From positions 372,001 to 436,000 of the forward strand of contig NZ_WTYY01000003.1 in NCBI RefSeq assembly GCF_009827405.1: 64,000 bases of DNA. Direction: 5' to 3'. This DNA comes from Alteraurantiacibacter aestuarii (GTDB lineage: Bacteria; Pseudomonadota; Alphaproteobacteria; Sphingomonadales; Sphingomonadaceae). Positions 1 through 64,000 of the stretch are shown piece after piece (position 1 is the stretch's first letter; every line of letters starts with the position of its first letter). The position numbers and the translations under genes were made by a program. Under the pieces are notes generated by a model. It worked only from the letters and a program-made list of their open reading frames with translations. It did not search any database and was not told the origin of the DNA.

Positions 1-180
1 GCGGTTCTGGCCGACCAGTTCGGCAATGTCATAGGCGCTGGCAGGGCGTTCCTGCGCGGCCAGAGCGCGAAACACATCCGCGCGCATGGCTGTCCACTGC
101 TCACCCGCCTGCGTGAGGACCTGTTCAGCCTCCTCAATCAGCCGGAGGCCCGAATGTTCGTGATGCTTGTGACCCGTCAT
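1..180 (-). CDS. zur: Zur/Fur-family transcriptional regulator, N-terminal part (cut by window edge)
   Basis: The first 60 codons are visible and the gene continues beyond position 1. The product starts MTGHKHHEHSG, a histidine-rich N-terminus, and continues into a winged-helix region (WTAMRADVFRALAAQERPAS, then AYDIAELV) typical of Fur-superfamily repressors. The short N-terminus before the helix and the His cluster fit the zinc-sensing Zur branch better than Fur, but the metal-binding C-terminal half is outside the window, so the subclass is inferred. No Shine-Dalgarno sequence precedes the ATG; a promoter ends 6 nt before it, so the mRNA is probably leaderless. A possible target is merC at about 48.7 kb. 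Confidence 0.8.
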   Translation of the reverse strand, partial: MTGHKHHEHSGLRLIEEAEQVLTQAGEQWTAMRADVFRALAAQERPASAYDIAELVGQNR

Positions 181-186
181 CGCACC

Positions 187-215
187 GATATAGGTGCAGC
201 TTCCCCCATGGGCAA
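187..215 (-). promoter_or_regulatory. Predicted leaderless promoter of the Zur/Fur gene
   Basis: On the minus strand the -35 hexamer TTGCCC (210-215) and the -10 hexamer TATATC (187-192) are separated by 17 nt. Six nt separate the -10 from the ATG at 180, so transcription would start on or next to the A of the start codon. This is sequence pattern only. Confidence 0.5.
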
Positions 216-227
216 ATGCCGCGGCGT

Positions 228-902
228 TTATCCGGTGCGGAAAGTGCTGCGGTACAGCTGCGGGAACTCTTCGCGCAGTGCCTCCACCTTGGGAGCATCC
301 CAACGGCGGATATAGGGATTGGTGGGATTCCTGAGCGAGAAATCCTGATGATATTCCTCCGCCTCATAAAAAGCGCGCGGGTTCTCGATCGCCACCACGA
401 TGGGCCTGTCCCACACCCCGCTGCGCCCCATTTGCGCCAGGTAAGCCTGCGCCACGGCGCGCTGTTCGGCGTTCATCGGGACGATGGCGGAGCGATACTG
501 CGTGCCGTGATCGGGACCCTGGCGGTTGAGCAGGGTCGGATCGGCACCAACCGAGAAGAGGATTTGCAGCAGCTGGTCATAACGGACCACAGACGGGTCA
601 TAAACCACCTTCACCGCCTCTGCATGACCGGTCACGCCAGACGATACCAGCGAGTAGCTCGCCTGCTGCTGTGTGCCGCCGTGATAGCCCGATACGGCGC
701 TTTGCACGCCGCGCGTGTGGGAGAAGATCGCCTCGATCCCCCAGAAGCAGCCTCCTGCGAAAATGGCGGTCTGCAAGCCGCTCTCATCCGCCTGCCTAGT
801 GGCGACGGGCGCGTTGAAGACCTCTTCAGCGGAAGAGGGCGTGGCGGTGATGGCTACGCCGGCAAGCGCGGCGGCAAGGAGTGCGGCTTTGAACTTCATC
901 AT
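228..902 (-). CDS. msrA: Peptide-methionine (S)-S-oxide reductase MsrA, exported form
   Basis: The enzyme reduces methionine-S-sulfoxide in oxidised proteins back to methionine. The catalytic GCFWG motif is at residues 51-55 of 224, followed by the usual GYHGG segment and the conserved YHQDF stretch (EEYHQDFS) near the C-terminus. The first ~25 residues form a signal peptide (KFKAALLAAALAGVAITATPSSA), so this copy should act in the periplasm. Two adjacent ATGs (902, 899) are possible starts; GGAGG lies just upstream. A 34-codon ORF ends inside the start region. The Zur/Fur gene lies 47 bp downstream on the same strand. Confidence 0.93.
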   Translation of the reverse strand: MMKFKAALLAAALAGVAITATPSSAEEVFNAPVATRQADESGLQTAIFAGGCFWGIEAIFSHTRGVQSAVSGYHGGTQQQASYSLVSSGVTGHAEAVKVVYDPSVVRYDQLLQILFSVGADPTLLNRQGPDHGTQYRSAIVPMNAEQRAVAQAYLAQMGRSGVWDRPIVVAIENPRAFYEAEEYHQDFSLRNPTNPYIRRWDAPKVEALREEFPQLYRSTFRTG

Positions 903-1003
903 GAACCTCCAAGGTGTGGGAGGATATTCGCGGCAAGTACCACGGCAGTTACACCGAAGCCGAGAAGGAATGAACGATAAAGTTCGGCGGTAAACAGACC
1001 CAT
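899..1003 (-). CDS. 34-aa single-pass membrane miniprotein candidate upstream of msrA
   Basis: A short ORF, MGLFTAELYRSFLLGFGV..., ends NILPHLGGS. It has one clear hydrophobic segment (about residues 12-28) and overlaps the msrA start (its TGA lies on 899-901). Its last codons carry the GGAGG that serves msrA, so translation of the two could be coupled. Its own ribosome site is weak (CAGAAAG about 12 nt before the ATG). About 30 nt upstream is CCTACATAGGGTGC, resembling the -10 region used elsewhere in this window, without a convincing -35. It could be a genuine small membrane protein or a leader ORF; I do not recognise a family. Confidence 0.45.
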   Translation of the reverse strand: MGLFTAELYRSFLLGFGVTAVVLAANILPHLGGS

Positions 1004-1215
1004 GGGAAATTGCTTTCTGCGAATTCTTTATTGCACCCTATGTAGGCACGAATGTCTTGCATGCGGCTGAACAGGCGCAAACTCGCCGCAGCGCTGCGTC
1101 GCTTCATCGTGATTCGGGCGGGGAAGCAGGCTTTGCGGCCCCGAAAGGCCGGTATCACAGGCCCGATATCAGAATTCCTGAAGCTTCAGCGCAGCAGTGG
1201 CGCATCAGTGGAGCA

Positions 1216-2838
1216 TCAGTGGCGGAAATGGCGCATCCCGGTGAAAACCATCGCCAGGCCCGCGTCATCGGCCGCCTTGATCACCTCGTCATCGCGCATC
1301 GCGCCACCCGGCTGGATCACGACGCTGGCACCGGCTTCCAGCGCCACTTCAATGCCGTCGGCAAAGGGCAGGAAGGCATCGGACGCCATCGCGCTGCCAA
1401 TGGTGCGCGGATTGTCCCAGCCGGCGGTCTGCGCCGCTTCGCGCGCCCGCGCGGCGGCGATGCGCCCGCTGTCACGCCTGTTCATCTGGCCAGCGCCAAT
1501 GCCAGCCGTGGCGCCATCCCTGGCAAAGACGATGGCATTGGACTTCACGTGCTTGGCCACTTTCCAGGCGAACAGGCAATCGGCCAGTTCTTGTGCACTG
1601 GGCGCGCGCTTGCTGACCACTTTCAGGTCACCCGGTCCGATATCGCCCGCATCGCGCGATTGCAGCAGCATGCCGCCGGCAATGGATTTCATCTGCAGGC
1701 CGGGACGCGCGGCATCGGGCAGATCTTCCACCAGCAGCAGGCGCAGGTTCTTCTTGGCGGCAAAGGCCGCGCGCGCAGCATCGTCCGCACCCGGCGCGAT
1801 CACCACTTCGGTGAAGATCTCGCAGATCGCCCGCGCGGTTTCTCCATCCAGCGGGACATTGGTGGCAACAATCCCGCCAAAGGCAGACACGCTGTCGCAG
1901 GCCAGCGCCTCGCGCCAGGCTTGCAGCAGGGACGGTGCCTGGGCCACGCCGCAGGGGTTGGCATGCTTGACGATCACCACCGCCGGATCGCCGCCGGCAA
2001 ATTCCGCAACCAGTTCCAGCGCCGCATCGGCATCGTTGTAATTGTTGTAGGACAGCTCCTTGCCCTGCACCTGCTGCGCCTGCGGAATGCCGCGCGCGCC
2101 CACGCTCTGCGGCAGATAGACCGCAGCCGTCTGGTGCGGGTTTTCGCCGTAGCGCAAAGTGTCCTTCAGGGTGAAAGCCAGCGGCAGCTTGTCGACAAAG
2201 GGCGTGGCTTTCAGCGCGTCTGGCCCCAGCGGATTGGAGAAGGCATCGGCAAAGGCGAACCAGTTGGCGATGGCGGCATCATAGCTGGCGGTCTTGGCAA
2301 AGGCCTTGCCTGCCATGCGGATGCGGAAGGCGAGGCTGGTGGCACCGTCCTGCGCGTCCAGCTCCGCCAGCAGTTCTGCATAGTCGGATGGATCGGTGAC
2401 GATGGTCACGAAACCATGGTTCTTGGAGGCGGAGCGGACCATTGCCGGGCCGCCGATATCGATGTTCTCGATGATCTCGTCCCGGCTCGCCCCGCGCGCC
2501 ACGGTCTGTTCGAACGGGTAGAGGTTGACCACCAGCAGATCGATCGCGCCGATCCCGTGGCTGTCCATCGCGGCCTTGTGCTCGGCATTGTCGCGCACGG
2601 CCAGCAATCCGCCATGCACCACCGGGTGCAAGGTCTTGACCCTTCCGTCCATCATCTCGGGGAAACCGGTCAGGTCAGAAACGTCTTTCACCTCCAGCCC
2701 GGCATCGCGGATCGCCTTGGCAGTGCCGCCGGTGGAAACAAGCTCCACCCCATTGGCTGCCAGCGCGCGGGCCAGTTCCACAATACCGTCCTTGTCGGAC
2801 ACTGAGAGGAGCGCCCGTTTGATCGTAACCTGTGTCAT
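1216..2838 (-). CDS. purH: Bifunctional AICAR transformylase / IMP cyclohydrolase PurH
   Basis: PurH catalyses the last two steps of IMP synthesis: formylation of AICAR with 10-formyl-THF, then ring closure. The start [16 protein letters not shown] gives 540 aa, the usual length. The N-terminal MGS-like cyclohydrolase domain ([17 protein letters not shown], then GRVKTLHP) is followed by the transformylase domain with RYGENPHQ and KHANPCGVA. The frame stays open upstream of 2838, but that segment belongs to the preceding gene. It lies 11 bp behind the heparinase gene and is the last gene of the rpe operon. Confidence 0.97.
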
Positions 2839-2849
2839 GTCGTGAATTT

Positions 2850-4784
2850 CTATCCCATTCTCTTCAGCAGCCAGCTGAAATTGCCGCCGCCGCGCGAAGC
2901 GAGTCCCTGAATCACCAGCTGCTCTACAGGATGCGGGCGTCCATCGCCATCGACCCACAGGCTTTCTTCAGTTTCCAGCTTTTCTGCCCCGGTCATGAAT
3001 TGCCAATAGCTGCCATCGGGCAGCGATAATGTGGCGCCGCGCCCGTTGTCGGCCAGCTTGAGGGTCACCTGCGGGCCAAGATGGAAGCGCAGGGCATAGG
3101 GCACCTTGCCGCGCTTGCCCTTGCGGCCGGAGGGGACCAGCAGGTCCTCCCCGCGCAGTTCACTGCCATCGTCGCGCAGGATCAGGATGCGGCGGTGGAT
3201 CAGGCCAAAACGCGTGGCATAGCCATCATGGCTGGCCTCGATCCTGGTGGCCCCGCCATTGTCCAGCTTGATCGTGCGGCGGTCCACCTCCACTTCGCCC
3301 ACGCCCGTTCCCAGCTTGCCGTTGATCAGCACGGCGGTGGAATTGGCATCGCCCAGCACCAGCGTGGAATGGGCAGCAGTGGCGCGCAGGCCCTGTTCGA
3401 TGCGCACCGGCACCTGCCCGCCCGCCAGTGCGGAGCCGCCGCAATTGACGATCAGCCGGTGATCCCCGTGCGAGAGTTCGAACGCCAGCGTGGATGCGCA
3501 ACCATTGCGGGCATGGCGCGCCAGCGGCGGCGGCGAGGTATCGAATTGCAGGATCGCGGGCTTGGCGGCGATCCGTTGATAGCCCCATTGGCGCGCATCG
3601 CGCAGCGGGCGGGCGCGAATGCCGCTGGCCTTCACCAGCGCCTCTATCCGCTCCGCCTTCACCGCGCCGGAGCCCTGCCAGTTGCCCAGCGAGCCATCGG
3701 CATGGGTCAGCGCCAGCAGCGGCGGCACCAGCAGCGCCTGCATTGTCTCTATCGCCTGAGGAGGATCGCGCCGTACCGCGCGGTAACAGGCGGTAACGTC
3801 GATCAGTGCCGCGATCACATGCATCTGCGCCACCGGGCTGCGTGACAACACGCCGCCATCGTCGCCCACCAGTTCTCCCAGAGCGCGCACCAGTCCCGCT
3901 TCGCCAAACAGGCGGCGCGGCTTGCCTTCGGGCAGCAGCAAACCGGCGGCGATTATCGCGCACCAGCCGATCACCTCGCCATGACGATCGTCGGCGCGGG
4001 TAACGTTGCGATCCAGCCAGCGCGCCGTATCGGCCATCGCATCCAGCACTTGCTGGCGCAGCGCCTTGTCCTGACCCGACAGGATCAGCGGCGCATGCAC
4101 CAGCCATGCAAGCAGGCGGTGCCCGGCATTTTCGACCTTCCACGCCGCGCCCTTGTCGGCGGACTTGTTCGCCTGCATCCACGCCTGGAGGATACGCTCT
4201 GCCGTGGCATTGCCTTGCGGACGCGGGGCGCAGCAATCGAGATCACGCAGCCACGAGAAGCCCTGCACCGCGCGCTCAAAAGGCGGGGTCAGCTTGGCGA
4301 CAGACGCGAAATCGAGCTGCGCGATCGGCGCCTTCACCCCGTGGACAAGGAAATGGCCTGCCCGCAGCGCCATGCCGGCAACACGGTCCCCCTCCAGCGG
4401 CGTTTCCACCGTGGCCAGCAGGCGCGGGCGCAGCGGCTTGCGGAAAGGCGCGGACAAGGTGGAGCCGGGAACACCCAGGCGATAGGCAAAGCGCAGCAGC
4501 CGTTCACCGGCGCTGATGTCTGGCGGGTTGAAATCGGACAGCGCCAGTTCGCGCCCTGCCCCCACCGGCGCGTCTGCGGAATAGTCTTTGGCCATGTCTG
4601 CGGGCATATCTGCGGACATATCTGCGGACATATCTGCGGACTTGCTGGCAATGGCGCTTTTCAGAGCCAGTTCCTCTGGTCGATCATCATCAAGGGGTAT
4701 CGCCATTTGCATGGGTCCTTCCCGCAAACCATCATCGGAATCCCCATCCGAGCCATGATGCAGCCGGGTGGAAAGATCGTCCAT
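2850..4784 (-). CDS. Heparinase II/III family protein
   Basis: A 644-aa protein with a C-terminal heparinase II/III-like beta-domain (for example [46 protein letters not shown]) after an alpha-helical toroid. The family contains polysaccharide lyases acting on uronic-acid glycans; the substrate here is unknown and cytosolic versus exported location is unclear because no standard signal peptide is seen. The start is uncertain. The ATG at 4784 is 2 nt after rpe and has AAGGG upstream; an ATG at 4712 has a closer GGAAGGA. Residues ~49-64 are an in-frame SADM repeat. The order rpe - heparinase - purH is, from memory, common in sphingomonads. Confidence 0.85.
4593..4640 (-). repeat. 12-nt in-frame tandem repeat in the heparinase N-terminus
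   Basis: There are four copies of a 12-nt unit: three identical (CATATCTGCGGA on the plus strand) and one with two changes. On the coding strand the unit reads Ser-Ala-Asp-Met, so copy-number change keeps the frame. It lies in a low-complexity acidic N-terminal stretch, outside the recognisable catalytic region. Confidence 0.9.
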
Positions 4785-4786
4785 GC

Positions 4787-5446
4787 CTAGCAGCCCTTCA
4801 GCGCGGCGATGTTGGCGGCGTAGCAATCTGGCCCGCCCTTGAAGGTGGCGGAACCGGCAACCAGCACATCCGCGCCCGCATCCACGCAGCGGCGCGCATT
4901 GTCGGCTGTTACCCCGCCATCCACTTCGATCAGGACATCGTGCCCGCCCTTGTCGATCATCTTGCGCACGGCCTCGATCTTGCGCAGCTGGCTTTCGATG
5001 AAGCTCTGCCCGCCAAAGCCGGGATTGACGCTCATGATCAGTACCAGGTCGATTTCCTCGATCAGATAGTCGAGCATCTTGGCAGGCGTTGCCGGATTGA
5101 GCGAAATGCCCGCCTTCTTGCCCAGCGCCTTCACCGCCTGCACGCTGCGATGGACATGCGGTCCCGCTTCGGGGTGCACGGTGATGATATCGGCACCCGC
5201 ATCGGCGAATTGCTCGATCCACATATCGACAGGTGAGACCATCAGGTGGACATCGAAGACCTTCGCGCTGTGCGGTCGCAGCGCCTTCACCACCGCCGGA
5301 CCGATGGTGAGGTTGGGGACATAATGCCCGTCCATCACATCGACATGGATCCAGTCTGCCCCGGCTGCATCCACGGCGCGCACCTCTTCACCCAGCCGGG
5401 CGAAATCGGCGGATAAAATCGAGGGCGAGATGAGTGGTGATTTCAT
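4787..5446 (-). CDS. rpe: Ribulose-phosphate 3-epimerase
   Basis: Rpe interconverts ribulose-5-phosphate and xylulose-5-phosphate in the pentose phosphate pathway. The 219-aa TIM barrel carries [38 protein letters not shown] and EVDGGV, all family signatures with metal- and phosphate-binding residues. The conserved N-terminus sets the start at ATG 5446; in-frame upstream codons to 5521 are not family-like. TTGTTC, 17 nt and TATCGC end 12 nt before this ATG, predicting a very short leader. It heads the rpe - heparinase - purH unit. Confidence 0.96.
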
Positions 5447-5686
5447 GATTGCCATAATGCGATAGGCTGCGGCGAATCGGCGAACAAGCTGGGCGGGGGA
5501 CATTTTCCACACAGGGGCCATTCTGTGCCCGAATATTTACACGCGGCTGACGGCATTCTTCACATGCTGTTCAGTGGCAAATATCCAATAACCGGCGCAA
5601 ACAGGGGTCAAACCCTGCGCGATTGCACGGCAAGACCCGGCGGGGTCAGTGATCGCAATGGTCGCGAGTTTGAAACAGGATTATTC

Positions 5687-6181
5687 ATGCGTCTATCTGT
5701 TCGTAATGGCTTTGCAGCCCTGATGATTGCCATTGCGGGCGTTTCGCTTGCGGTTCCGGCCTATGCGCAGTTCCGCCAGGAAATCCGCAACGATCCCGCA
5801 CCCTGCCGTGGCAGCGGGCCTGCCATCCGCATCAATGTGGCCGGTGTCAGCAACTCCAATGGCGTAGTGCGCGTACAGCTGTATCGCGGGATCGAGTCCG
5901 ACTGGCTGGAAAGCGGGCGGTGGATCTATCGCATGGAAGCCCCGGCGCGGCAGGGCAACATGAGCTTCTGCATGCCCGTTCCGCAGGCCGGCACCTATGG
6001 CATTGCCGTGCGCCATGACGTGAACGGCAATGGCAGCACCGATATCCGCACAGACGGCGGGGCCATGTCCAACAATCCCAATCTGAACATCTTCAACCTG
6101 GGCAAGCCCAATTATCGCCGCACCCGCTTTGATGTCGGCAACAGCGTGATCACGCTCAATTTGCAGATGCGCTACCTGTAA
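5687..6181 (+). CDS. DUF2141-family secreted protein (copy 1)
   Basis: A 164-aa protein with a signal peptide (MRLSVRNGFAALMIAIAGVSLAVPAYAQ) and a DUF2141-type fold: NVAGVSNSNGVVRVQLY, then AGTYGIAVRHDVNGNGSTD and a C-terminal ITLNLQMRYL. The DxNGNGxxD loop is typical of the family; the function is unknown. AGGA lies 7 nt before the chosen ATG; the longer frame from 5525 lacks such support. The leader contains a small GACCC/GGGTC hairpin. A paralogue lies at 13.8-14.3 kb. Confidence 0.85.
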   Translation: MRLSVRNGFAALMIAIAGVSLAVPAYAQFRQEIRNDPAPCRGSGPAIRINVAGVSNSNGVVRVQLYRGIESDWLESGRWIYRMEAPARQGNMSFCMPVPQAGTYGIAVRHDVNGNGSTDIRTDGGAMSNNPNLNIFNLGKPNYRRTRFDVGNSVITLNLQMRYL

Positions 6182-6227
6182 GGCGCGCCAGCAGGCTGCT
6201 TAGCCAGACCGGGTCAGCCTGACCCGC

Positions 6228-7121
6228 TCAGCCATGCCGCTTCGCGCGCCAGATTTTCCACATCACGCCGGGTGCGGACAGCAGCGGATGTTTTTCGCGC
6301 CAGGGCGTCACTTCCACTTTGACGCCGGTGTGGCGCTCCACCTTCCACGCCGCATATCGCCCCGCCCCATCGAATGTGCGCGTGGCCCGCAGCAGGCGCG
6401 CGATGTTGAGCGGCTTGCCCATCCGCCGACGCCTGCGCCACCAGCGCAGAATCGCGCGGCGGCGCTGGCTGGACAGCTGCGGCACGATCAGCTGCCCCTG
6501 CCGCTCATAACCGATCCCGGCCGCATCAAGCGCGGCAGTCAGCAATCCATCGAAATGGGCGGCGTTGGCTTCAAGGATAGTGTCTTCGCGCCCCGGCTTC
6601 TCCACCCGCAGTTCTGCCCGGTAGGTCGCCCGGAACAGCGCGCGCCAGAAGTCGGCGGCATTCCCGGCTGATGGGCCAACAGCCACCGCCAGCCGCGCCG
6701 CCGTCTGCGCGGCCTGCGCCAGTGCATCGCCAACCGCCGCGCGCGCTGCATCGTCACGCGCCCAGATCAGTGCACTGGGCTGAACGAAGCGCGCCCAGAT
6801 GGTCGTGTCGATCGTCTCACCGCGCGCGGCCTGGGCGAATTTCTCCAGCGACATGGTGGCGATCTTGGCCCGCAACACCTCCCCCTCATGCTGCCATTCG
6901 CGGTAGGAAACGCGCGGCCACAGGCCGGTTTCGGCGGGGCCGGGCAGCAACAGGTAGAAATCGACCACCCCTTCCAGCACGCCCGTGCGCAGGTTGGAGC
7001 CATAGAACAGCACCGCGCAGGCACCGGCCTCCTCGGCCAGGAAGCGCGCATAATCGGCGATGGCAGGGTGGACCTGGCGCGTCTGCGCGGCGTTGATCCG
7101 CGCGCGCAGATCCATGCTCAC
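6228..7121 (-). CDS. Nucleotidyltransferase-like protein, possible TAM41-type phosphatidate cytidylyltransferase
   Basis: A 297-aa soluble protein. Near residue 40 it has YGS followed by VVDFYLLLP (Asp54), the G-S...D arrangement of the nucleotidyltransferase fold, in the same order as in mitochondrial TAM41 (YGS, then VDF). TAM41 makes CDP-diacylglycerol from phosphatidate and CTP. The GTG start overlaps the TGA of the upstream diacylglycerol kinase gene by 4 nt; an ATG at 7115 is an alternative. A kinase making phosphatidate translated together with an enzyme that would consume it supports the call, but overall similarity is modest and the function is inferred. Confidence 0.55.
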   Translation of the reverse strand: MSMDLRARINAAQTRQVHPAIADYARFLAEEAGACAVLFYGSNLRTGVLEGVVDFYLLLPGPAETGLWPRVSYREWQHEGEVLRAKIATMSLEKFAQAARGETIDTTIWARFVQPSALIWARDDAARAAVGDALAQAAQTAARLAVAVGPSAGNAADFWRALFRATYRAELRVEKPGREDTILEANAAHFDGLLTAALDAAGIGYERQGQLIVPQLSSQRRRAILRWWRRRRRMGKPLNIARLLRATRTFDGAGRYAAWKVERHTGVKVEVTPWREKHPLLSAPGVMWKIWRAKRHG

Positions 7122-8146
7122 GGAACGATAAAGCGCAGGCGCGGGCCGGGCGTCACGCGGTAGGAGCCGGGCGGAAATGCCTCGCCATCGAGGATGAAGC
7201 GATCGGCAATATCGAATTCCAGCTGTTCCAGCCCATGCGTGTGATAGCCGCCGCGCCGCGTGGCCTCGCCCACATTGCCGCGAAAAATTGCCGGAATGCG
7301 CAGCAACAGACGGCGGCGCGAATTGTCGAACACCGCCACGCGCAGGGCGGCCTCCATGTCCTTGAACGGACGCAGGCCAGCCGGGAATGTCCGCAAGGTG
7401 GATGCGAACATGAAAAACCGCTCATCCGCAGGAGCAAATCCGGCATGTTCCAGATCCACGCCGGCTTCATCGCGCAGGCGCATGCGCGTGCCGCGCCGCC
7501 ACGGATTGTCCTGCCTGCCGAAAAACGCCTGCAACGCGCTCCAGATAGCGGTCACGCCCACGGCGGCGGCATTGAAGGCGCCAAAATTATGCGCGTCCTG
7601 CCCCAGGCTGATGGCGGAGGTATAGGCCCCGGCACCCATCACGAAACCACGCACCTGCGCCGCTTCATTGTCACGCTGCGCCACCACCAGCGGGCGGCGC
7701 ATGACCATCCGGTCATTCTTCGCAGCTTCCAGCGCCTTGGCCAGATTCCAGTCATCACCAATGCCCAGATCATGCGCCAGCGCATTGGTCTTGCCGCTGG
7801 GCAGCAGGATCAGTTCAGGCCAGGTTTCACCAAACGAACCCGCACCGCAAGTCAGCACATCGCGCACCGTGCCGTCACCGCCATCGATGGCGATATAGTC
7901 CACGCGCTTGGCGGCAAAATCGGCCAGAATTTCGTGCAGTTCGCTGCGCCGCGATGGCGAGGCGGTGATGACGCCTGCAATGGCATCGCTGTCCTGCGGC
8001 GAACCTTCATTGCCGTGACTGTGCGGATTGCGGATAAGGCCCACCAGCGGCTGGGCCCGCACCTGCACCGATGTGCGGCTTTCTGCCGAATCCTGCGCGA
8101 CATCAACCTGCGGCAGGCGGTCGAACAGATGTATGGTCCCGTGCAT
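7118..8146 (-). CDS. Diacylglycerol kinase-family lipid kinase
   Basis: A 342-aa protein with the DAGK catalytic domain. The nucleotide-binding GGDGTV motif sits in YIAIDGGDGTVRDVL, followed by LLPSGKTNALAHDLG and a C-terminal beta-rich domain. The family phosphorylates diacylglycerol or related lipids at the membrane. The start is ATG 8146, preceded by AAGGCGGTGAG; the in-frame extension to 8293 crosses the promoter region and is rejected. It overlaps the TAM41-like gene by 4 nt, suggesting a two-gene lipid operon. Confidence 0.88.
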   Translation of the reverse strand: MHGTIHLFDRLPQVDVAQDSAESRTSVQVRAQPLVGLIRNPHSHGNEGSPQDSDAIAGVITASPSRRSELHEILADFAAKRVDYIAIDGGDGTVRDVLTCGAGSFGETWPELILLPSGKTNALAHDLGIGDDWNLAKALEAAKNDRMVMRRPLVVAQRDNEAAQVRGFVMGAGAYTSAISLGQDAHNFGAFNAAAVGVTAIWSALQAFFGRQDNPWRRGTRMRLRDEAGVDLEHAGFAPADERFFMFASTLRTFPAGLRPFKDMEAALRVAVFDNSRRRLLLRIPAIFRGNVGEATRRGGYHTHGLEQLEFDIADRFILDGEAFPPGSYRVTPGPRLRFIVP

Positions 8147-8168
8147 ACTCACCGCCTTAACCTCGCAC

Positions 8169-8197
8169 CCTATGCAATTACTACGGAAATAATTCAA
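8169..8197 (-). promoter_or_regulatory. Predicted promoter of the diacylglycerol kinase operon
   Basis: Minus strand: -35 TTGAAT (8192-8197), 17-nt spacer, -10 CATAGG (8169-8174). The predicted transcript starts near 8162, leaving a ~16-nt leader that includes the AAGG ribosome site. Confidence 0.5.
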
Positions 8198-8368
8198 ATT
8201 GCCCGCAAGCTGTCGCCGCACGGCAACAGTTCGCCGCAACACTGCAATATTTGCGCAACACCGAACTGGCATTGGCCACCATTTGGTCACCAATTGCCAA
8301 GTTAGGTATCACTCCGCAACCGACAAGCCCATAGCTCTCGTCCGTATGGCTGTGCAGGCGAAATAGTT

Positions 8369-8397
8369 TTGCGCGCATCAGGCACGCGCGGTAGACA
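8369..8397 (+). promoter_or_regulatory. Predicted leaderless promoter of the M20 amidohydrolase
   Basis: TTGCGC (8369-8374), 17 nt, TAGACA (8392-8397), then exactly 6 nt to the ATG at 8404. No Shine-Dalgarno sequence is present, so translation probably starts on a leaderless mRNA. Confidence 0.5.
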
Positions 8398-8403
8398 GTC
8401 GGC

Positions 8404-9600
8404 ATGCTGACTGAGACACTGATCCTCGCCGCCCGGGAAATTGAGCCGCGTATCGTCGCCCTGCGGCGCGCCATCCATGCAGAACCGGAACTGGGGCTGG
8501 AAACGCCCAGGACGCTGGCCAAGGTGCGGGCAGAGCTGGCGGATCTGCCGCTGGCATGGCGCGAGGGCACCTCTGCCACAGGCGCGGTGGCCGTGCTGCA
8601 AGGTGGCAAGCCAGGCCGGACTGCGCTGCTGCGCGGTGACATGGATGCCCTGCCGATGCAGGAGGACACCGGCCTGCCGTTCGCCTCCACCATTCCCGGA
8701 CGGATGCATGCCTGCGGCCACGATACGCACACCGCCATGCTGGCCGGTGCCGCGCGCATACTGGCAGAACGGCGTGAGGAGATTTGCGGCGAGGTGCATT
8801 TCATGTTCCAGCCGGGCGAGGAGGGTTTTCACGGCGCGCGCTACATGATCGAGGACGGCCTGCTCGATCCCTGGCCCGATGCCGCCTTTGCCCTGCATAT
8901 CATGCCCAATTCGCCGCATGGCGTGATCGCCGGCAGGCATGGCGCGATGATGGCTGCTGCCGACATGGTGGAGATCACCCTGACCGGGCGCGGCGGCCAT
9001 GCCTCCATGCCGCATGACACGCGCGATCCCATCCCAGCCGCAGCCGAAATCGTGACCGCGCTGCAGACCATGGTCACCCGGCGCTTTGCCGCGGCAGAGG
9101 CCTGCGTGGTCACCATCACCCAGATGGAAGCGGGCAGCGCGCATAATATCATCCCCGACACCGCCCTGCTACGTGGCACGATCCGCACGCTTTCCGCCCA
9201 GCGCCGCCAGGCCCTGCGCGCGGCCATCGTCGAAGTGGCGGAAAATGTCGCCCGCGCGCACGGCTGCACCGCCAGCGTCAATATCGAGGAAGGCTTCCCG
9301 GTCACCGTCAACGATGGCCGGGCAGTTGATCTTGGCCGGCAAGTGGCGCTGCAAATGGGCGGCGAGCAAGCCTATCAGCAGCTGGCCCACGCGCTGATGG
9401 GTGCCGAAGACTTCGCCTATGTGCTGGAAAAAGTCCCGGGCGCGATGTTCTTCCTGGGCGTGGCGGAAGAGGGATCGGACTGGAAGAGCTGCTGCGGCAT
9501 CCATTCCAGCAAGATGATGGTCGACGAGAGCGTCCTGCCCACCGGCTCCGCCTTCCTGGCCAGCTGCGCGGTGCGCTTCCTGGAAAACGGCTGGGAATAG
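8404..9600 (+). CDS. M20-family amidohydrolase (hippurate-hydrolase type)
   Basis: A 398-aa di-metal amidohydrolase that would cleave N-acyl amino acids or similar amides in the cytoplasm. Family motifs in order: IHAEPELGLE, RGDMDALPM, HACGHDTHTAML, FQPGEEG, GRGGHASMPH in the lid domain, and GAEDFAYVL near the end. The metal-binding His/Asp/Glu set is complete. The substrate cannot be read from sequence. It is divergent from the lipid-kinase operon and followed by the tRNA terminator on the other strand. Confidence 0.92.
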   Translation: MLTETLILAAREIEPRIVALRRAIHAEPELGLETPRTLAKVRAELADLPLAWREGTSATGAVAVLQGGKPGRTALLRGDMDALPMQEDTGLPFASTIPGRMHACGHDTHTAMLAGAARILAERREEICGEVHFMFQPGEEGFHGARYMIEDGLLDPWPDAAFALHIMPNSPHGVIAGRHGAMMAAADMVEITLTGRGGHASMPHDTRDPIPAAAEIVTALQTMVTRRFAAAEACVVTITQMEAGSAHNIIPDTALLRGTIRTLSAQRRQALRAAIVEVAENVARAHGCTASVNIEEGFPVTVNDGRAVDLGRQVALQMGGEQAYQQLAHALMGAEDFAYVLEKVPGAMFFLGVAEEGSDWKSCCGIHSSKMMVDESVLPTGSAFLASCAVRFLENGWE

Positions 9601-9640
9601 GGCCGGTACTCCACGGGCGAATAGCTGGCCGACAAATGTC

Positions 9641-9672
9641 TGAAAAAGAAAAAGCCGCCCTCACGGACGGCT
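9641..9672 (-). terminator. Rho-independent terminator of tRNA-Arg
   Basis: Reading the minus strand: GCCGTCC, loop GTGA, GGGCGGC (7-bp stem with one G-U pair), then TTTTTCTTTTT. It lies just 3' of the tRNA gene and could also stop the convergent M20 transcript. Confidence 0.75.
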
Positions 9673-9679
9673 CATTCCT

Positions 9680-9756
<77 letters not shown>

Positions 9757-9856
9757 AACAGGGCAGCCGCCTAGCAATCAGCGCGCGGCGCGCCAAGCTA
9801 TATTCGCCTGATCGCTGAAGTGCGGTGCTGACCAGTCGACCCGGTCACTATCGCGA

Positions 9857-10261
9857 TTACTGGGTAGTGCCGCGATCGCCGAACTGGAACAAGCGCGAGC
9901 CATCAGGCTTGGTCACGGTGACGTTGAAGCCGCCATTGCGGCCATCACGCAGGGGGTAATAGGTGAGGTTCACCTTCTCACCCGGCTGCAGCGACCGGCG
10001 CGACCAGCCATAGCGGACCAGGTGATTCGGGCTCATCCCCTCAAATGCCCAGCGCGTGCCCTGGGCATCGCGGGCGTAAAGGAAGGTGTGCGGATTGGTC
10101 CATTCCCAGCGCTCGACAGTCATGTTCGTCATGGTCGATTCCTGGCCCCATGTGAACATGGCGGTGGAATGGTGGGCGGAGCTTGGCACAGACAGGCTGG
10201 CAGCCCCGGCCAGAGCGAAGGCGAAGCCGAGCGCAGCGCGGCGAAAGGTTTTGCTATTCAT
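9857..10261 (-). CDS. DUF6152-family secreted protein
   Basis: A 134-aa protein with a signal peptide ending at SSAHHS, the hallmark HHS start of the mature DUF6152 domain, followed by WEWTNPHTFLYARD and WAFEGMSPNHLVRYGW. Its function is unknown. AGGAG lies 7 nt before the ATG at 10261; a GTG at 10267 would sit too close to it. It is divergent from the gene at 10444, a partner often found beside DUF6152 genes. Confidence 0.85.
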   Translation of the reverse strand: MNSKTFRRAALGFAFALAGAASLSVPSSAHHSTAMFTWGQESTMTNMTVERWEWTNPHTFLYARDAQGTRWAFEGMSPNHLVRYGWSRRSLQPGEKVNLTYYPLRDGRNGGFNVTVTKPDGSRLFQFGDRGTTQ

Positions 10262-10443
10262 GTTCACTCTCCTGGCGCAGGGTAGCTGAACGGTCCCTGA
10301 TCACCTTTGCAATTCTTTTGCCAGCAATTGCCGGACAGAATCAACCCATCGACTTGACTTGATACGTTTTGCGACATCAATCTAATGGGCAAAGGCAACC
10401 AATTCGGCAAAAACCGAGGGAAATTCTCCGGGAAGGGATGAGA

Positions 10444-11244
10444 ATGAGAGCTATCGCATGGATTTCGCGGGCGGCAGTCTGCGGCGCCGCACTTATGGCA
10501 GCCAGCGCCGCCACGGCGCAGGTCGCAGCCGATTCGCCGCGGGCAACCGCTTATCAGGAGGTGCTGCAACTGCCCGACTGGACGGGTATCTGGTATCCGG
10601 ACTGGACGCGCCTGTTTGCCGATCGCGCGGCCCCGCCCCAGCTGACGCCAACCGCGCAGGCCGCGTTTGACGCCTATCAGGCATCGATCCGCGAGAACGG
10701 ACCCAATCAGGAGGCGCAGGCGCAGTGCCTGCCGCCGGGCATTCCCGGCGTGATGCAACAGCCATACCCGATCGAGATCCTGTTCTCACCGGGCCGCGTG
10801 ACGATTCTGACCGAAGCCTATGAGCAGGTGCGCCGGATCTACACCGATGGCCGCGCCCTGCCTGCTGATCCGGACCTGTTCTTCAACGGCGAATCGGTCG
10901 GCTACTGGGATGGTGACATGCTGGTGGTGGATACGGTGGGCCTGCACCCGCTGACCAATATCGCCGCCGGTATCCCGCATACCGAAAAGAGCCGCGTGCA
11001 TGAGCATATCTATCTGAGCGGGCCGGGTGAGCTGATGATCGAATTCACCATCACCAATCCCGATGTGCTGCGCGTGCCCTATGTCACGCGCGTGGCCTAT
11101 CGGCTGGATAATGAGTTCCCCTTGCGCGAATATGTCTGTGCCGAGAACAACCGCCTGACATCGGGTGAAGACGGGGCGAATATCGATCTTGGCTTCGACC
11201 ATCTGGAAGAGGACGACCCGTTCGGCGCTCCTCCTTCGGAATAG
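10444..11244 (+). CDS. Secreted protein of the DUF6152-associated family
   Basis: A 266-aa protein with a signal peptide (MRAIAWISRAAVCGAALMAASAATA). The conserved core is LPDWTGIWYPDW, CLPPGIPGVM, PIEILFSPGRVTIL, then GYWDGDMLVVDTVGL and the acidic C-terminus DHLEEDDPFG. I know this pattern as that of conserved hypothetical proteins beside DUF6152 genes; no enzymatic function is established. GGAAGGG is 6 nt before the ATG chosen; an ATG at 10438 is also in frame. Confidence 0.75.
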   Translation: MRAIAWISRAAVCGAALMAASAATAQVAADSPRATAYQEVLQLPDWTGIWYPDWTRLFADRAAPPQLTPTAQAAFDAYQASIRENGPNQEAQAQCLPPGIPGVMQQPYPIEILFSPGRVTILTEAYEQVRRIYTDGRALPADPDLFFNGESVGYWDGDMLVVDTVGLHPLTNIAAGIPHTEKSRVHEHIYLSGPGELMIEFTITNPDVLRVPYVTRVAYRLDNEFPLREYVCAENNRLTSGEDGANIDLGFDHLEEDDPFGAPPSE

Positions 11245-11270
11245 CGCGCTTTCGATCGAACCGTGATGTG

Positions 11271-11297
11271 GCGGGCCCGGTGTCGCACCGGGCCCGC
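11271..11297 (+). terminator. Strong 12-bp GC hairpin, probable terminator
   Basis: GCGGGCCCGGTG and CACCGGGCCCGC form a perfect 12-bp stem around a TCG loop, 27 nt after the stop of the preceding gene. No T-run follows (TAACC), so termination is less certain than for a textbook site. Confidence 0.5.
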
Positions 11298-11324
11298 TAA
11301 CCAATTGGCAAGCACACTGGCGCT

Positions 11325-11732
11325 ATGGCTGGTGTCATGAAAATTGCCACGCCAAATATTGTCCCGCGCCCCGATCGCGCAATGCTCGGCGCAAGCGCCA
11401 CCAGCATGCGCTGGGGTGCGTTGAGCGAGGCGGGCTCGGTGGTTTCCATGCTGGCCGGGTTGCCGGCGGAATCGCCAGACAAGCTGGCCCGCAATTTTCC
11501 CGCCCTGATCCGTGATTGCCCGCCCTGGCGCCGCCAGCTGGCGGAAAACGCCGTGGCGGATCTGGCTGCCATCATGGAGCCGGGACTGGCCGCCCTGCTG
11601 GCGGTGAATGCGCGCGGGGCCGATCCGCGCCCGGCGGCCACCGCGCTGTGGCACGAATTCATGAGCGCCCGCGCGGCCATTCTGGGCCTTTTGCCGCAGA
11701 GCAGCCATCTGGGTCCGCGCCGAAGCGCCTGA
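11325..11732 (+). CDS. Hypothetical protein, 135 aa
   Basis: A small, soluble, mostly helical protein (MAGVMKIATPNIVPRPDRAM...). It contains an Ala/Leu-rich middle (LAENAVADLAAIMEPGLAALLAV) and a second helix ending ARAAILGLLPQ. There is no signal peptide, cysteine pair or motif that I recognise. The ATG at 11337 is a possible alternative start. The codon pattern (G/C at third positions) is that of a real gene. Confidence 0.55.
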   Translation: MAGVMKIATPNIVPRPDRAMLGASATSMRWGALSEAGSVVSMLAGLPAESPDKLARNFPALIRDCPPWRRQLAENAVADLAAIMEPGLAALLAVNARGADPRPAATALWHEFMSARAAILGLLPQSSHLGPRRSA

Positions 11733-11798
11733 GCCTTTCGGCAGACCTCTGCCTGCCGGAAGCAACACCAGCAAAGTAACAGCAGCGCGGCAAGGCGC

Positions 11799-11827
11799 TT
11801 GACGATGTTCCCATTTCGTTCCAGTTT
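11799..11827 (+). promoter_or_regulatory. mmcB promoter with LexA box in the spacer
   Basis: TTGACG (11799-11804), 17 nt, CAGTTT (11822-11827), then 6 nt to the ATG at 11834. The spacer carries GTTC-N7-GTTC at 11807-11821, exactly the direct-repeat LexA operator of alphaproteobacteria. A repressor there would cover the gap between -35 and -10. The -10 is weak on its own. Confidence 0.7.
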
Positions 11828-11833
11828 CGCGGC

Positions 11834-12340
11834 ATGGGTGATTCGCTACCAATCCAGACTTCCGCAAAGAAGGATCAGCTGCGCTCGCACGCTGTCGCCA
11901 GGGGAATTTGCCGGCTGTTTGCCCGCAACGACATATGGGTCATGCCTGAGATGACGCTGCGCAACGGGCGGCGGGCAGATCTGATGGGCGTGGATGGCAA
12001 GGGTCGAATCGTGATCGTGGAGATCAAGACCGCGCGCGGCGATCTGATGGGCGATGGCAAATGGCCCGACTATCTCGATTTTTGTGACCGGTTTTTCTGG
12101 GGCTTGCCGCCAGAGCTCGACCGCGCCTGTCTGGAAGGGGAGGATTTCCGCCCCGATCTGTGCGGCGTGATCGTGGCCGATGAATATGATGCGGAGATTA
12201 TCCGCCCGGCCCCCAGCCATCCGCTCGCCGCAGCGCGCCGCAAGACAGAGGTGGAACGCCTGGCCCGGGCCGCCCTTCGCCGCAATGTGGTGCAGAGCGA
12301 TCCCCATTGCGAGAACTGGGGCATGCGCCTGGAGGGTTAG
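11834..12340 (+). CDS. mmcB: MmcB-family DNA repair protein
   Basis: A 168-aa protein with a PD-(D/E)XK-like nuclease core: RADLMGVDGKGRIVIVEIKTA holds the Asp and the E-x-K pair. The later segments WPDYLDFCDRFFWGLP and IVADEYDAEIIRPAP match the MmcB family. In Caulobacter, MmcB is SOS-induced and contributes to mitomycin C resistance. There is no ribosome site before the ATG, consistent with a leaderless message. Its stop overlaps by 4 nt the end of the convergent HTH gene. Confidence 0.88.
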   Translation: MGDSLPIQTSAKKDQLRSHAVARGICRLFARNDIWVMPEMTLRNGRRADLMGVDGKGRIVIVEIKTARGDLMGDGKWPDYLDFCDRFFWGLPPELDRACLEGEDFRPDLCGVIVADEYDAEIIRPAPSHPLAAARRKTEVERLARAALRRNVVQSDPHCENWGMRLEG

Positions 12341-12594
12341 GGTTCCTGCCCGCCGTTCGCGCCATCTTCATCATCCAGCCCGGCATCATCCAAGCCGGTA
12401 TCTTCCAGTCCGGCAAAGATTGCCTCGATCGGCTGGCCGAACACCTGCGATATCTTGAACGCCAGCGTCAGGCTGGGATCGTGCTTGTCGACCTCGATCG
12501 CGTTCACCGTCTGGCGTGAGACATCGAGCATCTGTGCCAGCGCAGCCTGCGACAAGGCGCGCTCTGCCCGCAGCACGCGCAGCCTGTTACGCAT
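12337..12594 (-). CDS. Xre-type helix-turn-helix regulator
   Basis: An 85-aa protein. It starts MRNRLRVLRAERALSQAALAQ and continues LDVSRQTVNAIEVDKHDPSL, a Cro/CI-type HTH with the recognition helix around SRQTVNAIE. An acidic tail (GLEDTGLDDAGLDDEDG) follows. Its start overlaps the last 8 nt of the upstream membrane protein gene, so the two are one operon. It probably binds the inverted repeat at 13105-13119 in the shared promoter and represses its own operon. Confidence 0.88.
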   Translation of the reverse strand: MRNRLRVLRAERALSQAALAQMLDVSRQTVNAIEVDKHDPSLTLAFKISQVFGQPIEAIFAGLEDTGLDDAGLDDEDGANGGQEP

Positions 12595-13045
12595 TGAGCC
12601 GCCTCGCCGCGCGCAGCACACTGAACGAAAAGCTGAGCGCCAGTGCGGCAAGTGCGAAGGTCAGCCCCCACAGCGCAGAAGCACCCATCGGTGCCGCCAT
12701 CAGAAAGGTCGAGCCGACCGCCATTGCCGCACCGCTGCCCACGCCCAGGCCTTGCAGATGAACCTTGCGCAGCAATTCGTCCGCCTGATGAAGGAAGCGC
12801 AGGTAAGACCTGATGGTGCACACGCCGATCACCAGCGGCACGGCAATGATGACCGCGCCCATTATCGGGGTCGGCTGGAGCCGGGAGATCAGGAAAGTCG
12901 CGCCCACGAACGCGAGCGCCCAGGCACAGCACCACATGTTCACCACGCGCGCATTGCGCAGATCCTGTGGCCGCATGCCCGCCTGCCAGGCAGCGGGGCT
13001 GAACCAGTGCGGCGCTTGCCCGCCTTCTGCATCGCAATCCGTCAT
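12587..13045 (-). CDS. Four-helix membrane protein paired with an HTH regulator
   Basis: A 152-aa protein with a soluble N-terminus followed by two pairs of predicted transmembrane helices (about residues 38-54, 59-76, 100-118 and 122-143). AGAGGA lies about 6 nt before the ATG. Membrane protein plus small Xre regulator operons of this form are widespread, but I do not recognise a function. The regulator may control the amount of this protein. Confidence 0.75.
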   Translation of the reverse strand: MTDCDAEGGQAPHWFSPAAWQAGMRPQDLRNARVVNMWCCAWALAFVGATFLISRLQPTPIMGAVIIAVPLVIGVCTIRSYLRFLHQADELLRKVHLQGLGVGSGAAMAVGSTFLMAAPMGASALWGLTFALAALALSFSFSVLRAARRLNA

Positions 13046-13090
13046 GTCAAATCCTCTTGTCTGTATGTCTAATCTTCTTGACGACTCGCG

Positions 13091-13119
13091 ATGTATGTAA
13101 TTCTTGACCTTATGTCAAT
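13091..13119 (-). promoter_or_regulatory. Promoter and operator of the membrane protein/HTH operon
   Basis: Minus strand: -35 TTGACA (13114-13119), 17 nt, -10 TACATC (13091-13096), a near-consensus promoter with a ~39-nt leader. An inverted repeat TTGAC-N5-GTCAA (13105-13119) overlaps the -35, the expected place for an autoregulatory Xre-type operator. Confidence 0.65.
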
Positions 13120-13193
13120 ATTACTTGTCACCCTTTTCCTATGGCCCAAGGAATGCCTATCGCGCGCGGCGCGCAATTGATAAGCCCGCAGCG

Positions 13194-13913
13194 ATGACCG
13201 CAATCCTCCTCTCCGCGCTTGCCATGACGGTGATAGTGGGCGTGCGCTACCTGCTCACCAGCGGCGCATTCGCCTGGGTGACGAGCAAGGTGCGGCCGGG
13301 CCTCTATCGCGGGCTGGAGCCGCAGATCAGCAGGGAAATCTGGTGGTCGCTGCTGTCGGCGGCGATCTACGGCGTGCCTGCCGGAATTGTCGCCTGGGGC
13401 TGGCGGGAACTGGGCTGGACGCAGATTTACACGCAATGGAACGATTACCCGCTGTGGTACCTGCCGCTATCGCTGTTCGCGTATCTGTTCGCGCATGACA
13501 CGTGGTTCTACTGGACACACCGCTGGATGCACCGGCCCAGATTGTTCCGCATCGCCCATGCGGTGCATCACGCCAGCCGCCCGCCCACCGCATGGGCGGC
13601 GATGAGCTTTCACCCGGTGGAGGCGCTGACCGGCGCGCTGGTGATTCCGCTGCTGGTGTTCGTGATCCCCATTCATGTGGCCATGCTGGGCACGGTGCTG
13701 TTGATAATGACGGTGATGGGCGTGACCAATCACATGGGCTGGGAGATGTTCCCGCGATGGTTCGTTCATTCCCCATTGGGAAATTGGGTGATAACGGCCA
13801 GCCACCATCAACGTCACCATGACGAGTATCTATGCAATTTCGGACTTTATTTCCGCTTCTGGGATCGCCTGTGCAGCACCGATCGCGGCATATCCTCAAA
13901 GCTGGAACGCTGA
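13194..13913 (+). CDS. Sterol desaturase / fatty acid hydroxylase-family membrane oxygenase
   Basis: A 239-aa integral membrane di-iron protein. The histidine boxes are complete: HDTWFYWTHRWMH, HAVHH and, near the C-terminus, HHQRHHDEY. Hydrophobic segments flank them. Members hydroxylate or desaturate lipids or carotenoids; the substrate here is unknown. The start is taken at MTAILLSALAMTV; upstream in-frame codons reach 13104 but run through the divergent promoter. The 3' end overlaps the next gene by 82 nt (or 43 nt with a GTG start). Confidence 0.87.
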   Translation: MTAILLSALAMTVIVGVRYLLTSGAFAWVTSKVRPGLYRGLEPQISREIWWSLLSAAIYGVPAGIVAWGWRELGWTQIYTQWNDYPLWYLPLSLFAYLFAHDTWFYWTHRWMHRPRLFRIAHAVHHASRPPTAWAAMSFHPVEALTGALVIPLLVFVIPIHVAMLGTVLLIMTVMGVTNHMGWEMFPRWFVHSPLGNWVITASHHQRHHDEYLCNFGLYFRFWDRLCSTDRGISSKLER

Positions 13914-14326
13914 TCGCGGCGCCCTTGCTGATGGGCGCTGCGCCAGAGCACACGGTTGAGGTGAGCATTTCGGTCACCAACCTGCGCAATACGCACGGCG
14001 TGGTGATGGCCTGCATGACCGATGATCCCGAACGATTCCCGCGCTGCCGGAACGATGCGCATTCGCACCGCGTCACCGTGCCGGCGGCCTCCACGCTGAC
14101 GCTGCATTTCGAAGGCGTGCAGCCCGGCACCTATGCCATTGCCTTGCTGCACGATGAGAATCAGAACGGCCGCGCCGACCGCGCGCTGACCATGATCCCG
14201 CGCGAAGGCTTTGGCTTTTCCCGCGATGCGCCGGTGCGGCTTGGCCCGCCGGATTTTGACGAGGCTGCCTTCGAAGTGGGCAGCAGGCCGGTGAGCCAGA
14301 CCATCCGCATGCGCTATATGCTGTGA
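13832..14326 (+). CDS. DUF2141-family secreted protein (copy 2)
   Basis: A DUF2141-type protein: VSISVTNLRNTHGVVMACM, then PGTYAIALLHDENQNGRADR and FSRDAPVRLGPPDFDEAAF, ending TIRMRYML. It resembles the copy at 5.7-6.2 kb in order and C-terminus. The start is uncertain: ATG 13832 (164 aa) or GTG 13871, which gives a cleaner signal peptide (QHRSRHILKAGTLIAAPLLMGAA). Either start lies inside the desaturase gene, so translation is probably coupled. Confidence 0.8.
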   Translation: MQFRTLFPLLGSPVQHRSRHILKAGTLIAAPLLMGAAPEHTVEVSISVTNLRNTHGVVMACMTDDPERFPRCRNDAHSHRVTVPAASTLTLHFEGVQPGTYAIALLHDENQNGRADRALTMIPREGFGFSRDAPVRLGPPDFDEAAFEVGSRPVSQTIRMRYML

Positions 14327-14448
14327 TCGCTCGACCCGCAGACTGGCCCAGGCCAGCATAAGTCCACCACCATCGGCACAACTTCATCAATTATTTACCA
14401 CGTCGCGCCAAAAGGCTCCTGACACATGGTTCAAGGGGTTTTGGTGCG

Positions 14449-15828
14449 ATGGACACGCAACGTGGCAATTTTGACGGTTTCGATGGCGCCTATGGCGACG
14501 ACGCGATCGATGATGAGCTGGAACACGACGCTCCGCCCCCTCAGATCGGCGCGGATGAGCGGCGGATGCAAGTGCGCGCCTATAATTTCTGGGCCAGCCT
14601 GCTGGACAATCGCAACTTTCCCAATGTCGAGGATCTTGATCCGCAAAAGCTGCCCGACTTTGGCCCGCACGGCGTGTTGCTCGATTTCTCCCATGGCGTG
14701 GAGGACCCGGCAATTGCCTTCCTGGGCAGCGAACTGGCTGGCGAGTGCGGTGCCAACGGAATGGTCATCAACCGCCTGTCCGATGTCCCCTCGCGCTCAT
14801 TGCTCAGCCGCATCACCGATCATTACATGCAGATCCTGGCCAACCAGGCGCCGATCGGATTTGAGGCCGAATTCGTCAACCAGCGCGGTGTGACGATCCT
14901 TTATCGCGGCATTCTGCTGCCTTTCTCCAGCGATGACGAGACGATTGATTTCATCTTCGGCGCGATCAACTGGAAGGAAATGGCGGATAGCAAGGACGCC
15001 GATGAATTGCTGCTGGAAATCGACCAGGCGCTGGAACGGTCCGGCGTGCGCAGCCGCTCACCCGAGGCGCCGATGGCAGACTGGGCCGATGGTCCCGGAT
15101 CGATGACCGGCGGCACCGGTTTTGCCGCGCCGGAAATGGATGACCTTCCCCGCCCCTCCTTCGGGCTTGACCTGACCAGCCATGCTGCGGCTTCTGACGG
15201 GACAAACGAACGCGATACCGCCGACATGGGCCTGGCTGACTGGCTCGCTGCGGCCCGCGAGCTGGCGCAGACTGCATGCAGCAGCGAAGATCGCACCCGC
15301 AAGGCTTTGTACGATGCCATCGGGCGCGCCTATGATTTTGCCCTGGCAGCAGCGCAAGAGCCGGGCGAATTCGCCGAAATGCTCGAAGATGCCGGTCTTG
15401 CCATGCAGCAACGCGCGCCGATGACGCCGGTGGTCAAGCTGGTGTTCGGCGCCGATTACGACAAGACGCGGCTGACCGAATATGCCGCAGCGCTGACCCA
15501 TGCACAGCGCATCGGGCTGGAACGCGGCGCATTGGGCAGTTTCCTGCGCGCTGCCGATGGCGGGTTGAAGGGCGTGGTCCAGGCCGAACGCCGCCTGCGC
15601 CGACAGGACGGTGACACGCGCGCCGCGGTGCAGACCGGGCCGCGCAAGGCGCTTGCCCGCAAGTTGCGCGCCATCCAGCCGCGCCAGCTTTCTGCCATTG
15701 GCACTCAGGGCGAGGAATTCGCGCTGGTGATGGTGCGCCGGACAGATGATGGCGACGTGGTCCTGCTGGGCGAAGTCCCCGAAGACAATGCCCTGATCGA
15801 AAAGGCCGCGCGCAAGCTGATCGGCTGA
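14449..15828 (+). CDS. PAS-domain (PAS_5) protein
   Basis: A 459-aa cytoplasmic protein. Residues ~35-175 form a PAS_5-like domain (YNFWASLLDNRNFPNVEDLDP, FLGSELAGECG, SRSLLSRITDHYMQILANQAPIGF, LYRGILLPFSSDDETIDFIFGAINW). The remainder is helical, without a kinase, GGDEF or HTH domain, ending in a basic segment (ALARKLRAIQPRQLSAIGTQGEEFALVMVRRT). It is probably a regulatory or sensor protein. AAGGGG lies about 10 nt upstream of the ATG. It is followed by the App1-type gene 65 bp away. Confidence 0.75.
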   Translation: MDTQRGNFDGFDGAYGDDAIDDELEHDAPPPQIGADERRMQVRAYNFWASLLDNRNFPNVEDLDPQKLPDFGPHGVLLDFSHGVEDPAIAFLGSELAGECGANGMVINRLSDVPSRSLLSRITDHYMQILANQAPIGFEAEFVNQRGVTILYRGILLPFSSDDETIDFIFGAINWKEMADSKDADELLLEIDQALERSGVRSRSPEAPMADWADGPGSMTGGTGFAAPEMDDLPRPSFGLDLTSHAAASDGTNERDTADMGLADWLAAARELAQTACSSEDRTRKALYDAIGRAYDFALAAAQEPGEFAEMLEDAGLAMQQRAPMTPVVKLVFGADYDKTRLTEYAAALTHAQRIGLERGALGSFLRAADGGLKGVVQAERRLRRQDGDTRAAVQTGPRKALARKLRAIQPRQLSAIGTQGEEFALVMVRRTDDGDVVLLGEVPEDNALIEKAARKLIG

Positions 15829-15893
15829 CTGGCTGCCCGGTCCGGCAACTCGCACCTGTCAAAACGCGGGCCGGGCCTGTAGCCTTGGCGGGA

Positions 15894-17036
15894 ATGGCCC
15901 TGTTCAGCGCAACTCCCAAGTCCTCGCCGGTCCGCATCCAGCCCTATTTCGGCTATCGCAGCCATGCACGGCTGGTGCTGAAGGCGCGCGCCCTGCGATC
16001 TGGCCAACTGCGATCAGGAGATCACGATTATTCAGGTGGCGGGCGCTGGCTGGCAGTGCGCACAATGCTCGCCCAGTTTGCCTCGCGCGAAGTGGCCGGA
16101 GTCAGGGTGACGCTGGCATTGCAGCGCCCGGATGGCGATCTGCTGCACCACAGCGCGCACAGCGATGCCGAAGGCTTCGTGCATTTCGATCTGGCGCTCG
16201 ATCCGCACTGGGACCTGCCCGATCACCCGGCATGGGAAATGGTCCGGCTGAGCTGGCCGGATGATGACGGCGAACAGAGTCTGGCAGGCCACGTCCTGGC
16301 GCCCGGGCGGCTGAGCGATCTGGCGGTCATTTCCGACATTGACGATACGATCATCGAAACCGGCATCACCGGCGGTATTCGTCCGCTGCTGCGCAACTGG
16401 CAGCGGCTGCTGGCGCAATGGCCACAGGACCGTATCGCCGTGCCGGGTACCGATGTGTTCTTCTCGGCGCTTGGCGGCGGCATTCCCGAAACGCCGCATG
16501 GAGAGCCTGACGCCATCCGTCTTGCCGCCTCGCACCGGCCGTTCTTCTATGTTTCGTCCAGCCCGTGGAACCTGTTTTCCTACCTCGTCGCCTTCAAGCG
16601 CGCCAAGCGCCTGCCGCTGGGTCCGCTGATGCTGCGCGACTGGGCCATGGACCGCGCCACTCTGGGCGGCGCAGGCCATGGGGCGCACAAGTCTGCATCG
16701 ATCGGGCATATAGTGGAGATGTATCCGCAGCTTCGCTTCGCCCTGATCGGCGATGACACGCAAGGGGACCTGCCGGCCTTTGCCGATGTAGTGGACCGCC
16801 ATCCCGGCAGGATCGCCGCCATCTTCCTGCGCCGGATTGCCACCGATGACTTGAGCGAGGCCGAGCGGGCCGCACAGCAAATGATCGAACAGGCCGGCGT
16901 GCCGCTGTGGATGGGGCCATCCTATGATGCGGGTCTGGCCTTCCTGCGCCAGGCCGGTCTTGACCACAATATTGAGGCCAGCCGCATCGTGGCAGCGGTG
17001 GGCGAGGCTGCTGCGGACGCCCGCCCCGGCGATTGA
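15894..17036 (+). CDS. App1-type phosphatidate phosphatase-like protein
   Basis: A 380-aa protein with the App1 catalytic domain. SDIDDTIIETG is the DxDxT motif of HAD-type phosphatases, followed by FFYVSSSPWNLFSYL, PLGPLMLRDW, GHGAHKSASI and FALIGDDTQGDLPAFADVV. Yeast App1 dephosphorylates phosphatidate; bacterial homologues are little studied. The ATG at 15894 is chosen (TTG 15885 is in frame). The reaction would oppose that of the lipid kinase at 7-8 kb. Confidence 0.85.
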   Translation: MALFSATPKSSPVRIQPYFGYRSHARLVLKARALRSGQLRSGDHDYSGGGRWLAVRTMLAQFASREVAGVRVTLALQRPDGDLLHHSAHSDAEGFVHFDLALDPHWDLPDHPAWEMVRLSWPDDDGEQSLAGHVLAPGRLSDLAVISDIDDTIIETGITGGIRPLLRNWQRLLAQWPQDRIAVPGTDVFFSALGGGIPETPHGEPDAIRLAASHRPFFYVSSSPWNLFSYLVAFKRAKRLPLGPLMLRDWAMDRATLGGAGHGAHKSASIGHIVEMYPQLRFALIGDDTQGDLPAFADVVDRHPGRIAAIFLRRIATDDLSEAERAAQQMIEQAGVPLWMGPSYDAGLAFLRQAGLDHNIEASRIVAAVGEAAADARPGD

Positions 17037-17088
17037 GCAGTAATCTTCAGTTCCCGTTCAGGGCGAAGCGGGCTAGCACTGCATCTGC

Positions 17089-18444
17089 ATGCGCATTCTT
17101 GCCCATATCTTTGCCGCACTGGCCCTCACCATGCTGGCAGCACATCCCGCTGCCGCGCAGAGCATATTGCGCGATGCAGAGACCGAACAGTTGCTGCAGG
17201 ACATGGTCGATCCGCTGGCCGAAGCTGCCGGACTGGGTGAGGGATCGGTCGAAGTCGTGCTGCTGGATGACAATTCGATCAATGCTTTCGTGGCCGGTGG
17301 CCAGCGCATCTATGTCCATTCCGGGCTGATCGCCGCCGCCGATACCGCCAATGAAGTGCAGGGCGTTCTGGCGCATGAGCTGGGCCATGTGATGGGCGGC
17401 CACATCATCCGCTATTCCGAAGGCGCGACCAATGCCACGCGCATCACCCTGCTTTCCGCGCTGGCCGCCATCGGCGCCGCGCTGGCGGGCAGCGGCGATG
17501 CGGCGATGGGCATTTTCGCCATGGGCCAGCAGGCCGCAATGGGCAGCTTCCTCACCTTCACCCGCACGCAGGAAGCCAGCGCCGATGCGGCGGGCGCGCA
17601 ATATCTCTCGGACGCCGGCATCACCGGTCGCGGCAGTCTGGAATTCTTCCGCAAGCTGCAGAATTATGAATTCCGCCGCGGCATCAGCCAGACCGCCGAA
17701 CAGGAATTTGCCCGTACCCACCCGCTTTCCGGCAGCCGTATCGCCGCCCTGCGCGCGGGCTATGAGGCGGACCCGGCATGGGATGTTCCGCCCGATCCGG
17801 TGCAGCAGATGCGGTTTGAGCGGATCAAGGCCAAGCTGTTCGGCTTTCAGGCCGATCCGGCGCGCACGCTGAACGCGTTCCCCGTTTACATGACAGGCGT
17901 GCCCGCGCGCTATGCCAGGGCCTATGCCTATAACAAGGAAGCCCTGATCGACAATGCGCTGGCAGAAACCGACGCCCTGATCGCGCAGGAGCCGGACAAC
18001 CCCTATTTCCTTGAGCTCAAGGGCCAGATCCTGCTTGAATCAGGCCGCGCGGAAGAGGCGCTGCTGCCGCTGCGCCGGTCGGTGGAGCTGACCAATTACA
18101 ACCCGCTGATTGCACCAATGCTGGGCCATGCCCTGCTGGCCACCGAAAACCCCGCCTATCTGGAGGAGGCAGAGCGCGTGCTGCGCGCCGCCGTGGGGCG
18201 TGACCGGCTCAACCCCTTTGCCTGGTATCAGCTGGGCGTGGTCTATGGTCAGCGCGGCGATTTTCCGCGCGCACGGCTGGCCAGCGCCGAACAGCAGATC
18301 ATGTCAGGCAATCCGCGCGCGGCGCTGCAAAGCGCTCGTACCGCAGAAGCGGGCCTGCCCGAAGGCACGCCAGACTGGATTCGCGCACAGGACGTGGCGA
18401 TTGAAGCACGCGCGATGATTGAACGATTGGATGAACGCGGTTAG
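17089..18444 (+). CDS. bepA: M48-family periplasmic metalloprotease with TPRs (BepA-like)
   Basis: A 451-aa protein with a signal peptide ending AHPAAAQ, the zinc motif HELGH at residues 96-100, and the third ligand Glu in TRTQEASADAAG. C-terminal TPR-like helices follow (ARAYAYNKEALIDNALAETDALI, NPFAWYQLGVVYGQRGDF). BepA-type proteins assist or degrade outer-membrane proteins such as LptD. A -10-like TAGCAC ends 9 nt before the ATG. The gene overlaps or abuts the DsbA-like gene, another envelope quality-control function. Confidence 0.88.
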   Translation: MRILAHIFAALALTMLAAHPAAAQSILRDAETEQLLQDMVDPLAEAAGLGEGSVEVVLLDDNSINAFVAGGQRIYVHSGLIAAADTANEVQGVLAHELGHVMGGHIIRYSEGATNATRITLLSALAAIGAALAGSGDAAMGIFAMGQQAAMGSFLTFTRTQEASADAAGAQYLSDAGITGRGSLEFFRKLQNYEFRRGISQTAEQEFARTHPLSGSRIAALRAGYEADPAWDVPPDPVQQMRFERIKAKLFGFQADPARTLNAFPVYMTGVPARYARAYAYNKEALIDNALAETDALIAQEPDNPYFLELKGQILLESGRAEEALLPLRRSVELTNYNPLIAPMLGHALLATENPAYLEEAERVLRAAVGRDRLNPFAWYQLGVVYGQRGDFPRARLASAEQQIMSGNPRAALQSARTAEAGLPEGTPDWIRAQDVAIEARAMIERLDERG

Positions 18445-19147
18445 GCCGTTTGACATGCGCTGGATTTCCACTTCCCTGATCGCCCTTGTCGCCGGTTTTG
18501 CCGGAGCTGCCCTGTGGTCCTTCTCCGGGCTGGGGGACAACCACACGCGCGATTACCTGCTTTCCAATCCCGAAGTCCTGCCGCAGGCGATGGAGGAGTT
18601 GCAGCGGCGTGACACACTTGCCCGGATCGAACCGCTGCGCGATGAGCTGGAAGCGGCCTTCCCCGGCGCCGTGCTGGGCAATCCCGATGGCGCGGTGACG
18701 CTGGTCGAATTTACCGATTACGCCTGCACCTACTGCCGCCAGAGCGTGGCCGATGTGAATGCGCTGATCGCCTCCAACCCCGATCTCAAGGTGGTGGTGC
18801 GCGAATATCCCATCCTTACCGAACAGAGCGCCGATGCCGCCCGCATGGCGCTGGCTGCGGCGCAGCAGGGCCGGTTTGAACAATTCCACCTCGCCATGTT
18901 TGCGCAAGGGCAGGTGACGCAGGAAACCATCACCGCCGCCGCAACGCAGGCCGGCGTGGATGTGGAACAGGCGCTGGCAGCGATATCGGCGGGCCAGTTC
19001 GAATCGCAGTTGCAGAACAACATCTTCCTCGCGCAGAGCCTTGGCATAACCGGAACGCCCAGCTGGATAGTGGGTGACAAGGCGCTCAACGGTGCAATCG
19101 GCGCTGAATCGATCGGCCGGGCAATCGCCGAAGCGCGCGATTCCTGA
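18431..19147 (+). CDS. DsbA-family thiol:disulfide oxidoreductase
   Basis: A 238-aa protein with an N-terminal membrane or signal segment (MRWISTSLIALVAGFAGAALW) and a thioredoxin-like DSBA domain. The active site is CTYC at residues 99-102 (VEFTDYACTYCRQS) and the cis-Pro loop is ITGTPSWIV. It would introduce or isomerise disulfides in the periplasm. Two starts are plausible: ATG 18431, overlapping bepA by 14 nt, or ATG 18455. Confidence 0.88.
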   Translation: MNAVRPFDMRWISTSLIALVAGFAGAALWSFSGLGDNHTRDYLLSNPEVLPQAMEELQRRDTLARIEPLRDELEAAFPGAVLGNPDGAVTLVEFTDYACTYCRQSVADVNALIASNPDLKVVVREYPILTEQSADAARMALAAAQQGRFEQFHLAMFAQGQVTQETITAAATQAGVDVEQALAAISAGQFESQLQNNIFLAQSLGITGTPSWIVGDKALNGAIGAESIGRAIAEARDS

Positions 19148-19162
19148 TAGGGAGAGAGCGCC

Positions 19163-20428
19163 ATGAAAGCGCTCATCAAGTCACTTTCCTTTCGCAAGGC
19201 CAAGCCCAAGCCGGATGTGACCGGCAGCATCGTCATGCTGCCGTTCCGGCCAACGCCGTTTTTTGCTGACAAGAACCGTGCATTCTGGCGCTTGCAGCTG
19301 ATTGGCTGGGGCGGAGCGATGGTGCTGCGTTCGGCCACCGCCATCGCCAATGAACGCCCTCTGGATTTCCTGGTGCTGGTGCTGATCGCCACCATCACCG
19401 GCTTTTCCATCAGCCTGATCCTGTCGGTGATCTACGGCCAGCTGATCAATCGCCGCCCGCTGGTGACCTGGGGCGCGACCACGCTGGTGCTGGCTGCCGC
19501 GGTGGTGGTTTCGGCCATCATCAACGCCTGGACCATCAGCCTGTATCAGGCCGGGAGCGAGGCCAATTTCGCCAGCCTGGTGCTGGGCGTGTTCTACCTC
19601 GACATGACGCTGCTGGGCGCGTGGTCGGCGCTGTATTACGCGATCAATTTTTTCCTTCAGGTGGAAGAACAGGCAGACAGGCTGGAGCGGCTGGAGGCGC
19701 AGACGACGGCTGCGCAGCTGGCCATGCTGCGATACCAGCTCAATCCGCATTTCCTGTTCAACACGCTCAATTCGATCAGCACGCTGGTGCTGATGAAGCA
19801 GACCGCGCCCGCCAATGCGATGCTGACACGCCTGTCCAGCTTTCTGCGCCACACGCTGGTGACCCAGCCTGGCGGGAAAGTGACCGTGGCGCAGGAGGTG
19901 GAGACGCTGCAACTCTATCTGGAGATTGAGCGGATGCGGTTTGAGGAGCGCTTGCGCACCGAATTTCGCATCGATCCCGCCGCCGCCAATGCCGCCATCC
20001 CCTCCATGCTGCTGCAACCGCTGATCGAAAACGCGATCAAGTACGGCGTCTCCGCGCAGGAGGAAGGGGCGCGTATCAGCCTTGCCGCGCAATTGCTGGG
20101 CAACAAGCTGCGGATTACCGTTTCGGACACCGGGCCGGGCCTTCAGGGATCGCGCCGCACCGAGATCATCGGCAATACGCCCACCGCCAGCAGGTCTGAT
20201 TCCACCGGCGTTGGACTGGCCAATATTCGTGACCGCCTGGCGCAGGCCTATGGCGAGGACCATCGCTTCGACATTGAAACCCCGCCGGACGGCGGCTTCA
20301 CCGTCATCATTGAAATTCCATATGAAGCGACCATGTCCGAAGAAGATGACCGCCTGAGCGGGAAACTTCCACCGCCCCGGCCCGTTCAGGCCGAACCCTC
20401 CCAGCAACCGATCGGAACCAGCTCATGA
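19163..20428 (+). CDS. LytS-type sensor histidine kinase (system 1)
   Basis: A 421-aa kinase with four predicted transmembrane helices in residues ~45-165, a short coiled coil (EEQADRLERLEAQT), and the His_kinase domain with His196 in YQLNPHFLFNTLNSIS. The HATPase domain shows LIENAIKYG, DTGPGL and GVGLANIRDRL. No periplasmic sensor domain is present, so it likely senses the membrane. GGAGAGA precedes the ATG. It overlaps its LytTR partner by 4 nt and is a paralogue of the kinase at 55.6-56.9 kb. Confidence 0.93.
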   Translation: MKALIKSLSFRKAKPKPDVTGSIVMLPFRPTPFFADKNRAFWRLQLIGWGGAMVLRSATAIANERPLDFLVLVLIATITGFSISLILSVIYGQLINRRPLVTWGATTLVLAAAVVVSAIINAWTISLYQAGSEANFASLVLGVFYLDMTLLGAWSALYYAINFFLQVEEQADRLERLEAQTTAAQLAMLRYQLNPHFLFNTLNSISTLVLMKQTAPANAMLTRLSSFLRHTLVTQPGGKVTVAQEVETLQLYLEIERMRFEERLRTEFRIDPAAANAAIPSMLLQPLIENAIKYGVSAQEEGARISLAAQLLGNKLRITVSDTGPGLQGSRRTEIIGNTPTASRSDSTGVGLANIRDRLAQAYGEDHRFDIETPPDGGFTVIIEIPYEATMSEEDDRLSGKLPPPRPVQAEPSQQPIGTSS

Positions 20429-21219
20429 CCATTCGCACCATTGTTGTCGATGACGAGAAACTGGCCATTCAGGGCCTGCTGTTGCGGCTGGAGCCCTTCG
20501 CCGACGTCGAAGTGATCGAGACCTGCGCCAACGGGCGCGAGGCGATCCGGGCGATCAAGACGCTCAAGCCCGATCTGGTGTTCCTCGACATCCAGATGCC
20601 CGGCTTTGACGGCTTTTCCGTGGTCAAGGGCGTGATGGAAATCGAACCGCCGCTGTTCGTGTTCGTCACCGCCTATCAGGAACACGCCATCCGCGCGTTT
20701 GAAGCCAATGCGGTGAATTACCTGATGAAGCCGGTGGATGAGGCGAAGCTGGCCGATACGCTGGAGCGCGTGCGCGTGCGACTGGCGGAGAAACGCTCCG
20801 CCGAAGAGGCGCTGAAGCTGAAGGACGTGCTGGCCGAGGTTTCGCCAGAGAGCCTTGAAGGCATGGACGGCGATGAAGAAGCCGCCGCGCGCTATGAGAA
20901 GATCATCAACATCAAGGATCAGGGCAAGATCTTCCGTGTCGACGTGGACAGCATCGAACATATCGACGCCGCCGGGGATTACATGTGCATCTTCACCGGC
21001 GAGAATTCGCTGATCCTGCGCGAGACGATGAAGGATCTGGAGCGCCGGCTCGACCCCAAGAACTTCCAGCGCGTGCACCGCTCCACCATCGTCAATCTCG
21101 ACCTGGTGCGCCAGGTCCGCCCGCACACCAATGGCGAATGCTTCCTGGTGCTGGAATCGGGCGCCGAGGTGAAAGTCAGTCGCAGCTACCGCGATGTGGT
21201 CGCGCGGTTCGTGCATTAG
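20425..21219 (+). CDS. LytTR-family response regulator (system 1)
   Basis: A 264-aa regulator with a receiver domain (acidic pair DD at residues 9-10, phospho-accepting Asp55 in LVFLDIQMPGFDG, conserved Lys in LMKPV). A C-terminal LytTR DNA-binding domain follows (DSIEHIDAAGDYMCIFTGENSLILRE, FQRVHRSTIVNLD). Its start ATG overlaps the TGA of the kinase. Such pairs usually regulate one or a few nearby promoters; the target is not evident. Confidence 0.94.
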   Translation: MTIRTIVVDDEKLAIQGLLLRLEPFADVEVIETCANGREAIRAIKTLKPDLVFLDIQMPGFDGFSVVKGVMEIEPPLFVFVTAYQEHAIRAFEANAVNYLMKPVDEAKLADTLERVRVRLAEKRSAEEALKLKDVLAEVSPESLEGMDGDEEAAARYEKIINIKDQGKIFRVDVDSIEHIDAAGDYMCIFTGENSLILRETMKDLERRLDPKNFQRVHRSTIVNLDLVRQVRPHTNGECFLVLESGAEVKVSRSYRDVVARFVH

Positions 21220-21225
21220 CATTTG

Positions 21226-21271
21226 GTTTTACGCCCGCGCAGCCGCGCGTGCGGATGCGCGGGCGTAAAAC
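21226..21271. terminator. Bidirectional terminator: perfect 16-bp inverted repeat
   Basis: GTTTTACGCCCGCGCA (21226-21241) and its exact complement TGCGCGGGCGTAAAAC (21256-21271) flank a GC-rich 14-nt loop. The AAAAC/GTTTT ends supply the U-run on either strand. It lies 6 nt after the response regulator stop. Confidence 0.8.
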
Positions 21272-21306
21272 AAAAATCCCCGCGCGCGAATCACAAACTC
21301 CTCCGC

Positions 21307-21335
21307 TTGAGGCTCTGCCAAAAATCCTTCACACG
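21307..21335 (+). promoter_or_regulatory. Predicted leaderless promoter of nadC
   Basis: TTGAGG (21307-21312), 17 nt, CACACG (21330-21335), 6 nt, ATG 21342. The -35 is good and the -10 is poor; the geometry matches other promoters in the window. Confidence 0.4.
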
Positions 21336-21341
21336 CGGGGC

Positions 21342-22205
21342 ATGAGCAATTTCACACTTCCCGGCTTCGACCTTGCGGCCTTCGTCCGTGCCACTCTGGA
21401 TGAGGACCTTGGCGTGGGACTGCCCGGCGGCGGGCATGACGTGACTGCCGAGAGCGTGATTCCCGCCGATGCGCAGTTTTCCGGCGTGATGGACAGCCGC
21501 GATCCGATCGTGGTGGCGGGCCTCCCGGTGGCAGAGGCCTTTTTCCGCGCGCTGGACCCTGACATGCGGATCGATATTCTGGTTGCAGAAGGCGCGCAGG
21601 TTCCCGCAGGTTCCGATCTGATGCGGCTGAAAGGCAATGCCCGCGCCATGCTGACGGCAGAGCGCAGCGCGCTCAACACCGTTCAGCACCTGTCCGGCAT
21701 TGCCACCATGGCGCGCGAATATGTCGATGCGATGGGCGAAACCAGCGCCCGCCTGCTCGATACGCGCAAGACCATTCCCGGCCTGCGCCATCTGGAGAAA
21801 TACGCCACCACGATGGGCGGTGCGCACAACCACCGCATGGGCCTGTGGGATGCCGCGATGATCAAGGACAACCACATCCTCGTCGCCGGAAGCGTGGGCG
21901 AAGCGGTCCGCCGCGCACGCGAGGCCGGGGTGAAGGACATCATCTGCGAGGTTGACCGGATCGACCAGATCGAAGCGGCACTGGCAGCGGGCGCAAACCA
22001 CATTTTGCTCGACAATATGGACCCGGCCACCCTGCGCGCATCGGTGCAGCTGATCGCCGGGCGCGCGAAGACAGAGGCATCGGGCGGTATCAACCTGGAC
22101 ACCATCGCCGCCAAGGCCGCAACGGGCGTGGACTATGTCTCCGTCGGCCGCCTGACGCAAAGTGCGCCTGCTGCCGATATCGGGCTCGACTTCACGCCGC
22201 TGTGA
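21342..22205 (+). CDS. nadC: Nicotinate-nucleotide pyrophosphorylase (carboxylating) NadC
   Basis: NadC converts quinolinate and PRPP to nicotinate mononucleotide in de novo NAD synthesis. The 287-aa protein shows NTVQHLSGIATMAREYVD, LLDTRKTIPGLRHLEKYA, GGAHNHRMGLWDAAMIKDNH, ILLDNMDP and EASGGINLDTI, the full set of family substrate and phosphate-site motifs. Its stop overlaps the GTG start of the next gene by 4 nt. nadA and nadB are not in the window. Confidence 0.96.
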   Translation: MSNFTLPGFDLAAFVRATLDEDLGVGLPGGGHDVTAESVIPADAQFSGVMDSRDPIVVAGLPVAEAFFRALDPDMRIDILVAEGAQVPAGSDLMRLKGNARAMLTAERSALNTVQHLSGIATMAREYVDAMGETSARLLDTRKTIPGLRHLEKYATTMGGAHNHRMGLWDAAMIKDNHILVAGSVGEAVRRAREAGVKDIICEVDRIDQIEAALAAGANHILLDNMDPATLRASVQLIAGRAKTEASGGINLDTIAAKAATGVDYVSVGRLTQSAPAADIGLDFTPL

Positions 22206-22654
22206 GAAGGGCGTCTGGCCCAAGGCCACTGGCAATCCGCCTGTTCGCGGCGGCATTCATGCTTCAGGCCCTGCTGGCCTTTGTGTGGGAGATCTCTCAC
22301 CGAGAAGAGGTGGCAATAAGCGTGCTTGCAGGAAGTGGTGTCGCGCTGACCGATGATTGGGTGATTGTCATCACCAGCGCACGGCTATCGATCGCCTTGA
22401 TTCCAGTTCTGCTGGTGTGGTTCCTCGCGAGCAGGTTTGCCCGGTGGATGGTTACCGTTCTTGCCATAGGCAGGCTTATCAATATGCCCGCCATCGTTGG
22501 CCTGCTGCTGCAGAGCGATGGAGCTACATTCTACCCTGTCACGTTTCTCGGCGCGCAGGCCCTTGCCCTGTTTGCCGCTGGCATGCTCTTTACGCCTCAG
22601 GCACGGAACTGGTTTGACTGGAAGGGGCGTCCGCATGCGGAACACTTCGATTAG
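22202..22654 (+). CDS. Hypothetical multi-pass membrane protein, 150 aa
   Basis: The GTG start is coupled to the end of nadC (4-nt overlap). Four predicted hydrophobic helices (about residues 12-28, 52-76, 82-104, 110-130) precede a short soluble tail (TPQARNWFDWKGRPHAEHFD). I recognise no family. The end overlaps the start of the RNase T2 gene by 20 nt, so nadC, this gene and the RNase form one transcript. Its base composition is somewhat less GC-rich than its neighbours. Confidence 0.6.
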   Translation: MRRASGPRPLAIRLFAAAFMLQALLAFVWEISHREEVAISVLAGSGVALTDDWVIVITSARLSIALIPVLLVWFLASRFARWMVTVLAIGRLINMPAIVGLLLQSDGATFYPVTFLGAQALALFAAGMLFTPQARNWFDWKGRPHAEHFD

Positions 22655-23354
22655 CGCGATCACGCTTGCCACGCTCCTGACATTGATGACCGCCACCGCT
22701 CACGCTCAGGCCTATCAGTGCACCATACCGACCACGGGCATATCCGTGCCGCGCATCACGCAGGATGGGCCAACACGGCAGATGCCGGTGGCAGGCTATA
22801 CGCTGGCCCTGTCATGGTCGCCGGAGTTTTGTCGGAATCGCGAGGACAATCCGCGCAACGCCCGCCAGTGTTCCGGGCAGGGCGGCAGTTTCGGTTTCAT
22901 TGTCCACGGCCTGTGGCCCAATGGCCGGGGCAATTCCTTCCCGCAGTGGTGCCCGGTGCGCAGCGAGCCATCGCCCGCCATCCTGCGCCAGAACCTGTGC
23001 CTGACGCCCGATGCGTGGCTGCTGGCGCATGAATGGGCCAAGCATGGCAGCTGCATGGGCGTGCGCCCGCAAACCTATTTCCGCGTCACGCAGGTGCTGT
23101 GGAGCTCGCTGCGCTGGCCCGATTACGATCGCATTTCCCGGCGGGACGGCCTGACGGCTGGCGACATCCGCAACGCTTTTGCCGAGGCCAATCCCTATTG
23201 GGAGGCCGGGCATATCGGTCTGAAGATCAATGCGCGCGGCTGGCTGGAGGAAATGCGGCTGTGTTACGCGCGCGATTTCAAGCCGGTCCGCTGCACGCCG
23301 CAGCAATATGGGCCTGCCGATGATGAGCAGGTGCGAATCTGGCGCGGATTGTAG
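22635..23354 (+). CDS. Secreted ribonuclease T2-family enzyme
   Basis: A 239-aa endoribonuclease with a signal peptide (NTSISAITLATLLTLMTATAHAQ). Both catalytic segments of the T2 family are intact: FIVHGLWPN (CAS I, catalytic His) and HEWAKHGSC (CAS II, with His-Glu...Lys-His). Several cysteines suggest disulfides, consistent with a periplasmic or extracellular location and RNA scavenging. The ATG at 22635 lies inside the preceding gene. Confidence 0.93.
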   Translation: MRNTSISAITLATLLTLMTATAHAQAYQCTIPTTGISVPRITQDGPTRQMPVAGYTLALSWSPEFCRNREDNPRNARQCSGQGGSFGFIVHGLWPNGRGNSFPQWCPVRSEPSPAILRQNLCLTPDAWLLAHEWAKHGSCMGVRPQTYFRVTQVLWSSLRWPDYDRISRRDGLTAGDIRNAFAEANPYWEAGHIGLKINARGWLEEMRLCYARDFKPVRCTPQQYGPADDEQVRIWRGL

Positions 23355-23357
23355 GGT

Positions 23358-23813
23358 CTATCGGCGGTCGCTGAAGAAATCGCGCAGCAACTTTGCCGCC
23401 TCTCCCTCGCCAATGCCGGAATAGACATCTGGCCGGTGCAGGCACTGGACCTGATCGAACACGCGCGCGCCGTGCTCCACCGCGCCGCCTTTGGGATCGG
23501 CTGCGCCGTAATAGAGGCGGGCGATCCGGGCGTGGGAAATGGCGCCCGCACACATGGCGCAAGGCTCCAGCGTCACGAACAGGTCGCACTCGCCCAGCCG
23601 CTCACTGCCCAGCTTGCGTGCAGCCTCGCGCAGGGCGACAATTTCCGCATGGGCGGTGGGATCGCAGTCGGTGCGGGTCAGGTTGAAGCCACCGGCGATA
23701 ATCTCGCCGCGCAGCACCACCACCGCGCCCACCGGCACTTCGCCCGAATCGGCAGCCTTGCGCGCAAGGTCGAGCGCCTCCATCATGGGTGCAGGAATAG
23801 GCCAGCGGGTCAT
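23358..23813 (-). CDS. tadA: tRNA-specific adenosine deaminase TadA
   Basis: TadA deaminates A34 to inosine in tRNA-Arg(ACG). The 151-aa protein has the zinc-deaminase motifs HAE (residues 55-57) and PCAMC (Cys85 and Cys88), plus GAISHARI and YGAADPKGGAV. It is convergent with the RNase T2 gene, 3 nt between stops. A TATAGC element ends 9 nt before the ATG, suggesting a very short leader. Confidence 0.96.
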   Translation of the reverse strand: MTRWPIPAPMMEALDLARKAADSGEVPVGAVVVLRGEIIAGGFNLTRTDCDPTAHAEIVALREAARKLGSERLGECDLFVTLEPCAMCAGAISHARIARLYYGAADPKGGAVEHGARVFDQVQCLHRPDVYSGIGEGEAAKLLRDFFSDRR

Positions 23814-23875
23814 GCGATGCGGGCTATACGCTGGCGCAAGTCACGGCAATGGGCGGTTTTCACGCCCGCCTTTGC

Positions 23876-23904
23876 TTGACGTGCCGCCAACCCCCCTGTA
23901 TGCG
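23876..23904 (+). promoter_or_regulatory. Predicted promoter of rpmB
   Basis: TTGACG (23876-23881), 17 nt, TATGCG (23899-23904), with a ~52-nt leader before the ATG. It is close to the sigma-70 consensus and the only good candidate in the tadA-rpmB gap. Confidence 0.55.
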
Positions 23905-23963
23905 CCCGCCTTTCCCAGCGAACGCTGTTTACTGATTCACCTTTCGAGCGAGAGAGTTTCGTC

Positions 23964-24266
23964 ATGTCGCGCATCTGCGAACTTACAGGCAAAGGCCGCC
24001 AGGTCGGCAACAATGTCAGCCATGCCAACAACAAGACCAAGCGTGTGTTCCTGCCCAATCTGCAGAACGTCACGCTGATCTCCGAAAAGCTGGACCGCAG
24101 CTTCAAGTTCCGCGTTTGCACGCAGGGCCTGCGCTCGGTGGAGCACAACGGCGGTCTGGATAACTGGCTGCTGAAGACCAAGGACGAAAAGCTGTCCACG
24201 CGCGCCGTCAAGGTGAAGCGTGAGCTGAAGAAGGCAACTGCGGCGGCAACCGCCGAAGCTGCCTGA
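23964..24266 (+). CDS. rpmB: 50S ribosomal protein L28
   Basis: A 100-aa protein. It starts [20 protein letters not shown] and continues with [15 protein letters not shown] and a basic tail ([17 protein letters not shown]). Length and N-terminus are typical of alphaproteobacterial L28. GAGAGA lies upstream. It is a monocistronic unit closed by a strong terminator. Confidence 0.97.
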
Positions 24267-24289
24267 TCACATTTGTGATGGCTTGAAAA

Positions 24290-24323
24290 ACGGGCGCCCG
24301 CCGCAAGGCAGGGCGCCCTTTTT
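24290..24323 (+). terminator. Rho-independent terminator after rpmB
   Basis: GGGCGCCC is paired with a second GGGCGCCC, extended inward by GCC/GGC around GCAA with one bulged A, followed by TTTTT. It starts about 25 nt after the rpmB stop. Confidence 0.85.
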
Positions 24324-24351
24324 CGTGGCCCTACCCATTGTTGCCCGCCCG

Positions 24352-25368
24352 CTATTGCCCGCTGGCGGTCGCATCCGGGTCCCAGCGCAGGCGCACCAGC
24401 AGGCTGCGCTGGATCGCGGCCATGTTATCGTCGGAGACAAGCCACACGGTAAGCGCGCCATCGCCGCGGGGTGACACCGCGATCCCTTCGTAATTGTCGC
24501 GCGGGATGATGTTTTCCAGATCGGCAGCGGGGTGATGATCCGAACCCGCGATCTCCTCCCACTGCCAGCCTTCTTGCGATTCGAAATCGGGCGCGTCGGC
24601 AAGGAACAGCCGGATCGAAAAGGGCGGATAGGCCAGCGCCAGCGAACGGGTCAGCACCAGCAGGCGGCCATCTGGCAGCGCCGCCATGTCCGTCACCGCA
24701 TAACCCGGCGGAACCGGATAGGTGATTCGCTGCGGCTGCCCGTCCTGGCTGGTGGGATCAAAGGGGAAGAACAGGCCCTTTCCGCCGTTCTCCCGCATCA
24801 CCAGCAGGCCTTTGCCCGGCAACCATGCCATCGCCTCCACCCCGGCATTCAGCGGCCAGCCGCGCATGGCGGGCGGGCGCACAAGGGGGAAGCTGGCATC
24901 GCCATCACCGATCTGGCGGATCGCATTGGCATTCTCGTAACCCAGCCAGATGCGCCCCGTTGCCGGGTCCGCCGCGACCGATTCGATATCCGGAAAGGCA
25001 TTCTTGCCATTCTTGTCGAGCACGCCGGGGAGCAGGTAATCCTGATACTCCGGGATCGAATTGCCGGAGCCGGGCGGGTGGAAGGTGATGCTGCCGCCGC
25101 GATCGGAGAATGCCGTCAGCCGTCCATCTGGCCGTGCCAGCAAGGCGGAGAACCCGCCGAAGAAGGGATCGGTGCTGCGAATTTCCCACGCGGCCTCTGC
25201 CGTAAGCCTTGCATCGCCCGAACTGCCGGAAGGCAGGGCCAGCGGCACAAAGCGCACCTGCGCATCGGCAACAGGCGCCATTTCGCTGCGCCAGAAAGTT
25301 CCCGGGATCAGCAGCACGGCCAGCAGGACAAGGGCGGCAAGGCGCCACTTGCGCCGGCTATAAGGCAC
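24352..25368 (-). CDS. Phytase-like esterase domain protein
   Basis: A 338-aa protein with an N-terminal signal or anchor (WRLAALVLLAVLLIPGTFW). The phytase-like (PF13449-type) beta-propeller shows GGFSALLARPDGRLTAFSDRG, FPDIESVAADPATGRIWLGYE, VEAMAWLPGKGLLVMRENG and NYEGIAVSPRGDG. No substrate is established for the family. It is the last gene of the xseA - DUF2093 - M23 series, 21 bp after the M23 gene. Confidence 0.85.
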   Translation of the reverse strand: MPYSRRKWRLAALVLLAVLLIPGTFWRSEMAPVADAQVRFVPLALPSGSSGDARLTAEAAWEIRSTDPFFGGFSALLARPDGRLTAFSDRGGSITFHPPGSGNSIPEYQDYLLPGVLDKNGKNAFPDIESVAADPATGRIWLGYENANAIRQIGDGDASFPLVRPPAMRGWPLNAGVEAMAWLPGKGLLVMRENGGKGLFFPFDPTSQDGQPQRITYPVPPGYAVTDMAALPDGRLLVLTRSLALAYPPFSIRLFLADAPDFESQEGWQWEEIAGSDHHPAADLENIIPRDNYEGIAVSPRGDGALTVWLVSDDNMAAIQRSLLVRLRWDPDATASGQ

Positions 25369-25389
25369 GGCGTCGCGCCTTTTGCAGCA

Positions 25390-26316
25390 TCACGGCATGG
25401 GGCCGGTGAACAGCAGCGGATCGAGCCGCGCATCGTGCCATTTCAGGCTCCAGTGCAGATGCGGCCCGGTAGCGCGCCCGGAAGAGCCGATGCGCCCCAG
25501 ATATTGCCCCTGTTCCACCACATCGCCCGGTTTCACGGCGATTTCGGACAGGTGCAGGAAGGCGCTGTTGAGGCCCTGCCCGTGATCGATGATCAGCAGA
25601 TATCCCTCCAGGCTGAACGGCGTTTCCGCTGCCAGCGTCACCACCCCTGCGGCAGGCGCGACAAACGGGTTGCCGGTGCCGCCGGTGGCGATGTCGATCC
25701 CCGAATGATAGCTGCCCGGTTCCCCGCGATAGATGCGCTGCGATCCGAAGCGGCCCGAAATGCGGCCCGTCAGCGGCCAGATGAAGCGCTCGCTCCAGCC
25801 GGTGGCGGGGGCATCGACATTGCGTGCGGCATTGATCCGCGCCAGTTCCGGGCGGCGGCGCTCCATGAATTCCGCACTTGCACCGCCGGCAGTGCGCGCC
25901 ACGTTGACGCGTTCTATCTGCCAGTCGCGCGGGGCTACCGCCAGATTTGCCGTCACCTCGCGGCCATCTTCAAGCTGCGCGACCAGCTGCGCTTGCGGCC
26001 CTGCATCGCGGTCAAAGGCGGCGAAGAAATATCCTTCTTCGTTGAAAGTCAGGTCCTGATCGCCCAGCCGCGCAGCGACGGTGCCGTGCGGCACTCGTCC
26101 ACGCAGCCAGCCGCCCTGGGTGGTATCCCCTTCGAACACGAAGCCATCGGACATGTCGGCCACTCGCGATGCGGTTTCCAGCGCCGGGAAAGCGGATGAA
26201 GCTGCGCCTTGTCTGGCAGCCTCGCCTGTCTGGCCCTGCTGCGATGAAGCAAGCGCATAGCCGCCCGCCAGGGCAACGCCTGAGATCAGGGCCAGAAGCC
26301 TGAAGGCCAGTTTCAC
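25390..26316 (-). CDS. M23-family peptidoglycan endopeptidase (LytM domain)
   Basis: A 308-aa protein with an N-terminal hydrophobic signal (KLAFRLLALISGVALAGGYALA). The C-terminal LytM domain has zinc ligands in SYHSGIDIATG and GPHLHWSLKWH, with HGQGLNSAFLHLSEI between them. It would cut peptidoglycan cross-links or act as an activator in the periplasm. The GTG start overlaps the DUF2093 stop by 4 nt. Confidence 0.9.
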   Translation of the reverse strand: MKLAFRLLALISGVALAGGYALASSQQGQTGEAARQGAASSAFPALETASRVADMSDGFVFEGDTTQGGWLRGRVPHGTVAARLGDQDLTFNEEGYFFAAFDRDAGPQAQLVAQLEDGREVTANLAVAPRDWQIERVNVARTAGGASAEFMERRRPELARINAARNVDAPATGWSERFIWPLTGRISGRFGSQRIYRGEPGSYHSGIDIATGGTGNPFVAPAAGVVTLAAETPFSLEGYLLIIDHGQGLNSAFLHLSEIAVKPGDVVEQGQYLGRIGSSGRATGPHLHWSLKWHDARLDPLLFTGPMP

Positions 26317-26516
26317 TTCAGGCCAAGGGCGCGCTGGGTGGAAAGTTCCGCGCTGGCATAGGCTTCCTGCCGGTCCACGCTCCAATAGCGCAGCTCCTCC
26401 AGCGGAACGGGTTCGCCGCTGACGGCGCAGACGACAAAGTGGCCGGGCTTGATCACGCGAAACCCGTTGGGGCCGTAAATCAGCGTTGCGGCATTTTCGG
26501 AAGAAGACATCAACAT
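26313..26516 (-). CDS. DUF2093-family protein
   Basis: A 67-aa protein (ATLIYGPNGFRVIKPGHFVVCAV, then GEPVPLEELRYWSV), a small alphaproteobacterial family of unknown function. Two start ATGs lie at 26516 and 26510. It is 27 bp downstream of xseA and overlaps the M23 gene. Confidence 0.88.
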   Translation of the reverse strand: MLMSSSENAATLIYGPNGFRVIKPGHFVVCAVSGEPVPLEELRYWSVDRQEAYASAELSTQRALGLK

Positions 26517-26543
26517 GCGCGCATCCCTATCAAGAGGCTGGTC

Positions 26544-27989
26544 TTAAAGCAATTTGGGCTGGCCACCTTCTGCCGCTGGAGCCTTGGGCTGGGCCGGTTT
26601 TTTCCTGCCCGCCGGCACCACCTGAAGATCGCCATCGCGAAAACGTATGGCGAGCGAAGGCTTTACCTGCGCTGAAGCCTTGTCCGTCACCGGCCTGCCC
26701 GCTGCATCGAAAACCATCGCATATCCGCGCTGGAGCGGCTTTTCGGGATGCAATTGCTCGGCCAGCCGCGCCAGTGCCGCCAGTTTCTGCGCCTTTTCGG
26801 CAATCGGCCGCGTGACCAGCATGGGCGAGAGTCGGACGGTATCGAGCCGCTGCTTCGATTCGCGCCAGTTGCGCTCCAGCACAGCGGGCGAGAGGCGCAG
26901 CGCGCCCAGCCGCTCCCGCCCCGAAGCTGCACGGTCGAGCAGGCCGCGGCGCAATTTCTCACCCAGGTCATCCAGTTTCTGCGCGGGCAATTGCAGCAAT
27001 TGTTCGGGCCGGGGCAGGCGCTGTGCACGCGCCTCCAGCCGCTCGCGTCCAAGAGTGACGGGGCGCAGAGCGGTCTTGCGCTGGCGCAGGCCCAGATCAT
27101 CCAGCGTATTGGCCAGGTCCGCCCGCACCGGCACCGCCATTTCGGCGGCGGCGGTGGGCGTGGGTGCGCGCGCATCGGCGGCAAAATCGGCCAGCGTGGT
27201 ATCGGTTTCATGCCCCACCGCGCTAATGGTGGGGATCGGCGAGGCAGCGATGGCGCGCACCACCACCTCTTCATTGAAGGCCCACAGATCCTCTATCGAT
27301 CCGCCGCCGCGCGCCACGATCAGCAGATCGGGCCGTACGCCTTCGGGCATCGCCCCAAAGCCGTTTATCGCAGCCGAGATCTGCGCGGCGGCGCCATTGC
27401 CCTGCACCAGCACCGGCCACACCAGCACATGGCTGGGAAAGCGATCGGCCAGCCGGTGGAGGATATCGCGAATCACCGCACCGGTGGGCGATGTGACCAC
27501 GCCGATGGTTGTGGGAATGAACGGCAGCTGCCGCTTGCGCTCAGGCGCGAACAGGCCTTCCGCCTCCAGCCGCTTGCGGGTCTTTTCCAGCAGGGCGAGC
27601 AGCGCGCCTTCACCGGCGATCTCCATCCGCTCCATCACGATCTGGTATTTCGACCGGCCCGGATAGGTCGTCAGCTTGCCCGTCGCGATCACTTCAATGC
27701 CGTCTTCGGGCACGAAGGACAGGCGCTGCGTCGATCCGCGCCACATCACCCCGTCAATCACCGCGCCTTCATCCTTCAGGCTGCAATAGAGGTGGCCGGA
27801 GGCGGCGCGCTTCACGCCCGAAAGCTCGCCGCGCAGCTTCACATGGCCGAACCGGTCCTCCACCGTGCGCTTGAGTGCCTGCGAAATCTCGGTGATGGTC
27901 AAGGCACCGGAATTGTCCCCGGCGCTCTCCTTGGCTACCAGCCCATCACTTGCAGAATCAAAATCGGAACTGGAATTGGAGCCGGGCAT
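26544..27989 (-). CDS. xseA: Exodeoxyribonuclease VII large subunit
   Basis: XseA is the catalytic subunit of the single-strand-specific exonuclease VII. In the 481-aa protein the OB-fold ([27 protein letters not shown]) precedes the catalytic domain ([57 protein letters not shown]) and a long C-terminal coiled region. The start codon (27987-27989) overlaps the purD start codon on the other strand by two bases, and the frame beyond it runs antisense to purD. The small subunit xseB is not in the window. Confidence 0.95.
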
Positions 27990-29286
27990 GAACATCCTCT
28001 TGCTGGGATCGGGCGGACGCGAACATGCGCTTAGCTGGAAGCTGGCGCAATCCCGTGTGATCGCCGAAGAAGGCGGAAAGCTGTTCGCATCCCCGGGAAA
28101 TCCGGGAATCGCGGACCATGCCGAATGTCTCAACATCGACGTGACCGACCATGAACTGGTGATCGCCTTTTGCGAGCAGGAGCAGATCGGCCTGGTGGTG
28201 ATCGGCCCCGAAGCACCGCTGGTGGACGGGCTTGCCGACTCCCTGCGCGCAGAGGGCTTCGCCGTGTTCGGCCCCTCCGCCGCCGCTGCCCAGCTGGAAG
28301 GGAGCAAGGGCTTCACCAAGCAGTTGTGCGACCGCGCCAATATTCCCACCGCCGGATATGTCCGCGCCACATCGCTGGAACAGGCAGTGGCCGCACTGGA
28401 CGGGTTCAAGGCCCCATACGTGCTCAAGGCCGATGGGCTGGCGGCGGGCAAGGGCGTGGTGATTGCCGAAAACCGCGCCGATGCCGAAGCCGCGCTGGCA
28501 GACATGTTTGACGGCGCATTCGGCGATGCGGGTGCCGAAGTGGTGATCGAGGAATTCATGACCGGCGAGGAAGTGAGCCTGTTCGCGATCACCGATGGCG
28601 CCACCATCGTGACTTTCGGCAGTGCGCAGGATCATAAGCGCGTGGGCGAAGGCGACACCGGCCCCAACACCGGCGGCATGGGCGCATACAGCCCCGCGCG
28701 CGTGCTCACCCCGGAACTGCGGGCGGAAGTGATGCAGAAGATCATCGCCCCCACGGTAAAGCAGATGGCGGATGAGGGCATGCCCTATTCCGGCGTGCTC
28801 TATGCCGGGCTGATGCTGACCGACGAAGGTCCCAAGCTGGTGGAGTACAACTGCCGCTTCGGCGATCCGGAATGCCAGGTATTGATGATGCGGCTGGAAT
28901 CCGACCTGACCGATTACCTGCTGGCCTGCGCCAACAACAGCCTTGCCGCGATGGAGCGTCCGCGCTTCTCCCGCGATGCCGCCCTGACCGTGGTGATGGC
29001 CGCCAGGGGCTACCCCGGCACGCCCGAAAAAGGCGGCACCATCGGCGGCATTGCCGAAGCAGAGGCAGACGGCGCCAAGGTCTTCCACGCCGGCACCACG
29101 CTGGACGAGGATGACGGCACCTTGCGCGCCAGCGGCGGACGGGTGCTGAACGTCACAGGCAGGGGCACGGACGTGCAGGCGGCACAACAAGCCGCCTACG
29201 CCGCCGTGGCCAAGGTGGATTTCCCCAGCGGGTTCTACCGCAGCGACATCGGCTGGCGCGAAATTGCGCGGACCAAGGGCGGCTAG
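27988..29286 (+). CDS. purD: Phosphoribosylamine-glycine ligase
   Basis: PurD makes GAR from phosphoribosylamine, glycine and ATP, the second step of purine synthesis. The 432-aa ATP-grasp protein starts [19 protein letters not shown] and shows [42 protein letters not shown] and [23 protein letters not shown] precedes the ATG within the first codons of divergent xseA. The 3' end overlaps the convergent COG4705 gene by 4 nt. Confidence 0.97.
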
Positions 29287-30044
29287 GCAGCAGCAGCCCT
29301 GCTCCCGGCCCGCTGCGGCACCAGCCACACCAGCAGCACGATCGCCGCGCCCAGCACCAGCGAGGCCGCACCGCGGCTGAGTTCGAGGCCGCCACTGGCG
29401 ACCGGCTTGTCGAGGAAATCGCCGACCACTGCGCCCAGCGGGCGGGTGAGGATGAAGGCCAGCCAGAACAGTACCACATGGCTCACCTTGGTGCGCCAGT
29501 AGGCCACCGCGACCAGCGCCAGCAAGCCACCGAAGATTACCGCCGCGCCCAGATATCCCAGCGGCCCATCGGCCACCCAGTCACCCAGCGCCGTGCCCAG
29601 CGTCTGCGAGAAGGTGATGGTGACCCAGTAATAGATCTCCGCCTTGGGCTCATGCACCGAATCGACCGATATCGTGCCCAGAGCCATACGCCACGCCAGC
29701 AGCGACAGCAGCACCAGCCCCAGCAGCAAAAGCGAACCGCCGGGATAGCCGATCCCCATCGAGCGCGTGGCAAAATCCGCCATCGTCGTGCCCGCAGTGG
29801 TGGAGGCGATGATGGTGGTCCAGTAAAGCGCCGGGTGGAACCTTGTCGCACGGATCTGCCAGATCACCAGCGCCAGCAGAATCGCAGCAAAGATGGCCGT
29901 GCCGACAAGATAGCCCAGATTCATCGACATGCTGACCGTGTCGCCCGCAGTCTCCCCAAAGGTGGTGGCCAGGATCTTGATGATCCAGAAACCGAGCGTG
30001 ACCGCAGGCACCTTTGTCAGTGCGGATTTCAGATTGTCGTCCAA
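29283..30044 (-). CDS. COG4705-type multi-pass membrane protein
   Basis: A 253-aa protein with about eight hydrophobic helices. Internal near-repeats are visible: [21 protein letters not shown], then [21 protein letters not shown] and [22 protein letters not shown]. The G-D/T-A-G pattern inside membrane segments is characteristic of COG4705 proteins, whose function is uncertain. The start is TTG with AGGAG 7 nt upstream. It is divergent from the membrane-tethered LuxR-type regulator. Confidence 0.8.
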
Positions 30045-30145
30045 CGCATATCTCCTGCTGCGTGATGCATGCAGGTGAGATACGTCTGGCCTCAGAAACA
30101 GTGTATAAGCAGATGTTCAAACCGGCGGGGATCAACATAAGTACC

Positions 30146-30655
30146 ATGGCAGCAACACCCGCGAACAAGCCCGCGATGGCGCTGGCCGTGATCGGCCTTC
30201 AGGCCGTGGCCGCGATCTATTTCATCTTCGATGCGGTGGGCGAAAGTCGCTGGTCCCGGGATGGCAAGTTCGGCCCGCTGTTTGCGCTGGACCTGCTGGT
30301 CGGCTTCGCCCTGCTGGCCGGAATCGCCTATGCCGCATTGACCTTCACGCGGCTCCAGAGCGAGGCACGCCGCCGCGATCGGGCATTGTCCGCCGCGCGC
30401 GGGGCACTGGGCCAGTTGATCCAGGACCGCTTTGCCGACTGGGGCCTGTCGCGATCCGAAGCCGAAGTGGCGCTGTTTGCGCTGAAGGGCTTTTCAAGCG
30501 CCGAGATCGCCGAGATGCGCGGAGCCGCCGGTGGCACCGTCCGCTCGCAACTGAGCCAGGTCTATGCCAAGGCCGAAGTGACCGGGCAGCCCATGCTCAT
30601 GTCGCTGTTTCTCGACGATCTTCTCGGCGAATCCGGTTTCGATAACCAGCCCTAG
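30146..30655 (+). CDS. Membrane-tethered LuxR-type HTH regulator
   Basis: A 169-aa protein with two transmembrane helices (about residues 11-29 and 45-66), a charged linker (RLQSEARRRDRALSAARG) and a C-terminal LuxR-type HTH (LSRSEAEVALFALKGFSSAE, then IAEMRGAAGGTVRSQLSQVY). There is no receiver domain, so it probably binds DNA from the membrane. TATAAG lies upstream, ending 3 nt before another in-frame ATG at 30113, which is the alternative start. It faces the COG4705 gene and overlaps the kinase gene by 4 nt at its end. Confidence 0.75.
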   Translation: MAATPANKPAMALAVIGLQAVAAIYFIFDAVGESRWSRDGKFGPLFALDLLVGFALLAGIAYAALTFTRLQSEARRRDRALSAARGALGQLIQDRFADWGLSRSEAEVALFALKGFSSAEIAEMRGAAGGTVRSQLSQVYAKAEVTGQPMLMSLFLDDLLGESGFDNQP

Positions 30656-31647
30656 CCCAGCTTCTCCTGCATCAGCTTTGCCAGATCGGCCTCCGGCCGG
30701 GCACCGTAGTGGCTGATAACTTCTGCGGCGGCGATGGAGCCCATGCGCAGGCAAGTCTCCAGCGGCTTGCTGCGGACATAGCCGAACAGGAAACCGGCGG
30801 CGAAAAGGTCGCCCGCGCCGGTGGTGTCGACCACGTGTTCGACCGGTTCGGCGGATACTGCCGCCCGTTCGCCATGGGCGATGGAAACCGCGCCCTTCTC
30901 ACTGCGGGTCACCACCAGCACCGGGACCTTGCCCTCCAGCGTGGCGAGGCCGGCCTCGAAGTCTGCCTCGCCGGTAATGGCGGCCAGCTCCACTTCATTG
31001 GCGAACAATATGTCGATCAGTCCATCGGCGATCAGCGCGCGGAAGTCATCGCCATAGCGATCGATCACGAAGGCATCCGACAGGGTGAAAGCGACCTTGC
31101 GGCCCGCCGCCTTGGCGCTTTCAATAGCGCGGCGCATGGCTGCGCGCGGCTCTTCCGGGTCCCACAGATAGCCTTCCAGATAGAGGATCTGTGCGCCGCC
31201 CACGGCTTCCTCATCCAGAGCATCGGCGGGCAGGAATTGCGATGCGCCCAGGAAGGTGTTCATGGTGCGCTGGCCATCGGGCGTGACGAAGATCAGGCAG
31301 CGCGCGGTGGGCGGTTCGCCTTCGCGCGCGGCAATATCGAAATCGATCCCCACGGCGCGGATATCATGGGCGAAGACCTGCCCCAGCTGATCATCCGCCA
31401 CCTGCCCCACGAAAGCGCATTGCGCGCCCAGGGCGGACAGGCCGGCCAGCGTGTTGGCCGCCGATCCGCCGCTGATTTCACGCGCCGGACCCATCGCATC
31501 ATAAAGGTCGCGCGCCTGGTCGGCATCGATCAGGGTCATGCCGCCGCGCGTCATACCCAGCTCCTCGATCAGCTCGTCTGAACAGGAGGCCACTACATCG
31601 ACAATGGCATTACCGATGGCGATTACATCATAACGTGGTTCGGACAT
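30652..31647 (-). CDS. PfkB-family nucleoside/sugar kinase (adenosine kinase type)
   Basis: A 331-aa ribokinase-fold enzyme. The N-terminal AIGNAIVDVV and ISGGSAANTLAGLSALG bind substrate, and VDTTGAGDLFAAGFLFG is the catalytic PfkB signature with the base Asp. The overall layout (GNAIVD, ALDEEAVGGAQILYLEGYLW) fits the bacterial adenosine/inosine kinase branch. It would salvage adenosine to AMP, but the substrate is inferred. Confidence 0.85.
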   Translation of the reverse strand: MSEPRYDVIAIGNAIVDVVASCSDELIEELGMTRGGMTLIDADQARDLYDAMGPAREISGGSAANTLAGLSALGAQCAFVGQVADDQLGQVFAHDIRAVGIDFDIAAREGEPPTARCLIFVTPDGQRTMNTFLGASQFLPADALDEEAVGGAQILYLEGYLWDPEEPRAAMRRAIESAKAAGRKVAFTLSDAFVIDRYGDDFRALIADGLIDILFANEVELAAITGEADFEAGLATLEGKVPVLVVTRSEKGAVSIAHGERAAVSAEPVEHVVDTTGAGDLFAAGFLFGYVRSKPLETCLRMGSIAAAEVISHYGARPEADLAKLMQEKLG

Positions 31648-31720
31648 GTTTATTCCCGTGGTTCCAAGATAGGGTCGAAAGATTGACTTGGCCGCTCACA
31701 GAAGCAATCGCAAGCCAACA

Positions 31721-32416
31721 ATGCCAGCAATTGCCACCTCTCTGATGCTCGCGATCGGCCAGCTTGCCGATGGCAAGGTGTTGCGCATTCTTTTCAAGAG
31801 CATTGGCGTGACCATCGTCGCCTTTGTCGCGCTGGCCTGGGCGGGCTGGTACGCCTTCGATGCGGCGCTGGAATGGCTGGGACTGGGCGATGCCATGTTC
31901 ACCGGCGCGGGCAACCTGCGCGAAGTGGCGTCTGCCCTGCTGGCGCTGACGGGATTGTGGCTGACCTGGCGCATCACCGCGATGGCGGTGATCCAGTTCT
32001 ATGCCGAAGACGTGGTCCATGCGGTGGAGGCGCGGCACTATCCGCATGCCGCCAGTGCCGCGCGGGAGCTGACTTTTGCCGAGCAGATGCGCAACAGCCT
32101 GCGCGGAGCGGGCCGCGCTCTGCTGGCCAATCTGATCGCCCTGCCCTTCGCGCTGGCGCTGCTGTTTACAGGCGTCGGAACGGCGCTGCTGTTCTGGCTG
32201 GTCAACGCCCTGTTGGTGGGGCGCGAATTGCAGGACATGGTCTGGCTGCGCCATCGCCAGCAACCGCAAGACCTGTGCCCGGTCAGCAAGTGGGAGCGAT
32301 TTGTGCTTGGCGGCGTTGTAGCCGCTATGCTGGCGGTACCCTTCGTTAACTTCCTTGCGCCAGTACTGGGGGCGGCCGGTGCCGCGCATCTGGTCCATAG
32401 AAAGAATGCCTGCTGA
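31721..32416 (+). CDS. EI24/CysZ-like membrane protein
   Basis: A 231-aa protein with about five hydrophobic helices (for example ILFKSIGVTIVAFVALAWAGWYAF, LLANLIALPFALALLFTGVGTALLFWLV). Features of the EI24 family are visible, notably NALLVGRELQDMVWLRH. CysZ members transport sulfate; the others are uncharacterised. TTGACT, 17 nt and AATCGC end 9 nt before the chosen ATG, which argues against the in-frame TTG at 31688. Confidence 0.75.
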   Translation: MPAIATSLMLAIGQLADGKVLRILFKSIGVTIVAFVALAWAGWYAFDAALEWLGLGDAMFTGAGNLREVASALLALTGLWLTWRITAMAVIQFYAEDVVHAVEARHYPHAASAARELTFAEQMRNSLRGAGRALLANLIALPFALALLFTGVGTALLFWLVNALLVGRELQDMVWLRHRQQPQDLCPVSKWERFVLGGVVAAMLAVPFVNFLAPVLGAAGAAHLVHRKNAC

Positions 32417-32417
32417 C

Positions 32418-32852
32418 ATGCGCATCATCGCAACCCTGGGCCTGACCCTTCTGCTCTCTGCCTGCGTCAGCGCGCCGCAAGGACCGGCTGGCCCGCCGCC
32501 GCCCAGCCGTGTGCCCACTCAGCAGCCGGCCCCACCACCCACCTCTCCGCCCCCGCCGCCCGTGGCAGGCTTTCGCATGCCGGAAATCCAGAGCGGGCCG
32601 GGTCTGAGCGGAGTAATCCGCGAGGATGCGCGCAGTCTGGTGCGGCAATTCGGCGATCCGCGGCTGGATGTCACCGAAGGCGATATGCGCAAGCTGCAAT
32701 TTGCTGCCCCGGCCTGCGTCATGGACATTTATCTCTATCCGCTGCGGCCCGGGGGTGAGCCGGTGGCGACATGGCTGGAGGCCCGCCGGGCCAGCGATGG
32801 CGCGGAAGTGGACCGCTACTCCTGCATGCAGGCGCTGCGCCGACAGCGCTGA
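32418..32852 (+). CDS. Proline-rich lipoprotein
   Basis: A 144-aa protein with a type II signal MRIIATLGLTLLLSAC (lipobox LSAC, Cys16), then a Pro-rich linker (PPPPSRVPTQQPAPPPTSPP) and a small domain (GVIREDARSLVRQFGDPRLDVTE, CVMDIYLYPL). It is probably anchored in the outer membrane with the linker crossing the periplasm. It starts 2 nt after the EI24-like gene and is likely co-transcribed. Function unknown. Confidence 0.8.
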   Translation: MRIIATLGLTLLLSACVSAPQGPAGPPPPSRVPTQQPAPPPTSPPPPPVAGFRMPEIQSGPGLSGVIREDARSLVRQFGDPRLDVTEGDMRKLQFAAPACVMDIYLYPLRPGGEPVATWLEARRASDGAEVDRYSCMQALRRQR

Positions 32853-32883
32853 GGGTGGCGCGGGTAAGGAGAATTTAAGCCTA

Positions 32884-32912
32884 TTGCGCGATAGACACCC
32901 CTTCCGATCAAG
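32884..32912 (+). promoter_or_regulatory. Possible leaderless promoter
   Basis: TTGCGC (32884-32889), 17 nt, ATCAAG (32907-32912), 6 nt, ATG 32919. The -35 and geometry agree with the other sites in the window but the -10 is poor. Confidence 0.3.
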
Positions 32913-32918
32913 GGGACG

Positions 32919-33869
32919 ATGCGAGCAATGACTGCCCAATTTGCCGATTTCACGCGCCAGGCCGCAGTTGACGGTGCCATTTCCGATGATGAGATTCTGC
33001 AGCTACGCGCCGCAGGCTGGGCCAATGGCACGATCACGCGGGAGGAGGCTTCGGCCATCTTCTCGCTGCAACGCGCAATTGCAGATCGCACGCCCGTTTG
33101 GAGCGATTTCTTTGTCGAGGCGATCAAGGAATATGTCCTCAACGGCACCGAGCCGCGCGGCTATGCCAGCGACAGCGAGGCTGGCTGGCTGATCGTCGAG
33201 ATCGAGCGCGACGGCCATCTGTGCTCCATGACAGAGCTGCAATTGCTGGTGGAGATCACCGACAAGGCCTGCAACGTCCCCGAAGCGCTGAAATACTTCG
33301 TGCTGCGGGAAATTGAACGCGCCGTCCTGACCGGCGTTGGCCCCACCCGCGATGGCGGAGAACTGTCCAACACCCATGTGACGCCCAGCGAATGCACCAT
33401 CATGCGCCGGGTCATTTTCGGTCAGGCGAGTGACCGGCCCGCTGCCGTAAGCCAGCGCGAAGCTGAAATGCTCTTTCGCCTGAAGGACGCGACACTCGAA
33501 GCAGCCAATGCGCCGGAATTCATGGAACTGTTCGTCCAGGGCGTGGGCAATTACCTGATGGGTTTTGCCTCACCCAGCGCCCAGCTCAGCCGTGAGCGGA
33601 TGGTGGAGTTGGAGAGCTTTGTCAGCCGCAACAAGCCAAACATCGGCCATTTCATGGGCCGCATGGCACAATCTGCGCCCAATGCCTTTGGGGTGGTGTT
33701 TGGCCAAAAGGGGCAGCTCCCCGGCCGCGATGAACTGGTGCAGGAGGCGGCTTCGTTTTCGCTCTATGAGCAGGACTGGCTCGACCAGCAGATCGCCGCC
33801 AACGGGCTGAGCGACCATTATGACCAGGCGCTGATGGCCTTCATTGCCGAGGAACTGGGCGAGGCCTGA
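32919..33869 (+). CDS. Conserved hypothetical protein, 316 aa
   Basis: A soluble, acidic, helical protein with no signal peptide. Internal repeats of a calcium-hand-like or TerB-like pattern may be present: AAVDGAISDDEILQLRAAGW, SEAGWLIVEIERDGHLCSMTELQLL, LSNTHVTPSECTIMRRVIFG and VSQREAEMLFRLKD. I cannot assign a domain with confidence. The start is ambiguous: AGGGGA is 2 nt before ATG 32919 but about 12 nt before ATG 32928. Confidence 0.65.
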   Translation: MRAMTAQFADFTRQAAVDGAISDDEILQLRAAGWANGTITREEASAIFSLQRAIADRTPVWSDFFVEAIKEYVLNGTEPRGYASDSEAGWLIVEIERDGHLCSMTELQLLVEITDKACNVPEALKYFVLREIERAVLTGVGPTRDGGELSNTHVTPSECTIMRRVIFGQASDRPAAVSQREAEMLFRLKDATLEAANAPEFMELFVQGVGNYLMGFASPSAQLSRERMVELESFVSRNKPNIGHFMGRMAQSAPNAFGVVFGQKGQLPGRDELVQEAASFSLYEQDWLDQQIAANGLSDHYDQALMAFIAEELGEA

Positions 33870-33915
33870 GGACTGGCTTCAACGGACCCGGCGATTGCCG
33901 CCGGTCCGCGGGATT

Positions 33916-34278
33916 TCAGACCATGAAGCTTTCGCCGCACCCGCAGGCGCCCTTGGCGTTGGGGTTGGCGAAGGTGAATCCGGCGGTGAAGTCGTCCTCC
34001 ACCCAGTCCATCACGCTGCCCACCAGATAGAGCACGCTGGCGCCATCGATGTAGAGCGTGCCGCCGGGCGTGACGATCTTCTCGTCAAATGCCACTTCCG
34101 CGGTCACATAATCGACAGAATAGGCGAGGCCCGAACAGCCGCGGCGCGGGGTCGAGAGCTTGACCCCGATCGCATCTTCGGGCGCCTTGGCCATCAGATC
34201 GGCGATGCGCTGCTCGGCGCGCGGCGTCAGCGTGACGGCGGCGGGAATCTGGCGGGTCTTGATCTTGGTTTCCCTCAT
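33916..34278 (-). CDS. sufA: A-type Fe-S carrier SufA (HesB/IscA family)
   Basis: A 120-aa protein with three conserved cysteines: RRGCSGLAY and the C-terminal ACGCGESF. SufA receives Fe-S clusters from the SufBCD scaffold and passes them to apoproteins. It is the last gene of the SUF operon, and its start overlaps the GNAT stop by 4 nt. The other A-type carrier of the window is ErpA at 62.5 kb. Confidence 0.92.
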   Translation of the reverse strand: MRETKIKTRQIPAAVTLTPRAEQRIADLMAKAPEDAIGVKLSTPRRGCSGLAYSVDYVTAEVAFDEKIVTPGGTLYIDGASVLYLVGSVMDWVEDDFTAGFTFANPNAKGACGCGESFMV

Positions 34279-34775
34279 GTCAGCCTCTTCTGCCAGAACA
34301 CCGCGTGGCCAGCCTCGGGATCGAGGACATAGTCACCATAACCGCAGGCGGCATACAGGCCCCTGGCAGTTTCGTTTCCGGTCAATACTTCCAATGTGAT
34401 CTTGCAGGCACCGCGTTTCAATGCCTCGGCCTCAACCGCGGCCATCAGCGCGCGGCCAATTCCCTTGCCGCGGTGGCCGGGCAAGACCGCCATATCGTGG
34501 ATATTGACCAGCGGCGCGGCGGCGAATGTCGAATAGCCCATGATGCAATTGGCCAGCCCCAGCGCCTGCCCATCGACCCGCGCGATCAGCGAGAACGCGC
34601 CCGGCGTGGCGGCAAGACCGGAGGCCAGGTTTGCGCGCGCCTTGTCAGACAGGGGCTCGCCCCCGCCCATCGGATCGCGCGCATAGGCATCAAGCAGCGC
34701 CACCAGATCCGCCGCATCGCGCGGATCGGAGTAATCGGCCAGATCGACCGTGAGGGAGGGAGCCTGTGTGCTCAC
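34275..34775 (-). CDS. GNAT-family N-acetyltransferase within the SUF operon
   Basis: A 166-aa acetyltransferase. The acetyl-CoA-binding motif A is VLPGHRGKGIGRALMAAVEAEAL, followed by ACKITLEVLTGNETARGLYAACGYGDY, typical of GNATs acting on small molecules or protein N-termini. The substrate is unknown. It overlaps sufT by 4 nt and sufA by 4 nt, so it is firmly part of the operon, yet it is not a known SUF component. Confidence 0.85.
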   Translation of the reverse strand: MSTQAPSLTVDLADYSDPRDAADLVALLDAYARDPMGGGEPLSDKARANLASGLAATPGAFSLIARVDGQALGLANCIMGYSTFAAAPLVNIHDMAVLPGHRGKGIGRALMAAVEAEALKRGACKITLEVLTGNETARGLYAACGYGDYVLDPEAGHAVFWQKRLT

Positions 34776-35302
34776 AGCATCCCCAGCTCAAGGCGGGCTT
34801 CGTCGCTCATCTTGGCCGGGTCCCAAGGCGGGTCCCACGTCACGTTGACCTCGGCATCGCGCACGCCGGGAATGGAGCCAATGCGCATCTCGATATCGGC
34901 GGGCATGGATTCGGCCACCGGACAATGCGGCGTGGTCAGCGTCATGGTGACGACCACGTCCGCCTCGTCCGACACGTCGACCCCGTAAATCAGGCCAAGA
35001 TCATAGATATTCACCGGGATTTCCGGATCGTAGATGTCCTTCAGCGCCGCGATAACTTCCTCATACAGATCGCCGCCGGGTTCACCGGGGGAGACATTCT
35101 GCGGCTTCTGCTGGAGGAAACCGTCAAGGTAATCGCGCTTGCGCTCGAGCTTTTCGGCGGCGCTTTCTACCGGTGTATCCTCCGCAGCATCTTCTACGGC
35201 ATCTTCTACCCGGGCGCGTGGCGGTTTTGTCGCTTCGGCAACAACCTGCGCATTGGGCGGCGGTGCCGCGACAAATTCCTTCTTGTCTTCTGGCTTGTTC
35301 AT
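34772..35302 (-). CDS. sufT: SufT (DUF59/MIP18-type Fe-S maturation factor)
   Basis: A 176-aa protein. The C-terminal DUF59 domain is LKDIYDPEIPVNIYDLGLIYGV, TLTTPHCPVAESMP and VNVTWDPPW, with the conserved Cys in the HCP motif. A ~65-residue charged, probably disordered N-terminus precedes it. SufT helps mature Fe-S proteins. Its start shares one base with the sufS stop. Confidence 0.92.
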   Translation of the reverse strand: MNKPEDKKEFVAAPPPNAQVVAEATKPPRARVEDAVEDAAEDTPVESAAEKLERKRDYLDGFLQQKPQNVSPGEPGGDLYEEVIAALKDIYDPEIPVNIYDLGLIYGVDVSDEADVVVTMTLTTPHCPVAESMPADIEMRIGSIPGVRDAEVNVTWDPPWDPAKMSDEARLELGML

Positions 35303-36531
35303 CAGCCGAAAATCCTCTTGGTTCGTTCAATGCCGCGGACCAGTGCGGCAACATCTGTCTCATCGCTGTAAATGCCGAAGCTGGCGCGCGCCGTGGCCGG
35401 TACTCCCAGCTTGTCCATCAGGGGCTGCGCGCAATGATGGCCAGCCCTTATGGCGACGTTTTCCTCATCCAGGATCGTACCCAGATCATGCGGGTGGATT
35501 CCGTCGATCGAGAAGCTGACGATCCCGGCACTGTCTTCCGGGCCAAACAGCGTGATGTCGTTCATCTGGCGCAGCGCGTCGCGCGTTTGCGCCACCAGCT
35601 CCGCCTCATGCGCGTGAATGGCCTCCAGCCCGATGGCGGAGACATAATCGCAGGCCGCACCGAAGGCGATTGCCTCCACGATGGCGGGCGTTCCGGCCTC
35701 GAAACGCTGCGGTGCGGGGGCATAGGTGGTGCGCGCGAAAGTGACCTTGTCGATCATCGCACCGCCGCCCTGCCACGGCGGCATGGCATTCAAGATATCC
35801 GCTTTCGCCCACAATGCGCCAATGCCGGTGGGGCCATAAAGCTTGTGCGCGCTGAAGGCATAGAAATCGCAATCCAGCGCGGTGACATCAACCGGCAGGC
35901 GCGGCACGGCCTGACAGCCATCGATCAATATCTTCGCGCCTACTGCGTGAGCCAGATCGGCCGCGCGGCGCGCATCCAGCACGGAGCCGAGCACGTTGGA
36001 GACATGGGCAAAGGCCACCAGTTTGTGATCGCTGGTCAATATCGCCTGCGCCGCGTCCAGATCGATCCGGCCATCGTCGGTCAGCGGGCAGACATCGATC
36101 TGCGCGCCCACGCGCTCAGCCAGCATCTGCCACGGCACGATGTTGGAATGATGCTCCAGCTCGGAAAGCAGGATGCGGTCGCCTGACTTGAGATTGGCAA
36201 GTCCCCAGCTTTGCGCGACGAGATTTATCGCCTCGGTCGCACCTCTGGTGAAGACGAGCTCATCCTCCTGCCCGCCGATGAACTGCGCCACGCGGCGGCG
36301 CGCCGCCTCATAGGCCAGCGTCATTTCCGCCGAGCGCGCATAGACCCCGCGATGGACGGTAGCATAATCGCGGCCCATCGCACGGCTGGCGGCATCGATC
36401 ACCGCCTGCGGCTTTTGCGCCGTTGCCGCGGAATCGAGATAATGCCATGCCGCGCCCGATGCCGTTACCAGCCCGGGAAAATCGGCCCGGCGCGCAAGCG
36501 CGGCCACCTTATGATCGGTGCTTACGGACAC
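35302..36531 (-). CDS. sufS: Cysteine desulfurase SufS
   Basis: SufS takes sulfur from cysteine for Fe-S assembly. The 409-aa PLP enzyme has the cofactor lysine in FYAFSAHKLYGPTGIGALW and the catalytic cysteine in IRAGHHCAQPL, plus ELEHHSNIVPW. The GTG at 36531 (SVSTDHKVAALARRADFPGL) matches the normal N-terminus; codons upstream run into the preceding lipoprotein gene, which it overlaps by 10 nt. No SufE or SufU partner is present in the operon. Confidence 0.93.
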   Translation of the reverse strand: MSVSTDHKVAALARRADFPGLVTASGAAWHYLDSAATAQKPQAVIDAASRAMGRDYATVHRGVYARSAEMTLAYEAARRRVAQFIGGQEDELVFTRGATEAINLVAQSWGLANLKSGDRILLSELEHHSNIVPWQMLAERVGAQIDVCPLTDDGRIDLDAAQAILTSDHKLVAFAHVSNVLGSVLDARRAADLAHAVGAKILIDGCQAVPRLPVDVTALDCDFYAFSAHKLYGPTGIGALWAKADILNAMPPWQGGGAMIDKVTFARTTYAPAPQRFEAGTPAIVEAIAFGAACDYVSAIGLEAIHAHEAELVAQTRDALRQMNDITLFGPEDSAGIVSFSIDGIHPHDLGTILDEENVAIRAGHHCAQPLMDKLGVPATARASFGIYSDETDVAALVRGIERTKRIFG

Positions 36532-36929
36532 AGATCGCGCTGCCAGTTTCCGGCATTGGGACCGCGATAGCATTTGTACCGCTTGCCCGCCTGGATCACC
36601 AGATAGCCGATGTCGCTGCTGTCCAGCGCGACGCGCCATTGCTCACCCTGAACCGAATCGTCGGCATAATTGTCTGTCGAGAACAGCAGGACGCGGTCAG
36701 CATTTCCGGTGCCGTCCCGGCCCAGCTGGCTGGTCACTTCCTCACTGCCGCGGCCATCGAGCCGCAGGTAATAATCGATCACCCAGCGCTCGGTTGCAAA
36801 GACGCGGTCGGCGCGTTCGATCGGCCGGAATTCGCTTGCCGGAATGGTGATCGGCTCAAGACTTCCAACGGTGGCACAACCCGCCAGCAAAGCGGCGGGA
36901 AGAAGGGTCAAAACATGTTTTTTCATCAT
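36522..36929 (-). CDS. Lipoprotein encoded between sufD and sufS
   Basis: A 135-aa protein with a type II signal MMKKHVLTLLPAALLAGC (lipobox LAGC, Cys18) and a small mature domain (FATERWVIDYYLRLDGRGSEEV, FSTDNYADDSVQGEQWRVALD, AGKRYKCYRG). Two further cysteines lie near the C-terminus. It overlaps sufD by 4 nt and sufS by 10 nt. A periplasm-facing lipoprotein has no known role in SUF assembly; co-transcription may serve a different response to the same stress. Confidence 0.8.
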   Translation of the reverse strand: MMKKHVLTLLPAALLAGCATVGSLEPITIPASEFRPIERADRVFATERWVIDYYLRLDGRGSEEVTSQLGRDGTGNADRVLLFSTDNYADDSVQGEQWRVALDSSDIGYLVIQAGKRYKCYRGPNAGNWQRDLCP

Positions 36930-37693
36930 CTCTCTCCCAGTGTTTTCAGTGCAATTTCGAGCAGTCCGTCCCGCGCATCCTCGTCATCAAGAGCGGCGAA
37001 GGCATCGGCGATGAAGGCGCGGATCAGCAGTTCGCGCGCGATGTCGGGCGCGATGCCCCGGCTGGCCATGTAATAGCGGGCCATTTCGTCCATCTGGCCG
37101 ATGGCCGCGCCATGCGCGCATTTCACGTCATCCGCATAGATTTCCAGCTCGGGCCTGGCATTGGCCGAAGCTCCGCGCTCCAGCAGAACGGCCTTGAAAT
37201 CCTGCGCCGCATCGGTGCGCTGGCCATCGCGGCCCACGTCGATCCGGCCAAGGAAATTGCCCGTGGCCTGGCCCCAGTGGACGCTGCGAACCACCTGGTT
37301 TGATGTGGCATCGGGCGCGCCGTGATCCAGCCGCGTGACGAATTCGCGCGTGGCATCGCCGCCGCCAATGGTCACGCCGCCAAATTCGAAATGTGCGCCT
37401 TCGGCAAGGCTGACGGCCAGCTCCACACGGGCATAATCGCCCGCCGCATTGACTGCGAACACTTCGGCGCGTGCACCCTTGGCCACATTGATGCGGATGC
37501 GGCGCAAGGTCGGTGCGGCGCTATCCAGAATGAAGCATTCGCGGAAGGTTTCGCCTGCCGCCACGTCAATCTCGCGCCATTCATCGAAGGCTTCGGGTGC
37601 GAAAGTCGTAATCGCATCGAAATCGGCATAGCGCCATGCTTCGTCGCGCATGGTGGGCCGTGTGACTGGCTGGGTGATGGGTGCCGCGCTCAT
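36926..37693 (-). CDS. sufD: Fe-S scaffold subunit SufD
   Basis: A 255-aa member of the SufB/SufD family, shorter than enterobacterial SufD (~420 aa) because the N-terminal helical region is reduced. The beta-helix core is seen in KGARAEVFAVNAAGDYARVELAVSL and FKAVLLERGASANARPELEIYADDVKCAHGAAIGQMDE (conserved Cys and His near the BD interface), followed by the C-terminal helices. It overlaps sufC by 4 nt. Confidence 0.9.
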   Translation of the reverse strand: MSAAPITQPVTRPTMRDEAWRYADFDAITTFAPEAFDEWREIDVAAGETFRECFILDSAAPTLRRIRINVAKGARAEVFAVNAAGDYARVELAVSLAEGAHFEFGGVTIGGGDATREFVTRLDHGAPDATSNQVVRSVHWGQATGNFLGRIDVGRDGQRTDAAQDFKAVLLERGASANARPELEIYADDVKCAHGAAIGQMDEMARYYMASRGIAPDIARELLIRAFIADAFAALDDEDARDGLLEIALKTLGER

Positions 37694-38433
37694 GCAGTCA
37701 CCGCCTCATAGCCTTCGCTTTCCAGCTGCAATGCCAGCTCCGGCCCGCCGGTCTTGACGATGCGGCCGGCGGCCAGAACGTGCACCTTGTCCGGCTTCAC
37801 ATAGTCGAGCAGGCGCTGGTAATGGGTGATCAGCAGCACGCCCTTGTCCGGCGCGCGCATGATGGCGTTGATGCCATCGCCCACGGTGCGCAGGGCATCG
37901 ATATCGAGGCCGCTGTCGGTTTCATCCAGCACGGCAAAGGCGGGATCGAGAATGCCCATCTGGACCATCTCTGCGCGCTTCTTTTCGCCGCCCGAAAAGC
38001 CGACGTTCACCTGCCGCTTCATCATGTCCATGTCGAGCTTGAGCAGAGCCGCCTTCTCGCGCGCCAGCTTGAGGAATTCGCCGCCCGAAAGCGGCTCCTC
38101 CCCGCGGGCGCGGCGCTGCGAATTGAGCGCTTCGCGCAGGAATTGCACATTGGAAACACCGGGGATTTCAACCGGATACTGGAAGCCCAGGAACATGCCG
38201 AGCGCGGCGCGCTCATGCGGTTCCAGATCCAGCAGGTCCTGTCCCTTGAAGGTGACGGAACCTGCGGTCACTTCATAGCCCGGACGCCCGCCCAGCACAT
38301 AGGCCAGCGTGGATTTGCCCGCACCATTGGGGCCCATGATCGCGGCCACTTCACCCGCGGCCACTTCCAGAGTCAGGCCCTTGAGGATCTTGGTGCCACC
38401 GATTTCGGCGTGGAGGTTTTCAATTTTCAGCAT
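37690..38433 (-). CDS. sufC: SUF ATPase SufC
   Basis: A 247-aa ABC-type ATPase of the SufBCD scaffold. Walker A GPNGAGKST is at residues 34-42, the signature is FSGGEKKRAEM, Walker B AVLDETDSGLD, and the switch His is in LLITHYQRLL. GFQYPVEIPGV is a SufC-specific stretch. It shares one base with the DUF559 gene upstream. Confidence 0.97.
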   Translation of the reverse strand: MLKIENLHAEIGGTKILKGLTLEVAAGEVAAIMGPNGAGKSTLAYVLGGRPGYEVTAGSVTFKGQDLLDLEPHERAALGMFLGFQYPVEIPGVSNVQFLREALNSQRRARGEEPLSGGEFLKLAREKAALLKLDMDMMKRQVNVGFSGGEKKRAEMVQMGILDPAFAVLDETDSGLDIDALRTVGDGINAIMRAPDKGVLLITHYQRLLDYVKPDKVHVLAAGRIVKTGGPELALQLESEGYEAVTA

Positions 38434-38978
38434 CAGTACTTCCTGGGGTAATTCGGGCGGTCGGAGCGTCCGGGGCGATCGTTGCGGTCGGAGCCGCCCC
38501 GGCGCATTTCATCGCGGTGTGCGGCGCGGGCGACGTTCTTGTCGGCTATGCGCTCCCGCATGACGGTGGTGATGCGGGCGAGCACATCGTCCATGTTCTC
38601 GAGGATATCGGCAGCCTTGATGCGCATCACGCGCACGCCGACCGATTCCAGGCTCTTGTCGCGGCGGGTTTCCACCACGCCCGGCTCTTCCTCATCGATG
38701 GAGATAGCCAGGCCCAGCGTGTGGCAGCCAAAATCGACAATGGCAGAGCCGATCACCGCATGGCGCTTGAACACATGCCTGCCCATGTCAGCCTTGGAGA
38801 AACGCTCCGCCAGCGCCTTGTGCGCCTCGGTCGAATGGCGCCGCAACTTGCGCGCCTGATCGTGCAGATTGTCGAGCCGTTTTTCCGAGATTTCCCAGCC
38901 ACGCCCCTTCTTCTTGAGATCGGGCGCAGTGTCATCCGCCGACGGGGTGCGGATCTTGAGGGTCTTTTTTTCAGTCAT
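38433..38978 (-). CDS. DUF559 (Vsr/PD-(D/E)XK-like) protein within the SUF operon, catalytic Glu apparently lost
   Basis: A 181-aa protein with a charged N-terminus and a DUF559 domain (HVFKRHAVIGSAIVDFGCHTL, GLAISIDEEEPGVVETRRDKS, VRVMRIKAADILENMDDVLA). In typical members the central strand reads IExDG after IVDF; here it reads ISIDE, so the Glu is Ser while both Asp residues remain. The C-terminus is rich in Arg and Asp repeats (GGSDRNDRPGRSDRPNYPRKY). It is fused into the operon by overlaps of 1 nt with sufC and 8 nt with the 79-aa gene. A nuclease-like fold used for binding is one possibility. Confidence 0.8.
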   Translation of the reverse strand: MTEKKTLKIRTPSADDTAPDLKKKGRGWEISEKRLDNLHDQARKLRRHSTEAHKALAERFSKADMGRHVFKRHAVIGSAIVDFGCHTLGLAISIDEEEPGVVETRRDKSLESVGVRVMRIKAADILENMDDVLARITTVMRERIADKNVARAAHRDEMRRGGSDRNDRPGRSDRPNYPRKY

Positions 38979-39210
38979 TTTTCTCTACTCGAACAATCGA
39001 AGGATCGCGCCCCTCTACACGGGCGTTCCGCCGGTCCCATACTCGCCTGAGCGCCAGAATGAGGAATAATGCACCGGCTCCGATGCCAAGGCCCAAGCGA
39101 TTCCCATCATCACTTGCGAAACCTTCGTAGGCGGACCAAAACATGTACAGGGCAACTGCGAGCATCGCCCAGGGATAGACGCCGTAATTGTCGGTGTAGA
39201 TTGTCTTCAC
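38971..39210 (-). CDS. 79-aa membrane protein within the SUF operon
   Basis: A small protein with two hydrophobic stretches ([20 protein letters not shown] and [20 protein letters not shown]) and a charged tail ([21 protein letters not shown]). It overlaps sufB by 4 nt and the DUF559 gene by 8 nt, strong evidence that it is expressed. No family is recognised and no role in Fe-S assembly is known. Confidence 0.65.
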
Positions 39211-40718
39211 CCCACACTCCCTTCCAGCGAGATTGCCAGCAGTTTCTGCGCCTCAACCGCAAATTCCATCGGCAGTTCTTTCAGCACTTCCTTGGCGAAG
39301 CCGTTGACGATCAGGGCCACAGCGGCTTCCTGATCCAGCCCGCGCTGCATGGCGTAGAACAGCTGATCGTCGCTGATCTTGGAGGTGGTGGCCTCATGCT
39401 CGATCTGCGCGGTGGGGTTGCGCACTTCGATATAGGGCACGGTGTGCGCGCCACATTCGCTGCCCAGAAGGAGCGAGTCACACTGGGTGAAATTGCGGAC
39501 ATTGTCAGCATTCGCGCCCACACGGACGAGGCCGCGATAGGTGTTGTTCGATTTGCCGGCAGAAATACCCTTTGAGATGATGGTCGACCGGCTGCCCTTG
39601 CCGTTGTGGATCATCTTGGTGCCGGTATCGGCCTGCTGGAAATTATTGGTGACGGCGACCGAGTAGAACTCGCCCACGCTGTCCTCACCATTGAGCACGC
39701 AGGACGGATATTTCCACGTCACCGCGCTGCCGGTTTCCACCTGGGTCCAGCTGACCTTGCTGCGATCGCCCTGGCACAGGGCGCGCTTGGTGACGAAATT
39801 ATAGATCCCGCCAAGGCCCTCTGCATTGCCGGGATACCAGTTCTGTACGGTCGAATATTTGATCTCGGCATCTTCCATCGCCACCAGTTCCACCACTGCG
39901 GCGTGGAGCTGGTTTTCATCGCGCATCGGCGCGGTGCAGCCCTCCAGATAGGAGACGTAGCTGCCCTTTTCAGCAATGATCAGCGTGCGTTCGAACTGGC
40001 CGGTATTCTCCGCATTGATGCGGAAATAGGTGCTCAGCTCCATCGGGCAGCGCACGCCTTCGGGGATGTAGACAAAGGTGCCGTCAGAGAAGACCGCGCA
40101 GTTGAGCGCGGCGAAATAATTGTCACGCTGGGGCACGACCTTGCCCAGCCACTTCTTCACCAGCTCGGGATATTCCTTCACCGCCTCTGAAATGGAGCGG
40201 AAGATGACGCCGGCGCTTTCCAGTTCCTTGCGGAAGGTGGTGGCCACGGAAACGCTGTCAAACACGGCATCCACCGCCACCTTGCGCGCGCCTTCGACGC
40301 CGGCGAGCACTTCCTGCTCGGCAATCGGAATGCCCAGCTTTTCGTAAACGCGCAGGATTTCGGGATCGACCTCGTCCAGCGAGCCCAGCTTTGGCTTGGC
40401 CTTGGGCTCAGCGTAATAATAGGCGTCCTGGTAATCGATCTTGGGATAGCCGACCTTGGCCCAGTCCGGCTCCTCCATCGTCAACCACAGGCGGAACGCC
40501 TTCAGCCGCCATTCCAGCAGCCATTCAGGCTCCCCCTTCTTGGCGGAGATGAAGCGGACGGTATCCTCATTCAGGCCCTTGGGCGCGAATTCCTGCTCGA
40601 TATCCGAGGAGAAGCCGAATTCGTACGATTCCAGCTTGCGGGCGGCATCACGCGCAGCCTTGTCCTGAATTTCGCCGCCAGAGGTATCGGCTTCAGCGAT
40701 GGTGGTTTCTTTGTTCAT
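39207..40718 (-). CDS. sufB: Fe-S scaffold subunit SufB
   Basis: A 503-aa protein (start [15 protein letters not shown]) of the SufBCD scaffold. Conserved blocks include [68 protein letters not shown] (with the conserved Cys), [22 protein letters not shown] and [22 protein letters not shown]. The start overlaps the rrf2 stop by 4 nt. The in-frame region upstream of 40718 is antisense to rrf2 sequence and not part of the protein. Confidence 0.96.
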
Positions 40719-41149
40719 GCGATCTCTTGTTCTTTTGAGGCTGCGGGCAGCTGGGCGAGCTGGTTCAGCTTCACATTGTCCAGCGCGCCGTGCAGCGCCT
40801 GGTTCACCACGCCCCAGTGCGGGCGCACGCTGCATTTGGCCTCCAGCGCGCAATCATGGCGGCCCGCCTCGACACAGGCGGTCAGCGCGATCGGCCCTTC
40901 GATGGCCTCCACGATATCGGCGAGCGAAATGGCCGCCGCCGGACGGGCCAGCTTTATCCCGCCGCCCGATCCGCGCATGCTCTTGAGCAGACCGGCCTTG
41001 GAAAGCGCGCTCACCAGCTTCTGCACGGTGGGCAGGGGCAGGCCCGTTTCTTCCGCCAGATCCGAGGCCGAAACGCGCGCAAAGCCGCAATGGCGCGCGG
41101 CGGCGCACATTGTGACAACGGCATAATCGGCCATGCTGGACAGGCGCAT
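40715..41149 (-). CDS. Rrf2-family regulator of the SUF operon (IscR/SufR-like)
   Basis: A 144-aa winged-helix regulator. It opens [18 protein letters not shown], has the [27 protein letters not shown], and the wing [21 protein letters not shown]. Three cysteines in [21 protein letters not shown] match the cluster-binding Cys set of Rrf2 Fe-S sensors. It heads the operon, so it most likely adjusts Suf production to Fe-S status by autorepression at the site upstream. Confidence 0.93.
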
Positions 41150-41166
41150 AAGACGGTCCCAGGGTT

Positions 41167-41219
41167 AATCGGAGTGTATCGGTCCGATTTCACCTAGTGA
41201 CGGATTTGCGCGCTTTCAA
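41167..41219 (-). promoter_or_regulatory. Promoter and operator-like repeats of the SUF operon
   Basis: Minus strand: -35 TTGAAA (41214-41219), 17 nt, -10 TAGGTG (41191-41196). Immediately downstream is the inverted repeat AATCGG-N11-CCGATT (41167-41189), which includes the perfect palindrome ATCGGTCCGAT (41178-41188). It lies between the predicted start of transcription and the rrf2 start codon, a suitable place for autorepression. Confidence 0.45.
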
Positions 41220-41272
41220 CGCCAGAGAGCTTGTTGCGAGTCGTTAGCATCATGGCGACATGGTAGAGGCAT

Positions 41273-41306
41273 AAAAAAGGGGCGGCCCCGACATGCGGGA
41301 CCGCCC
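41273..41306 (-). terminator. Strong Rho-independent terminator (minus strand)
   Basis: GGGCGGTCCCG and CGGGGCCGCCC form an 11-bp stem (one T-G pair) around CATGT, followed by TTTTTT. It ends the candidate small RNA; no protein gene on this strand lies upstream before pyrD. Confidence 0.85.
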
Positions 41307-41381
41307 TTGAAAGTCGAGAACCCGTCGCGTTAGCGCGTCGAGCCCTTCGGGTCGCAGAAACTTCCTATCCGATTCGTGTGA
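41273..41381 (-). ncRNA. Candidate small RNA between rrf2 and pyrD
   Basis: The 378-bp gap between rrf2 and pyrD has no credible ORF but holds a strong terminator on the minus strand with nothing protein-coding before it. Upstream of that terminator are two more hairpins (CCCGAAGGG and CGCGCTAACGCG) and a -10-like TACAAT (41388-41393). The predicted RNA is about 110 nt. No -35 was found and no known family is recognised. It may instead be the tail of an unseen leaderless small ORF. Confidence 0.45.
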
Positions 41382-41492
41382 TTCTCAATTGTAAGGAAAC
41401 GACACGAAACGTGGTTTTTCGGCCAGATTCGGTCTGTTTTTGCACTATTTTCGAAGGAAAAATCCTATCTTTCCAACAGTGGCCCACATTCA

Positions 41493-41521
41493 TCGACAGG
41501 TGCCCCGCGCTTTGCCATAGG
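41493..41521 (+). promoter_or_regulatory. Predicted leaderless promoter of pyrD
   Basis: TCGACA (41493-41498), 17 nt, CATAGG (41516-41521), then CAAGCC (6 nt) and the ATG at 41528. No ribosome site is present. Confidence 0.5.
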
Positions 41522-41527
41522 CAAGCC

Positions 41528-42559
41528 ATGTTCTATCGCCTGATCCGACCGGCCATATTCGCGCTCGACGCGGAAAAGGCGCATCGCCTCGCCATCAACG
41601 CACTCAAGATGATGCCGGAGGGCGAAGCGCCCGCCGCCGATGGTCCGCTCAGCACAAAAGTGGCTGGCCTGACATTCCCCAATCCGTTGGGAATGGCGGC
41701 AGGCTTCGACAAGGACGGCGAAGTGCCCGATGCGCTGCTGCGGCTGGGCTTTGGCCATGCAGAGGTGGGATCGATCACCCCGCGCCCGCAGCAGGGCAAC
41801 CCCAAGCCGCGCCTGTTCCGGCTGGCGGAAGATCAGGCGGTGATCAACCGCATGGGCTTCAACAATCGCGGCGGTGAGGAAGCGGCGGCCCGTCTGGCGG
41901 AGCGGCGCTGGCGCGGCGGAATCGTGGGTATCAATATCGGCGCCAACAAGGATTCGGAGGACCGCATCGCCGATTATGCCGCGATGACCGACCTGATGGC
42001 TCCGCTGGCCGATTACCTGACCGTCAATATCTCCAGCCCCAACACCCCCGGCCTGCGCGCCTTGCAGGATGAGGGCGCGCTGTCCGCCCTGCTCGATGCC
42101 GTGCTGGCAGCGCGCGGGGAGGAGCATGTGCCCGTTTTCCTGAAAGTGGCGCCCGATCTGGAACCGGCCGATGTGGATGCCATTGCTCGCATTGCGATGG
42201 ACAAAGGTCTGGCCGCGCTGATCATATCAAACACCACCATTGCCCGCCCTCCCCTCAAATCCGCGCATGCAGGCGAGGCCGGGGGCCTATCCGGCGCGCC
42301 GCTGAGGGACATGGCGTTGCAGCGCCTGCGCGATTTCCGGCAGGCGACGGGCGGGGCAATTCCGCTGGTCGGCGTGGGCGGCATCTCGACAGCGCAGGAC
42401 GCCTGGCAGCGCATTCGCGCCGGTGCCAGCCTGGTGCAGCTGTACAGCGCCATGATCTATCGCGGCCCCGGCATCGCCAGAGACATTTGCGCCGGTTTGG
42501 AATCGCTGATGGAGCGCGATTGTATCGGCTCCATTGCCGAGGCGGTGGGAACCGAATAG
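41528..42559 (+). CDS. pyrD: Dihydroorotate dehydrogenase (quinone), class 2
   Basis: PyrD oxidises dihydroorotate to orotate with membrane quinone in pyrimidine synthesis. The 343-aa FMN barrel has GLTFPNPLGMAAGFDKDGE, VGSITPRPQQGNPKPRLFRL, NRMGFNNRG, VNISSPNTPGLRALQ (catalytic Ser) and VGVGGIST. The N-terminal amphipathic helix (FYRLIRPAIFALDAEKAHRL) marks the membrane-associated class 2 form. It is followed 3 nt later by the ggt gene. Confidence 0.96.
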   Translation: MFYRLIRPAIFALDAEKAHRLAINALKMMPEGEAPAADGPLSTKVAGLTFPNPLGMAAGFDKDGEVPDALLRLGFGHAEVGSITPRPQQGNPKPRLFRLAEDQAVINRMGFNNRGGEEAAARLAERRWRGGIVGINIGANKDSEDRIADYAAMTDLMAPLADYLTVNISSPNTPGLRALQDEGALSALLDAVLAARGEEHVPVFLKVAPDLEPADVDAIARIAMDKGLAALIISNTTIARPPLKSAHAGEAGGLSGAPLRDMALQRLRDFRQATGGAIPLVGVGGISTAQDAWQRIRAGASLVQLYSAMIYRGPGIARDICAGLESLMERDCIGSIAEAVGTE

Positions 42560-42562
42560 GGA

Positions 42563-44299
42563 ATGCGCATGGCCCGCAATTTCCTGATCGCATTTGCAGC
42601 CCCGCTGGCGCTTGCAGCTTGCACGACGCGCGAAGCTCCAGCTCTCGAAAATCCGGCTCTGACAAACATTGATCCGGCTGCGCATTCTTCCGGAGTCGTC
42701 AGCGCTGCCGACCCCCGCGCTGCCGAGGCCGGTGCGCAGATGTTGCGGCAGGGCGGCAGTTCCACCGATGCGGCCATTGCCACCATGCTGGCGCTGACCG
42801 TGGTCGAGCCGCAAAGCTCCGGCATTGGCGGCGGCGGCTTCTATGTGCGCGGAACATCCGATGGCCAGGTGGCAACGCTGGACGGCCGCGAGACCGCTCC
42901 CGCCGCAGCCACGCCCGACTGGTTCCTGGGCGAAGACGGCAATCCCGTGCCATTTCCGCAGGCCGTGCTGACCGGCCTATCCATCGGTGTGCCGGGGAAT
43001 ATCCGCCTGGCCGAACAGGCGCATGACCGGTTTGGCCGCCTTGAATGGGCGCAGCTGTTCCAGCCCGCTATCGCTCTGGCGCGGGACGGCTTCGTGATTA
43101 CCGAGCGGTTCCGCGAATATCTGCAACGCTCGCCCAATCGCGCCGGCAATGTCGAGGCGGGCCGCGCGCTGTTCTATGATGCCGCGGGGGAGCCGCTGCC
43201 GGTCGGTACGCTGGTGCGCAATCCCGCGCTTGCCGCCACACTGGAACGGATCGCCACTGAGGGGCCGGACAGTTTCTATACCGGCATGCATGGCCGGGCG
43301 ATGGCGCAGGTGATTGCCGATGCCACGCCGGGCGCCGCCGACATGTCCGCCACCGACATCGCCAGTTATCGGGCGCTGTGGCGGGAAAGCCCGTGCGGCA
43401 CATACCGGCAATATCGCATCTGCGGGATGGGTCCGCCTTCCTCTGGCGCGACCACGGTGTTCGCGATCCTCAAGCAGCTGGAGGGGTTTGACATGGGCGC
43501 GCTTGGGCCGGCATCGCCCACCGCGTGGCACCTGTTCGCCGAAAGCCAGCGCCTCGCCTATGCCGACCGCGAGCTGTATCTGGCGGATGATGATTTCGTG
43601 TCCGTCCCCGTCGCCGGGTTGATGGATGGCAATTACCTGCGCGAACGCGGCACACTGATCTCTGCCGATCGGACATTGCAGATCGTGTCTGCCGGAACGC
43701 CGCCGGGAACGCGCGCGATCATGGCCGATGGCGCAGAGCCGGTGGAAAGCGGCACCAGCCATTTCGTGGCGGTGGACCAGTGGGGCGCGGCGGTGTCATG
43801 GACCTCCACCGTTGAGGGGTCTTTCGGGTCGGGCCATATGTATGGCGGCTTCTACCTGAATAATGAGCTGACCGATTTCAGCTTTGTGCCGCAGCGCGAT
43901 GGCATTCCGGTGGCCAACCGCGTGGAGGGATCAAAACGCCCGCGCAGCTCCATGTCGCCAACGCTGGTCTATGGCCCTGACGGCGAACTGGTGATGGCCG
44001 TGGGCGCGGCGGGCGGAAGCACCATCCCGGTGCAGGTGGCCCGGGTGCTGATCGGCGTGATCGACTGGGGCCTGCCGCTGGACCGGGCGCTGGCCCTGCC
44101 GGTGCTCTATTCGCCGGGTGACACGATTGTGCTGGAGGAAGGCTCTTCCCTGCTGGCGATGCAGCCTGCGCTGGAGGCGCTGGGCCACAAAGTTATGGCC
44201 CGCGGCCTGCCACTGAAGACCAATGCCGCGATATTGGTGGATGGCAGCTGGGTCGGCGGAGCCGATCCGCGCAGCGAAGGTGTTGCGATCATTCCCTGA
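42563..44299 (+). CDS. ggt: Gamma-glutamyltransferase, lipoprotein form
   Basis: Ggt cleaves the gamma-glutamyl bond of glutathione in the periplasm. The 578-aa precursor has a type II signal with lipobox LAAC (NFLIAFAAPLALAACTT). The N-terminal part shows EPQSSGIGGGGFYVR. The self-cleavage/nucleophile threonine is Thr398 in VESGTSHFVAVDQWGAAVSWT. Downstream, SSMSPTLVYGPDGELVMAVGAAGGSTI matches the family. Two starts (42563, 42569) are possible. It is in operon with pyrD. Confidence 0.93.
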   Translation: MRMARNFLIAFAAPLALAACTTREAPALENPALTNIDPAAHSSGVVSAADPRAAEAGAQMLRQGGSSTDAAIATMLALTVVEPQSSGIGGGGFYVRGTSDGQVATLDGRETAPAAATPDWFLGEDGNPVPFPQAVLTGLSIGVPGNIRLAEQAHDRFGRLEWAQLFQPAIALARDGFVITERFREYLQRSPNRAGNVEAGRALFYDAAGEPLPVGTLVRNPALAATLERIATEGPDSFYTGMHGRAMAQVIADATPGAADMSATDIASYRALWRESPCGTYRQYRICGMGPPSSGATTVFAILKQLEGFDMGALGPASPTAWHLFAESQRLAYADRELYLADDDFVSVPVAGLMDGNYLRERGTLISADRTLQIVSAGTPPGTRAIMADGAEPVESGTSHFVAVDQWGAAVSWTSTVEGSFGSGHMYGGFYLNNELTDFSFVPQRDGIPVANRVEGSKRPRSSMSPTLVYGPDGELVMAVGAAGGSTIPVQVARVLIGVIDWGLPLDRALALPVLYSPGDTIVLEEGSSLLAMQPALEALGHKVMARGLPLKTNAAILVDGSWVGGADPRSEGVAIIP

Positions 44300-44407
44300 T
44301 CTTGCCGGCCCTGATCTTGCCCGCGCGCACTCCAGCGCCTAGGAAGTTGCATAAGTAACGTCACTGTTTGTCGGCACGAATCGGCATGGGATGGAGGATC
44401 GCGGCAG

Positions 44408-46204
44408 GTGCAGCTGCAGGATATTGAAAATGCGCGCAGCCTGGTCGGTCTGTTCCTGAAACGCGCGGACGAGCAGGGGGACAAGCCCTTCCTGACCGCC
44501 AAGATTGACGGCAAGTGGACTTCCACCAGCTATGCCGAGGCATCGCGGCAGGTCTGCCTGCTGGCGACAAGGCTGACGGCAATGGGCCTGAAGCCGGGTG
44601 ACCGGGTGATGCTGGTATCCGAAAACCGCCCCGAATGGTGCATTGCCGATCTGGCGATCATGGCCGCAGGCTGCGTCACCACGCCAGCCTACACCACCAA
44701 CACTAAGCGCGATCACGCGCATATCCTGGACGATAGCGGCGCGCGCGCCGTGGTCGTATCCAACAGCAAGCTGGCCGAGCCATTGTTTACCGCCATGCTG
44801 GGATCGGGCCATGCCGAACATGTCATCACGATGGAGGATATTCCATCGGCGCAGGCCAGCGGCTTTGTCATGCATGACTGGCCGGACCTGATTACCGGCG
44901 ATGCACAGGCCGCACGGGCCGAAGTGGACGCCCGGCTGGAGGGCGTGACGCGCGACGACATTGCCTGCATCATCTATACCAGCGGCACCAGCGGCTCTCC
45001 GCGCGGGGTGATGCTGCATCACGGGGCAATCCTGCACAATTGCATCGCTGCGGGCGAGATTCTTGCGGGAGATTTCGGCTGGGGCGAAGACCGCTTCCTG
45101 TCCTTCCTGCCGATGAGCCATGCGCTGGAACACACCGCCGGGCTCTACCTTCCGATTGGCCTGGGTGCCGACATCTGGTTTGCCGAGGGGCTGGACAAGC
45201 TCTCCACCAATCTGGTGGAAGCACAGCCCACTTTCATGATCGTGGTCCCGCGCCTGTTCGAACTGCTGCGCGGCAAGATCATCAAATCGCTGGAGAAGCA
45301 GGGCGGCATCGCCGGTTTCCTGCTGGAACGGGCCATTTCGCTGGGAGAGCGGCAGGTCAGCGGCAAGTGGGCCTTGCGCGATATTCCCACCGGCTGGCTG
45401 CTCGACCTGACCCTGCGCCCCAAGATCCGCGATCGCTTCGGCGGCAGGATCAAGGCGCTGGTATCGGGCGGCGCGCCGCTCAACCCGGAAGTGGGCGGCT
45501 TCTTCCAGGCCATGGGGCTGACGATGCTGCAAGGCTATGGCCAGACAGAGACCGCGCCCGTGGTCAGCTGCAATTACCCCACCGCCGGAATTCGCCTGAA
45601 CACGGTTGGCCCGCCGCTGCGCGGTGTCGAAGTGCAATTCGCCGAAGATGGCGAGATCCTGGTGCGCGGCGAATGCGTGATGAAGGGCTATTGGCAAAAT
45701 CCGGAGGATACCGCCAAGGCACTGCCAGACGACTGGCTGCACACCGGCGACATCGGCCATCTCGATGATGGTGGACGGATCGTGATCACCGATCGCAAGA
45801 AAGACATCATCGTCAACGACAAGGGTGACAATATCGCCCCGCAGAAGCTGGAGGGGATGCTGACCCTGCAGCCCGAGATATCGCAGGCCATGGTGAGCGG
45901 CGACAAGCGCCCCTATATGGTGGCGCTGATTGTGCCCGATGCCGAATGGGCCGTTGGCTGGGCGCGCGCCAGTGGCGAGAAATTCGACATGGCCGCCCTG
46001 CAGGACCTGCCCGCCTTCCGCAGCGCGATCAAGGCAGCGGTGGACCGCACCAATAATGACCTCTCGGTGATCGAGAAGATCCGCAAGTTCACCTTCGCGG
46101 ATGAATCCTTCAGCGTCGAGAACAACCAGATGACGCCGACGCTCAAGATCCGCCGACCCTTCATTCGCGAGAAATATCAGAACCGGCTGGACGAACTGTA
46201 TTGA
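44408..46204 (+). CDS. Long-chain acyl-CoA synthetase-type AMP-binding ligase
   Basis: A 598-aa adenylate-forming enzyme. It has the ATP motif IIYTSGTSGSPRGVMLHHG, the LQGYGQTETAPVVSC motif, then LHTGDIGHLDDGGRIVITDRKKDII and the C-terminal Lys region (MTPTLKIRRPFIREKY). It would activate a fatty acid to acyl-AMP and acyl-CoA, at the inner membrane face. GTG start with GGAGG 10 nt upstream. The stop overlaps the TTG start of the next small gene by 4 nt. Confidence 0.92.
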   Translation: MQLQDIENARSLVGLFLKRADEQGDKPFLTAKIDGKWTSTSYAEASRQVCLLATRLTAMGLKPGDRVMLVSENRPEWCIADLAIMAAGCVTTPAYTTNTKRDHAHILDDSGARAVVVSNSKLAEPLFTAMLGSGHAEHVITMEDIPSAQASGFVMHDWPDLITGDAQAARAEVDARLEGVTRDDIACIIYTSGTSGSPRGVMLHHGAILHNCIAAGEILAGDFGWGEDRFLSFLPMSHALEHTAGLYLPIGLGADIWFAEGLDKLSTNLVEAQPTFMIVVPRLFELLRGKIIKSLEKQGGIAGFLLERAISLGERQVSGKWALRDIPTGWLLDLTLRPKIRDRFGGRIKALVSGGAPLNPEVGGFFQAMGLTMLQGYGQTETAPVVSCNYPTAGIRLNTVGPPLRGVEVQFAEDGEILVRGECVMKGYWQNPEDTAKALPDDWLHTGDIGHLDDGGRIVITDRKKDIIVNDKGDNIAPQKLEGMLTLQPEISQAMVSGDKRPYMVALIVPDAEWAVGWARASGEKFDMAALQDLPAFRSAIKAAVDRTNNDLSVIEKIRKFTFADESFSVENNQMTPTLKIRRPFIREKYQNRLDELY

Positions 46205-46590
46205 TCCACCGTCATTTCATCGCACCAGTTCTTGTTGCCGCCATGCTTGCCGGATGCACAGATGGTTGCGAGAATGTGGTTCTGGAACGCGCCCGCGCGC
46301 CTTTTGGAAATGCCGATGCGGTCGCTTTCGAACGAAATTGCGGAGCAACGACAGGCTATTCAACGCAGGTATCGATCGTTGACCGTGATGACGCGCCGAC
46401 CGACGCGGGCAATATTCTGATTGCTTCCGGGCGATCATTTGCCGAGGATTCAAACCGTCCAACAGTTAGTCTGGAATGGCTTGGTTCTGAACAATTGTCT
46501 GTCCGGTACGATGCCAGCCTTGCGATACTATCCCATCATGATCGATACGGGCGCACAATAATTTCGCTCACCCCGATGTCGGGCAATTAA
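46201..46590 (+). CDS. Small lipoprotein
   Basis: A 129-aa protein with a TTG start coupled to the ligase stop (4-nt overlap). The type II signal is IHRHFIAPVLVAAMLAGC (lipobox LAGC). The mature part, CENVVLERARAPFGNADAV, then FERNCGATTGYSTQVSIVD, is a pattern I have seen in unnamed proteobacterial lipoproteins. Its GC content is visibly lower than that of its neighbours, hinting at later arrival or weak expression. Function unknown. Confidence 0.7.
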   Translation: MIHRHFIAPVLVAAMLAGCTDGCENVVLERARAPFGNADAVAFERNCGATTGYSTQVSIVDRDDAPTDAGNILIASGRSFAEDSNRPTVSLEWLGSEQLSVRYDASLAILSHHDRYGRTIISLTPMSGN

Positions 46591-46591
46591 C

Positions 46592-47119
46592 TCACGCCGC
46601 TTCGTCTTCGATCCTCTCGGGGAAGAAGCCCGGTTCGCGGGTGGACCATGCGGGCGCTGTGGCGGCCGCCTCGCTCAATGACTGGAGCAGCATCTTGCGC
46701 CGTTCAGGGCGGATTTGCGGAAGCGCGGCAGCGCCGCAGAAAGCTGCGGGCAGCCATGGGCGCACCGGCGCACCCAGCAGCCGCTCATACAGGAAGCGAT
46801 AGGCGGAAAAGCAGCTGAGCTGTTCCTGTGCCAGGTCGGCTGCGGACATACGCACCAGCGCGCCGATGAACTCGGCCACGCCGTCCAGCGATTCGATCGA
46901 TGGCACACTGCCGCGCAAGGCGCGCAGTTCGCGGTAGGCGATATATTGCCCGCGAATCGCAGAGCAGGAACCGCCTTCCTCCACCCATGACTTGAAGGCA
47001 TCTCCGCGGCCCAGCCCGACATCGAGGCTGCGCTCGATAAACAGCTGTTCCTCAGCGGTAAAACTGGCGAATTCGCGCAATTCGGCGATGGTCTGCGATG
47101 TCGTTTTCGTCTGCGCCAT
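46592..47119 (-). CDS. Hypothetical protein, 175 aa
   Basis: A soluble helical protein, MAQTKTTSQTIAELREFASFTAEE, with cysteines at two positions (GGSCSAIRGQY, QLSCFSAYRFLYERLLG). It has no signal peptide or motif that I recognise. GGAGC lies upstream of the ATG. It is convergent with the lipoprotein gene and followed upstream by 96 bp without features before thiG ends. Confidence 0.6.
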   Translation of the reverse strand: MAQTKTTSQTIAELREFASFTAEEQLFIERSLDVGLGRGDAFKSWVEEGGSCSAIRGQYIAYRELRALRGSVPSIESLDGVAEFIGALVRMSAADLAQEQLSCFSAYRFLYERLLGAPVRPWLPAAFCGAAALPQIRPERRKMLLQSLSEAAATAPAWSTREPGFFPERIEDEAA

Positions 47120-47215
47120 GATCGGCTCCTGCGGATTACAGGTCCGATGTTTCGCCGATCATGGTTAAGAACTGGTAAGCGCCGTGCCGAAGATCAGGTC
47201 CAGATCAGGTCCAGA

Positions 47216-48019
47216 TCAGATCAATCCTGCCAGCGGGCTGCTGGGATCGGCATATTTGCGGCGCCCCATGCGGCCCGCCAAATAGGCTTCGCGGCCCGCG
47301 ATCACGCCGTATTTCATCGCCCGCGCCATGCGGATCGGGTCTTTTGCTTCGGCAATGGCGGTGTTCATCAGCACGCCATCGCAGCCCAGCTCCATCGCCT
47401 CAGCCGCTTCGCTGGCGGTGCCCACCCCGGCATCGACCAGCACCGGCACTGTGGCACCTTCGACGATCAGGCGAATGGTCACCTTGTTCTGAATGCCCAG
47501 CCCCGATCCGATGGGAGCGCCCAGCGGCATGATCGCCACCGCGCCCGCCTCTTCCAGCTGCCGCGCGGCGATGGGATCGTCCACGCAATAGACCATCGGC
47601 TTGAAGCCTTCATTGGCCAGCACTTCGGTGGCTTTCAGCGTCTCACGCATATCGGGATAGAGCGTGCGCGCCTCGCCCAGCACTTCCAGCTTTACCAGAT
47701 CCCAGCCGCCAGCCTCACGCGCCAGCCGCAATGTGCGGATCGCATCCTCTGCGGTGAAGCAGCCCGCGGTATTGGGCAGATAGGTGATCTTCCTGGGATC
47801 GATGAAATCCATCAGCACCGGCTGGGTCGGGTCGGAGATGTTCACCCGGCGAACGGCCACGGTCACGATCTGCGCGCCCGATGCCTCCACGGCGGCTGCG
47901 TTCTGGGCGAAGTCCTTGTACTTGCCCGTCCCCACGATCAGGCGCGAGGTAAAGCGGTGGCCGGCCACTTCCCAGCCATCGCTGGAGGCTTCGGGCGAAA
48001 TTTTCGGCTGGTCAGTCAT
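47216..48019 (-). CDS. thiG: Thiazole synthase ThiG
   Basis: ThiG builds the thiazole phosphate of thiamine from deoxyxylulose-5-phosphate, dehydroglycine and ThiS thiocarboxylate. The 267-aa protein shows [78 protein letters not shown] and [17 protein letters not shown]. The start is [13 protein letters not shown]. ThiS lies 66 bp upstream; thiO, thiE and thiC are not in the window. Confidence 0.96.
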
Positions 48020-48085
48020 GCGCGGGGCGGTATCCGCCAAGCAGCGCATAGGCAAGACCGATCCATGCCCCGAGCGGCGCCCGCG

Positions 48086-48295
48086 TCAGCCGCCGCCCAC
48101 GAAAGTGACGATCTCCAGCACATCGCCGTCTGCCAGCGGAACATCCTCCAATGTCGAGCGGGGCGCGATCACGCCATTGTGTTCGACCGCGACCTTTTCC
48201 GGCTTGAGCGACAGTTCGCGCACCAGATCGGCAATGGTGGAGGCCTGGCTGCGGCGGCTTTCGCCGTTTACGGTGATGGAGATGGGCGTGCTCAT
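48086..48295 (-). CDS. thiS: Sulfur carrier protein ThiS
   Basis: A 69-aa ubiquitin-like protein ending VTFVGGG, the Gly-Gly tail that is adenylated and thiocarboxylated. ITVNGESRRSQASTIADLV and VAVEHNGVIAPRSTLEDVPLADGDVLEI are typical. It lies 19 bp downstream of merC, so thiS-thiG seem to be transcribed with it. No TPP riboswitch is visible, and there is no room for one. Confidence 0.94.
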   Translation of the reverse strand: MSTPISITVNGESRRSQASTIADLVRELSLKPEKVAVEHNGVIAPRSTLEDVPLADGDVLEIVTFVGGG

Positions 48296-48314
48296 AGGCT
48301 CGCCGGGATAGCGC

Positions 48315-48686
48315 CTAGACTGCGCGGCGCAAGTTGAGGATGTGTCCGCTGGCCACCAGCACCACGCCGATCACGGTCAGCACCGCCTCTTCATAGCCAT
48401 GCCCGATCGCCAGCGCGCCGCCCATGAAGGACAGGCCCGTCATCGCCACCACGAAGGGCAGCGGACGGCGGTGGCGGATTGCGCCAATGCCGATGGCCAC
48501 GCCGGCAATGATGGTGGCGAGCAGCAGGCCGACCTTGTGAATCGACGGATCGAGCAGGAAAGTGCCGCCAAGGCCCAGGCCCGCAACCAGCACCAGCCCG
48601 ACCACGCAGTGCACCAGGCACAGGCATGACAAGACCACGCCAACACGGTCAAGCTGGCCGCGAATCCTGAAGATGATTGAGTTCAT
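48315..48686 (-). CDS. merC: MerC-domain membrane protein
   Basis: A 123-aa protein with four transmembrane helices. The first helix carries a cysteine-rich metal-binding motif (VVLSCLCLVHCVVGLVLVAG) as in MerC mercury transporters; chromosomal members lacking other mer genes are often linked with zinc homeostasis. No merA or merR is present. A Zur-like box lies inside its promoter, supporting zinc-related metal uptake or handling. Confidence 0.85.
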   Translation of the reverse strand: MNSIIFRIRGQLDRVGVVLSCLCLVHCVVGLVLVAGLGLGGTFLLDPSIHKVGLLLATIIAGVAIGIGAIRHRRPLPFVVAMTGLSFMGGALAIGHGYEEAVLTVIGVVLVASGHILNLRRAV

Positions 48687-48693
48687 GTGCGGC

Positions 48694-48722
48694 TATGTAT
48701 GTAACGCTATAACATTGCGCAA
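48694..48722 (-). promoter_or_regulatory. merC promoter with Zur-like operator in the spacer
   Basis: Minus strand: -35 TTGCGC (48717-48722), 17 nt, -10 TACATA (48694-48699), then 7 nt to the ATG at 48686. On the plus strand 48701-48718 reads GTAACGCTATAACATTGC, which agrees at 14 of 18 positions with the alphaproteobacterial Zur consensus as I remember it (GAAATGTTATAACATTAC). The operator would occlude the promoter. The match has not been scored against a database. Confidence 0.55.
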
Positions 48723-48770
48723 TGTTTTTTGGCTTTTTGCTGTCACGCTCTCCACCGTCCAAATGCGGTC

Positions 48771-48799
48771 TTGCGATTCGGGGCATCAAAGCGCAAATC
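48771..48799 (+). promoter_or_regulatory. Predicted leaderless promoter of ctaA
   Basis: TTGCGA (48771-48776), 17 nt, CAAATC (48794-48799), 6 nt, ATG 48806. This supports the ATG at 48806 over longer in-frame starts. Confidence 0.45.
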
Positions 48800-48805
48800 G
48801 CGCAG

Positions 48806-49870
48806 ATGGTCGCAACCGCAGCAGAAAATGGCCTGGCCCAAGTGCCCGCATCGCCCCTTCGCCCCGCCGCCCTGGCCAGCTGGCTGTTTGGCGTGGCGAT
48901 CCTCATCCTCCTGATCGTGGCTGTCGGCGGTATTACCCGGCTGACCGAATCGGGCCTGTCGATCACCGAATGGAAGCCGGTCACCGGCGCGATCCCGCCC
49001 ATTGGCGAGGCGCAGTGGCAGGCGGAATTTGCCGCCTATCAGGCAACGCCGGAATACCGGTTCGAAGCCGGGCCGGCGGGAATGACGCTGAGCGATTTCA
49101 AGTTCATCTTCTTCTGGGAATGGTTCCACCGCCTGATCGGGCGGGTGATCGGCATGGCCTTTGCCCTGCCGCTGGCATGGTTCTGGATTCGCGGGGCGAT
49201 CCCCGCAGGCTACAAGCCGCGCCTTGTGGCGCTGCTGGCGCTGGGCGGTCTGCAGGGCGCGTTCGGCTGGTTCATGGTCCGCTCCGGCCTTTCGGGAGAG
49301 ATGACCGATGTCAGCCACTTCTGGCTCTCCATCCATCTGCTGACGGCGCTGTTCACGCTCGGCGGCCTGATCTGGACCGCGCGTGACCTGCTGGTGCTGG
49401 CAGGCAATCCGCAGGCGCGGCCCGCCCGCCTCACGGCGCTGGGTACGGCGACACTGGCGATATTGTTCATCCAGCTGCTGTTCGGCGCGTGGGTGGCAGG
49501 GCTGAATGCGGGACTGGCTTCGGACAGCTGGCCGCTGATGCAAGGACGCCTGTTCCCGGAGATCGGCTGGACCCGCGGCGCGCTGTGGACGCTGACGCAT
49601 GATCCCTTCCTGATCCACTGGATCCACCGCTGGTGGGCGTGGGTGGCGGTGGCCGCGCTGATCGTGATGGCCCGCGCACTGAAGAAGGCGGGTGACCGGC
49701 GCGCCTCTGTCTATATCCACATCGCCTTTGGTACGCAGATCATTCTGGGCATCGCCACGGTGATGACAGGTGTCGCGCTGTGGCTGGCCGTGGCGCATCA
49801 GGTGGTGGGGGCTGCACTGGTCGCGGCCACGGCATGGGGCGCGCACAGACTGGGACAAGGTGCACGGTGA
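48806..49870 (+). CDS. ctaA: Heme A synthase (CtaA/COX15)
   Basis: CtaA oxidises heme O to heme A for cytochrome aa3 oxidase. The 354-aa membrane protein has eight predicted helices and the conserved heme-ligand histidines: VGGITRLTESGLSITEWKP, FWEWFHRLIGRVIG, SHFWLSIHLL and HWIHRWWAW. This is the proteobacterial COX15-like class without the extracellular Cys pair. It overlaps the cutA GTG by 4 nt. Confidence 0.94.
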   Translation: MVATAAENGLAQVPASPLRPAALASWLFGVAILILLIVAVGGITRLTESGLSITEWKPVTGAIPPIGEAQWQAEFAAYQATPEYRFEAGPAGMTLSDFKFIFFWEWFHRLIGRVIGMAFALPLAWFWIRGAIPAGYKPRLVALLALGGLQGAFGWFMVRSGLSGEMTDVSHFWLSIHLLTALFTLGGLIWTARDLLVLAGNPQARPARLTALGTATLAILFIQLLFGAWVAGLNAGLASDSWPLMQGRLFPEIGWTRGALWTLTHDPFLIHWIHRWWAWVAVAALIVMARALKKAGDRRASVYIHIAFGTQIILGIATVMTGVALWLAVAHQVVGAALVAATAWGAHRLGQGAR

Positions 49871-50202
49871 GCGAAGGCCCCGCGCTGATCTGGTGCCCCT
49901 TTCCCAGTGAAGAGGAGGCGCGCCGCGTTGCCGGGCAGCTGCTTGACGAAAGGCTCATCGCCTGTGCCAATATCGTGCCGGGCATGATCTCGATTTTTGA
50001 ATGGCAGGGTGAGCGGGGAGAGGCACGCGAAGTGGGTGTTCTGCTGAAGACCCATGGATCGCTGCTGGAGAAATCTGTTGCAAGACTGGCCGACTTGCAT
50101 TCCTATGATACCCCGGCGGTTGCCGGGTGGATAACCACAGCCAGTGCACAAGCCACCAGCGCATGGATAGACGGACTGACAGGTACGGAGGCATCGCGAT
50201 GA
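49867..50202 (+). CDS. cutA: CutA-family divalent cation tolerance protein
   Basis: A 111-aa protein: LIWCPFPSEEEARRVAGQLLDERLIACANIVPGMISIFEWQG, then EVGVLLKTHGSLLEKSVARL and LHSYDTPAVAGWIT, the trimeric CutA1 fold. Its role is linked with copper tolerance but the mechanism is uncertain. The GTG start and the overlap with ctaA indicate coupled translation. Its stop overlaps the next ATG by 4 nt. Confidence 0.92.
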   Translation: MSEGPALIWCPFPSEEEARRVAGQLLDERLIACANIVPGMISIFEWQGERGEAREVGVLLKTHGSLLEKSVARLADLHSYDTPAVAGWITTASAQATSAWIDGLTGTEASR

Positions 50203-50954
50203 AGCGTTCTGATCGCCGTAGCGCTATCATGTTGGCTCTGGGTGCCGCCTTGGCGCCTGTGCTCGCCACGCGCGCTGCATGGGCGACAGACAGGTCTTCC
50301 GGGGACAGCTCTTCCGGGCACAGGGCATCCGGTATCTTTGCCCCGCCGCCAGTGCCGATGGTCTATACCCGCAAGCTGCAACGCCAGATGGTGGGTGGTG
50401 CGATGCTGGAGGTTACGCGCAACTTCAACGTACACTTCGAGCCATTTGGCGCCGGCTACAGGCTGGAGGGCACGCAGCTGTCTGCCAGCGTAGCCGCTCC
50501 CAGCCGGATCGCGGAATTTGCCCGGCTGGAAGAACAGCGGGTTGAAACCGGCGTGTTCCCGCTGCTGCTCGATCGGATGGGCCAGATCGTGGATGGTGCG
50601 GGCCCGCATGAATCGCACGAGATTGAAGAGGCTCTGGCAGGGCTGAACAGGGAATATGAGCGCAATGGACCTGACGGGCAGGAGCTCGATCTGCTGGTGG
50701 AAGCGCTGCACCAGGCCGGTGCGCGCATGACCAGCCAGCTGCCGCGTGACATTTTCGCGCCGGTGGAAACGACCCGCGAACAACAGCAGGAAATAGCCCT
50801 TCCCTGGGGCGAGTCCGGAGCAGTGACCACAAGGTTTGTGGCCGTGTGCGATCCGCAGACCGGCCTGATGCACGAAGCCAGCCGCGAGGTTGTTACCGAT
50901 CTGGCCGGCGATCAACGGCGCACGGTGGAGAGCTGGCGGCTGATTGCTGCCTGA
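50199..50954 (+). CDS. Exported hypothetical protein (possible Tat substrate), 251 aa
   Basis: The N-terminus [22 protein letters not shown] resembles a twin-arginine signal (Arg6-Arg7 with following hydrophobic stretch), cleaved near AWA. The mature protein is mixed alpha/beta ([59 protein letters not shown]). I recognise no family. Overlap with cutA (ATGA) puts it third in the ctaA-cutA operon. The export route is inferred from the signal only. Confidence 0.65.
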
Positions 50955-51136
50955 CGAAAACACACGCATTCACGCCCTGCATTTGGGTTAAGGTATTATT
51001 TTACCTCCCTGCTATGCCGCACGAATGCTTGACTTCCCGCCCCCAAAAGGACAAATGCCGCGCCTTCGCAGGCTGTGACGGTGATTCCCGGCAAGCCCTG
51101 CGGCGCACCATTCGCGAAACAAGGAATTTTGAAGCC

Positions 51137-51616
51137 ATGAAGGCTCTGTCGAAGCAGACCCGGTCGATCAAGCCGGCCGAGGTCGAAAAGAAGTGGCATA
51201 TCATTGATGCCGACGGCCTGGTCGTTGGCCGGCTCGCCACGATTGTCGCCAATATCCTGCGCGGCAAGCACAAGGCCAGCTACACCCCGCACGTCGATTG
51301 TGGTGACCACGTGATCATCCTCAATGCGGGCAAGGTGAAGTTCACCGGCAACAAGCTGGGCCAGAAGGTCTATTACAAGCACACCGGCTATCCGGGCGGC
51401 ATCAAGGGTGTCACCGCTGGCAAGGTGCTGGACGGCCGCTTTCCCGAGCGTGTTCTGGAAAAGGCTGTGGAACGCATGATCCCGCGCGGTCCGCTGGGCC
51501 GGGCGCAGATGAAGGCGCTGCACCTCTACAATGGCACCGAGCACCCGCATGACGGCCAACAGCCCGCCGTGCTCGATGTTGCCTCCATGAATCGCAAGAA
51601 CAAGGCTACTGTCTGA
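51137..51616 (+). CDS. rplM: 50S ribosomal protein L13
   Basis: A 159-aa ribosomal protein. It starts [20 protein letters not shown] and contains [32 protein letters not shown] and [20 protein letters not shown]. The ATG is fixed by family length; the 182-bp upstream gap contains TTGACT (51029) without a good -10. Its stop overlaps the rpsI ATG by 1 nt. Confidence 0.98.
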
Positions 51617-52140
51617 TGGCTGAGGAAAACAACACCGTGTCAGATCTCGCCGATCTGAAGGATATCGCTGGCGATGCGCCTGCTTCTGATGAAGTGGCTG
51701 CTCCCGTCCGTACCGGACCTGCTGCCGTTCTGCGTGAGCAGGAACTGGACGCGCAGGGCCGTGCCTATGCCACCGGCCGCCGCAAGGACGCCGTGGCCCG
51801 CGTATGGATCAAGCCCGGCACCGGCAAGGTAACGGTCAATGGCCGCGACCAGGAAGTGTATTTCGCACGTCCGACGCTGCGCCTGGTGATCAACCAGCCG
51901 TTCTCCATCTCTGACCGCGAAGGCCAGTATGATGTCGTCGCTACCGTCAAGGGTGGCGGCCTGTCCGGCCAGGCCGGCGCAGTGAAGCATGGCATCAGCC
52001 AGGCACTGACCAAGTTTGAACCCGCGCTGCGTGCGACGGTGAAGGCCGCCGGCTTCCTCACCCGTGACAGCCGCGTGGTGGAACGCAAGAAGTATGGCCG
52101 TGCCAAGGCACGCAAGAGCTTCCAGTTCAGCAAGCGCTAA
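51616..52140 (+). CDS. rpsI: 30S ribosomal protein S9
   Basis: A 174-aa protein. The core is [67 protein letters not shown] and the invariant tail FQFSKR. A ~45-residue acidic N-terminal extension is common in alphaproteobacteria. It is co-transcribed with rplM. Confidence 0.98.
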
Positions 52141-52180
52141 TTGGCGCTGCAAGAGTTTCCGCGACGGTGGAAAATGTGAA

Positions 52181-52210
52181 GGGCGGTCCCCACGAGGGGC
52201 CGCCCTTTTT
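52181..52210 (+). terminator. Rho-independent terminator of rplM-rpsI
   Basis: GGGCGG-T-CCCC and GGGGCCGCCC form a 10-bp stem with one bulged T around ACGA, followed by TTTTT; 40 nt after the rpsI stop. Confidence 0.88.
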
Positions 52211-52272
52211 CTTTGCCTGCACACCATGGTCACCGATGGCCCGAACCTGTCGCGCGAACCTGTGGCGCAATC

Positions 52273-52641
52273 CTATGGCGCGAACAGGCTATCCACCTCT
52301 GCCAGCAATTTATCGATCGTAACCGGCTTGGAGAGGTAGCCCTTCGCACCCGCCTCGCGAATACGCGCCTCCTCGCCCTTTCCGGCAAAGGCGGTGATAG
52401 CCAGCACGGGGATGGCGCGCGTCACCTCATCACGGTGCAATTTGCGGATCAGGCGCAGGCCGGAAATATGCGGCAGCTGGATGTCCATGGTGATCAGGTC
52501 GGGTTCGAAGCGGTGCACCTCGTCAAGCACGTCTGCCCCGTCGGAAACCATCGCCACTTCAAAGCCACGGTTCTGAAGCACCTCATGGTAGAACATGCGG
52601 TTGAGGAGGTCGTCTTCGACAACGAGGATCTTGCGGGCCAC
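52273..52641 (-). CDS. divK: DivK-type single-domain response regulator
   Basis: A 122-aa receiver-only protein. The acidic pair is ED-D at residues 9-11, the phospho-acceptor Asp53 lies in LITMDIQLPHISGL, and the C-terminal Lys is in GYLSKPV. The whole resembles Caulobacter DivK (MDIQLPEISGL, AITAFA-GK-G), which controls polar kinases and cell-cycle CtrA activity. GTG start. The neighbouring popZ at 60.7 kb is another polar component. Confidence 0.88.
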   Translation of the reverse strand: MARKILVVEDDLLNRMFYHEVLQNRGFEVAMVSDGADVLDEVHRFEPDLITMDIQLPHISGLRLIRKLHRDEVTRAIPVLAITAFAGKGEEARIREAGAKGYLSKPVTIDKLLAEVDSLFAP

Positions 52642-52737
52642 GCTTTCTAAACGGTTGAAGGCGGCTCTGGTGCCGCCCCGGCACGGCGCTTTGCCTCATG
52701 CGCAGAACTGCTCGGCCCGCAAAGAGCCGCCAGCCCC

Positions 52738-53595
52738 TCAATCCACCGGCGGATCGGTGCGCGGAATGCGGCCGATGGGTGCCACAGGTTCCCCCGCCTC
52801 ACGCGGCGGCATGGCGTCTTCGGGGACCTCGTCCACCATCATGTCATGCGACGAGATGCCCTCAAGATTGCGCACATGGACGGTGAGCTTGCTGCCATCC
52901 CACGTCAGTTCGTTGAATCCCGGCGGGGTGGAGCGAATGCGGTGGGACAGCGTGCCCGCCCCGATCATCCGGACAGGTCCGCTGGGCGTGTCCTGCATCA
53001 GGTCGAAAGCGTCGTGCACATGGCCGCTCAGCACGGCGAGAACATTGCGCTGGGCCAGCTGATCCAGCGCATGATTGCCATTGCGGGTCAGCGCGGTGCC
53101 ATGCGTGCCCGCCTCCCGCAGCGGGTGATGGGCAGTCACGATCACCCGCGTACCGGCAGGCAGGGCGTCAATCTGCGACAGGCAATTGTCCAGCGCCCGG
53201 CGGCTGACCCATCCCTTTGACCAGTTCAACCGCGGCTGGGCGGAAACATTGGTGTTGAGCGGCACCAGCGCCAGGCCCGGAAATTCCAGCCGCTTTTCAA
53301 CCAGATCGCGAAAAGCCTCAAACCGGCCAAGCGGATTGAGATAGCGTGACGGCAGGTGGTAATTGGGCAGGTCATGATTGCCCGGCTCCACCGTCACCGG
53401 CGCATCGAGAGAGCGAATCCATGTGGCGGCAGCGGCAAATTCCCGGTGCCGGGCGCGCATGGTCAGATCGCCGGTAATCGCCACCGCATCGGGCTGGCGC
53501 GCGGCAATCTCCGCCTTGACCCAGTCGAGCGCGAGATTGTCCTCAAGCCCGAAATGGATGTCGCTGATATGAAAAAGGGTCAGGTGGTCGGCCAT
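52738..53595 (-). CDS. Metallophosphoesterase (calcineurin-like), 285 aa
   Basis: A cytoplasmic enzyme with all five metallophosphatase blocks: HISDIHFG, ITGDLTMRAR, EPGNHDLPNY, VIVTAHHPL and LSGHVHDAFDL. The fold fits cyclic-nucleotide or other phosphodiesterases; the substrate is not determinable. A -10-like TAGCGA ends 8 nt before the ATG. Confidence 0.9.
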   Translation of the reverse strand: MADHLTLFHISDIHFGLEDNLALDWVKAEIAARQPDAVAITGDLTMRARHREFAAAATWIRSLDAPVTVEPGNHDLPNYHLPSRYLNPLGRFEAFRDLVEKRLEFPGLALVPLNTNVSAQPRLNWSKGWVSRRALDNCLSQIDALPAGTRVIVTAHHPLREAGTHGTALTRNGNHALDQLAQRNVLAVLSGHVHDAFDLMQDTPSGPVRMIGAGTLSHRIRSTPPGFNELTWDGSKLTVHVRNLEGISSHDMMVDEVPEDAMPPREAGEPVAPIGRIPRTDPPVD

Positions 53596-53641
53596 CGCGG
53601 CAATCGCTAGCAGATCGGCGCAGGCAAGGTAACAGGGCGCT

Positions 53642-53938
53642 TCATATGCGCCGCGACAGGATCAGCCACGCGGCCAGTCCATTGCCTGCGGTATACAGCG
53701 CATAGGCCCAGCCCCACAGCGCCATGCCGTTTCCCACCAGCAACATGGCCGCCAGCAGCAGTGCAAATTCCAGCGCCAGCGTGACCCGGGGGCCAAATAC
53801 ACTTCCCGGCGCAGCTATCGACCGAACCATGGCATGCCCGCTTTCCAGCACGGCGCGGTGCATGGTGAAATTGGCGATTCCCAGCAGGAAGATGATGGCA
53901 ACACCCATGATCACCCTTGTGCCCAAAGGCGCTGACAT
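53642..53938 (-). CDS. Hypothetical three-helix membrane protein, 98 aa
   Basis: A small protein with predicted helices at about residues 9-27, 52-72 and 76-95 (TRVIMGVAIIFLLGIANF, VTLALEFALLLAAMLLVGNG, LWGWAYALYTAGNGLAAWLIL). The start MSAPLGTRV is chosen; upstream codons are arginine-rich non-coding translation. The function is not recognised. It is divergent from urcA. Confidence 0.6.
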   Translation of the reverse strand: MSAPLGTRVIMGVAIIFLLGIANFTMHRAVLESGHAMVRSIAAPGSVFGPRVTLALEFALLLAAMLLVGNGMALWGWAYALYTAGNGLAAWLILSRRI

Positions 53939-54157
53939 TCGCAAATTGCAGTTCGTGGATGGCTCTGGCCTTTTCGTCGGGGCTGGGACTCGCCGGTCGA
54001 TCCAGAGCAGCCCCAAGTCGAGCATGACAGGACCCGAATCGCGCTCCGCCCTATCCCTGCAATTGCGCCGCAGCCGATACCAGTCCCACCGGTTGCGGCG
54101 CGACCCCCCGGGGAAGGGAGGTCGCGAAGGGAATTCAAACGGAGGAAGGAGAAGGGC

Positions 54158-54466
54158 ATGATCAAGACTATTACTCTCGCATTGGCCAGCGCTGCGCTGT
54201 TTGCCGCCCCAGCCGCCTCGGCAGCTGAGCGCGAAACGCGGACAACTGGCGTGACGCATACCGATCTCGACCTGACCACGGAAGATGGCCGGGCAGAGCT
54301 TGATCGCCGGATCGAAAGTGCCGCCAAGAATGTGTGCGGCATGAACGAACGGGCGACCGGTTCCAACATGACCTCACGCGAGGCGCGCACCTGCTACCGC
54401 GATGCAAAGCGCCAGCTTGATAATCATTTTGCGGAGATCATCGACGATCAGCGTCGCGGCGGCTGA
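54158..54466 (+). CDS. UrcA-family periplasmic protein
   Basis: A 102-aa protein with a signal peptide (ITLALASAALFAAPAASAAE) and the UrcA core: VTHTDLDLTTEDGRAELDRRIESAAKNVCG and REARTCYRDA, with two conserved cysteines that probably form a disulfide. The function of this family, abundant in sphingomonads, is unknown. A very strong AGGAAGGAG ribosome site precedes the ATG. Confidence 0.9.
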   Translation: MIKTITLALASAALFAAPAASAAERETRTTGVTHTDLDLTTEDGRAELDRRIESAAKNVCGMNERATGSNMTSREARTCYRDAKRQLDNHFAEIIDDQRRGG

Positions 54467-54485
54467 ATGGCCTTGCTGCGAAGCG

Positions 54486-54513
54486 GAAGGGCGCCTGCCC
54501 CAGGGCGCCCTTC
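54486..54513. terminator. Bidirectional hairpin between urcA and the convergent membrane gene
   Basis: GAAGGGCGCC (54486-54495) and GGCGCCCTTC (54504-54513) form a perfect 10-bp stem. The T-run is short on both strands (TTCT). It lies 20 nt after the urcA stop and touches the stop codon of the next gene. Confidence 0.65.
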
Positions 54514-54866
54514 TATGCGTCCGGGTCACTATCGGCAGGTTCATCCGGTGATATCGAAGGGCGCTGGCTGCGCCACCGGCCATAGGCGGTGAAGGCCACC
54601 GGCCAGAACATGGTGTTGGCGATATCATGAAAATTTTCAAGCGGTTGCTGCCATTGCAGCAGCCGTGCCAGCCGCAAGATGTCGGCAATCTCTCCCGCGA
54701 TGCAGAAGCCGAACACGATCACCAGCGGCAGCAGGCTGCCCAGCTTCCGGCCGCTCAGCCAGAGCGCCGCGAAAAACAGCAATATGCTGATATGGATATG
54801 CAGCGCATCGCGCGACATGCCCGAATAATTGATCATGTAGAGCTTGGCTTGCTCGAACCCGATCAC
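54513..54866 (-). CDS. Hypothetical membrane protein, 117 aa
   Basis: Two to three hydrophobic segments (HIHISILLFFAALWLSGRKLG, LLPLVIVFGFCIAGEIADIL, FHDIANTMFWPVAFTAYGRW) and an acidic tail (SISPDEPADSDPDA). The pattern His-Ile-H...GE-x-xD resembles VanZ-like or unnamed small membrane proteins, without a firm call. It overlaps the upstream LytTR regulator gene by 4 nt, so it belongs to the second LytS/LytTR operon and may be its target or partner. Confidence 0.65.
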   Translation of the reverse strand: MIGFEQAKLYMINYSGMSRDALHIHISILLFFAALWLSGRKLGSLLPLVIVFGFCIAGEIADILRLARLLQWQQPLENFHDIANTMFWPVAFTAYGRWRSQRPSISPDEPADSDPDA

Positions 54867-55621
54867 CGGCCGGCCAGAGCCTTTACCTTGCGCAGATAGG
54901 TTCGCCCGATGCGCAGATCCTCACCATCCTGCAATTCCACGCACCACACGCCCAGACCTTCATGGCGCAGGCCGCGGATCTCGTCGCGGCGCAATATGGT
55001 GGAGCGGTGGATGCGGATGAATTTGTCCGGGTCCAGCTTGGCCTCAAGCCCGGCAATGGTCTGCAACAGCAGATAGCTGCGCGGCGCTTCATCCGGGCCG
55101 GTAACATGCAGGCGCACATAATCCCGCTCGGCATCGATGCGGCTGACCTGATCGGCATCGATCCGCAGCAGTTCAGACCGGTTGGGCACCCAGAATTCGC
55201 TCAGCCACTGGACGTCCGGAGACGAACCGGCATTGTCGCGCCGGGCCAGCGCGCGGCCGATGGCGCGTTCCAGCCGGTCAGCGGCGACAGGCTTGAGCAC
55301 ATAATCCACGGCATCCATGTCAAACGCCTCAACGGCGAAATTCTCATGCGCGGTGACGAATATCACCGCTGTGGTGCGACTGACCTTGCCCAGACCGCGC
55401 GCCACCGCCAGCCCGTCCATGCCCGGCATGGTCATGTCCAGCAGCAGCAGGTCCGGTTGCAGTTTTTCCGCCAGCCGCAGCGCCGCTTCGCCATCGCTGG
55501 CGGTGCCGACAACCGAGATTCCGGCCAGCTCGGCACACAGCACCTGCATCCGCTCAATCGCCAGCGGCTCATCATCCACGATCAGCGTGCGCAGACCGGC
55601 GATATCGTTCGCGGCACTCAT
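54863..55621 (-). CDS. LytTR-family response regulator (system 2)
   Basis: A 252-aa regulator. The receiver has DDE at residues 16-18, Asp62 in LLLLDMTMPGMDG, and a conserved Lys in DYVLKPV. The LytTR domain shows SRIDAERDYVRLHVTG and FIRIHRSTILRRDEI. Its ATG overlaps the kinase stop by 4 nt, the same arrangement as system 1 at 20.4 kb. Confidence 0.94.
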   Translation of the reverse strand: MSAANDIAGLRTLIVDDEPLAIERMQVLCAELAGISVVGTASDGEAALRLAEKLQPDLLLLDMTMPGMDGLAVARGLGKVSRTTAVIFVTAHENFAVEAFDMDAVDYVLKPVAADRLERAIGRALARRDNAGSSPDVQWLSEFWVPNRSELLRIDADQVSRIDAERDYVRLHVTGPDEAPRSYLLLQTIAGLEAKLDPDKFIRIHRSTILRRDEIRGLRHEGLGVWCVELQDGEDLRIGRTYLRKVKALAGR

Positions 55622-56862
55622 TCCGCAGCCTCGGCGGCATGGCGGTCGCGCAGGATCGGCAGGCGCAGGTGGGTGGCATAGCCGCCGGGCACGGGGCCGG
55701 ACACAATCGATGCCTCATGGCCAAAGCGCGCTTCCAGCCGTTCGCGCACATTGGCCAGGCCGATGCCATAGCCGGGACGGGTCTCATCCTTGCCGGCAGC
55801 GCTCTGTCCATCGTCGGAAACGGTCACCACCAGCCGCCCGTATTCCTCACGCGCGGCAAGGGTGATGGTCACCTGCCCGGACGATGGAGCGACCGCGTGC
55901 TTGACCGAATTTTCCACCAGCGGTTGCAGGATCATGCCGGGAATCAGGCAATCCTGCAGGTCTGGTGGCACCTGGTAATCTGGCACCAGCCGCAGCGGGA
56001 AGCGCACCGATTCGATATCGAGGTAGAGCTTTTGCAGCGCAATCTCCTGCTCCAGCGTCACATCGCAGGTGGGATCATCGGCCAGGCTGCGGCGATAGAA
56101 GGTGGAAAGCATCTGGATCATCCGCTCCGCCGCCTGCGTCTTGCCGGTCAGCACCAGCGCCGACAGCGAGTTGAGCGTGTTGAACAGGAAGTGCGGATTG
56201 ACCTGATAGCGCAGCGATCGCAGCTCCGCCGCCTTTGCCGCGCGCCGATAGGTGCCCTCTCGCCGTTCCGCCGCGCGGGCCTTTTCGCCTGTCAGAAGCG
56301 CCAGATAGAGCGCGCACCACGCCAGCATCATGAAATAGCGGCCATACGCCACTTCGGTCAGCTGCTGCCACTGCGTGCCTTGCAGGCTGGTGGCATTGAC
56401 GGTGACGGTGTCGGTGCCGGCTTCCGCGCCCGGCATGGTGGGAATGCCCATCGCGGGAATATCCACCAGCAGGTCACCCGTTTCACTGCGGTGGACGGTA
56501 AAGCCGCGCTGTTCCGCCGTGCGCGTGAACACCCGTTCCTCCATCGATGAGAAGACCATCTGGTTGCTCTGTGCGATCAGCATGGCCACCGGCATGGACA
56601 GCAGCAGCGCCGCACAGATCTTGAGCCACAAGGGGCGTGGATCGAACAGCCGCAGGATCGACCACAGGCCGATGGTGATGAGTATGCCGAGGAACGATGC
56701 CAGCGCGCGGCGCCAGAACGCCTCTGTCACAAAGCCCAGATCAACCAGCTCACCGCGCAGGGTGGTCAGCAGGAAATAGCACACCCACAGTCCGACAATT
56801 GATGCCAGTACCGTGCTGAAAGGCACGCGCGCGACCAGATCTTCAGGTTTTTCCCTGTTCAT
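55618..56862 (-). CDS. LytS-type sensor histidine kinase (system 2)
   Basis: A 414-aa kinase. Hydrophobic helices at about residues 16-36, 50-70, 80-98 and 176-192 enclose a ~70-residue extracytoplasmic segment between helices 3 and 4 (EERVFTRTAEQRGFTVHRSE and onward), unlike system 1. His224 lies in YQVNPHFLFNTLNSLSALV, and the HATPase domain has PLVENSVKHA, SDDGQSA and GIGLANVRERLEARFG. It heads a three-gene unit with the LytTR gene and a small membrane protein. Confidence 0.93.
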   Translation of the reverse strand: MNREKPEDLVARVPFSTVLASIVGLWVCYFLLTTLRGELVDLGFVTEAFWRRALASFLGILITIGLWSILRLFDPRPLWLKICAALLLSMPVAMLIAQSNQMVFSSMEERVFTRTAEQRGFTVHRSETGDLLVDIPAMGIPTMPGAEAGTDTVTVNATSLQGTQWQQLTEVAYGRYFMMLAWCALYLALLTGEKARAAERREGTYRRAAKAAELRSLRYQVNPHFLFNTLNSLSALVLTGKTQAAERMIQMLSTFYRRSLADDPTCDVTLEQEIALQKLYLDIESVRFPLRLVPDYQVPPDLQDCLIPGMILQPLVENSVKHAVAPSSGQVTITLAAREEYGRLVVTVSDDGQSAAGKDETRPGYGIGLANVRERLEARFGHEASIVSGPVPGGYATHLRLPILRDRHAAEAAE

Positions 56863-56943
56863 TCCGCTTTACTTACCCCCAGCCAGCCCCCGGACGCCAG
56901 CCCCGCGCCATATCCCGGTCGAAGCGGGACGGCATTTGGTCGA

Positions 56944-58470
56944 TCAACCGGGCTGCAACAGGCCTTCCTCGGCAATCCGGCGGCGCCAGTGCAGCGGGGC
57001 AAGCGTGTGGACATTATTGCCCCTGGCATCCACCGCCACCGTTACCGGCATGTCCTTCACGGTGAATTCGTAGATCGCCTCCATGCCCAGATCCTCAAAG
57101 GCGACCACCTTCGATTCCTTGATGGCGCGGGCGACCAGATAGGCAGCCCCGCCCGTGGCCATCAGATAGGCCACCTTGAAGCGGCTGATCACGTCCACCG
57201 CATCGGCCCCGCGCTCGGCCTTGCCGATCATCGCAAGCAGGCCCTGGTCCAGCATCATTTCGGTAAACTTGTCCATCCGGGTGGCGGTAGTGGGGCCCGC
57301 CGGGCCGACCACTTCGCCCATCACCGGATCGACCGGGCCGACATAATAAATGGCGCGGCCCCGGAAGCTGACCGGCAGCTCCTCCCCGCGTTCCAGCATG
57401 TCCTGAATGCGCTTGTGCGCCGCATCGCGGCCCGTCAGCATCTTGCCGTTCAGCAGCAGGCGGTCGCCGTTCTGCCAGCCGGCAACTTCTTCCGCGGTCA
57501 GATTGTCCAGATCGACCTTCTTGGCCGCCGCATCGGGCTGCCAGTGCACATCGGGCCACTGGCTGAGGTCTGGCGGATCGAGATAGGCCGGACCTGATCC
57601 GTCCAAGGTGAAATGCGCATGGCGGGTGGCGGCGCAATTGGGGATCATCGCCACCGGCTTGCCCGCCGCATGGCAAGGCGCGTCGAGAATCTTCACATCG
57701 AGCACGGTGGAAAGCCCGCCCAGCCCCTGTGCGCCCACGCCCATCGCATTGACCGCGTCATAGATATCGATGCGCAGCTGCTCGATATCGCTCTGCGCGC
57801 CGCGCGCCTTGAGCTGACCCATGTCGATCGGTTCCATCAGGCTGAGCTTGGCCAGCTTCATGCAATGTTCCGCCGTGCCGCCAATGCCGATGCCCAGCAT
57901 GCCTGGTGGGCACCAGCCCGCGCCCATCGAAGGGATCTGTTCGACCACCCAGTCGACGATATTGTCGGACGGGTTCATCATCTTGAACTTGCTCTTGTTC
58001 TCGCTGCCGCCGCCCTTGGCCGCGACATCGATGGATACCGTGTTGCCGGGCACCATCTCCACCGACAGCACCGACGGCGTGTTGTCACGCGTGTTGCGGC
58101 GGGTGAAAGCGGGATCGGCCAGGATCGAGGCGCGCAGCTTGTTGTCCTTGTGATTATAGGCGCGGCGCACGCCTTCATCGACCACGTCCTGCAAGGCCTT
58201 GTCCGATGCCAAGCGGCAATCCTGGCCCCATTTGACGAACACGTTGACGATGCCGGTGTCCTGGCAGATCGGCCGATGCCCCTCCGCGCACATGCGGCTG
58301 TTGGTCAGGATCTGGGCGATGGCATCCTTGGCCGCCGGCCCCATTTCCGCATCATAAGCCTTACCCAGAGCCTTGATGTAATCCATCGGATGGTAATAGG
58401 AGATGTATTGCAGCGCGTCGGCCACACTCTCGATGATGTCTTCCTCGCGGATAATGGTGACGTCATTCAT
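56944..58470 (-). CDS. Class I fumarate hydratase (4Fe-4S)
   Basis: A 508-aa oxygen-sensitive fumarase converting fumarate and malate in the TCA cycle. Both halves are present: N-terminal MCAEGHRPICQDTGIVNVF, CPPGMLGIGIGGTAEHCMKLAK and MIPNCAATRHAHF supply the cluster cysteines, and the C-terminal beta part has YYVGPVDPVMGEVVGPAGPTTATRMDKF. It depends on the SUF/ErpA machinery in this window. AGGAG lies 10 nt before the ATG. Confidence 0.95.
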   Translation of the reverse strand: MNDVTIIREEDIIESVADALQYISYYHPMDYIKALGKAYDAEMGPAAKDAIAQILTNSRMCAEGHRPICQDTGIVNVFVKWGQDCRLASDKALQDVVDEGVRRAYNHKDNKLRASILADPAFTRRNTRDNTPSVLSVEMVPGNTVSIDVAAKGGGSENKSKFKMMNPSDNIVDWVVEQIPSMGAGWCPPGMLGIGIGGTAEHCMKLAKLSLMEPIDMGQLKARGAQSDIEQLRIDIYDAVNAMGVGAQGLGGLSTVLDVKILDAPCHAAGKPVAMIPNCAATRHAHFTLDGSGPAYLDPPDLSQWPDVHWQPDAAAKKVDLDNLTAEEVAGWQNGDRLLLNGKMLTGRDAAHKRIQDMLERGEELPVSFRGRAIYYVGPVDPVMGEVVGPAGPTTATRMDKFTEMMLDQGLLAMIGKAERGADAVDVISRFKVAYLMATGGAAYLVARAIKESKVVAFEDLGMEAIYEFTVKDMPVTVAVDARGNNVHTLAPLHWRRRIAEEGLLQPG

Positions 58471-58505
58471 CGAAGGGTGACTCCTGCTGATACAATTTTC
58501 GACAT

Positions 58506-58568
58506 CCCTTAAGGCTGCACCCTGTTATGGTCAAAGGCCTTGGCCTTGCGCTATGTTGCGCTTAAGGC
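58506..58568. promoter_or_regulatory. Divergent promoters of fumarase and the PIMT-like gene
   Basis: Minus strand: TTGACC (58529-58534), 17 nt, TAAGGG (58506-58511), leading to fumarase. Plus strand: TTGGCC (58540-58545), 17 nt, TAAGGC (58563-58568), leading to the PIMT-like gene. Both have the same spacer and a TAAGG-type -10. Sequence pattern only. Confidence 0.45.
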
Positions 58569-58601
58569 TCCGCCCATTCAAGCGACGAGAGATATATAGC
58601 A

Positions 58602-59207
58602 GTGACCATGGTTGAAACCCGGCCCCTTTCCAGTGGCTCGCAATCCGCCCGCAGGGCGATGATTGACAGCCAGTTGCGCACCAGCGGCGTGGTTGGCGAT
58701 GACGTTATCCGCCGCATGGGCGAAGTTGCGCGCGAGGATTTCGTGCCCGCATCGGTCAAGGGCGTTGCCTATGTCGACCGGGCCATCCCGCTGGGCGATG
58801 GCAAGTTCCTGGCGGCCCCACTGGTGCACGGCAAGATGTTGCAGGAAGCCGCGCCAAAGCCGCATGAAAGCGCGATCGTCGTCGATGGCGGCAGCGGCTA
58901 TCTGGCCGAATTGCTGCGTCCGCTGGTCGCCTCTCTCAAGGTGCTTACCCCGCAGGAGGCACTGGAAGCCGGGCGCGGGAAAAAGGCCGATCTGCTGATT
59001 ATTGACGGGGCGGCTGAACATATTCCCGATGCACTGGCCAAGCGCCTGGCCGACAATGGCCGGATCGTTACCGGCATTGTCAGGGATGGGGTTACCCATC
59101 TGGCACAGGGCCGCAAGCTGGCAGGAACCATTGCCCTGCAACCGATCGCGGAAATCGGCATTCCTCGCCTTCCCCAATTTGATGAGCCCAAGGGCTGGAG
59201 ATTCTGA
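58602..59207 (+). CDS. Protein-L-isoaspartate methyltransferase-like protein, degenerate
   Basis: A 201-aa protein related to PIMT: ARRAMIDSQLRTSGV, EDFVPASVKGVAYVDRAIPLGDG and the terminal GRIVTGIVRDGVTHLAQGRKL. However, the SAM site is VVDGGSGYLAELL instead of EIGTGSGY..., and the active-site segment usually reading TIS-x-P is FLAAP, so the catalytic Ser is Ala. It is shorter than true PIMT (~217 aa). Probably inactive as a methyltransferase. GTG 58602 or ATG 58608 starts; tolC follows after 2 nt. Confidence 0.75.
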   Translation: MTMVETRPLSSGSQSARRAMIDSQLRTSGVVGDDVIRRMGEVAREDFVPASVKGVAYVDRAIPLGDGKFLAAPLVHGKMLQEAAPKPHESAIVVDGGSGYLAELLRPLVASLKVLTPQEALEAGRGKKADLLIIDGAAEHIPDALAKRLADNGRIVTGIVRDGVTHLAQGRKLAGTIALQPIAEIGIPRLPQFDEPKGWRF

Positions 59208-59209
59208 AC

Positions 59210-60658
59210 ATGCCCGCCAAAGGGTTGAAAGCGAGTCTGCTCGCCTGCGTCTGTCTAACTGCCAGCCCGGCTGCTGCCGATACGCTGAAGGAAGCGCTGG
59301 CACAGACATATTTCAGCAATCCGCAACTGGAAGCCGCGCGTGCACAGTTGCGCGCCACCGATGAAACCGTGCCGATCCAGCGCGCCAGCGGCCTGCCTTC
59401 GCTCAGTTCCTCGGCCAGCCTGACCGAATTCCTGAAGCAAAGCTCTGCCAGCTTCATTTCCCCGCAGCGATCGCTGTCGGCCAATATCGATCTTGGCGTG
59501 CCGCTCTATTCCGGCGGCAGCGTACGCAATGGCGTTCGCGCGGCGGAAAACCGGGTCGAGGCGGGCCGCGCCGATCTGCGCGGTACCGAAAGCACGATTT
59601 TCACGCGCGTCGTCTCCGCCTATATGGACGTCATCCAGAATGAGGCGATCGTCGGCCTGACGGCGAATAACGTCGACGTGCTGTCAACCAATCTGGAAGC
59701 CACCAGCGACCGGTTCGAGATTGGCGATCTGACGCGCACCGACGTGGCCCAGTCGGAAAGCCGGCTGGCGCTTGCCCGCAGCGATTATCGCACAGCGCAG
59801 GCCAATCTGGTGATCGCGCGGGAAAACTACATCGCGCTGGTTGGCTCTGCTCCCAATGCTCTGGAAGCGCCGCCGCCGCTGCCCGGCCTTCCTGCCGATC
59901 TGCAACAGGCCGTGGACCTGGCGCTGGAACATAACCCGGACCTGATCGCCGCGCGGGAGCGCATTCAGGCTGCCGGCTACGATATCGATGCCGCCGGTGC
60001 CGGACGCCTGCCGCGGATCGAGGCTTTCGCCAGCAGCGGCTATCAGAATTACCTCGGCACGCTGGGCAGCATTCCCGGCGCCGCGGCACCATCGCAGGTC
60101 AGCACCTCGGCACAGGCGGGCCTGCGCCTGTCGATCCCGATTTTTCAGGGTGGCCGTATTTCCGCCCAGCAACGCCAGTCGCAGGCCAATTCCTCGGTCG
60201 CGCTGGAGCAGGGCATTGCCACGGAACGCAGCGTGATCGCACAGGTCCGCTCATCCTATTCCAACTGGCAGGCGGCCCGGTCAATCATCGCTTCGACCCA
60301 GTCCGCCGTTGATGCCGCAGAGCTCAGCCTGGAAGGCGTGCGCGCGGAAAATTCCATCGGCAACCGGTCGATCCTCGATGTGCTGAATGCCGAGCAGGAA
60401 TTGCTGCGTGCACAGGTCCAGCTGGTGACGGCCCGCCGCAATGAATATGTCGCCGGGTTTAGCCTGCTGGCCGCGATGGGCCGCGCCGAAGCGCGCGATC
60501 TGGGACTGGAGAGCGAAGGCCCGCTGTACGATCCCGTGGTCAATTATGAACGTTCGCGCGGGATCTATCTCGACTGGCACAGCGATCCCGATCCTGTCGC
60601 CCGGTCCACGCGCACCGTTGACATACCGGCACAAGATGGCGAGATTTCGCAAGACTGA
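59210..60658 (+). CDS. tolC: TolC-family outer membrane efflux protein
   Basis: A 482-aa protein with a signal peptide (LKASLLACVCLTASPAAAD) and the duplicated TolC helical repeats: LKEALAQTYFSNPQLEAARAQLRA, RVVSAYMDVIQNEAIVGLT, RFEIGDLTRTDVAQSESRLA and VRAENSIGNRSILDVLNAEQELLRAQ. It forms the outer-membrane channel of tripartite export or efflux systems; no partner pump is nearby. Two nt after the PIMT-like gene. Confidence 0.94.
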   Translation: MPAKGLKASLLACVCLTASPAAADTLKEALAQTYFSNPQLEAARAQLRATDETVPIQRASGLPSLSSSASLTEFLKQSSASFISPQRSLSANIDLGVPLYSGGSVRNGVRAAENRVEAGRADLRGTESTIFTRVVSAYMDVIQNEAIVGLTANNVDVLSTNLEATSDRFEIGDLTRTDVAQSESRLALARSDYRTAQANLVIARENYIALVGSAPNALEAPPPLPGLPADLQQAVDLALEHNPDLIAARERIQAAGYDIDAAGAGRLPRIEAFASSGYQNYLGTLGSIPGAAAPSQVSTSAQAGLRLSIPIFQGGRISAQQRQSQANSSVALEQGIATERSVIAQVRSSYSNWQAARSIIASTQSAVDAAELSLEGVRAENSIGNRSILDVLNAEQELLRAQVQLVTARRNEYVAGFSLLAAMGRAEARDLGLESEGPLYDPVVNYERSRGIYLDWHSDPDPVARSTRTVDIPAQDGEISQD

Positions 60659-60716
60659 TCAATCGGATCGGGCGCGCGCAGTTCAGACGCGCACAGTTCA
60701 GGCAGGCAGGGGCTTT

Positions 60717-61184
60717 ATGCGTCAGGATGGCGAACCGTCAGTCGAGGAGATCCTCGAATCGATCAAGAAGGTGATCGCCCGTGACAATCGCGAGATTGCG
60801 CAGGCTGAACGCAAGCGCCGGGAAAGCGCCGGCATGGTTCGCGACGCGTCATATGGTCAGGAACATGTTCAGGCAGATGACGACGTACTCGATCTGGGCA
60901 TGATCGCCGCTGAAATGGCACAGGATGAAATCGGCGATTCGGGCGAAGGGCTGACCACGGACGAAGCTGCCGATGCCATGCGCCAGTCGCTTGCCGCGCT
61001 CAGCATGCTCTCTGGCCCATCAGTGCCGCCACAGATCGTCCGCTCGGGCGAAACCTCTCTCGAGGGGCTGGTTCGCGAAATGCTGCGCCCGATGATGGCG
61101 CAATGGCTCGATGCCCACCTGCCCGAGATTGTGGAGCGGCTGGTCAAGGCAGAGATTGCCCGCATCGCCGGCAAGAAGCGCTGA
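60717..61184 (+). CDS. popZ: PopZ (DUF2497) polar organizing protein
   Basis: A 155-aa protein. The N-terminal hub motif is PSVEEILESIKKVIARDN, a variable acidic, disordered middle follows, and the C-terminal oligomerisation helices are LEGLVREMLRPMMAQWLDAHLPEIVERLVKAEIARIAGKKR. Length and layout match PopZ, which scaffolds proteins and the chromosome origin at the cell pole. The start follows GGGG 5 nt upstream. Confidence 0.9.
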   Translation: MRQDGEPSVEEILESIKKVIARDNREIAQAERKRRESAGMVRDASYGQEHVQADDDVLDLGMIAAEMAQDEIGDSGEGLTTDEAADAMRQSLAALSMLSGPSVPPQIVRSGETSLEGLVREMLRPMMAQWLDAHLPEIVERLVKAEIARIAGKKR

Positions 61185-61224
61185 TCCTGGCTAGCGCCCT
61201 GCAGCGCTTCGGCTGGCTCCGCAC

Positions 61225-61644
61225 ATGAGCGATACAGGCCATTCCCCCGATCAGCTGGAACAGGCTTCGCGCGCTCTGCACAAGATTGGCGGAGAGACGA
61301 TTGAGCGGCACATCTTCCTGTGCGGCATATCCGAAAAGCAGGAATGCTGCCGGCGTGAGGAAGGCGAACGCGCGTGGAAGTTCCTCAAGAAGCGGCTCAA
61401 GCAGCTGGGGCTTTTCGGTCCCAAGCGGCAGGATGGCAGCGGCGGTATCCAGCGCAGCAAGGCCGATTGCCTGCAAATCTGCGTTGCCGGGCCAATTGCC
61501 ATGATCTGGCCCGACCGCATCTGGTATCACTCCTGCAATGAGGACGTGCTGGAGCAAATCATCCAGCAGCACCTGATTGGCGGAGAACCGGTAGAGGAAT
61601 TCCGCCTGCGCGGGCGCGCGGATCAGGCAGATGAGTCGGCCTAG
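61225..61644 (+). CDS. Thioredoxin-like [2Fe-2S] ferredoxin domain protein
   Basis: A 139-aa protein: HIFLCGISEKQECC, then a basic loop, and DCLQICVAGPIAMIWPDRIWYHSC. The cysteine spacing fits the thioredoxin-fold 2Fe-2S ferredoxins (as in Aquifex Fd4 and (2Fe-2S) Trx-like proteins). Its electron partner is unknown. The stop is adjacent to the convergent membrane gene at 61645. Confidence 0.85.
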   Translation: MSDTGHSPDQLEQASRALHKIGGETIERHIFLCGISEKQECCRREEGERAWKFLKKRLKQLGLFGPKRQDGSGGIQRSKADCLQICVAGPIAMIWPDRIWYHSCNEDVLEQIIQQHLIGGEPVEEFRLRGRADQADESA

Positions 61645-61941
61645 TCAGGCCTGGTCTGTCTCATCCTTGAGCGGGTCTTCCACCGATTCGTCATGACCGG
61701 TGCCGCTGGACAGGAACACCAGCCCCATCAGCGCGCTCATCAACAGCATCGAAAAACCGATCCCCAGCGCGGTGGCGATGAAGAAGTGGACCGATATCAT
61801 TCCGTTCTGCTTGTAGATCAGTGCCATGGCGATGATCACCACGGCTACCGTCAGCATGAACATGAACCGCATCAGCCGCCGGTAACGCGCCCAGGCGTAG
61901 GTAGCTGTCTGTGGATCGTCGAGCGGGGAATGCTTGGCCAT
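61645..61941 (-). CDS. Two-helix membrane protein, 98 aa
   Basis: Starts MAKHSPLDDPQTATYAWARYRR with helices FMFMLTVAVVIIAMALIY and FFIATALGIGFSMLLMSALMGLVFL, then an acidic C-terminus (HDESVEDPLKDETDQA). Two ATGs lie at 61953 and 61941; GAGG 6 nt before 61941 favours the shorter form. No family is recognised. Confidence 0.7.
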   Translation of the reverse strand: MAKHSPLDDPQTATYAWARYRRLMRFMFMLTVAVVIIAMALIYKQNGMISVHFFIATALGIGFSMLLMSALMGLVFLSSGTGHDESVEDPLKDETDQA

Positions 61942-62061
61942 GGCCCGCCTCATGCCCTCACAAGAGGGTGCTGGCAACGCGGCATTTCGGCATGATCGGG
62001 CCAGAATTTGCCCAGACTCGGCAAAGCGTGGCATGATGACGACGGGATAAGGAGAAAAACG

Positions 62062-62490
62062 ATGTCAATCGCCCGCCTGATAGAAGGTCACAAACAGGAC
62101 ATCATCCAGTGTTCGCCCGGCGACCTGGTCCATCACGCTGCCAGCCTTCTGGCGGAGAAGCGCATCGGCGCACTGCCGGTAACGCAGGATTCCAGGGTTG
62201 TGGGCATATTTTCCGAGCGCGACCTGCTCTATTGCATCGCCCGTGAAGGGGCCGATGTGTTGCAGCGGCCGGTCAGTGACGTGATGACGTCACCGGCCAT
62301 CACTATCGGTCCTGATTGCGATGTGCTCAAGGCGCTTTCGCTGATGACCAAGCGGCGCATCCGCCACCTTCCGGTGGTCGACGGCGATGCGCTGCTGGCC
62401 TTCGTGTCCATCGGCGATCTGGTGAAATACCGGATGGGAATTATCGAGGCCGAGGCCGAGCAGATGCGCGAATATATCTCCATGGCCTGA
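62062..62490 (+). CDS. CBS-pair domain protein
   Basis: A 142-aa protein of two CBS motifs: VHHAASLLAEKRIGALPVT, VGIFSERDLLYCI, and DVLKALSLMTKRRIRHLPVVDG, FVSIGDLVKYRM. Stand-alone CBS pairs bind adenosine nucleotides and tune partner enzymes; no partner is evident. AGGAG precedes the ATG. Confidence 0.9.
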   Translation: MSIARLIEGHKQDIIQCSPGDLVHHAASLLAEKRIGALPVTQDSRVVGIFSERDLLYCIAREGADVLQRPVSDVMTSPAITIGPDCDVLKALSLMTKRRIRHLPVVDGDALLAFVSIGDLVKYRMGIIEAEAEQMREYISMA

Positions 62491-62510
62491 GTGCAGGTGG
62501 CCAAGCGCCC

Positions 62511-62539
62511 TTGAGTGCGGGGCGTGCGCATCCTACATC
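62511..62539 (+). promoter_or_regulatory. Predicted leaderless promoter of erpA
   Basis: TTGAGT (62511-62516), 17 nt, TACATC (62534-62539), 6 nt, ATG 62546. No ribosome site. One of the best examples of the geometry in this window. Confidence 0.55.
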
Positions 62540-62545
62540 ACGTGC

Positions 62546-62875
62546 ATGGATCAAACGCTCACCCTCACCAAGTCCGCCGCGCAGCGCGTGGGATGGATCG
62601 CGCAGAAGCAGGGCAAGCCCGCAATCTTGCGCCTTTCGGTGGAAGGCGGCGGTTGTTCCGGCTTCCAGTACAAGTTCGATCTGGATGACGATCTGCAGGC
62701 CGATGACGCAGTGAGCGAGACCGATGGCGTCAAGCTGGTGGTCGATCCCGTCAGTCTGGATCTGGTGGCTGGCTGCGTGGTTGATTTCGTCGAATCGCTT
62801 GGCGGTGCGGCGTTCAGGGTGGAAAACCCCAATGCCGCCTCTGGCTGCGGCTGTGGCAGTTCCTTCGGCATCTGA
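62546..62875 (+). CDS. erpA: A-type Fe-S insertion protein ErpA
   Basis: A 109-aa HesB/IscA protein with cysteines in GGGCSGFQYKF and SGCGCGSSF. ErpA delivers Fe-S clusters to essential apoproteins such as those of isoprenoid synthesis. Its sequence differs enough from SufA at 33.9 kb to be a separate carrier. xthA follows 19 bp later, likely co-transcribed. Confidence 0.93.
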   Translation: MDQTLTLTKSAAQRVGWIAQKQGKPAILRLSVEGGGCSGFQYKFDLDDDLQADDAVSETDGVKLVVDPVSLDLVAGCVVDFVESLGGAAFRVENPNAASGCGCGSSFGI

Positions 62876-62894
62876 CGACGCCAAGGGGGGCACT

Positions 62895-63668
62895 TTGCGA
62901 ATAACCAGTTTCAATATCAACGGCATCAAGGCGCGCCTGCCGCGTCTGCTGGAATGGCTGGCGGAAACCCGCCCCGCGGTCGCCTGCCTGCAGGAAATCA
63001 AGACGCAGGATCAGGGCTTCCCGGCCGAGGAATTCGAGAAGATCGGCTATCATGCCATCTGGCACGGGCAGAAAAGCTTCAATGGCGTGGCCATATTGGC
63101 TGACGGCGTGAAGCCGGTTGAAGTGCAGCGCGGCCTGCCCGGCGACGATAGCGACGAACAGGCGCGCTATCTTGAGGCCGAGGTGAACGGCATACGCATC
63201 TGCAATCTCTACCTGCCCAACGGCAATCCGCAGCCCGGCCCCAAATTCGATTACAAGCTGGCGTGGATGAAGCGGTTGCGCGCGCGCATGGCGGAGCATC
63301 TGGCGGCAGAGATCCCCGCAGTGGTGCTGGGCGACTACAACGTCATCCCCGAAGACAAGGATGTGTGGTCGATCAAGGCGATGGAGAATGACGCGCTGAT
63401 GCAGCCGGAATCACGCGATGCCTATCGCCGCCTGCTCAACGATGGCTGGACCGACGCGATCGATACGCTCAACCCGCGCGGCGGAGTGTGGACCTATTGG
63501 GATTACCAGGCCGGTGCATGGCAGCGCGATCACGGCTTCCGCATCGATCACCTGCTGCTGTCACCCGCATGCGCAGACCGGCTGGTGGCAGCGGGCGTGG
63601 ACAAGGAACACCGCGGGCGGGAAAAGGCCAGCGATCACGCTCCTGTGTGGGTGGAACTGGCCGACTGA
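62895..63668 (+). CDS. xthA: Exodeoxyribonuclease III
   Basis: XthA is an AP endonuclease and 3'-repair enzyme. The 257-aa protein shows RITSFNINGIKARLPRLLEWL, CLQEIKTQDQGFP, NLYLPNGNP, VVLGDYNVIPEDKDV and KASDHAPVWVEL, with the catalytic Glu, Asp and His in place. The start is TTG at 62895 with AAGGGGGG 4 nt upstream; the frame upstream is antisense-like and overlaps erpA. Confidence 0.95.
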   Translation: MRITSFNINGIKARLPRLLEWLAETRPAVACLQEIKTQDQGFPAEEFEKIGYHAIWHGQKSFNGVAILADGVKPVEVQRGLPGDDSDEQARYLEAEVNGIRICNLYLPNGNPQPGPKFDYKLAWMKRLRARMAEHLAAEIPAVVLGDYNVIPEDKDVWSIKAMENDALMQPESRDAYRRLLNDGWTDAIDTLNPRGGVWTYWDYQAGAWQRDHGFRIDHLLLSPACADRLVAAGVDKEHRGREKASDHAPVWVELAD

Positions 63669-63721
63669 TACCCGGCGACGATACCGGCCGGCGCCCTGAT
63701 GGGGAGCCAGCCGGCAATCAC

Positions 63722-64000
63722 TCAGCGATAGAAGATGTGGCTGTCGATCCGCGCGCGGGTGGATTTGTTGCGCGCCCAGCGCGGCGAAACATGCGCCGCG
63801 TGGAAATACAACGCATCATCGGCTTCGCTGTCCCACAATTCCTGATGCGCGATGCGGGCAATTGCACGGGCCCGTTCCCAGGCCAGCGACGATGTGTTGG
63901 GGGTGGGGATATGCCCGCCGCGAACGAATGAGAATTGCGCGCGCTGCGTGACAACCGAGCAATAATCATCGGGGAAGAGATTGGATTCGGCACGGTTGAT
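63722..64000 (-). CDS. SleB-type cell wall hydrolase, C-terminal part (cut by window edge)
   Basis: The last 92 codons are visible. They contain NRAESNLFPDDYCSVVTQRAQFSFV, WERARAIARIAHQE and ALYFHAAHVSPRWA, the PF07486 (SleB) pattern of a lytic transglycosylase-like peptidoglycan hydrolase. The catalytic Glu region and any signal peptide lie beyond 64000. It is convergent with xthA. Confidence 0.85.
   Translation of the reverse strand: MNRAESNLFPDDYCSVVTQRAQFSFVRGGHIPTPNTSSLAWERARAIARIAHQELWDSEADDALYFHAAHVSPRWARNKSTRARIDSHIFYR

What the first reader, a model, noticed from the sequence alone, without database searches (positions are those of the whole stretch)
187..62539. A recurring leaderless-promoter layout: -35 hexamer exactly 35 nt before the start codon
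Seen directly: zur (187-215), the M20 gene (8369-8397), mmcB (11799-11827), nadC (21307-21335), pyrD (41493-41521), ctaA (48771-48799) and erpA (62511-62539) each have a T-x-G-type -35 hexamer, 17 nt, a -10 hexamer with A at position 2, then exactly 6 nt and the ATG. merC fits with 7 nt and the gene at 32919 fits with a poorer -10. None of the seven has a clear Shine-Dalgarno site. Transcription would start on the A of the ATG. Leaderless mRNAs are known to be frequent in alphaproteobacteria; this uniform geometry, and its use for metal, NAD, heme, pyrimidine, SOS and Fe-S genes, is the observation.
Basis: partly seen in the sequence, partly recalled or inferred. Interest (0 to 1): 0.7.

Follow-up and report, generated by a model that had tools for sequence, protein, structure and literature searches.

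The report
Leaderless promoters in a sphingomonad
[quoted passage not shown] this way of starting genes is already known, and here it is shown to be conserved gene by gene.

Summary
The layout is real. All seven sites have the stated -35/17/-10/6/ATG geometry (zur lies on the minus strand, pyrD's -35 is TCGACA); about one is expected by chance among 76 starts. Relatives keep it: erpA in 80 of 80 loci (the best 80 of 219 found), zur in 21 of 21 and mmcB in 23 of 24 same-genus loci, pyrD in 25 of 25 by a looser rule, ctaA in 15 of 25, nadC in 11 of 22, M20 in 1 of 25. The gene at 32919 fails (0 of 7). "Exactly 35 nt" is too narrow: over 677 upstreams of 72 genes, TTG-17-TA ends 6, 7 or 8 nt before ATG in 29, 30 and 15 cases and 0-1 at every other distance to 30. 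Shine-Dalgarno-like motifs are depleted and a pyrimidine at -1 enriched. In 25 whole same-genus genomes the narrow pattern occurs 888 times against 282 at a control distance. It matches the published Sphingomonadales sigma-70 promoter (PMC7566282). These are most likely conserved leaderless or near-leaderless promoters, a known kind; no transcript-start data for this organism were available.

The parts
187..215 (-). zur promoter: -35 TTGCCC (215-210), 17 nt, -10 TATATC (192-187); 6 nt to ATG (first base 180)
   Evidence: geometry in 21 of 21 alignable loci (own plus 20 same-genus genomes; 4 of 24 gave no usable match); Pfam FUR
8369..8397 (+). M20 peptidase gene: promoter-like TTGCGC-17-TAGACA-6-ATG(8404)
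   Evidence: strict geometry in 1 of 25 same-genus loci (its own), SD-like motif in 11 of 25; 3 of 9 by a loose rule; Pfam Peptidase_M20
11799..11827 (+). mmcB promoter TTGACG-17-CAGTTT-6-ATG(11834)
   Evidence: 23 of 24 same-genus loci (3 duplicate loci removed), the 24th with spacer 18; Pfam MmcB-like
11807..11821 (+). GTTC-N7-GTTC box inside the mmcB spacer, abutting the -10 (LexA/SOS-box type; that assignment is recalled)
   Evidence: only exact match in the 64-kb window, none of GAACN7GAAC; present in 24 of 24 same-genus upstreams
21307..21335 (+). nadC promoter TTGAGG-17-CACACG-6-ATG(21342)
   Evidence: 11 of 22 same-genus loci with an assignable ATG (24 loci); Pfam QRPTase
41493..41521 (+). 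pyrD promoter TCGACA-17-CATAGG-6-ATG(41528)
   Evidence: TTG-17 in 1 of 25 same-genus loci, but T[TC]G-17/18-[TC]A at 5-8 nt in 25 of 25; Pfam DHO_dh
48771..48799 (+). ctaA promoter TTGCGA-17-CAAATC-6-ATG(48806)
   Evidence: spacer 17 at 5-8 nt in 15 of 25 same-genus loci (12 with T or C first in the -10), 16-18 at 5-10 nt in 24 of 25; Pfam COX15-CtaA
62511..62539 (+). erpA promoter TTGAGT-17-TACATC-6-ATG(62546)
   Evidence: spacer 17 in 24 of 25 same-genus genomes and 16 in the other; 80 of 80 loci of named records (best 80 of 219); Pfam Fe-S_biosyn
48694..48722 (-). merC promoter TTGCGC-17-TACATA-7-ATG(48686), with an imperfect palindrome (ATGTTAT...GTTACAT) across spacer and -10
   Evidence: geometry in 10 of 10 orthologs; Pfam MerC
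26524..26552 (-).
   Evidence: 11 of 11 orthologs; Pfam
   Evidence: 9 of 11 orthologs by the loose rule; Pfam MafB19-deam and dCMP_cyt_deam_1
56870..56899 (-). histidine kinase gene: promoter-like TGGCGT-18-TAAGTA-7-ATG(56862); weak -35
   Evidence: 9 of 9 orthologs by the loose rule only; Pfam His_kinase
48305..48332 (-). thiS-like gene promoter TTGCGC-16-TATCCC-9-ATG(48295); short-leader type
   Evidence: 8 of 10 orthologs; Pfam ThiS
31683..31711 (+). EI24/CysZ-like gene: conserved TTGACT...CAATCGC about 9-10 nt before ATG(31721); register ambiguous, short-leader type at best
   Evidence: 10 of 10 orthologs by the loose rule; Pfam EI24

Best explanation
These are housekeeping sigma-70-type promoters placed so that the usual start point, about 6-7 nt after the -10 hexamer, falls on the A of the ATG. 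RNA polymerase would start on the ATG (or 1-4 nt before it where the distance is 7-10), giving leaderless or near-leaderless mRNA without a Shine-Dalgarno site, and 70S ribosomes would bind the 5'-terminal AUG directly. Shown here: the geometry, its confinement to 6-8 nt under the strict rule, its gene-by-gene conservation, the depletion of SD-like motifs, the pyrimidine at -1 and the whole-genome excess. Inferred: the transcription start itself, the sigma factor, the translation mechanism, and that the spacer boxes (LexA-type in mmcB, a palindrome in merC) are operators. In this genus about 12% of testable ATG starts have the layout by the strict 70% rule (6 of 48 in the window, 3 of 24 outside) and about 20% by looser rules (9 of 48, 5 of 24), after removing likely coding artefacts.
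For: Distance histogram over 677 upstreams of 72 genes: TTG-17-TA at 6/7/8 nt in 29/30/15, 0-1 at every other distance 0-30. Footprint of 48 testable window genes: strict motif 6-10 nt before ATG in 102 of 433 ortholog starts against 3-16 at six control offsets. Outside the window, strict rule: block B (next to the window) 24 of 98 against 1-2, block A (another contig) 9 of 74 against 0-4. erpA in 80 of 80 loci. Whole genomes: 888 at 6 nt against 282 at 12 nt over 25 same-genus genomes, excess in 25 of 25. SD-like motif in 9 of 151 starts with the geometry against 146 of 526 without. Pyrimidine at -1 in 62 of 74 against 295 of 494; gene-level P 0.016. Published Z. mobilis sigma-A promoter: TTGNNN, spacer mostly 17, TANNNN, discriminator mostly 6 (PMC7566282, passages). 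Leaderless transcripts are mapped in other alphaproteobacteria (passages).
Against: No TSS data for this organism. With the loose rule the control offsets are not empty (19-30 of 433 against 100-138; 2-8 of 74 against 10-12 and 2-9 of 98 against 25-26). Held-out block A is weak (1 of 7 genes at 50% or more, none at 70%). In the own genome outside the window the excess is modest: 40 hits at 5-9 nt against 22.5 expected among 357 starts, 22 against 10.2 and 9 against 3.8 at higher thresholds; start calls there are approximate. ctaA distances of 9-10 nt in 9 of 25 loci imply short leaders or misassigned starts. Orthologs are not independent, so upstream-level P values are inflated. Stretches of two genomes of other families, G029 and G037, show no peak (1 against 0.7 and 0 against 1.6 at predicted starts). 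A preference for ATG over GTG/TTG starts was not significant.
Confidence: 0.87

Rival explanations
1. Chance hexamers picked out by a reader looking for them; the genes are ordinary leadered genes.
For: The layout was chosen post hoc; M20 keeps it in 1 of 25 loci and nadC in 11 of 22; 32919 fails.
Against: erpA 80 of 80, zur 21 of 21, mmcB 23 of 24; strict-rule control offsets are nearly empty; whole-genome excess in 25 of 25 genomes.
Confidence: 0.04
2. The promoters are real but the mRNAs carry a short leader of about 1-5 nt, or the true start codon lies downstream, so the genes are near-leaderless.
For: Distances of 7-10 nt occur; ctaA, thiS and EI24 orthologs often sit at 9-10 nt.
Against: Sharp limits at 6 and 8 nt for TTG-17-TA; mostly a pyrimidine at -1, an unfavourable +1 base (recalled).
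Confidence: 0.25
3. The conserved pairs are sites of a shared regulator or of an alternative sigma factor rather than housekeeping sigma-70.
For: A LexA-type box in mmcB and a palindrome in merC overlap the promoters.
Against: Most spacers are otherwise unconserved and the genes functionally mixed; hexamers and spacing match the published sigma-A model.
Confidence: 0.06
4. Some hits are side effects of protein-coding constraint in the upstream gene, whose stop codon TAG or TAA mimics a -10.
For: g19 and g49 overlap the 3' end of the upstream gene; g59 and b6 look like conserved coding sequence.
Against: Does not explain erpA, zur, mmcB, merC or DUF2093, where mainly the hexamers (and, in mmcB and merC, the box between them) are kept.
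Confidence: 0.1

Closest known systems
Sigma-A/sigma-70 promoters of Zymomonas mobilis and Novosphingobium aromaticivorans
   Same: TTGNNN -35, spacer most often 17, TANNNN -10, discriminator most often 6 in Z. mobilis; no conserved T at -7 in Z. mobilis, and >80% without it in N. aromaticivorans (PMC7566282 and PMC8407463, passages)
   Different: In Z. mobilis 119 of 2,675 TSS-gene pairs are leaderless (leader of 5 nt or less). Here C stands first in the -10 in about a third of cases by gene weight, though the search rule admitted only T or C
Leaderless mRNAs of Caulobacter crescentus and Sinorhizobium meliloti
   Same: Same class; [quoted passage not shown] PMC4117421 and PMC3616915, passages)
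   Different: Measured there, inferred here; here conservation across many genomes was tested gene by gene
TA-led (leaderless) genes of Zheng et al. 2011
   Same: TANNNT-like signal about 10-12 bp before the start codon read as a leaderless promoter (PMC3160421, passages)
   Different: That survey used 20 bp upstream in bacteria; here a -35 at a fixed spacing, SD depletion and orthologs add support

Membership tests
Sphingomonadales sigma-70 promoter | TTG-type -35 and [TC]A-type -10 with a spacer near 17 bp | tested here: met
   spacer 17 in 123 of 139 training promoters of 8 genes (a set chosen by geometry)
Sphingomonadales sigma-70 promoter | recognised by the housekeeping sigma factor | not testable with these tools
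   needs in-vitro transcription
Leaderless gene | -10 about 6-8 nt before ATG so that +1 falls at ATG | tested here: met
   (not for M20 in relatives, and only in part for ctaA and nadC)
Leaderless gene | no Shine-Dalgarno site | tested here: met
   0 of the seven; 9 of 151 against 146 of 526
Leaderless gene | AUG start codon | tested here: inconclusive
   14 of 351 ATG starts against 1 of 82 GTG/TTG starts have the geometry, P 0.32
Leaderless gene | mapped 5' triphosphate end at the start codon | not testable with these tools
   no RNA data
LexA (SOS) regulated promoter, mmcB | GTTC-N7-GTTC operator at the promoter (motif recalled) | tested here: met
   (24 of 24 same-genus upstreams)
LexA (SOS) regulated promoter, mmcB | LexA binding and SOS induction | not testable with these tools
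   needs an experiment

The most novel reading that the evidence does not exclude
Leaderless start is itself a selected, conserved trait of a defined gene set in this family: promoter and start codon are locked together for erpA, zur, mmcB, merC, pyrD and others, in some with a repressor box built into the spacer, so that one 35-bp element sets both transcription and (SD-independent) translation. Other genes, such as M20, move between leaderless and SD-led types.
Probability: 0.35. Interest if true: 0.55.

Novelty: new member of a known kind. Interest (0 to 1): 0.36.

Why it matters
It gives a comparative way to find leaderless genes without RNA data and to correct start codons, and it names genes (erpA, zur, mmcB, merC) where leaderless expression appears conserved. 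These would be good test cases for why bacteria keep leaderless genes and how regulation works without a leader. The principle itself is known.

Tried and rejected
Own-genome stretches were chosen by coordinate before looking at them. Of the comparative blocks outside the window, block A was chosen for a conserved anchor gene, block B because it adjoins the window; L033 was passed over after its gene list looked like a mobile region, and L044 because its anchor was found in few relatives. Maximising over all candidate starts gave hits inside coding sequence (e.g. g1, g16, g21), so later counts use the 5'-most ATG kept by 70% of orthologs: 48 of 76, 7 of 16 and 17 of 22 called genes were testable; zur and mmcB were not testable by this rule and rest. 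g59 and b6 were taken as coding artefacts and removed before (they are still in the counts); g19 and g49 may be artefacts too. Most ortholog searches used queries that included the promoter, which may favour loci with a conserved upstream. The E. coli sample (39 starts) is too small to serve as a control. Regular expressions for a Zur-type palindrome found nothing; the merC palindrome was seen by eye. A paper search for at least two of leaderless, Erythrobacter, Novosphingobium, Sphingopyxis, Sphingomonas found 1,799 papers, of which the 25 listed had no occurrence of leaderless; searches listed no study of leaderless genes in Erythrobacteraceae among the rows shown. This is not proof of absence.
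Full report
What was checked. The seven sites were read in the sequence. Each has a -35-like hexamer, 17 nt, a -10-like hexamer with A second, 6 nt and ATG. zur is on the minus strand; pyrD has TCGACA. Pfam agrees with the names M20 peptidase, MmcB-like, QRPTase (nadC), DHO_dh (pyrD), COX15-CtaA, Fe-S_biosyn (erpA) and MerC; zur runs off the window, and its full 153-residue protein, read from the genome, is a FUR-family protein. For any ATG in the window, T.G-17-.A lies at a given distance 1.3% of the time, so about 1.0 of 76 starts is expected and seven were reported; the P value is nominal because the pattern was chosen after looking.

Where the genome belongs. The named records with the closest erpA are Altererythrobacter, Aurantiacibacter, Erythrobacter and other Sphingomonadaceae/Erythrobacteraceae. 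The window's genome is held as 2.24 Mb in 5 contigs, 69.7% complete.

Orthologous upstream regions from up to 24 same-genus genomes were lined up on the start codon (recount without duplicate loci and other families). erpA: TTGAG, spacer 17 in 24 of 25 genomes and 16 in the other, TANAT, then ATG. Among the best 80 of 219 stretches found in named genome records, 80 of 80 keep the geometry (63 at 17/6, 11 at 17/7, 3 at 17/9, 2 at 17/8, 1 at 16/6). zur: 21 of 21 alignable loci. mmcB: 23 of 24 with spacer 17, the last with 18; GTTCN7GTTC between the hexamers in 24 of 24. pyrD: TTG-17 in 1 of 25, but T[TC]G with 17 or 18 nt and [TC]A 5-8 nt before ATG in 25 of 25. ctaA: 15 of 25 at 5-8 nt with spacer 17 (12 of them with T or C first in the -10), and 9 of the other 10 at 9-10 nt. 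nadC: 11 of 22. M20: 1 of 25 (its own), with SD-like motifs in 11 of 25; 3 of 9 by a loose rule. The gene at 32919: 0 of 7.

A footprint of the window against 11 relatives could test 48 of 76 called genes. With the strict rule (TTG, 16-18 nt, TA or CA) the motif stands 6-10 nt before ATG in 102 of 433 ortholog starts and in 3-16 at control distances; with the loose rule (also TCG, TGG) in 138 against 19-30. Nine genes reach 70% by the strict rule: g19, g29, g34, g49, g53, g54, g55, g59, g74; g59 is taken as a coding artefact and g19 and g49 may be, leaving six (12%). The loose rule adds g25, g48 and g66 (nine of 48, 19%). Outside the window 24 genes were testable in two blocks: strict hits 9 of 74 (block A) and 24 of 98 (block B, next to the window) against 0-4 and 1-2 at controls; three genes reach 70% (12%) and five reach 50% (21%) after removing the coding artefact b6.

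Geometry. Pooling these 72 genes (677 upstreams), TTG-17-TA lies 6, 7 and 8 nt from ATG in 29, 30 and 15 cases and 0-1 at every other distance from 0 to 30. So the rule is 6-8 nt, not exactly 6. In the own-genome sample TTG peaks at -36, -35 and -34 (20, 14, 10 of 433 predicted starts, about 7 elsewhere), and TTG-17-[TC]A at 6-8 nt is found 25 times against 5.6 expected among 635 candidate starts, window included. Without the window, a weight matrix gives 40 hits at 5-9 nt against 22.5 expected among 357 starts.

Consequences expected of leaderless genes. SD-like motifs: 9 of 151 with the geometry, 146 of 526 without; a control stretch further upstream gives 11 of 151 and 47 of 526. Base before ATG: pyrimidine in 62 of 74 against 295 of 494; gene-level P 0.016 with 14 and 66 genes. 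ATG against GTG/TTG was inconclusive.

Breadth. In whole genomes the narrow pattern TTG-17-TA-6-ATG occurs 888 times in 25 same-genus genomes against 282 at 12 nt (same codon phase) and 440 for the reversed pattern; 25 of 25 show the excess against both. In 16 genomes of other families of the order it is 970 against 703 at 12 nt, uneven (0.85- to 2.3-fold, below 1 in three). Across 57 other genomes of the class it is 2,577 against 1,635 for the reversed pattern; 21 at least two-fold and 8 with no excess. Stretches of G029 and G037 showed no peak. So the habit seems to depend on lineage.

What is known. Z. mobilis sigma-A promoters have TTGNNN, 17, TANNNN, 6, and 119 of 2,675 TSS-gene pairs are leaderless (PMC7566282, passages). 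Over 80% of N. aromaticivorans promoters lack T at -7 (PMC8407463, passages). Caulobacter has 375 and S. meliloti 171 leaderless transcripts (PMC4117421 and PMC3616915, passages). Zheng et al. infer leaderless genes from a TA signal near the start (PMC3160421, passages). Direct 70S binding to a 5' AUG is the route described in a review (PMC9031893, passages). The finding is therefore a new instance of a known kind; what is added is gene-by-gene conservation, the 6-8 nt window and operator-like boxes in the spacer.

Limits. No RNA data; home-made gene calls; related genomes are not independent; the operators and the sigma factor are inferred.

Noticed in passing
window 11807-11821 (+): GTTC-N7-GTTC box, the only exact match in the window, sits between -35 and -10 of the mmcB promoter and is present in 24 of 24 same-genus upstreams; consistent with LexA control (recalled motif).
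   Followed up: partly
window 48694-48722 (-): The merC promoter spacer and -10 hold a conserved imperfect palindrome (ATGTTAT...GTTACAT, seen by eye), possibly a metal-regulator (Zur-like, recalled) operator; zur lies about 48 kb away.
   Followed up: partly
L357:17181-17244: Two divergent genes with 62 bp between their ATGs, both apparently leaderless, whose -35 elements overlap in TTGCCGCAA; similar in relatives.
   Followed up: partly
window 18455 and 42563 (+): Start codons shortly after the upstream gene's stop, without a clear SD; the stop codon TAG/TAA would double as the -10. May be coding constraint or promoters embedded in gene ends.
   Followed up: partly
window 8404 (+): M20 peptidase gene: leaderless-type layout in this genome, SD-like motifs in 11 of 25 same-genus loci, suggesting turnover between start types.
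   Followed up: partly
window 48295 (-): thiS-like gene: in several relatives a GTG directly before the ATG lies 6 nt after the -10 (by eye), so a leaderless GTG start is possible there.
   Followed up: no
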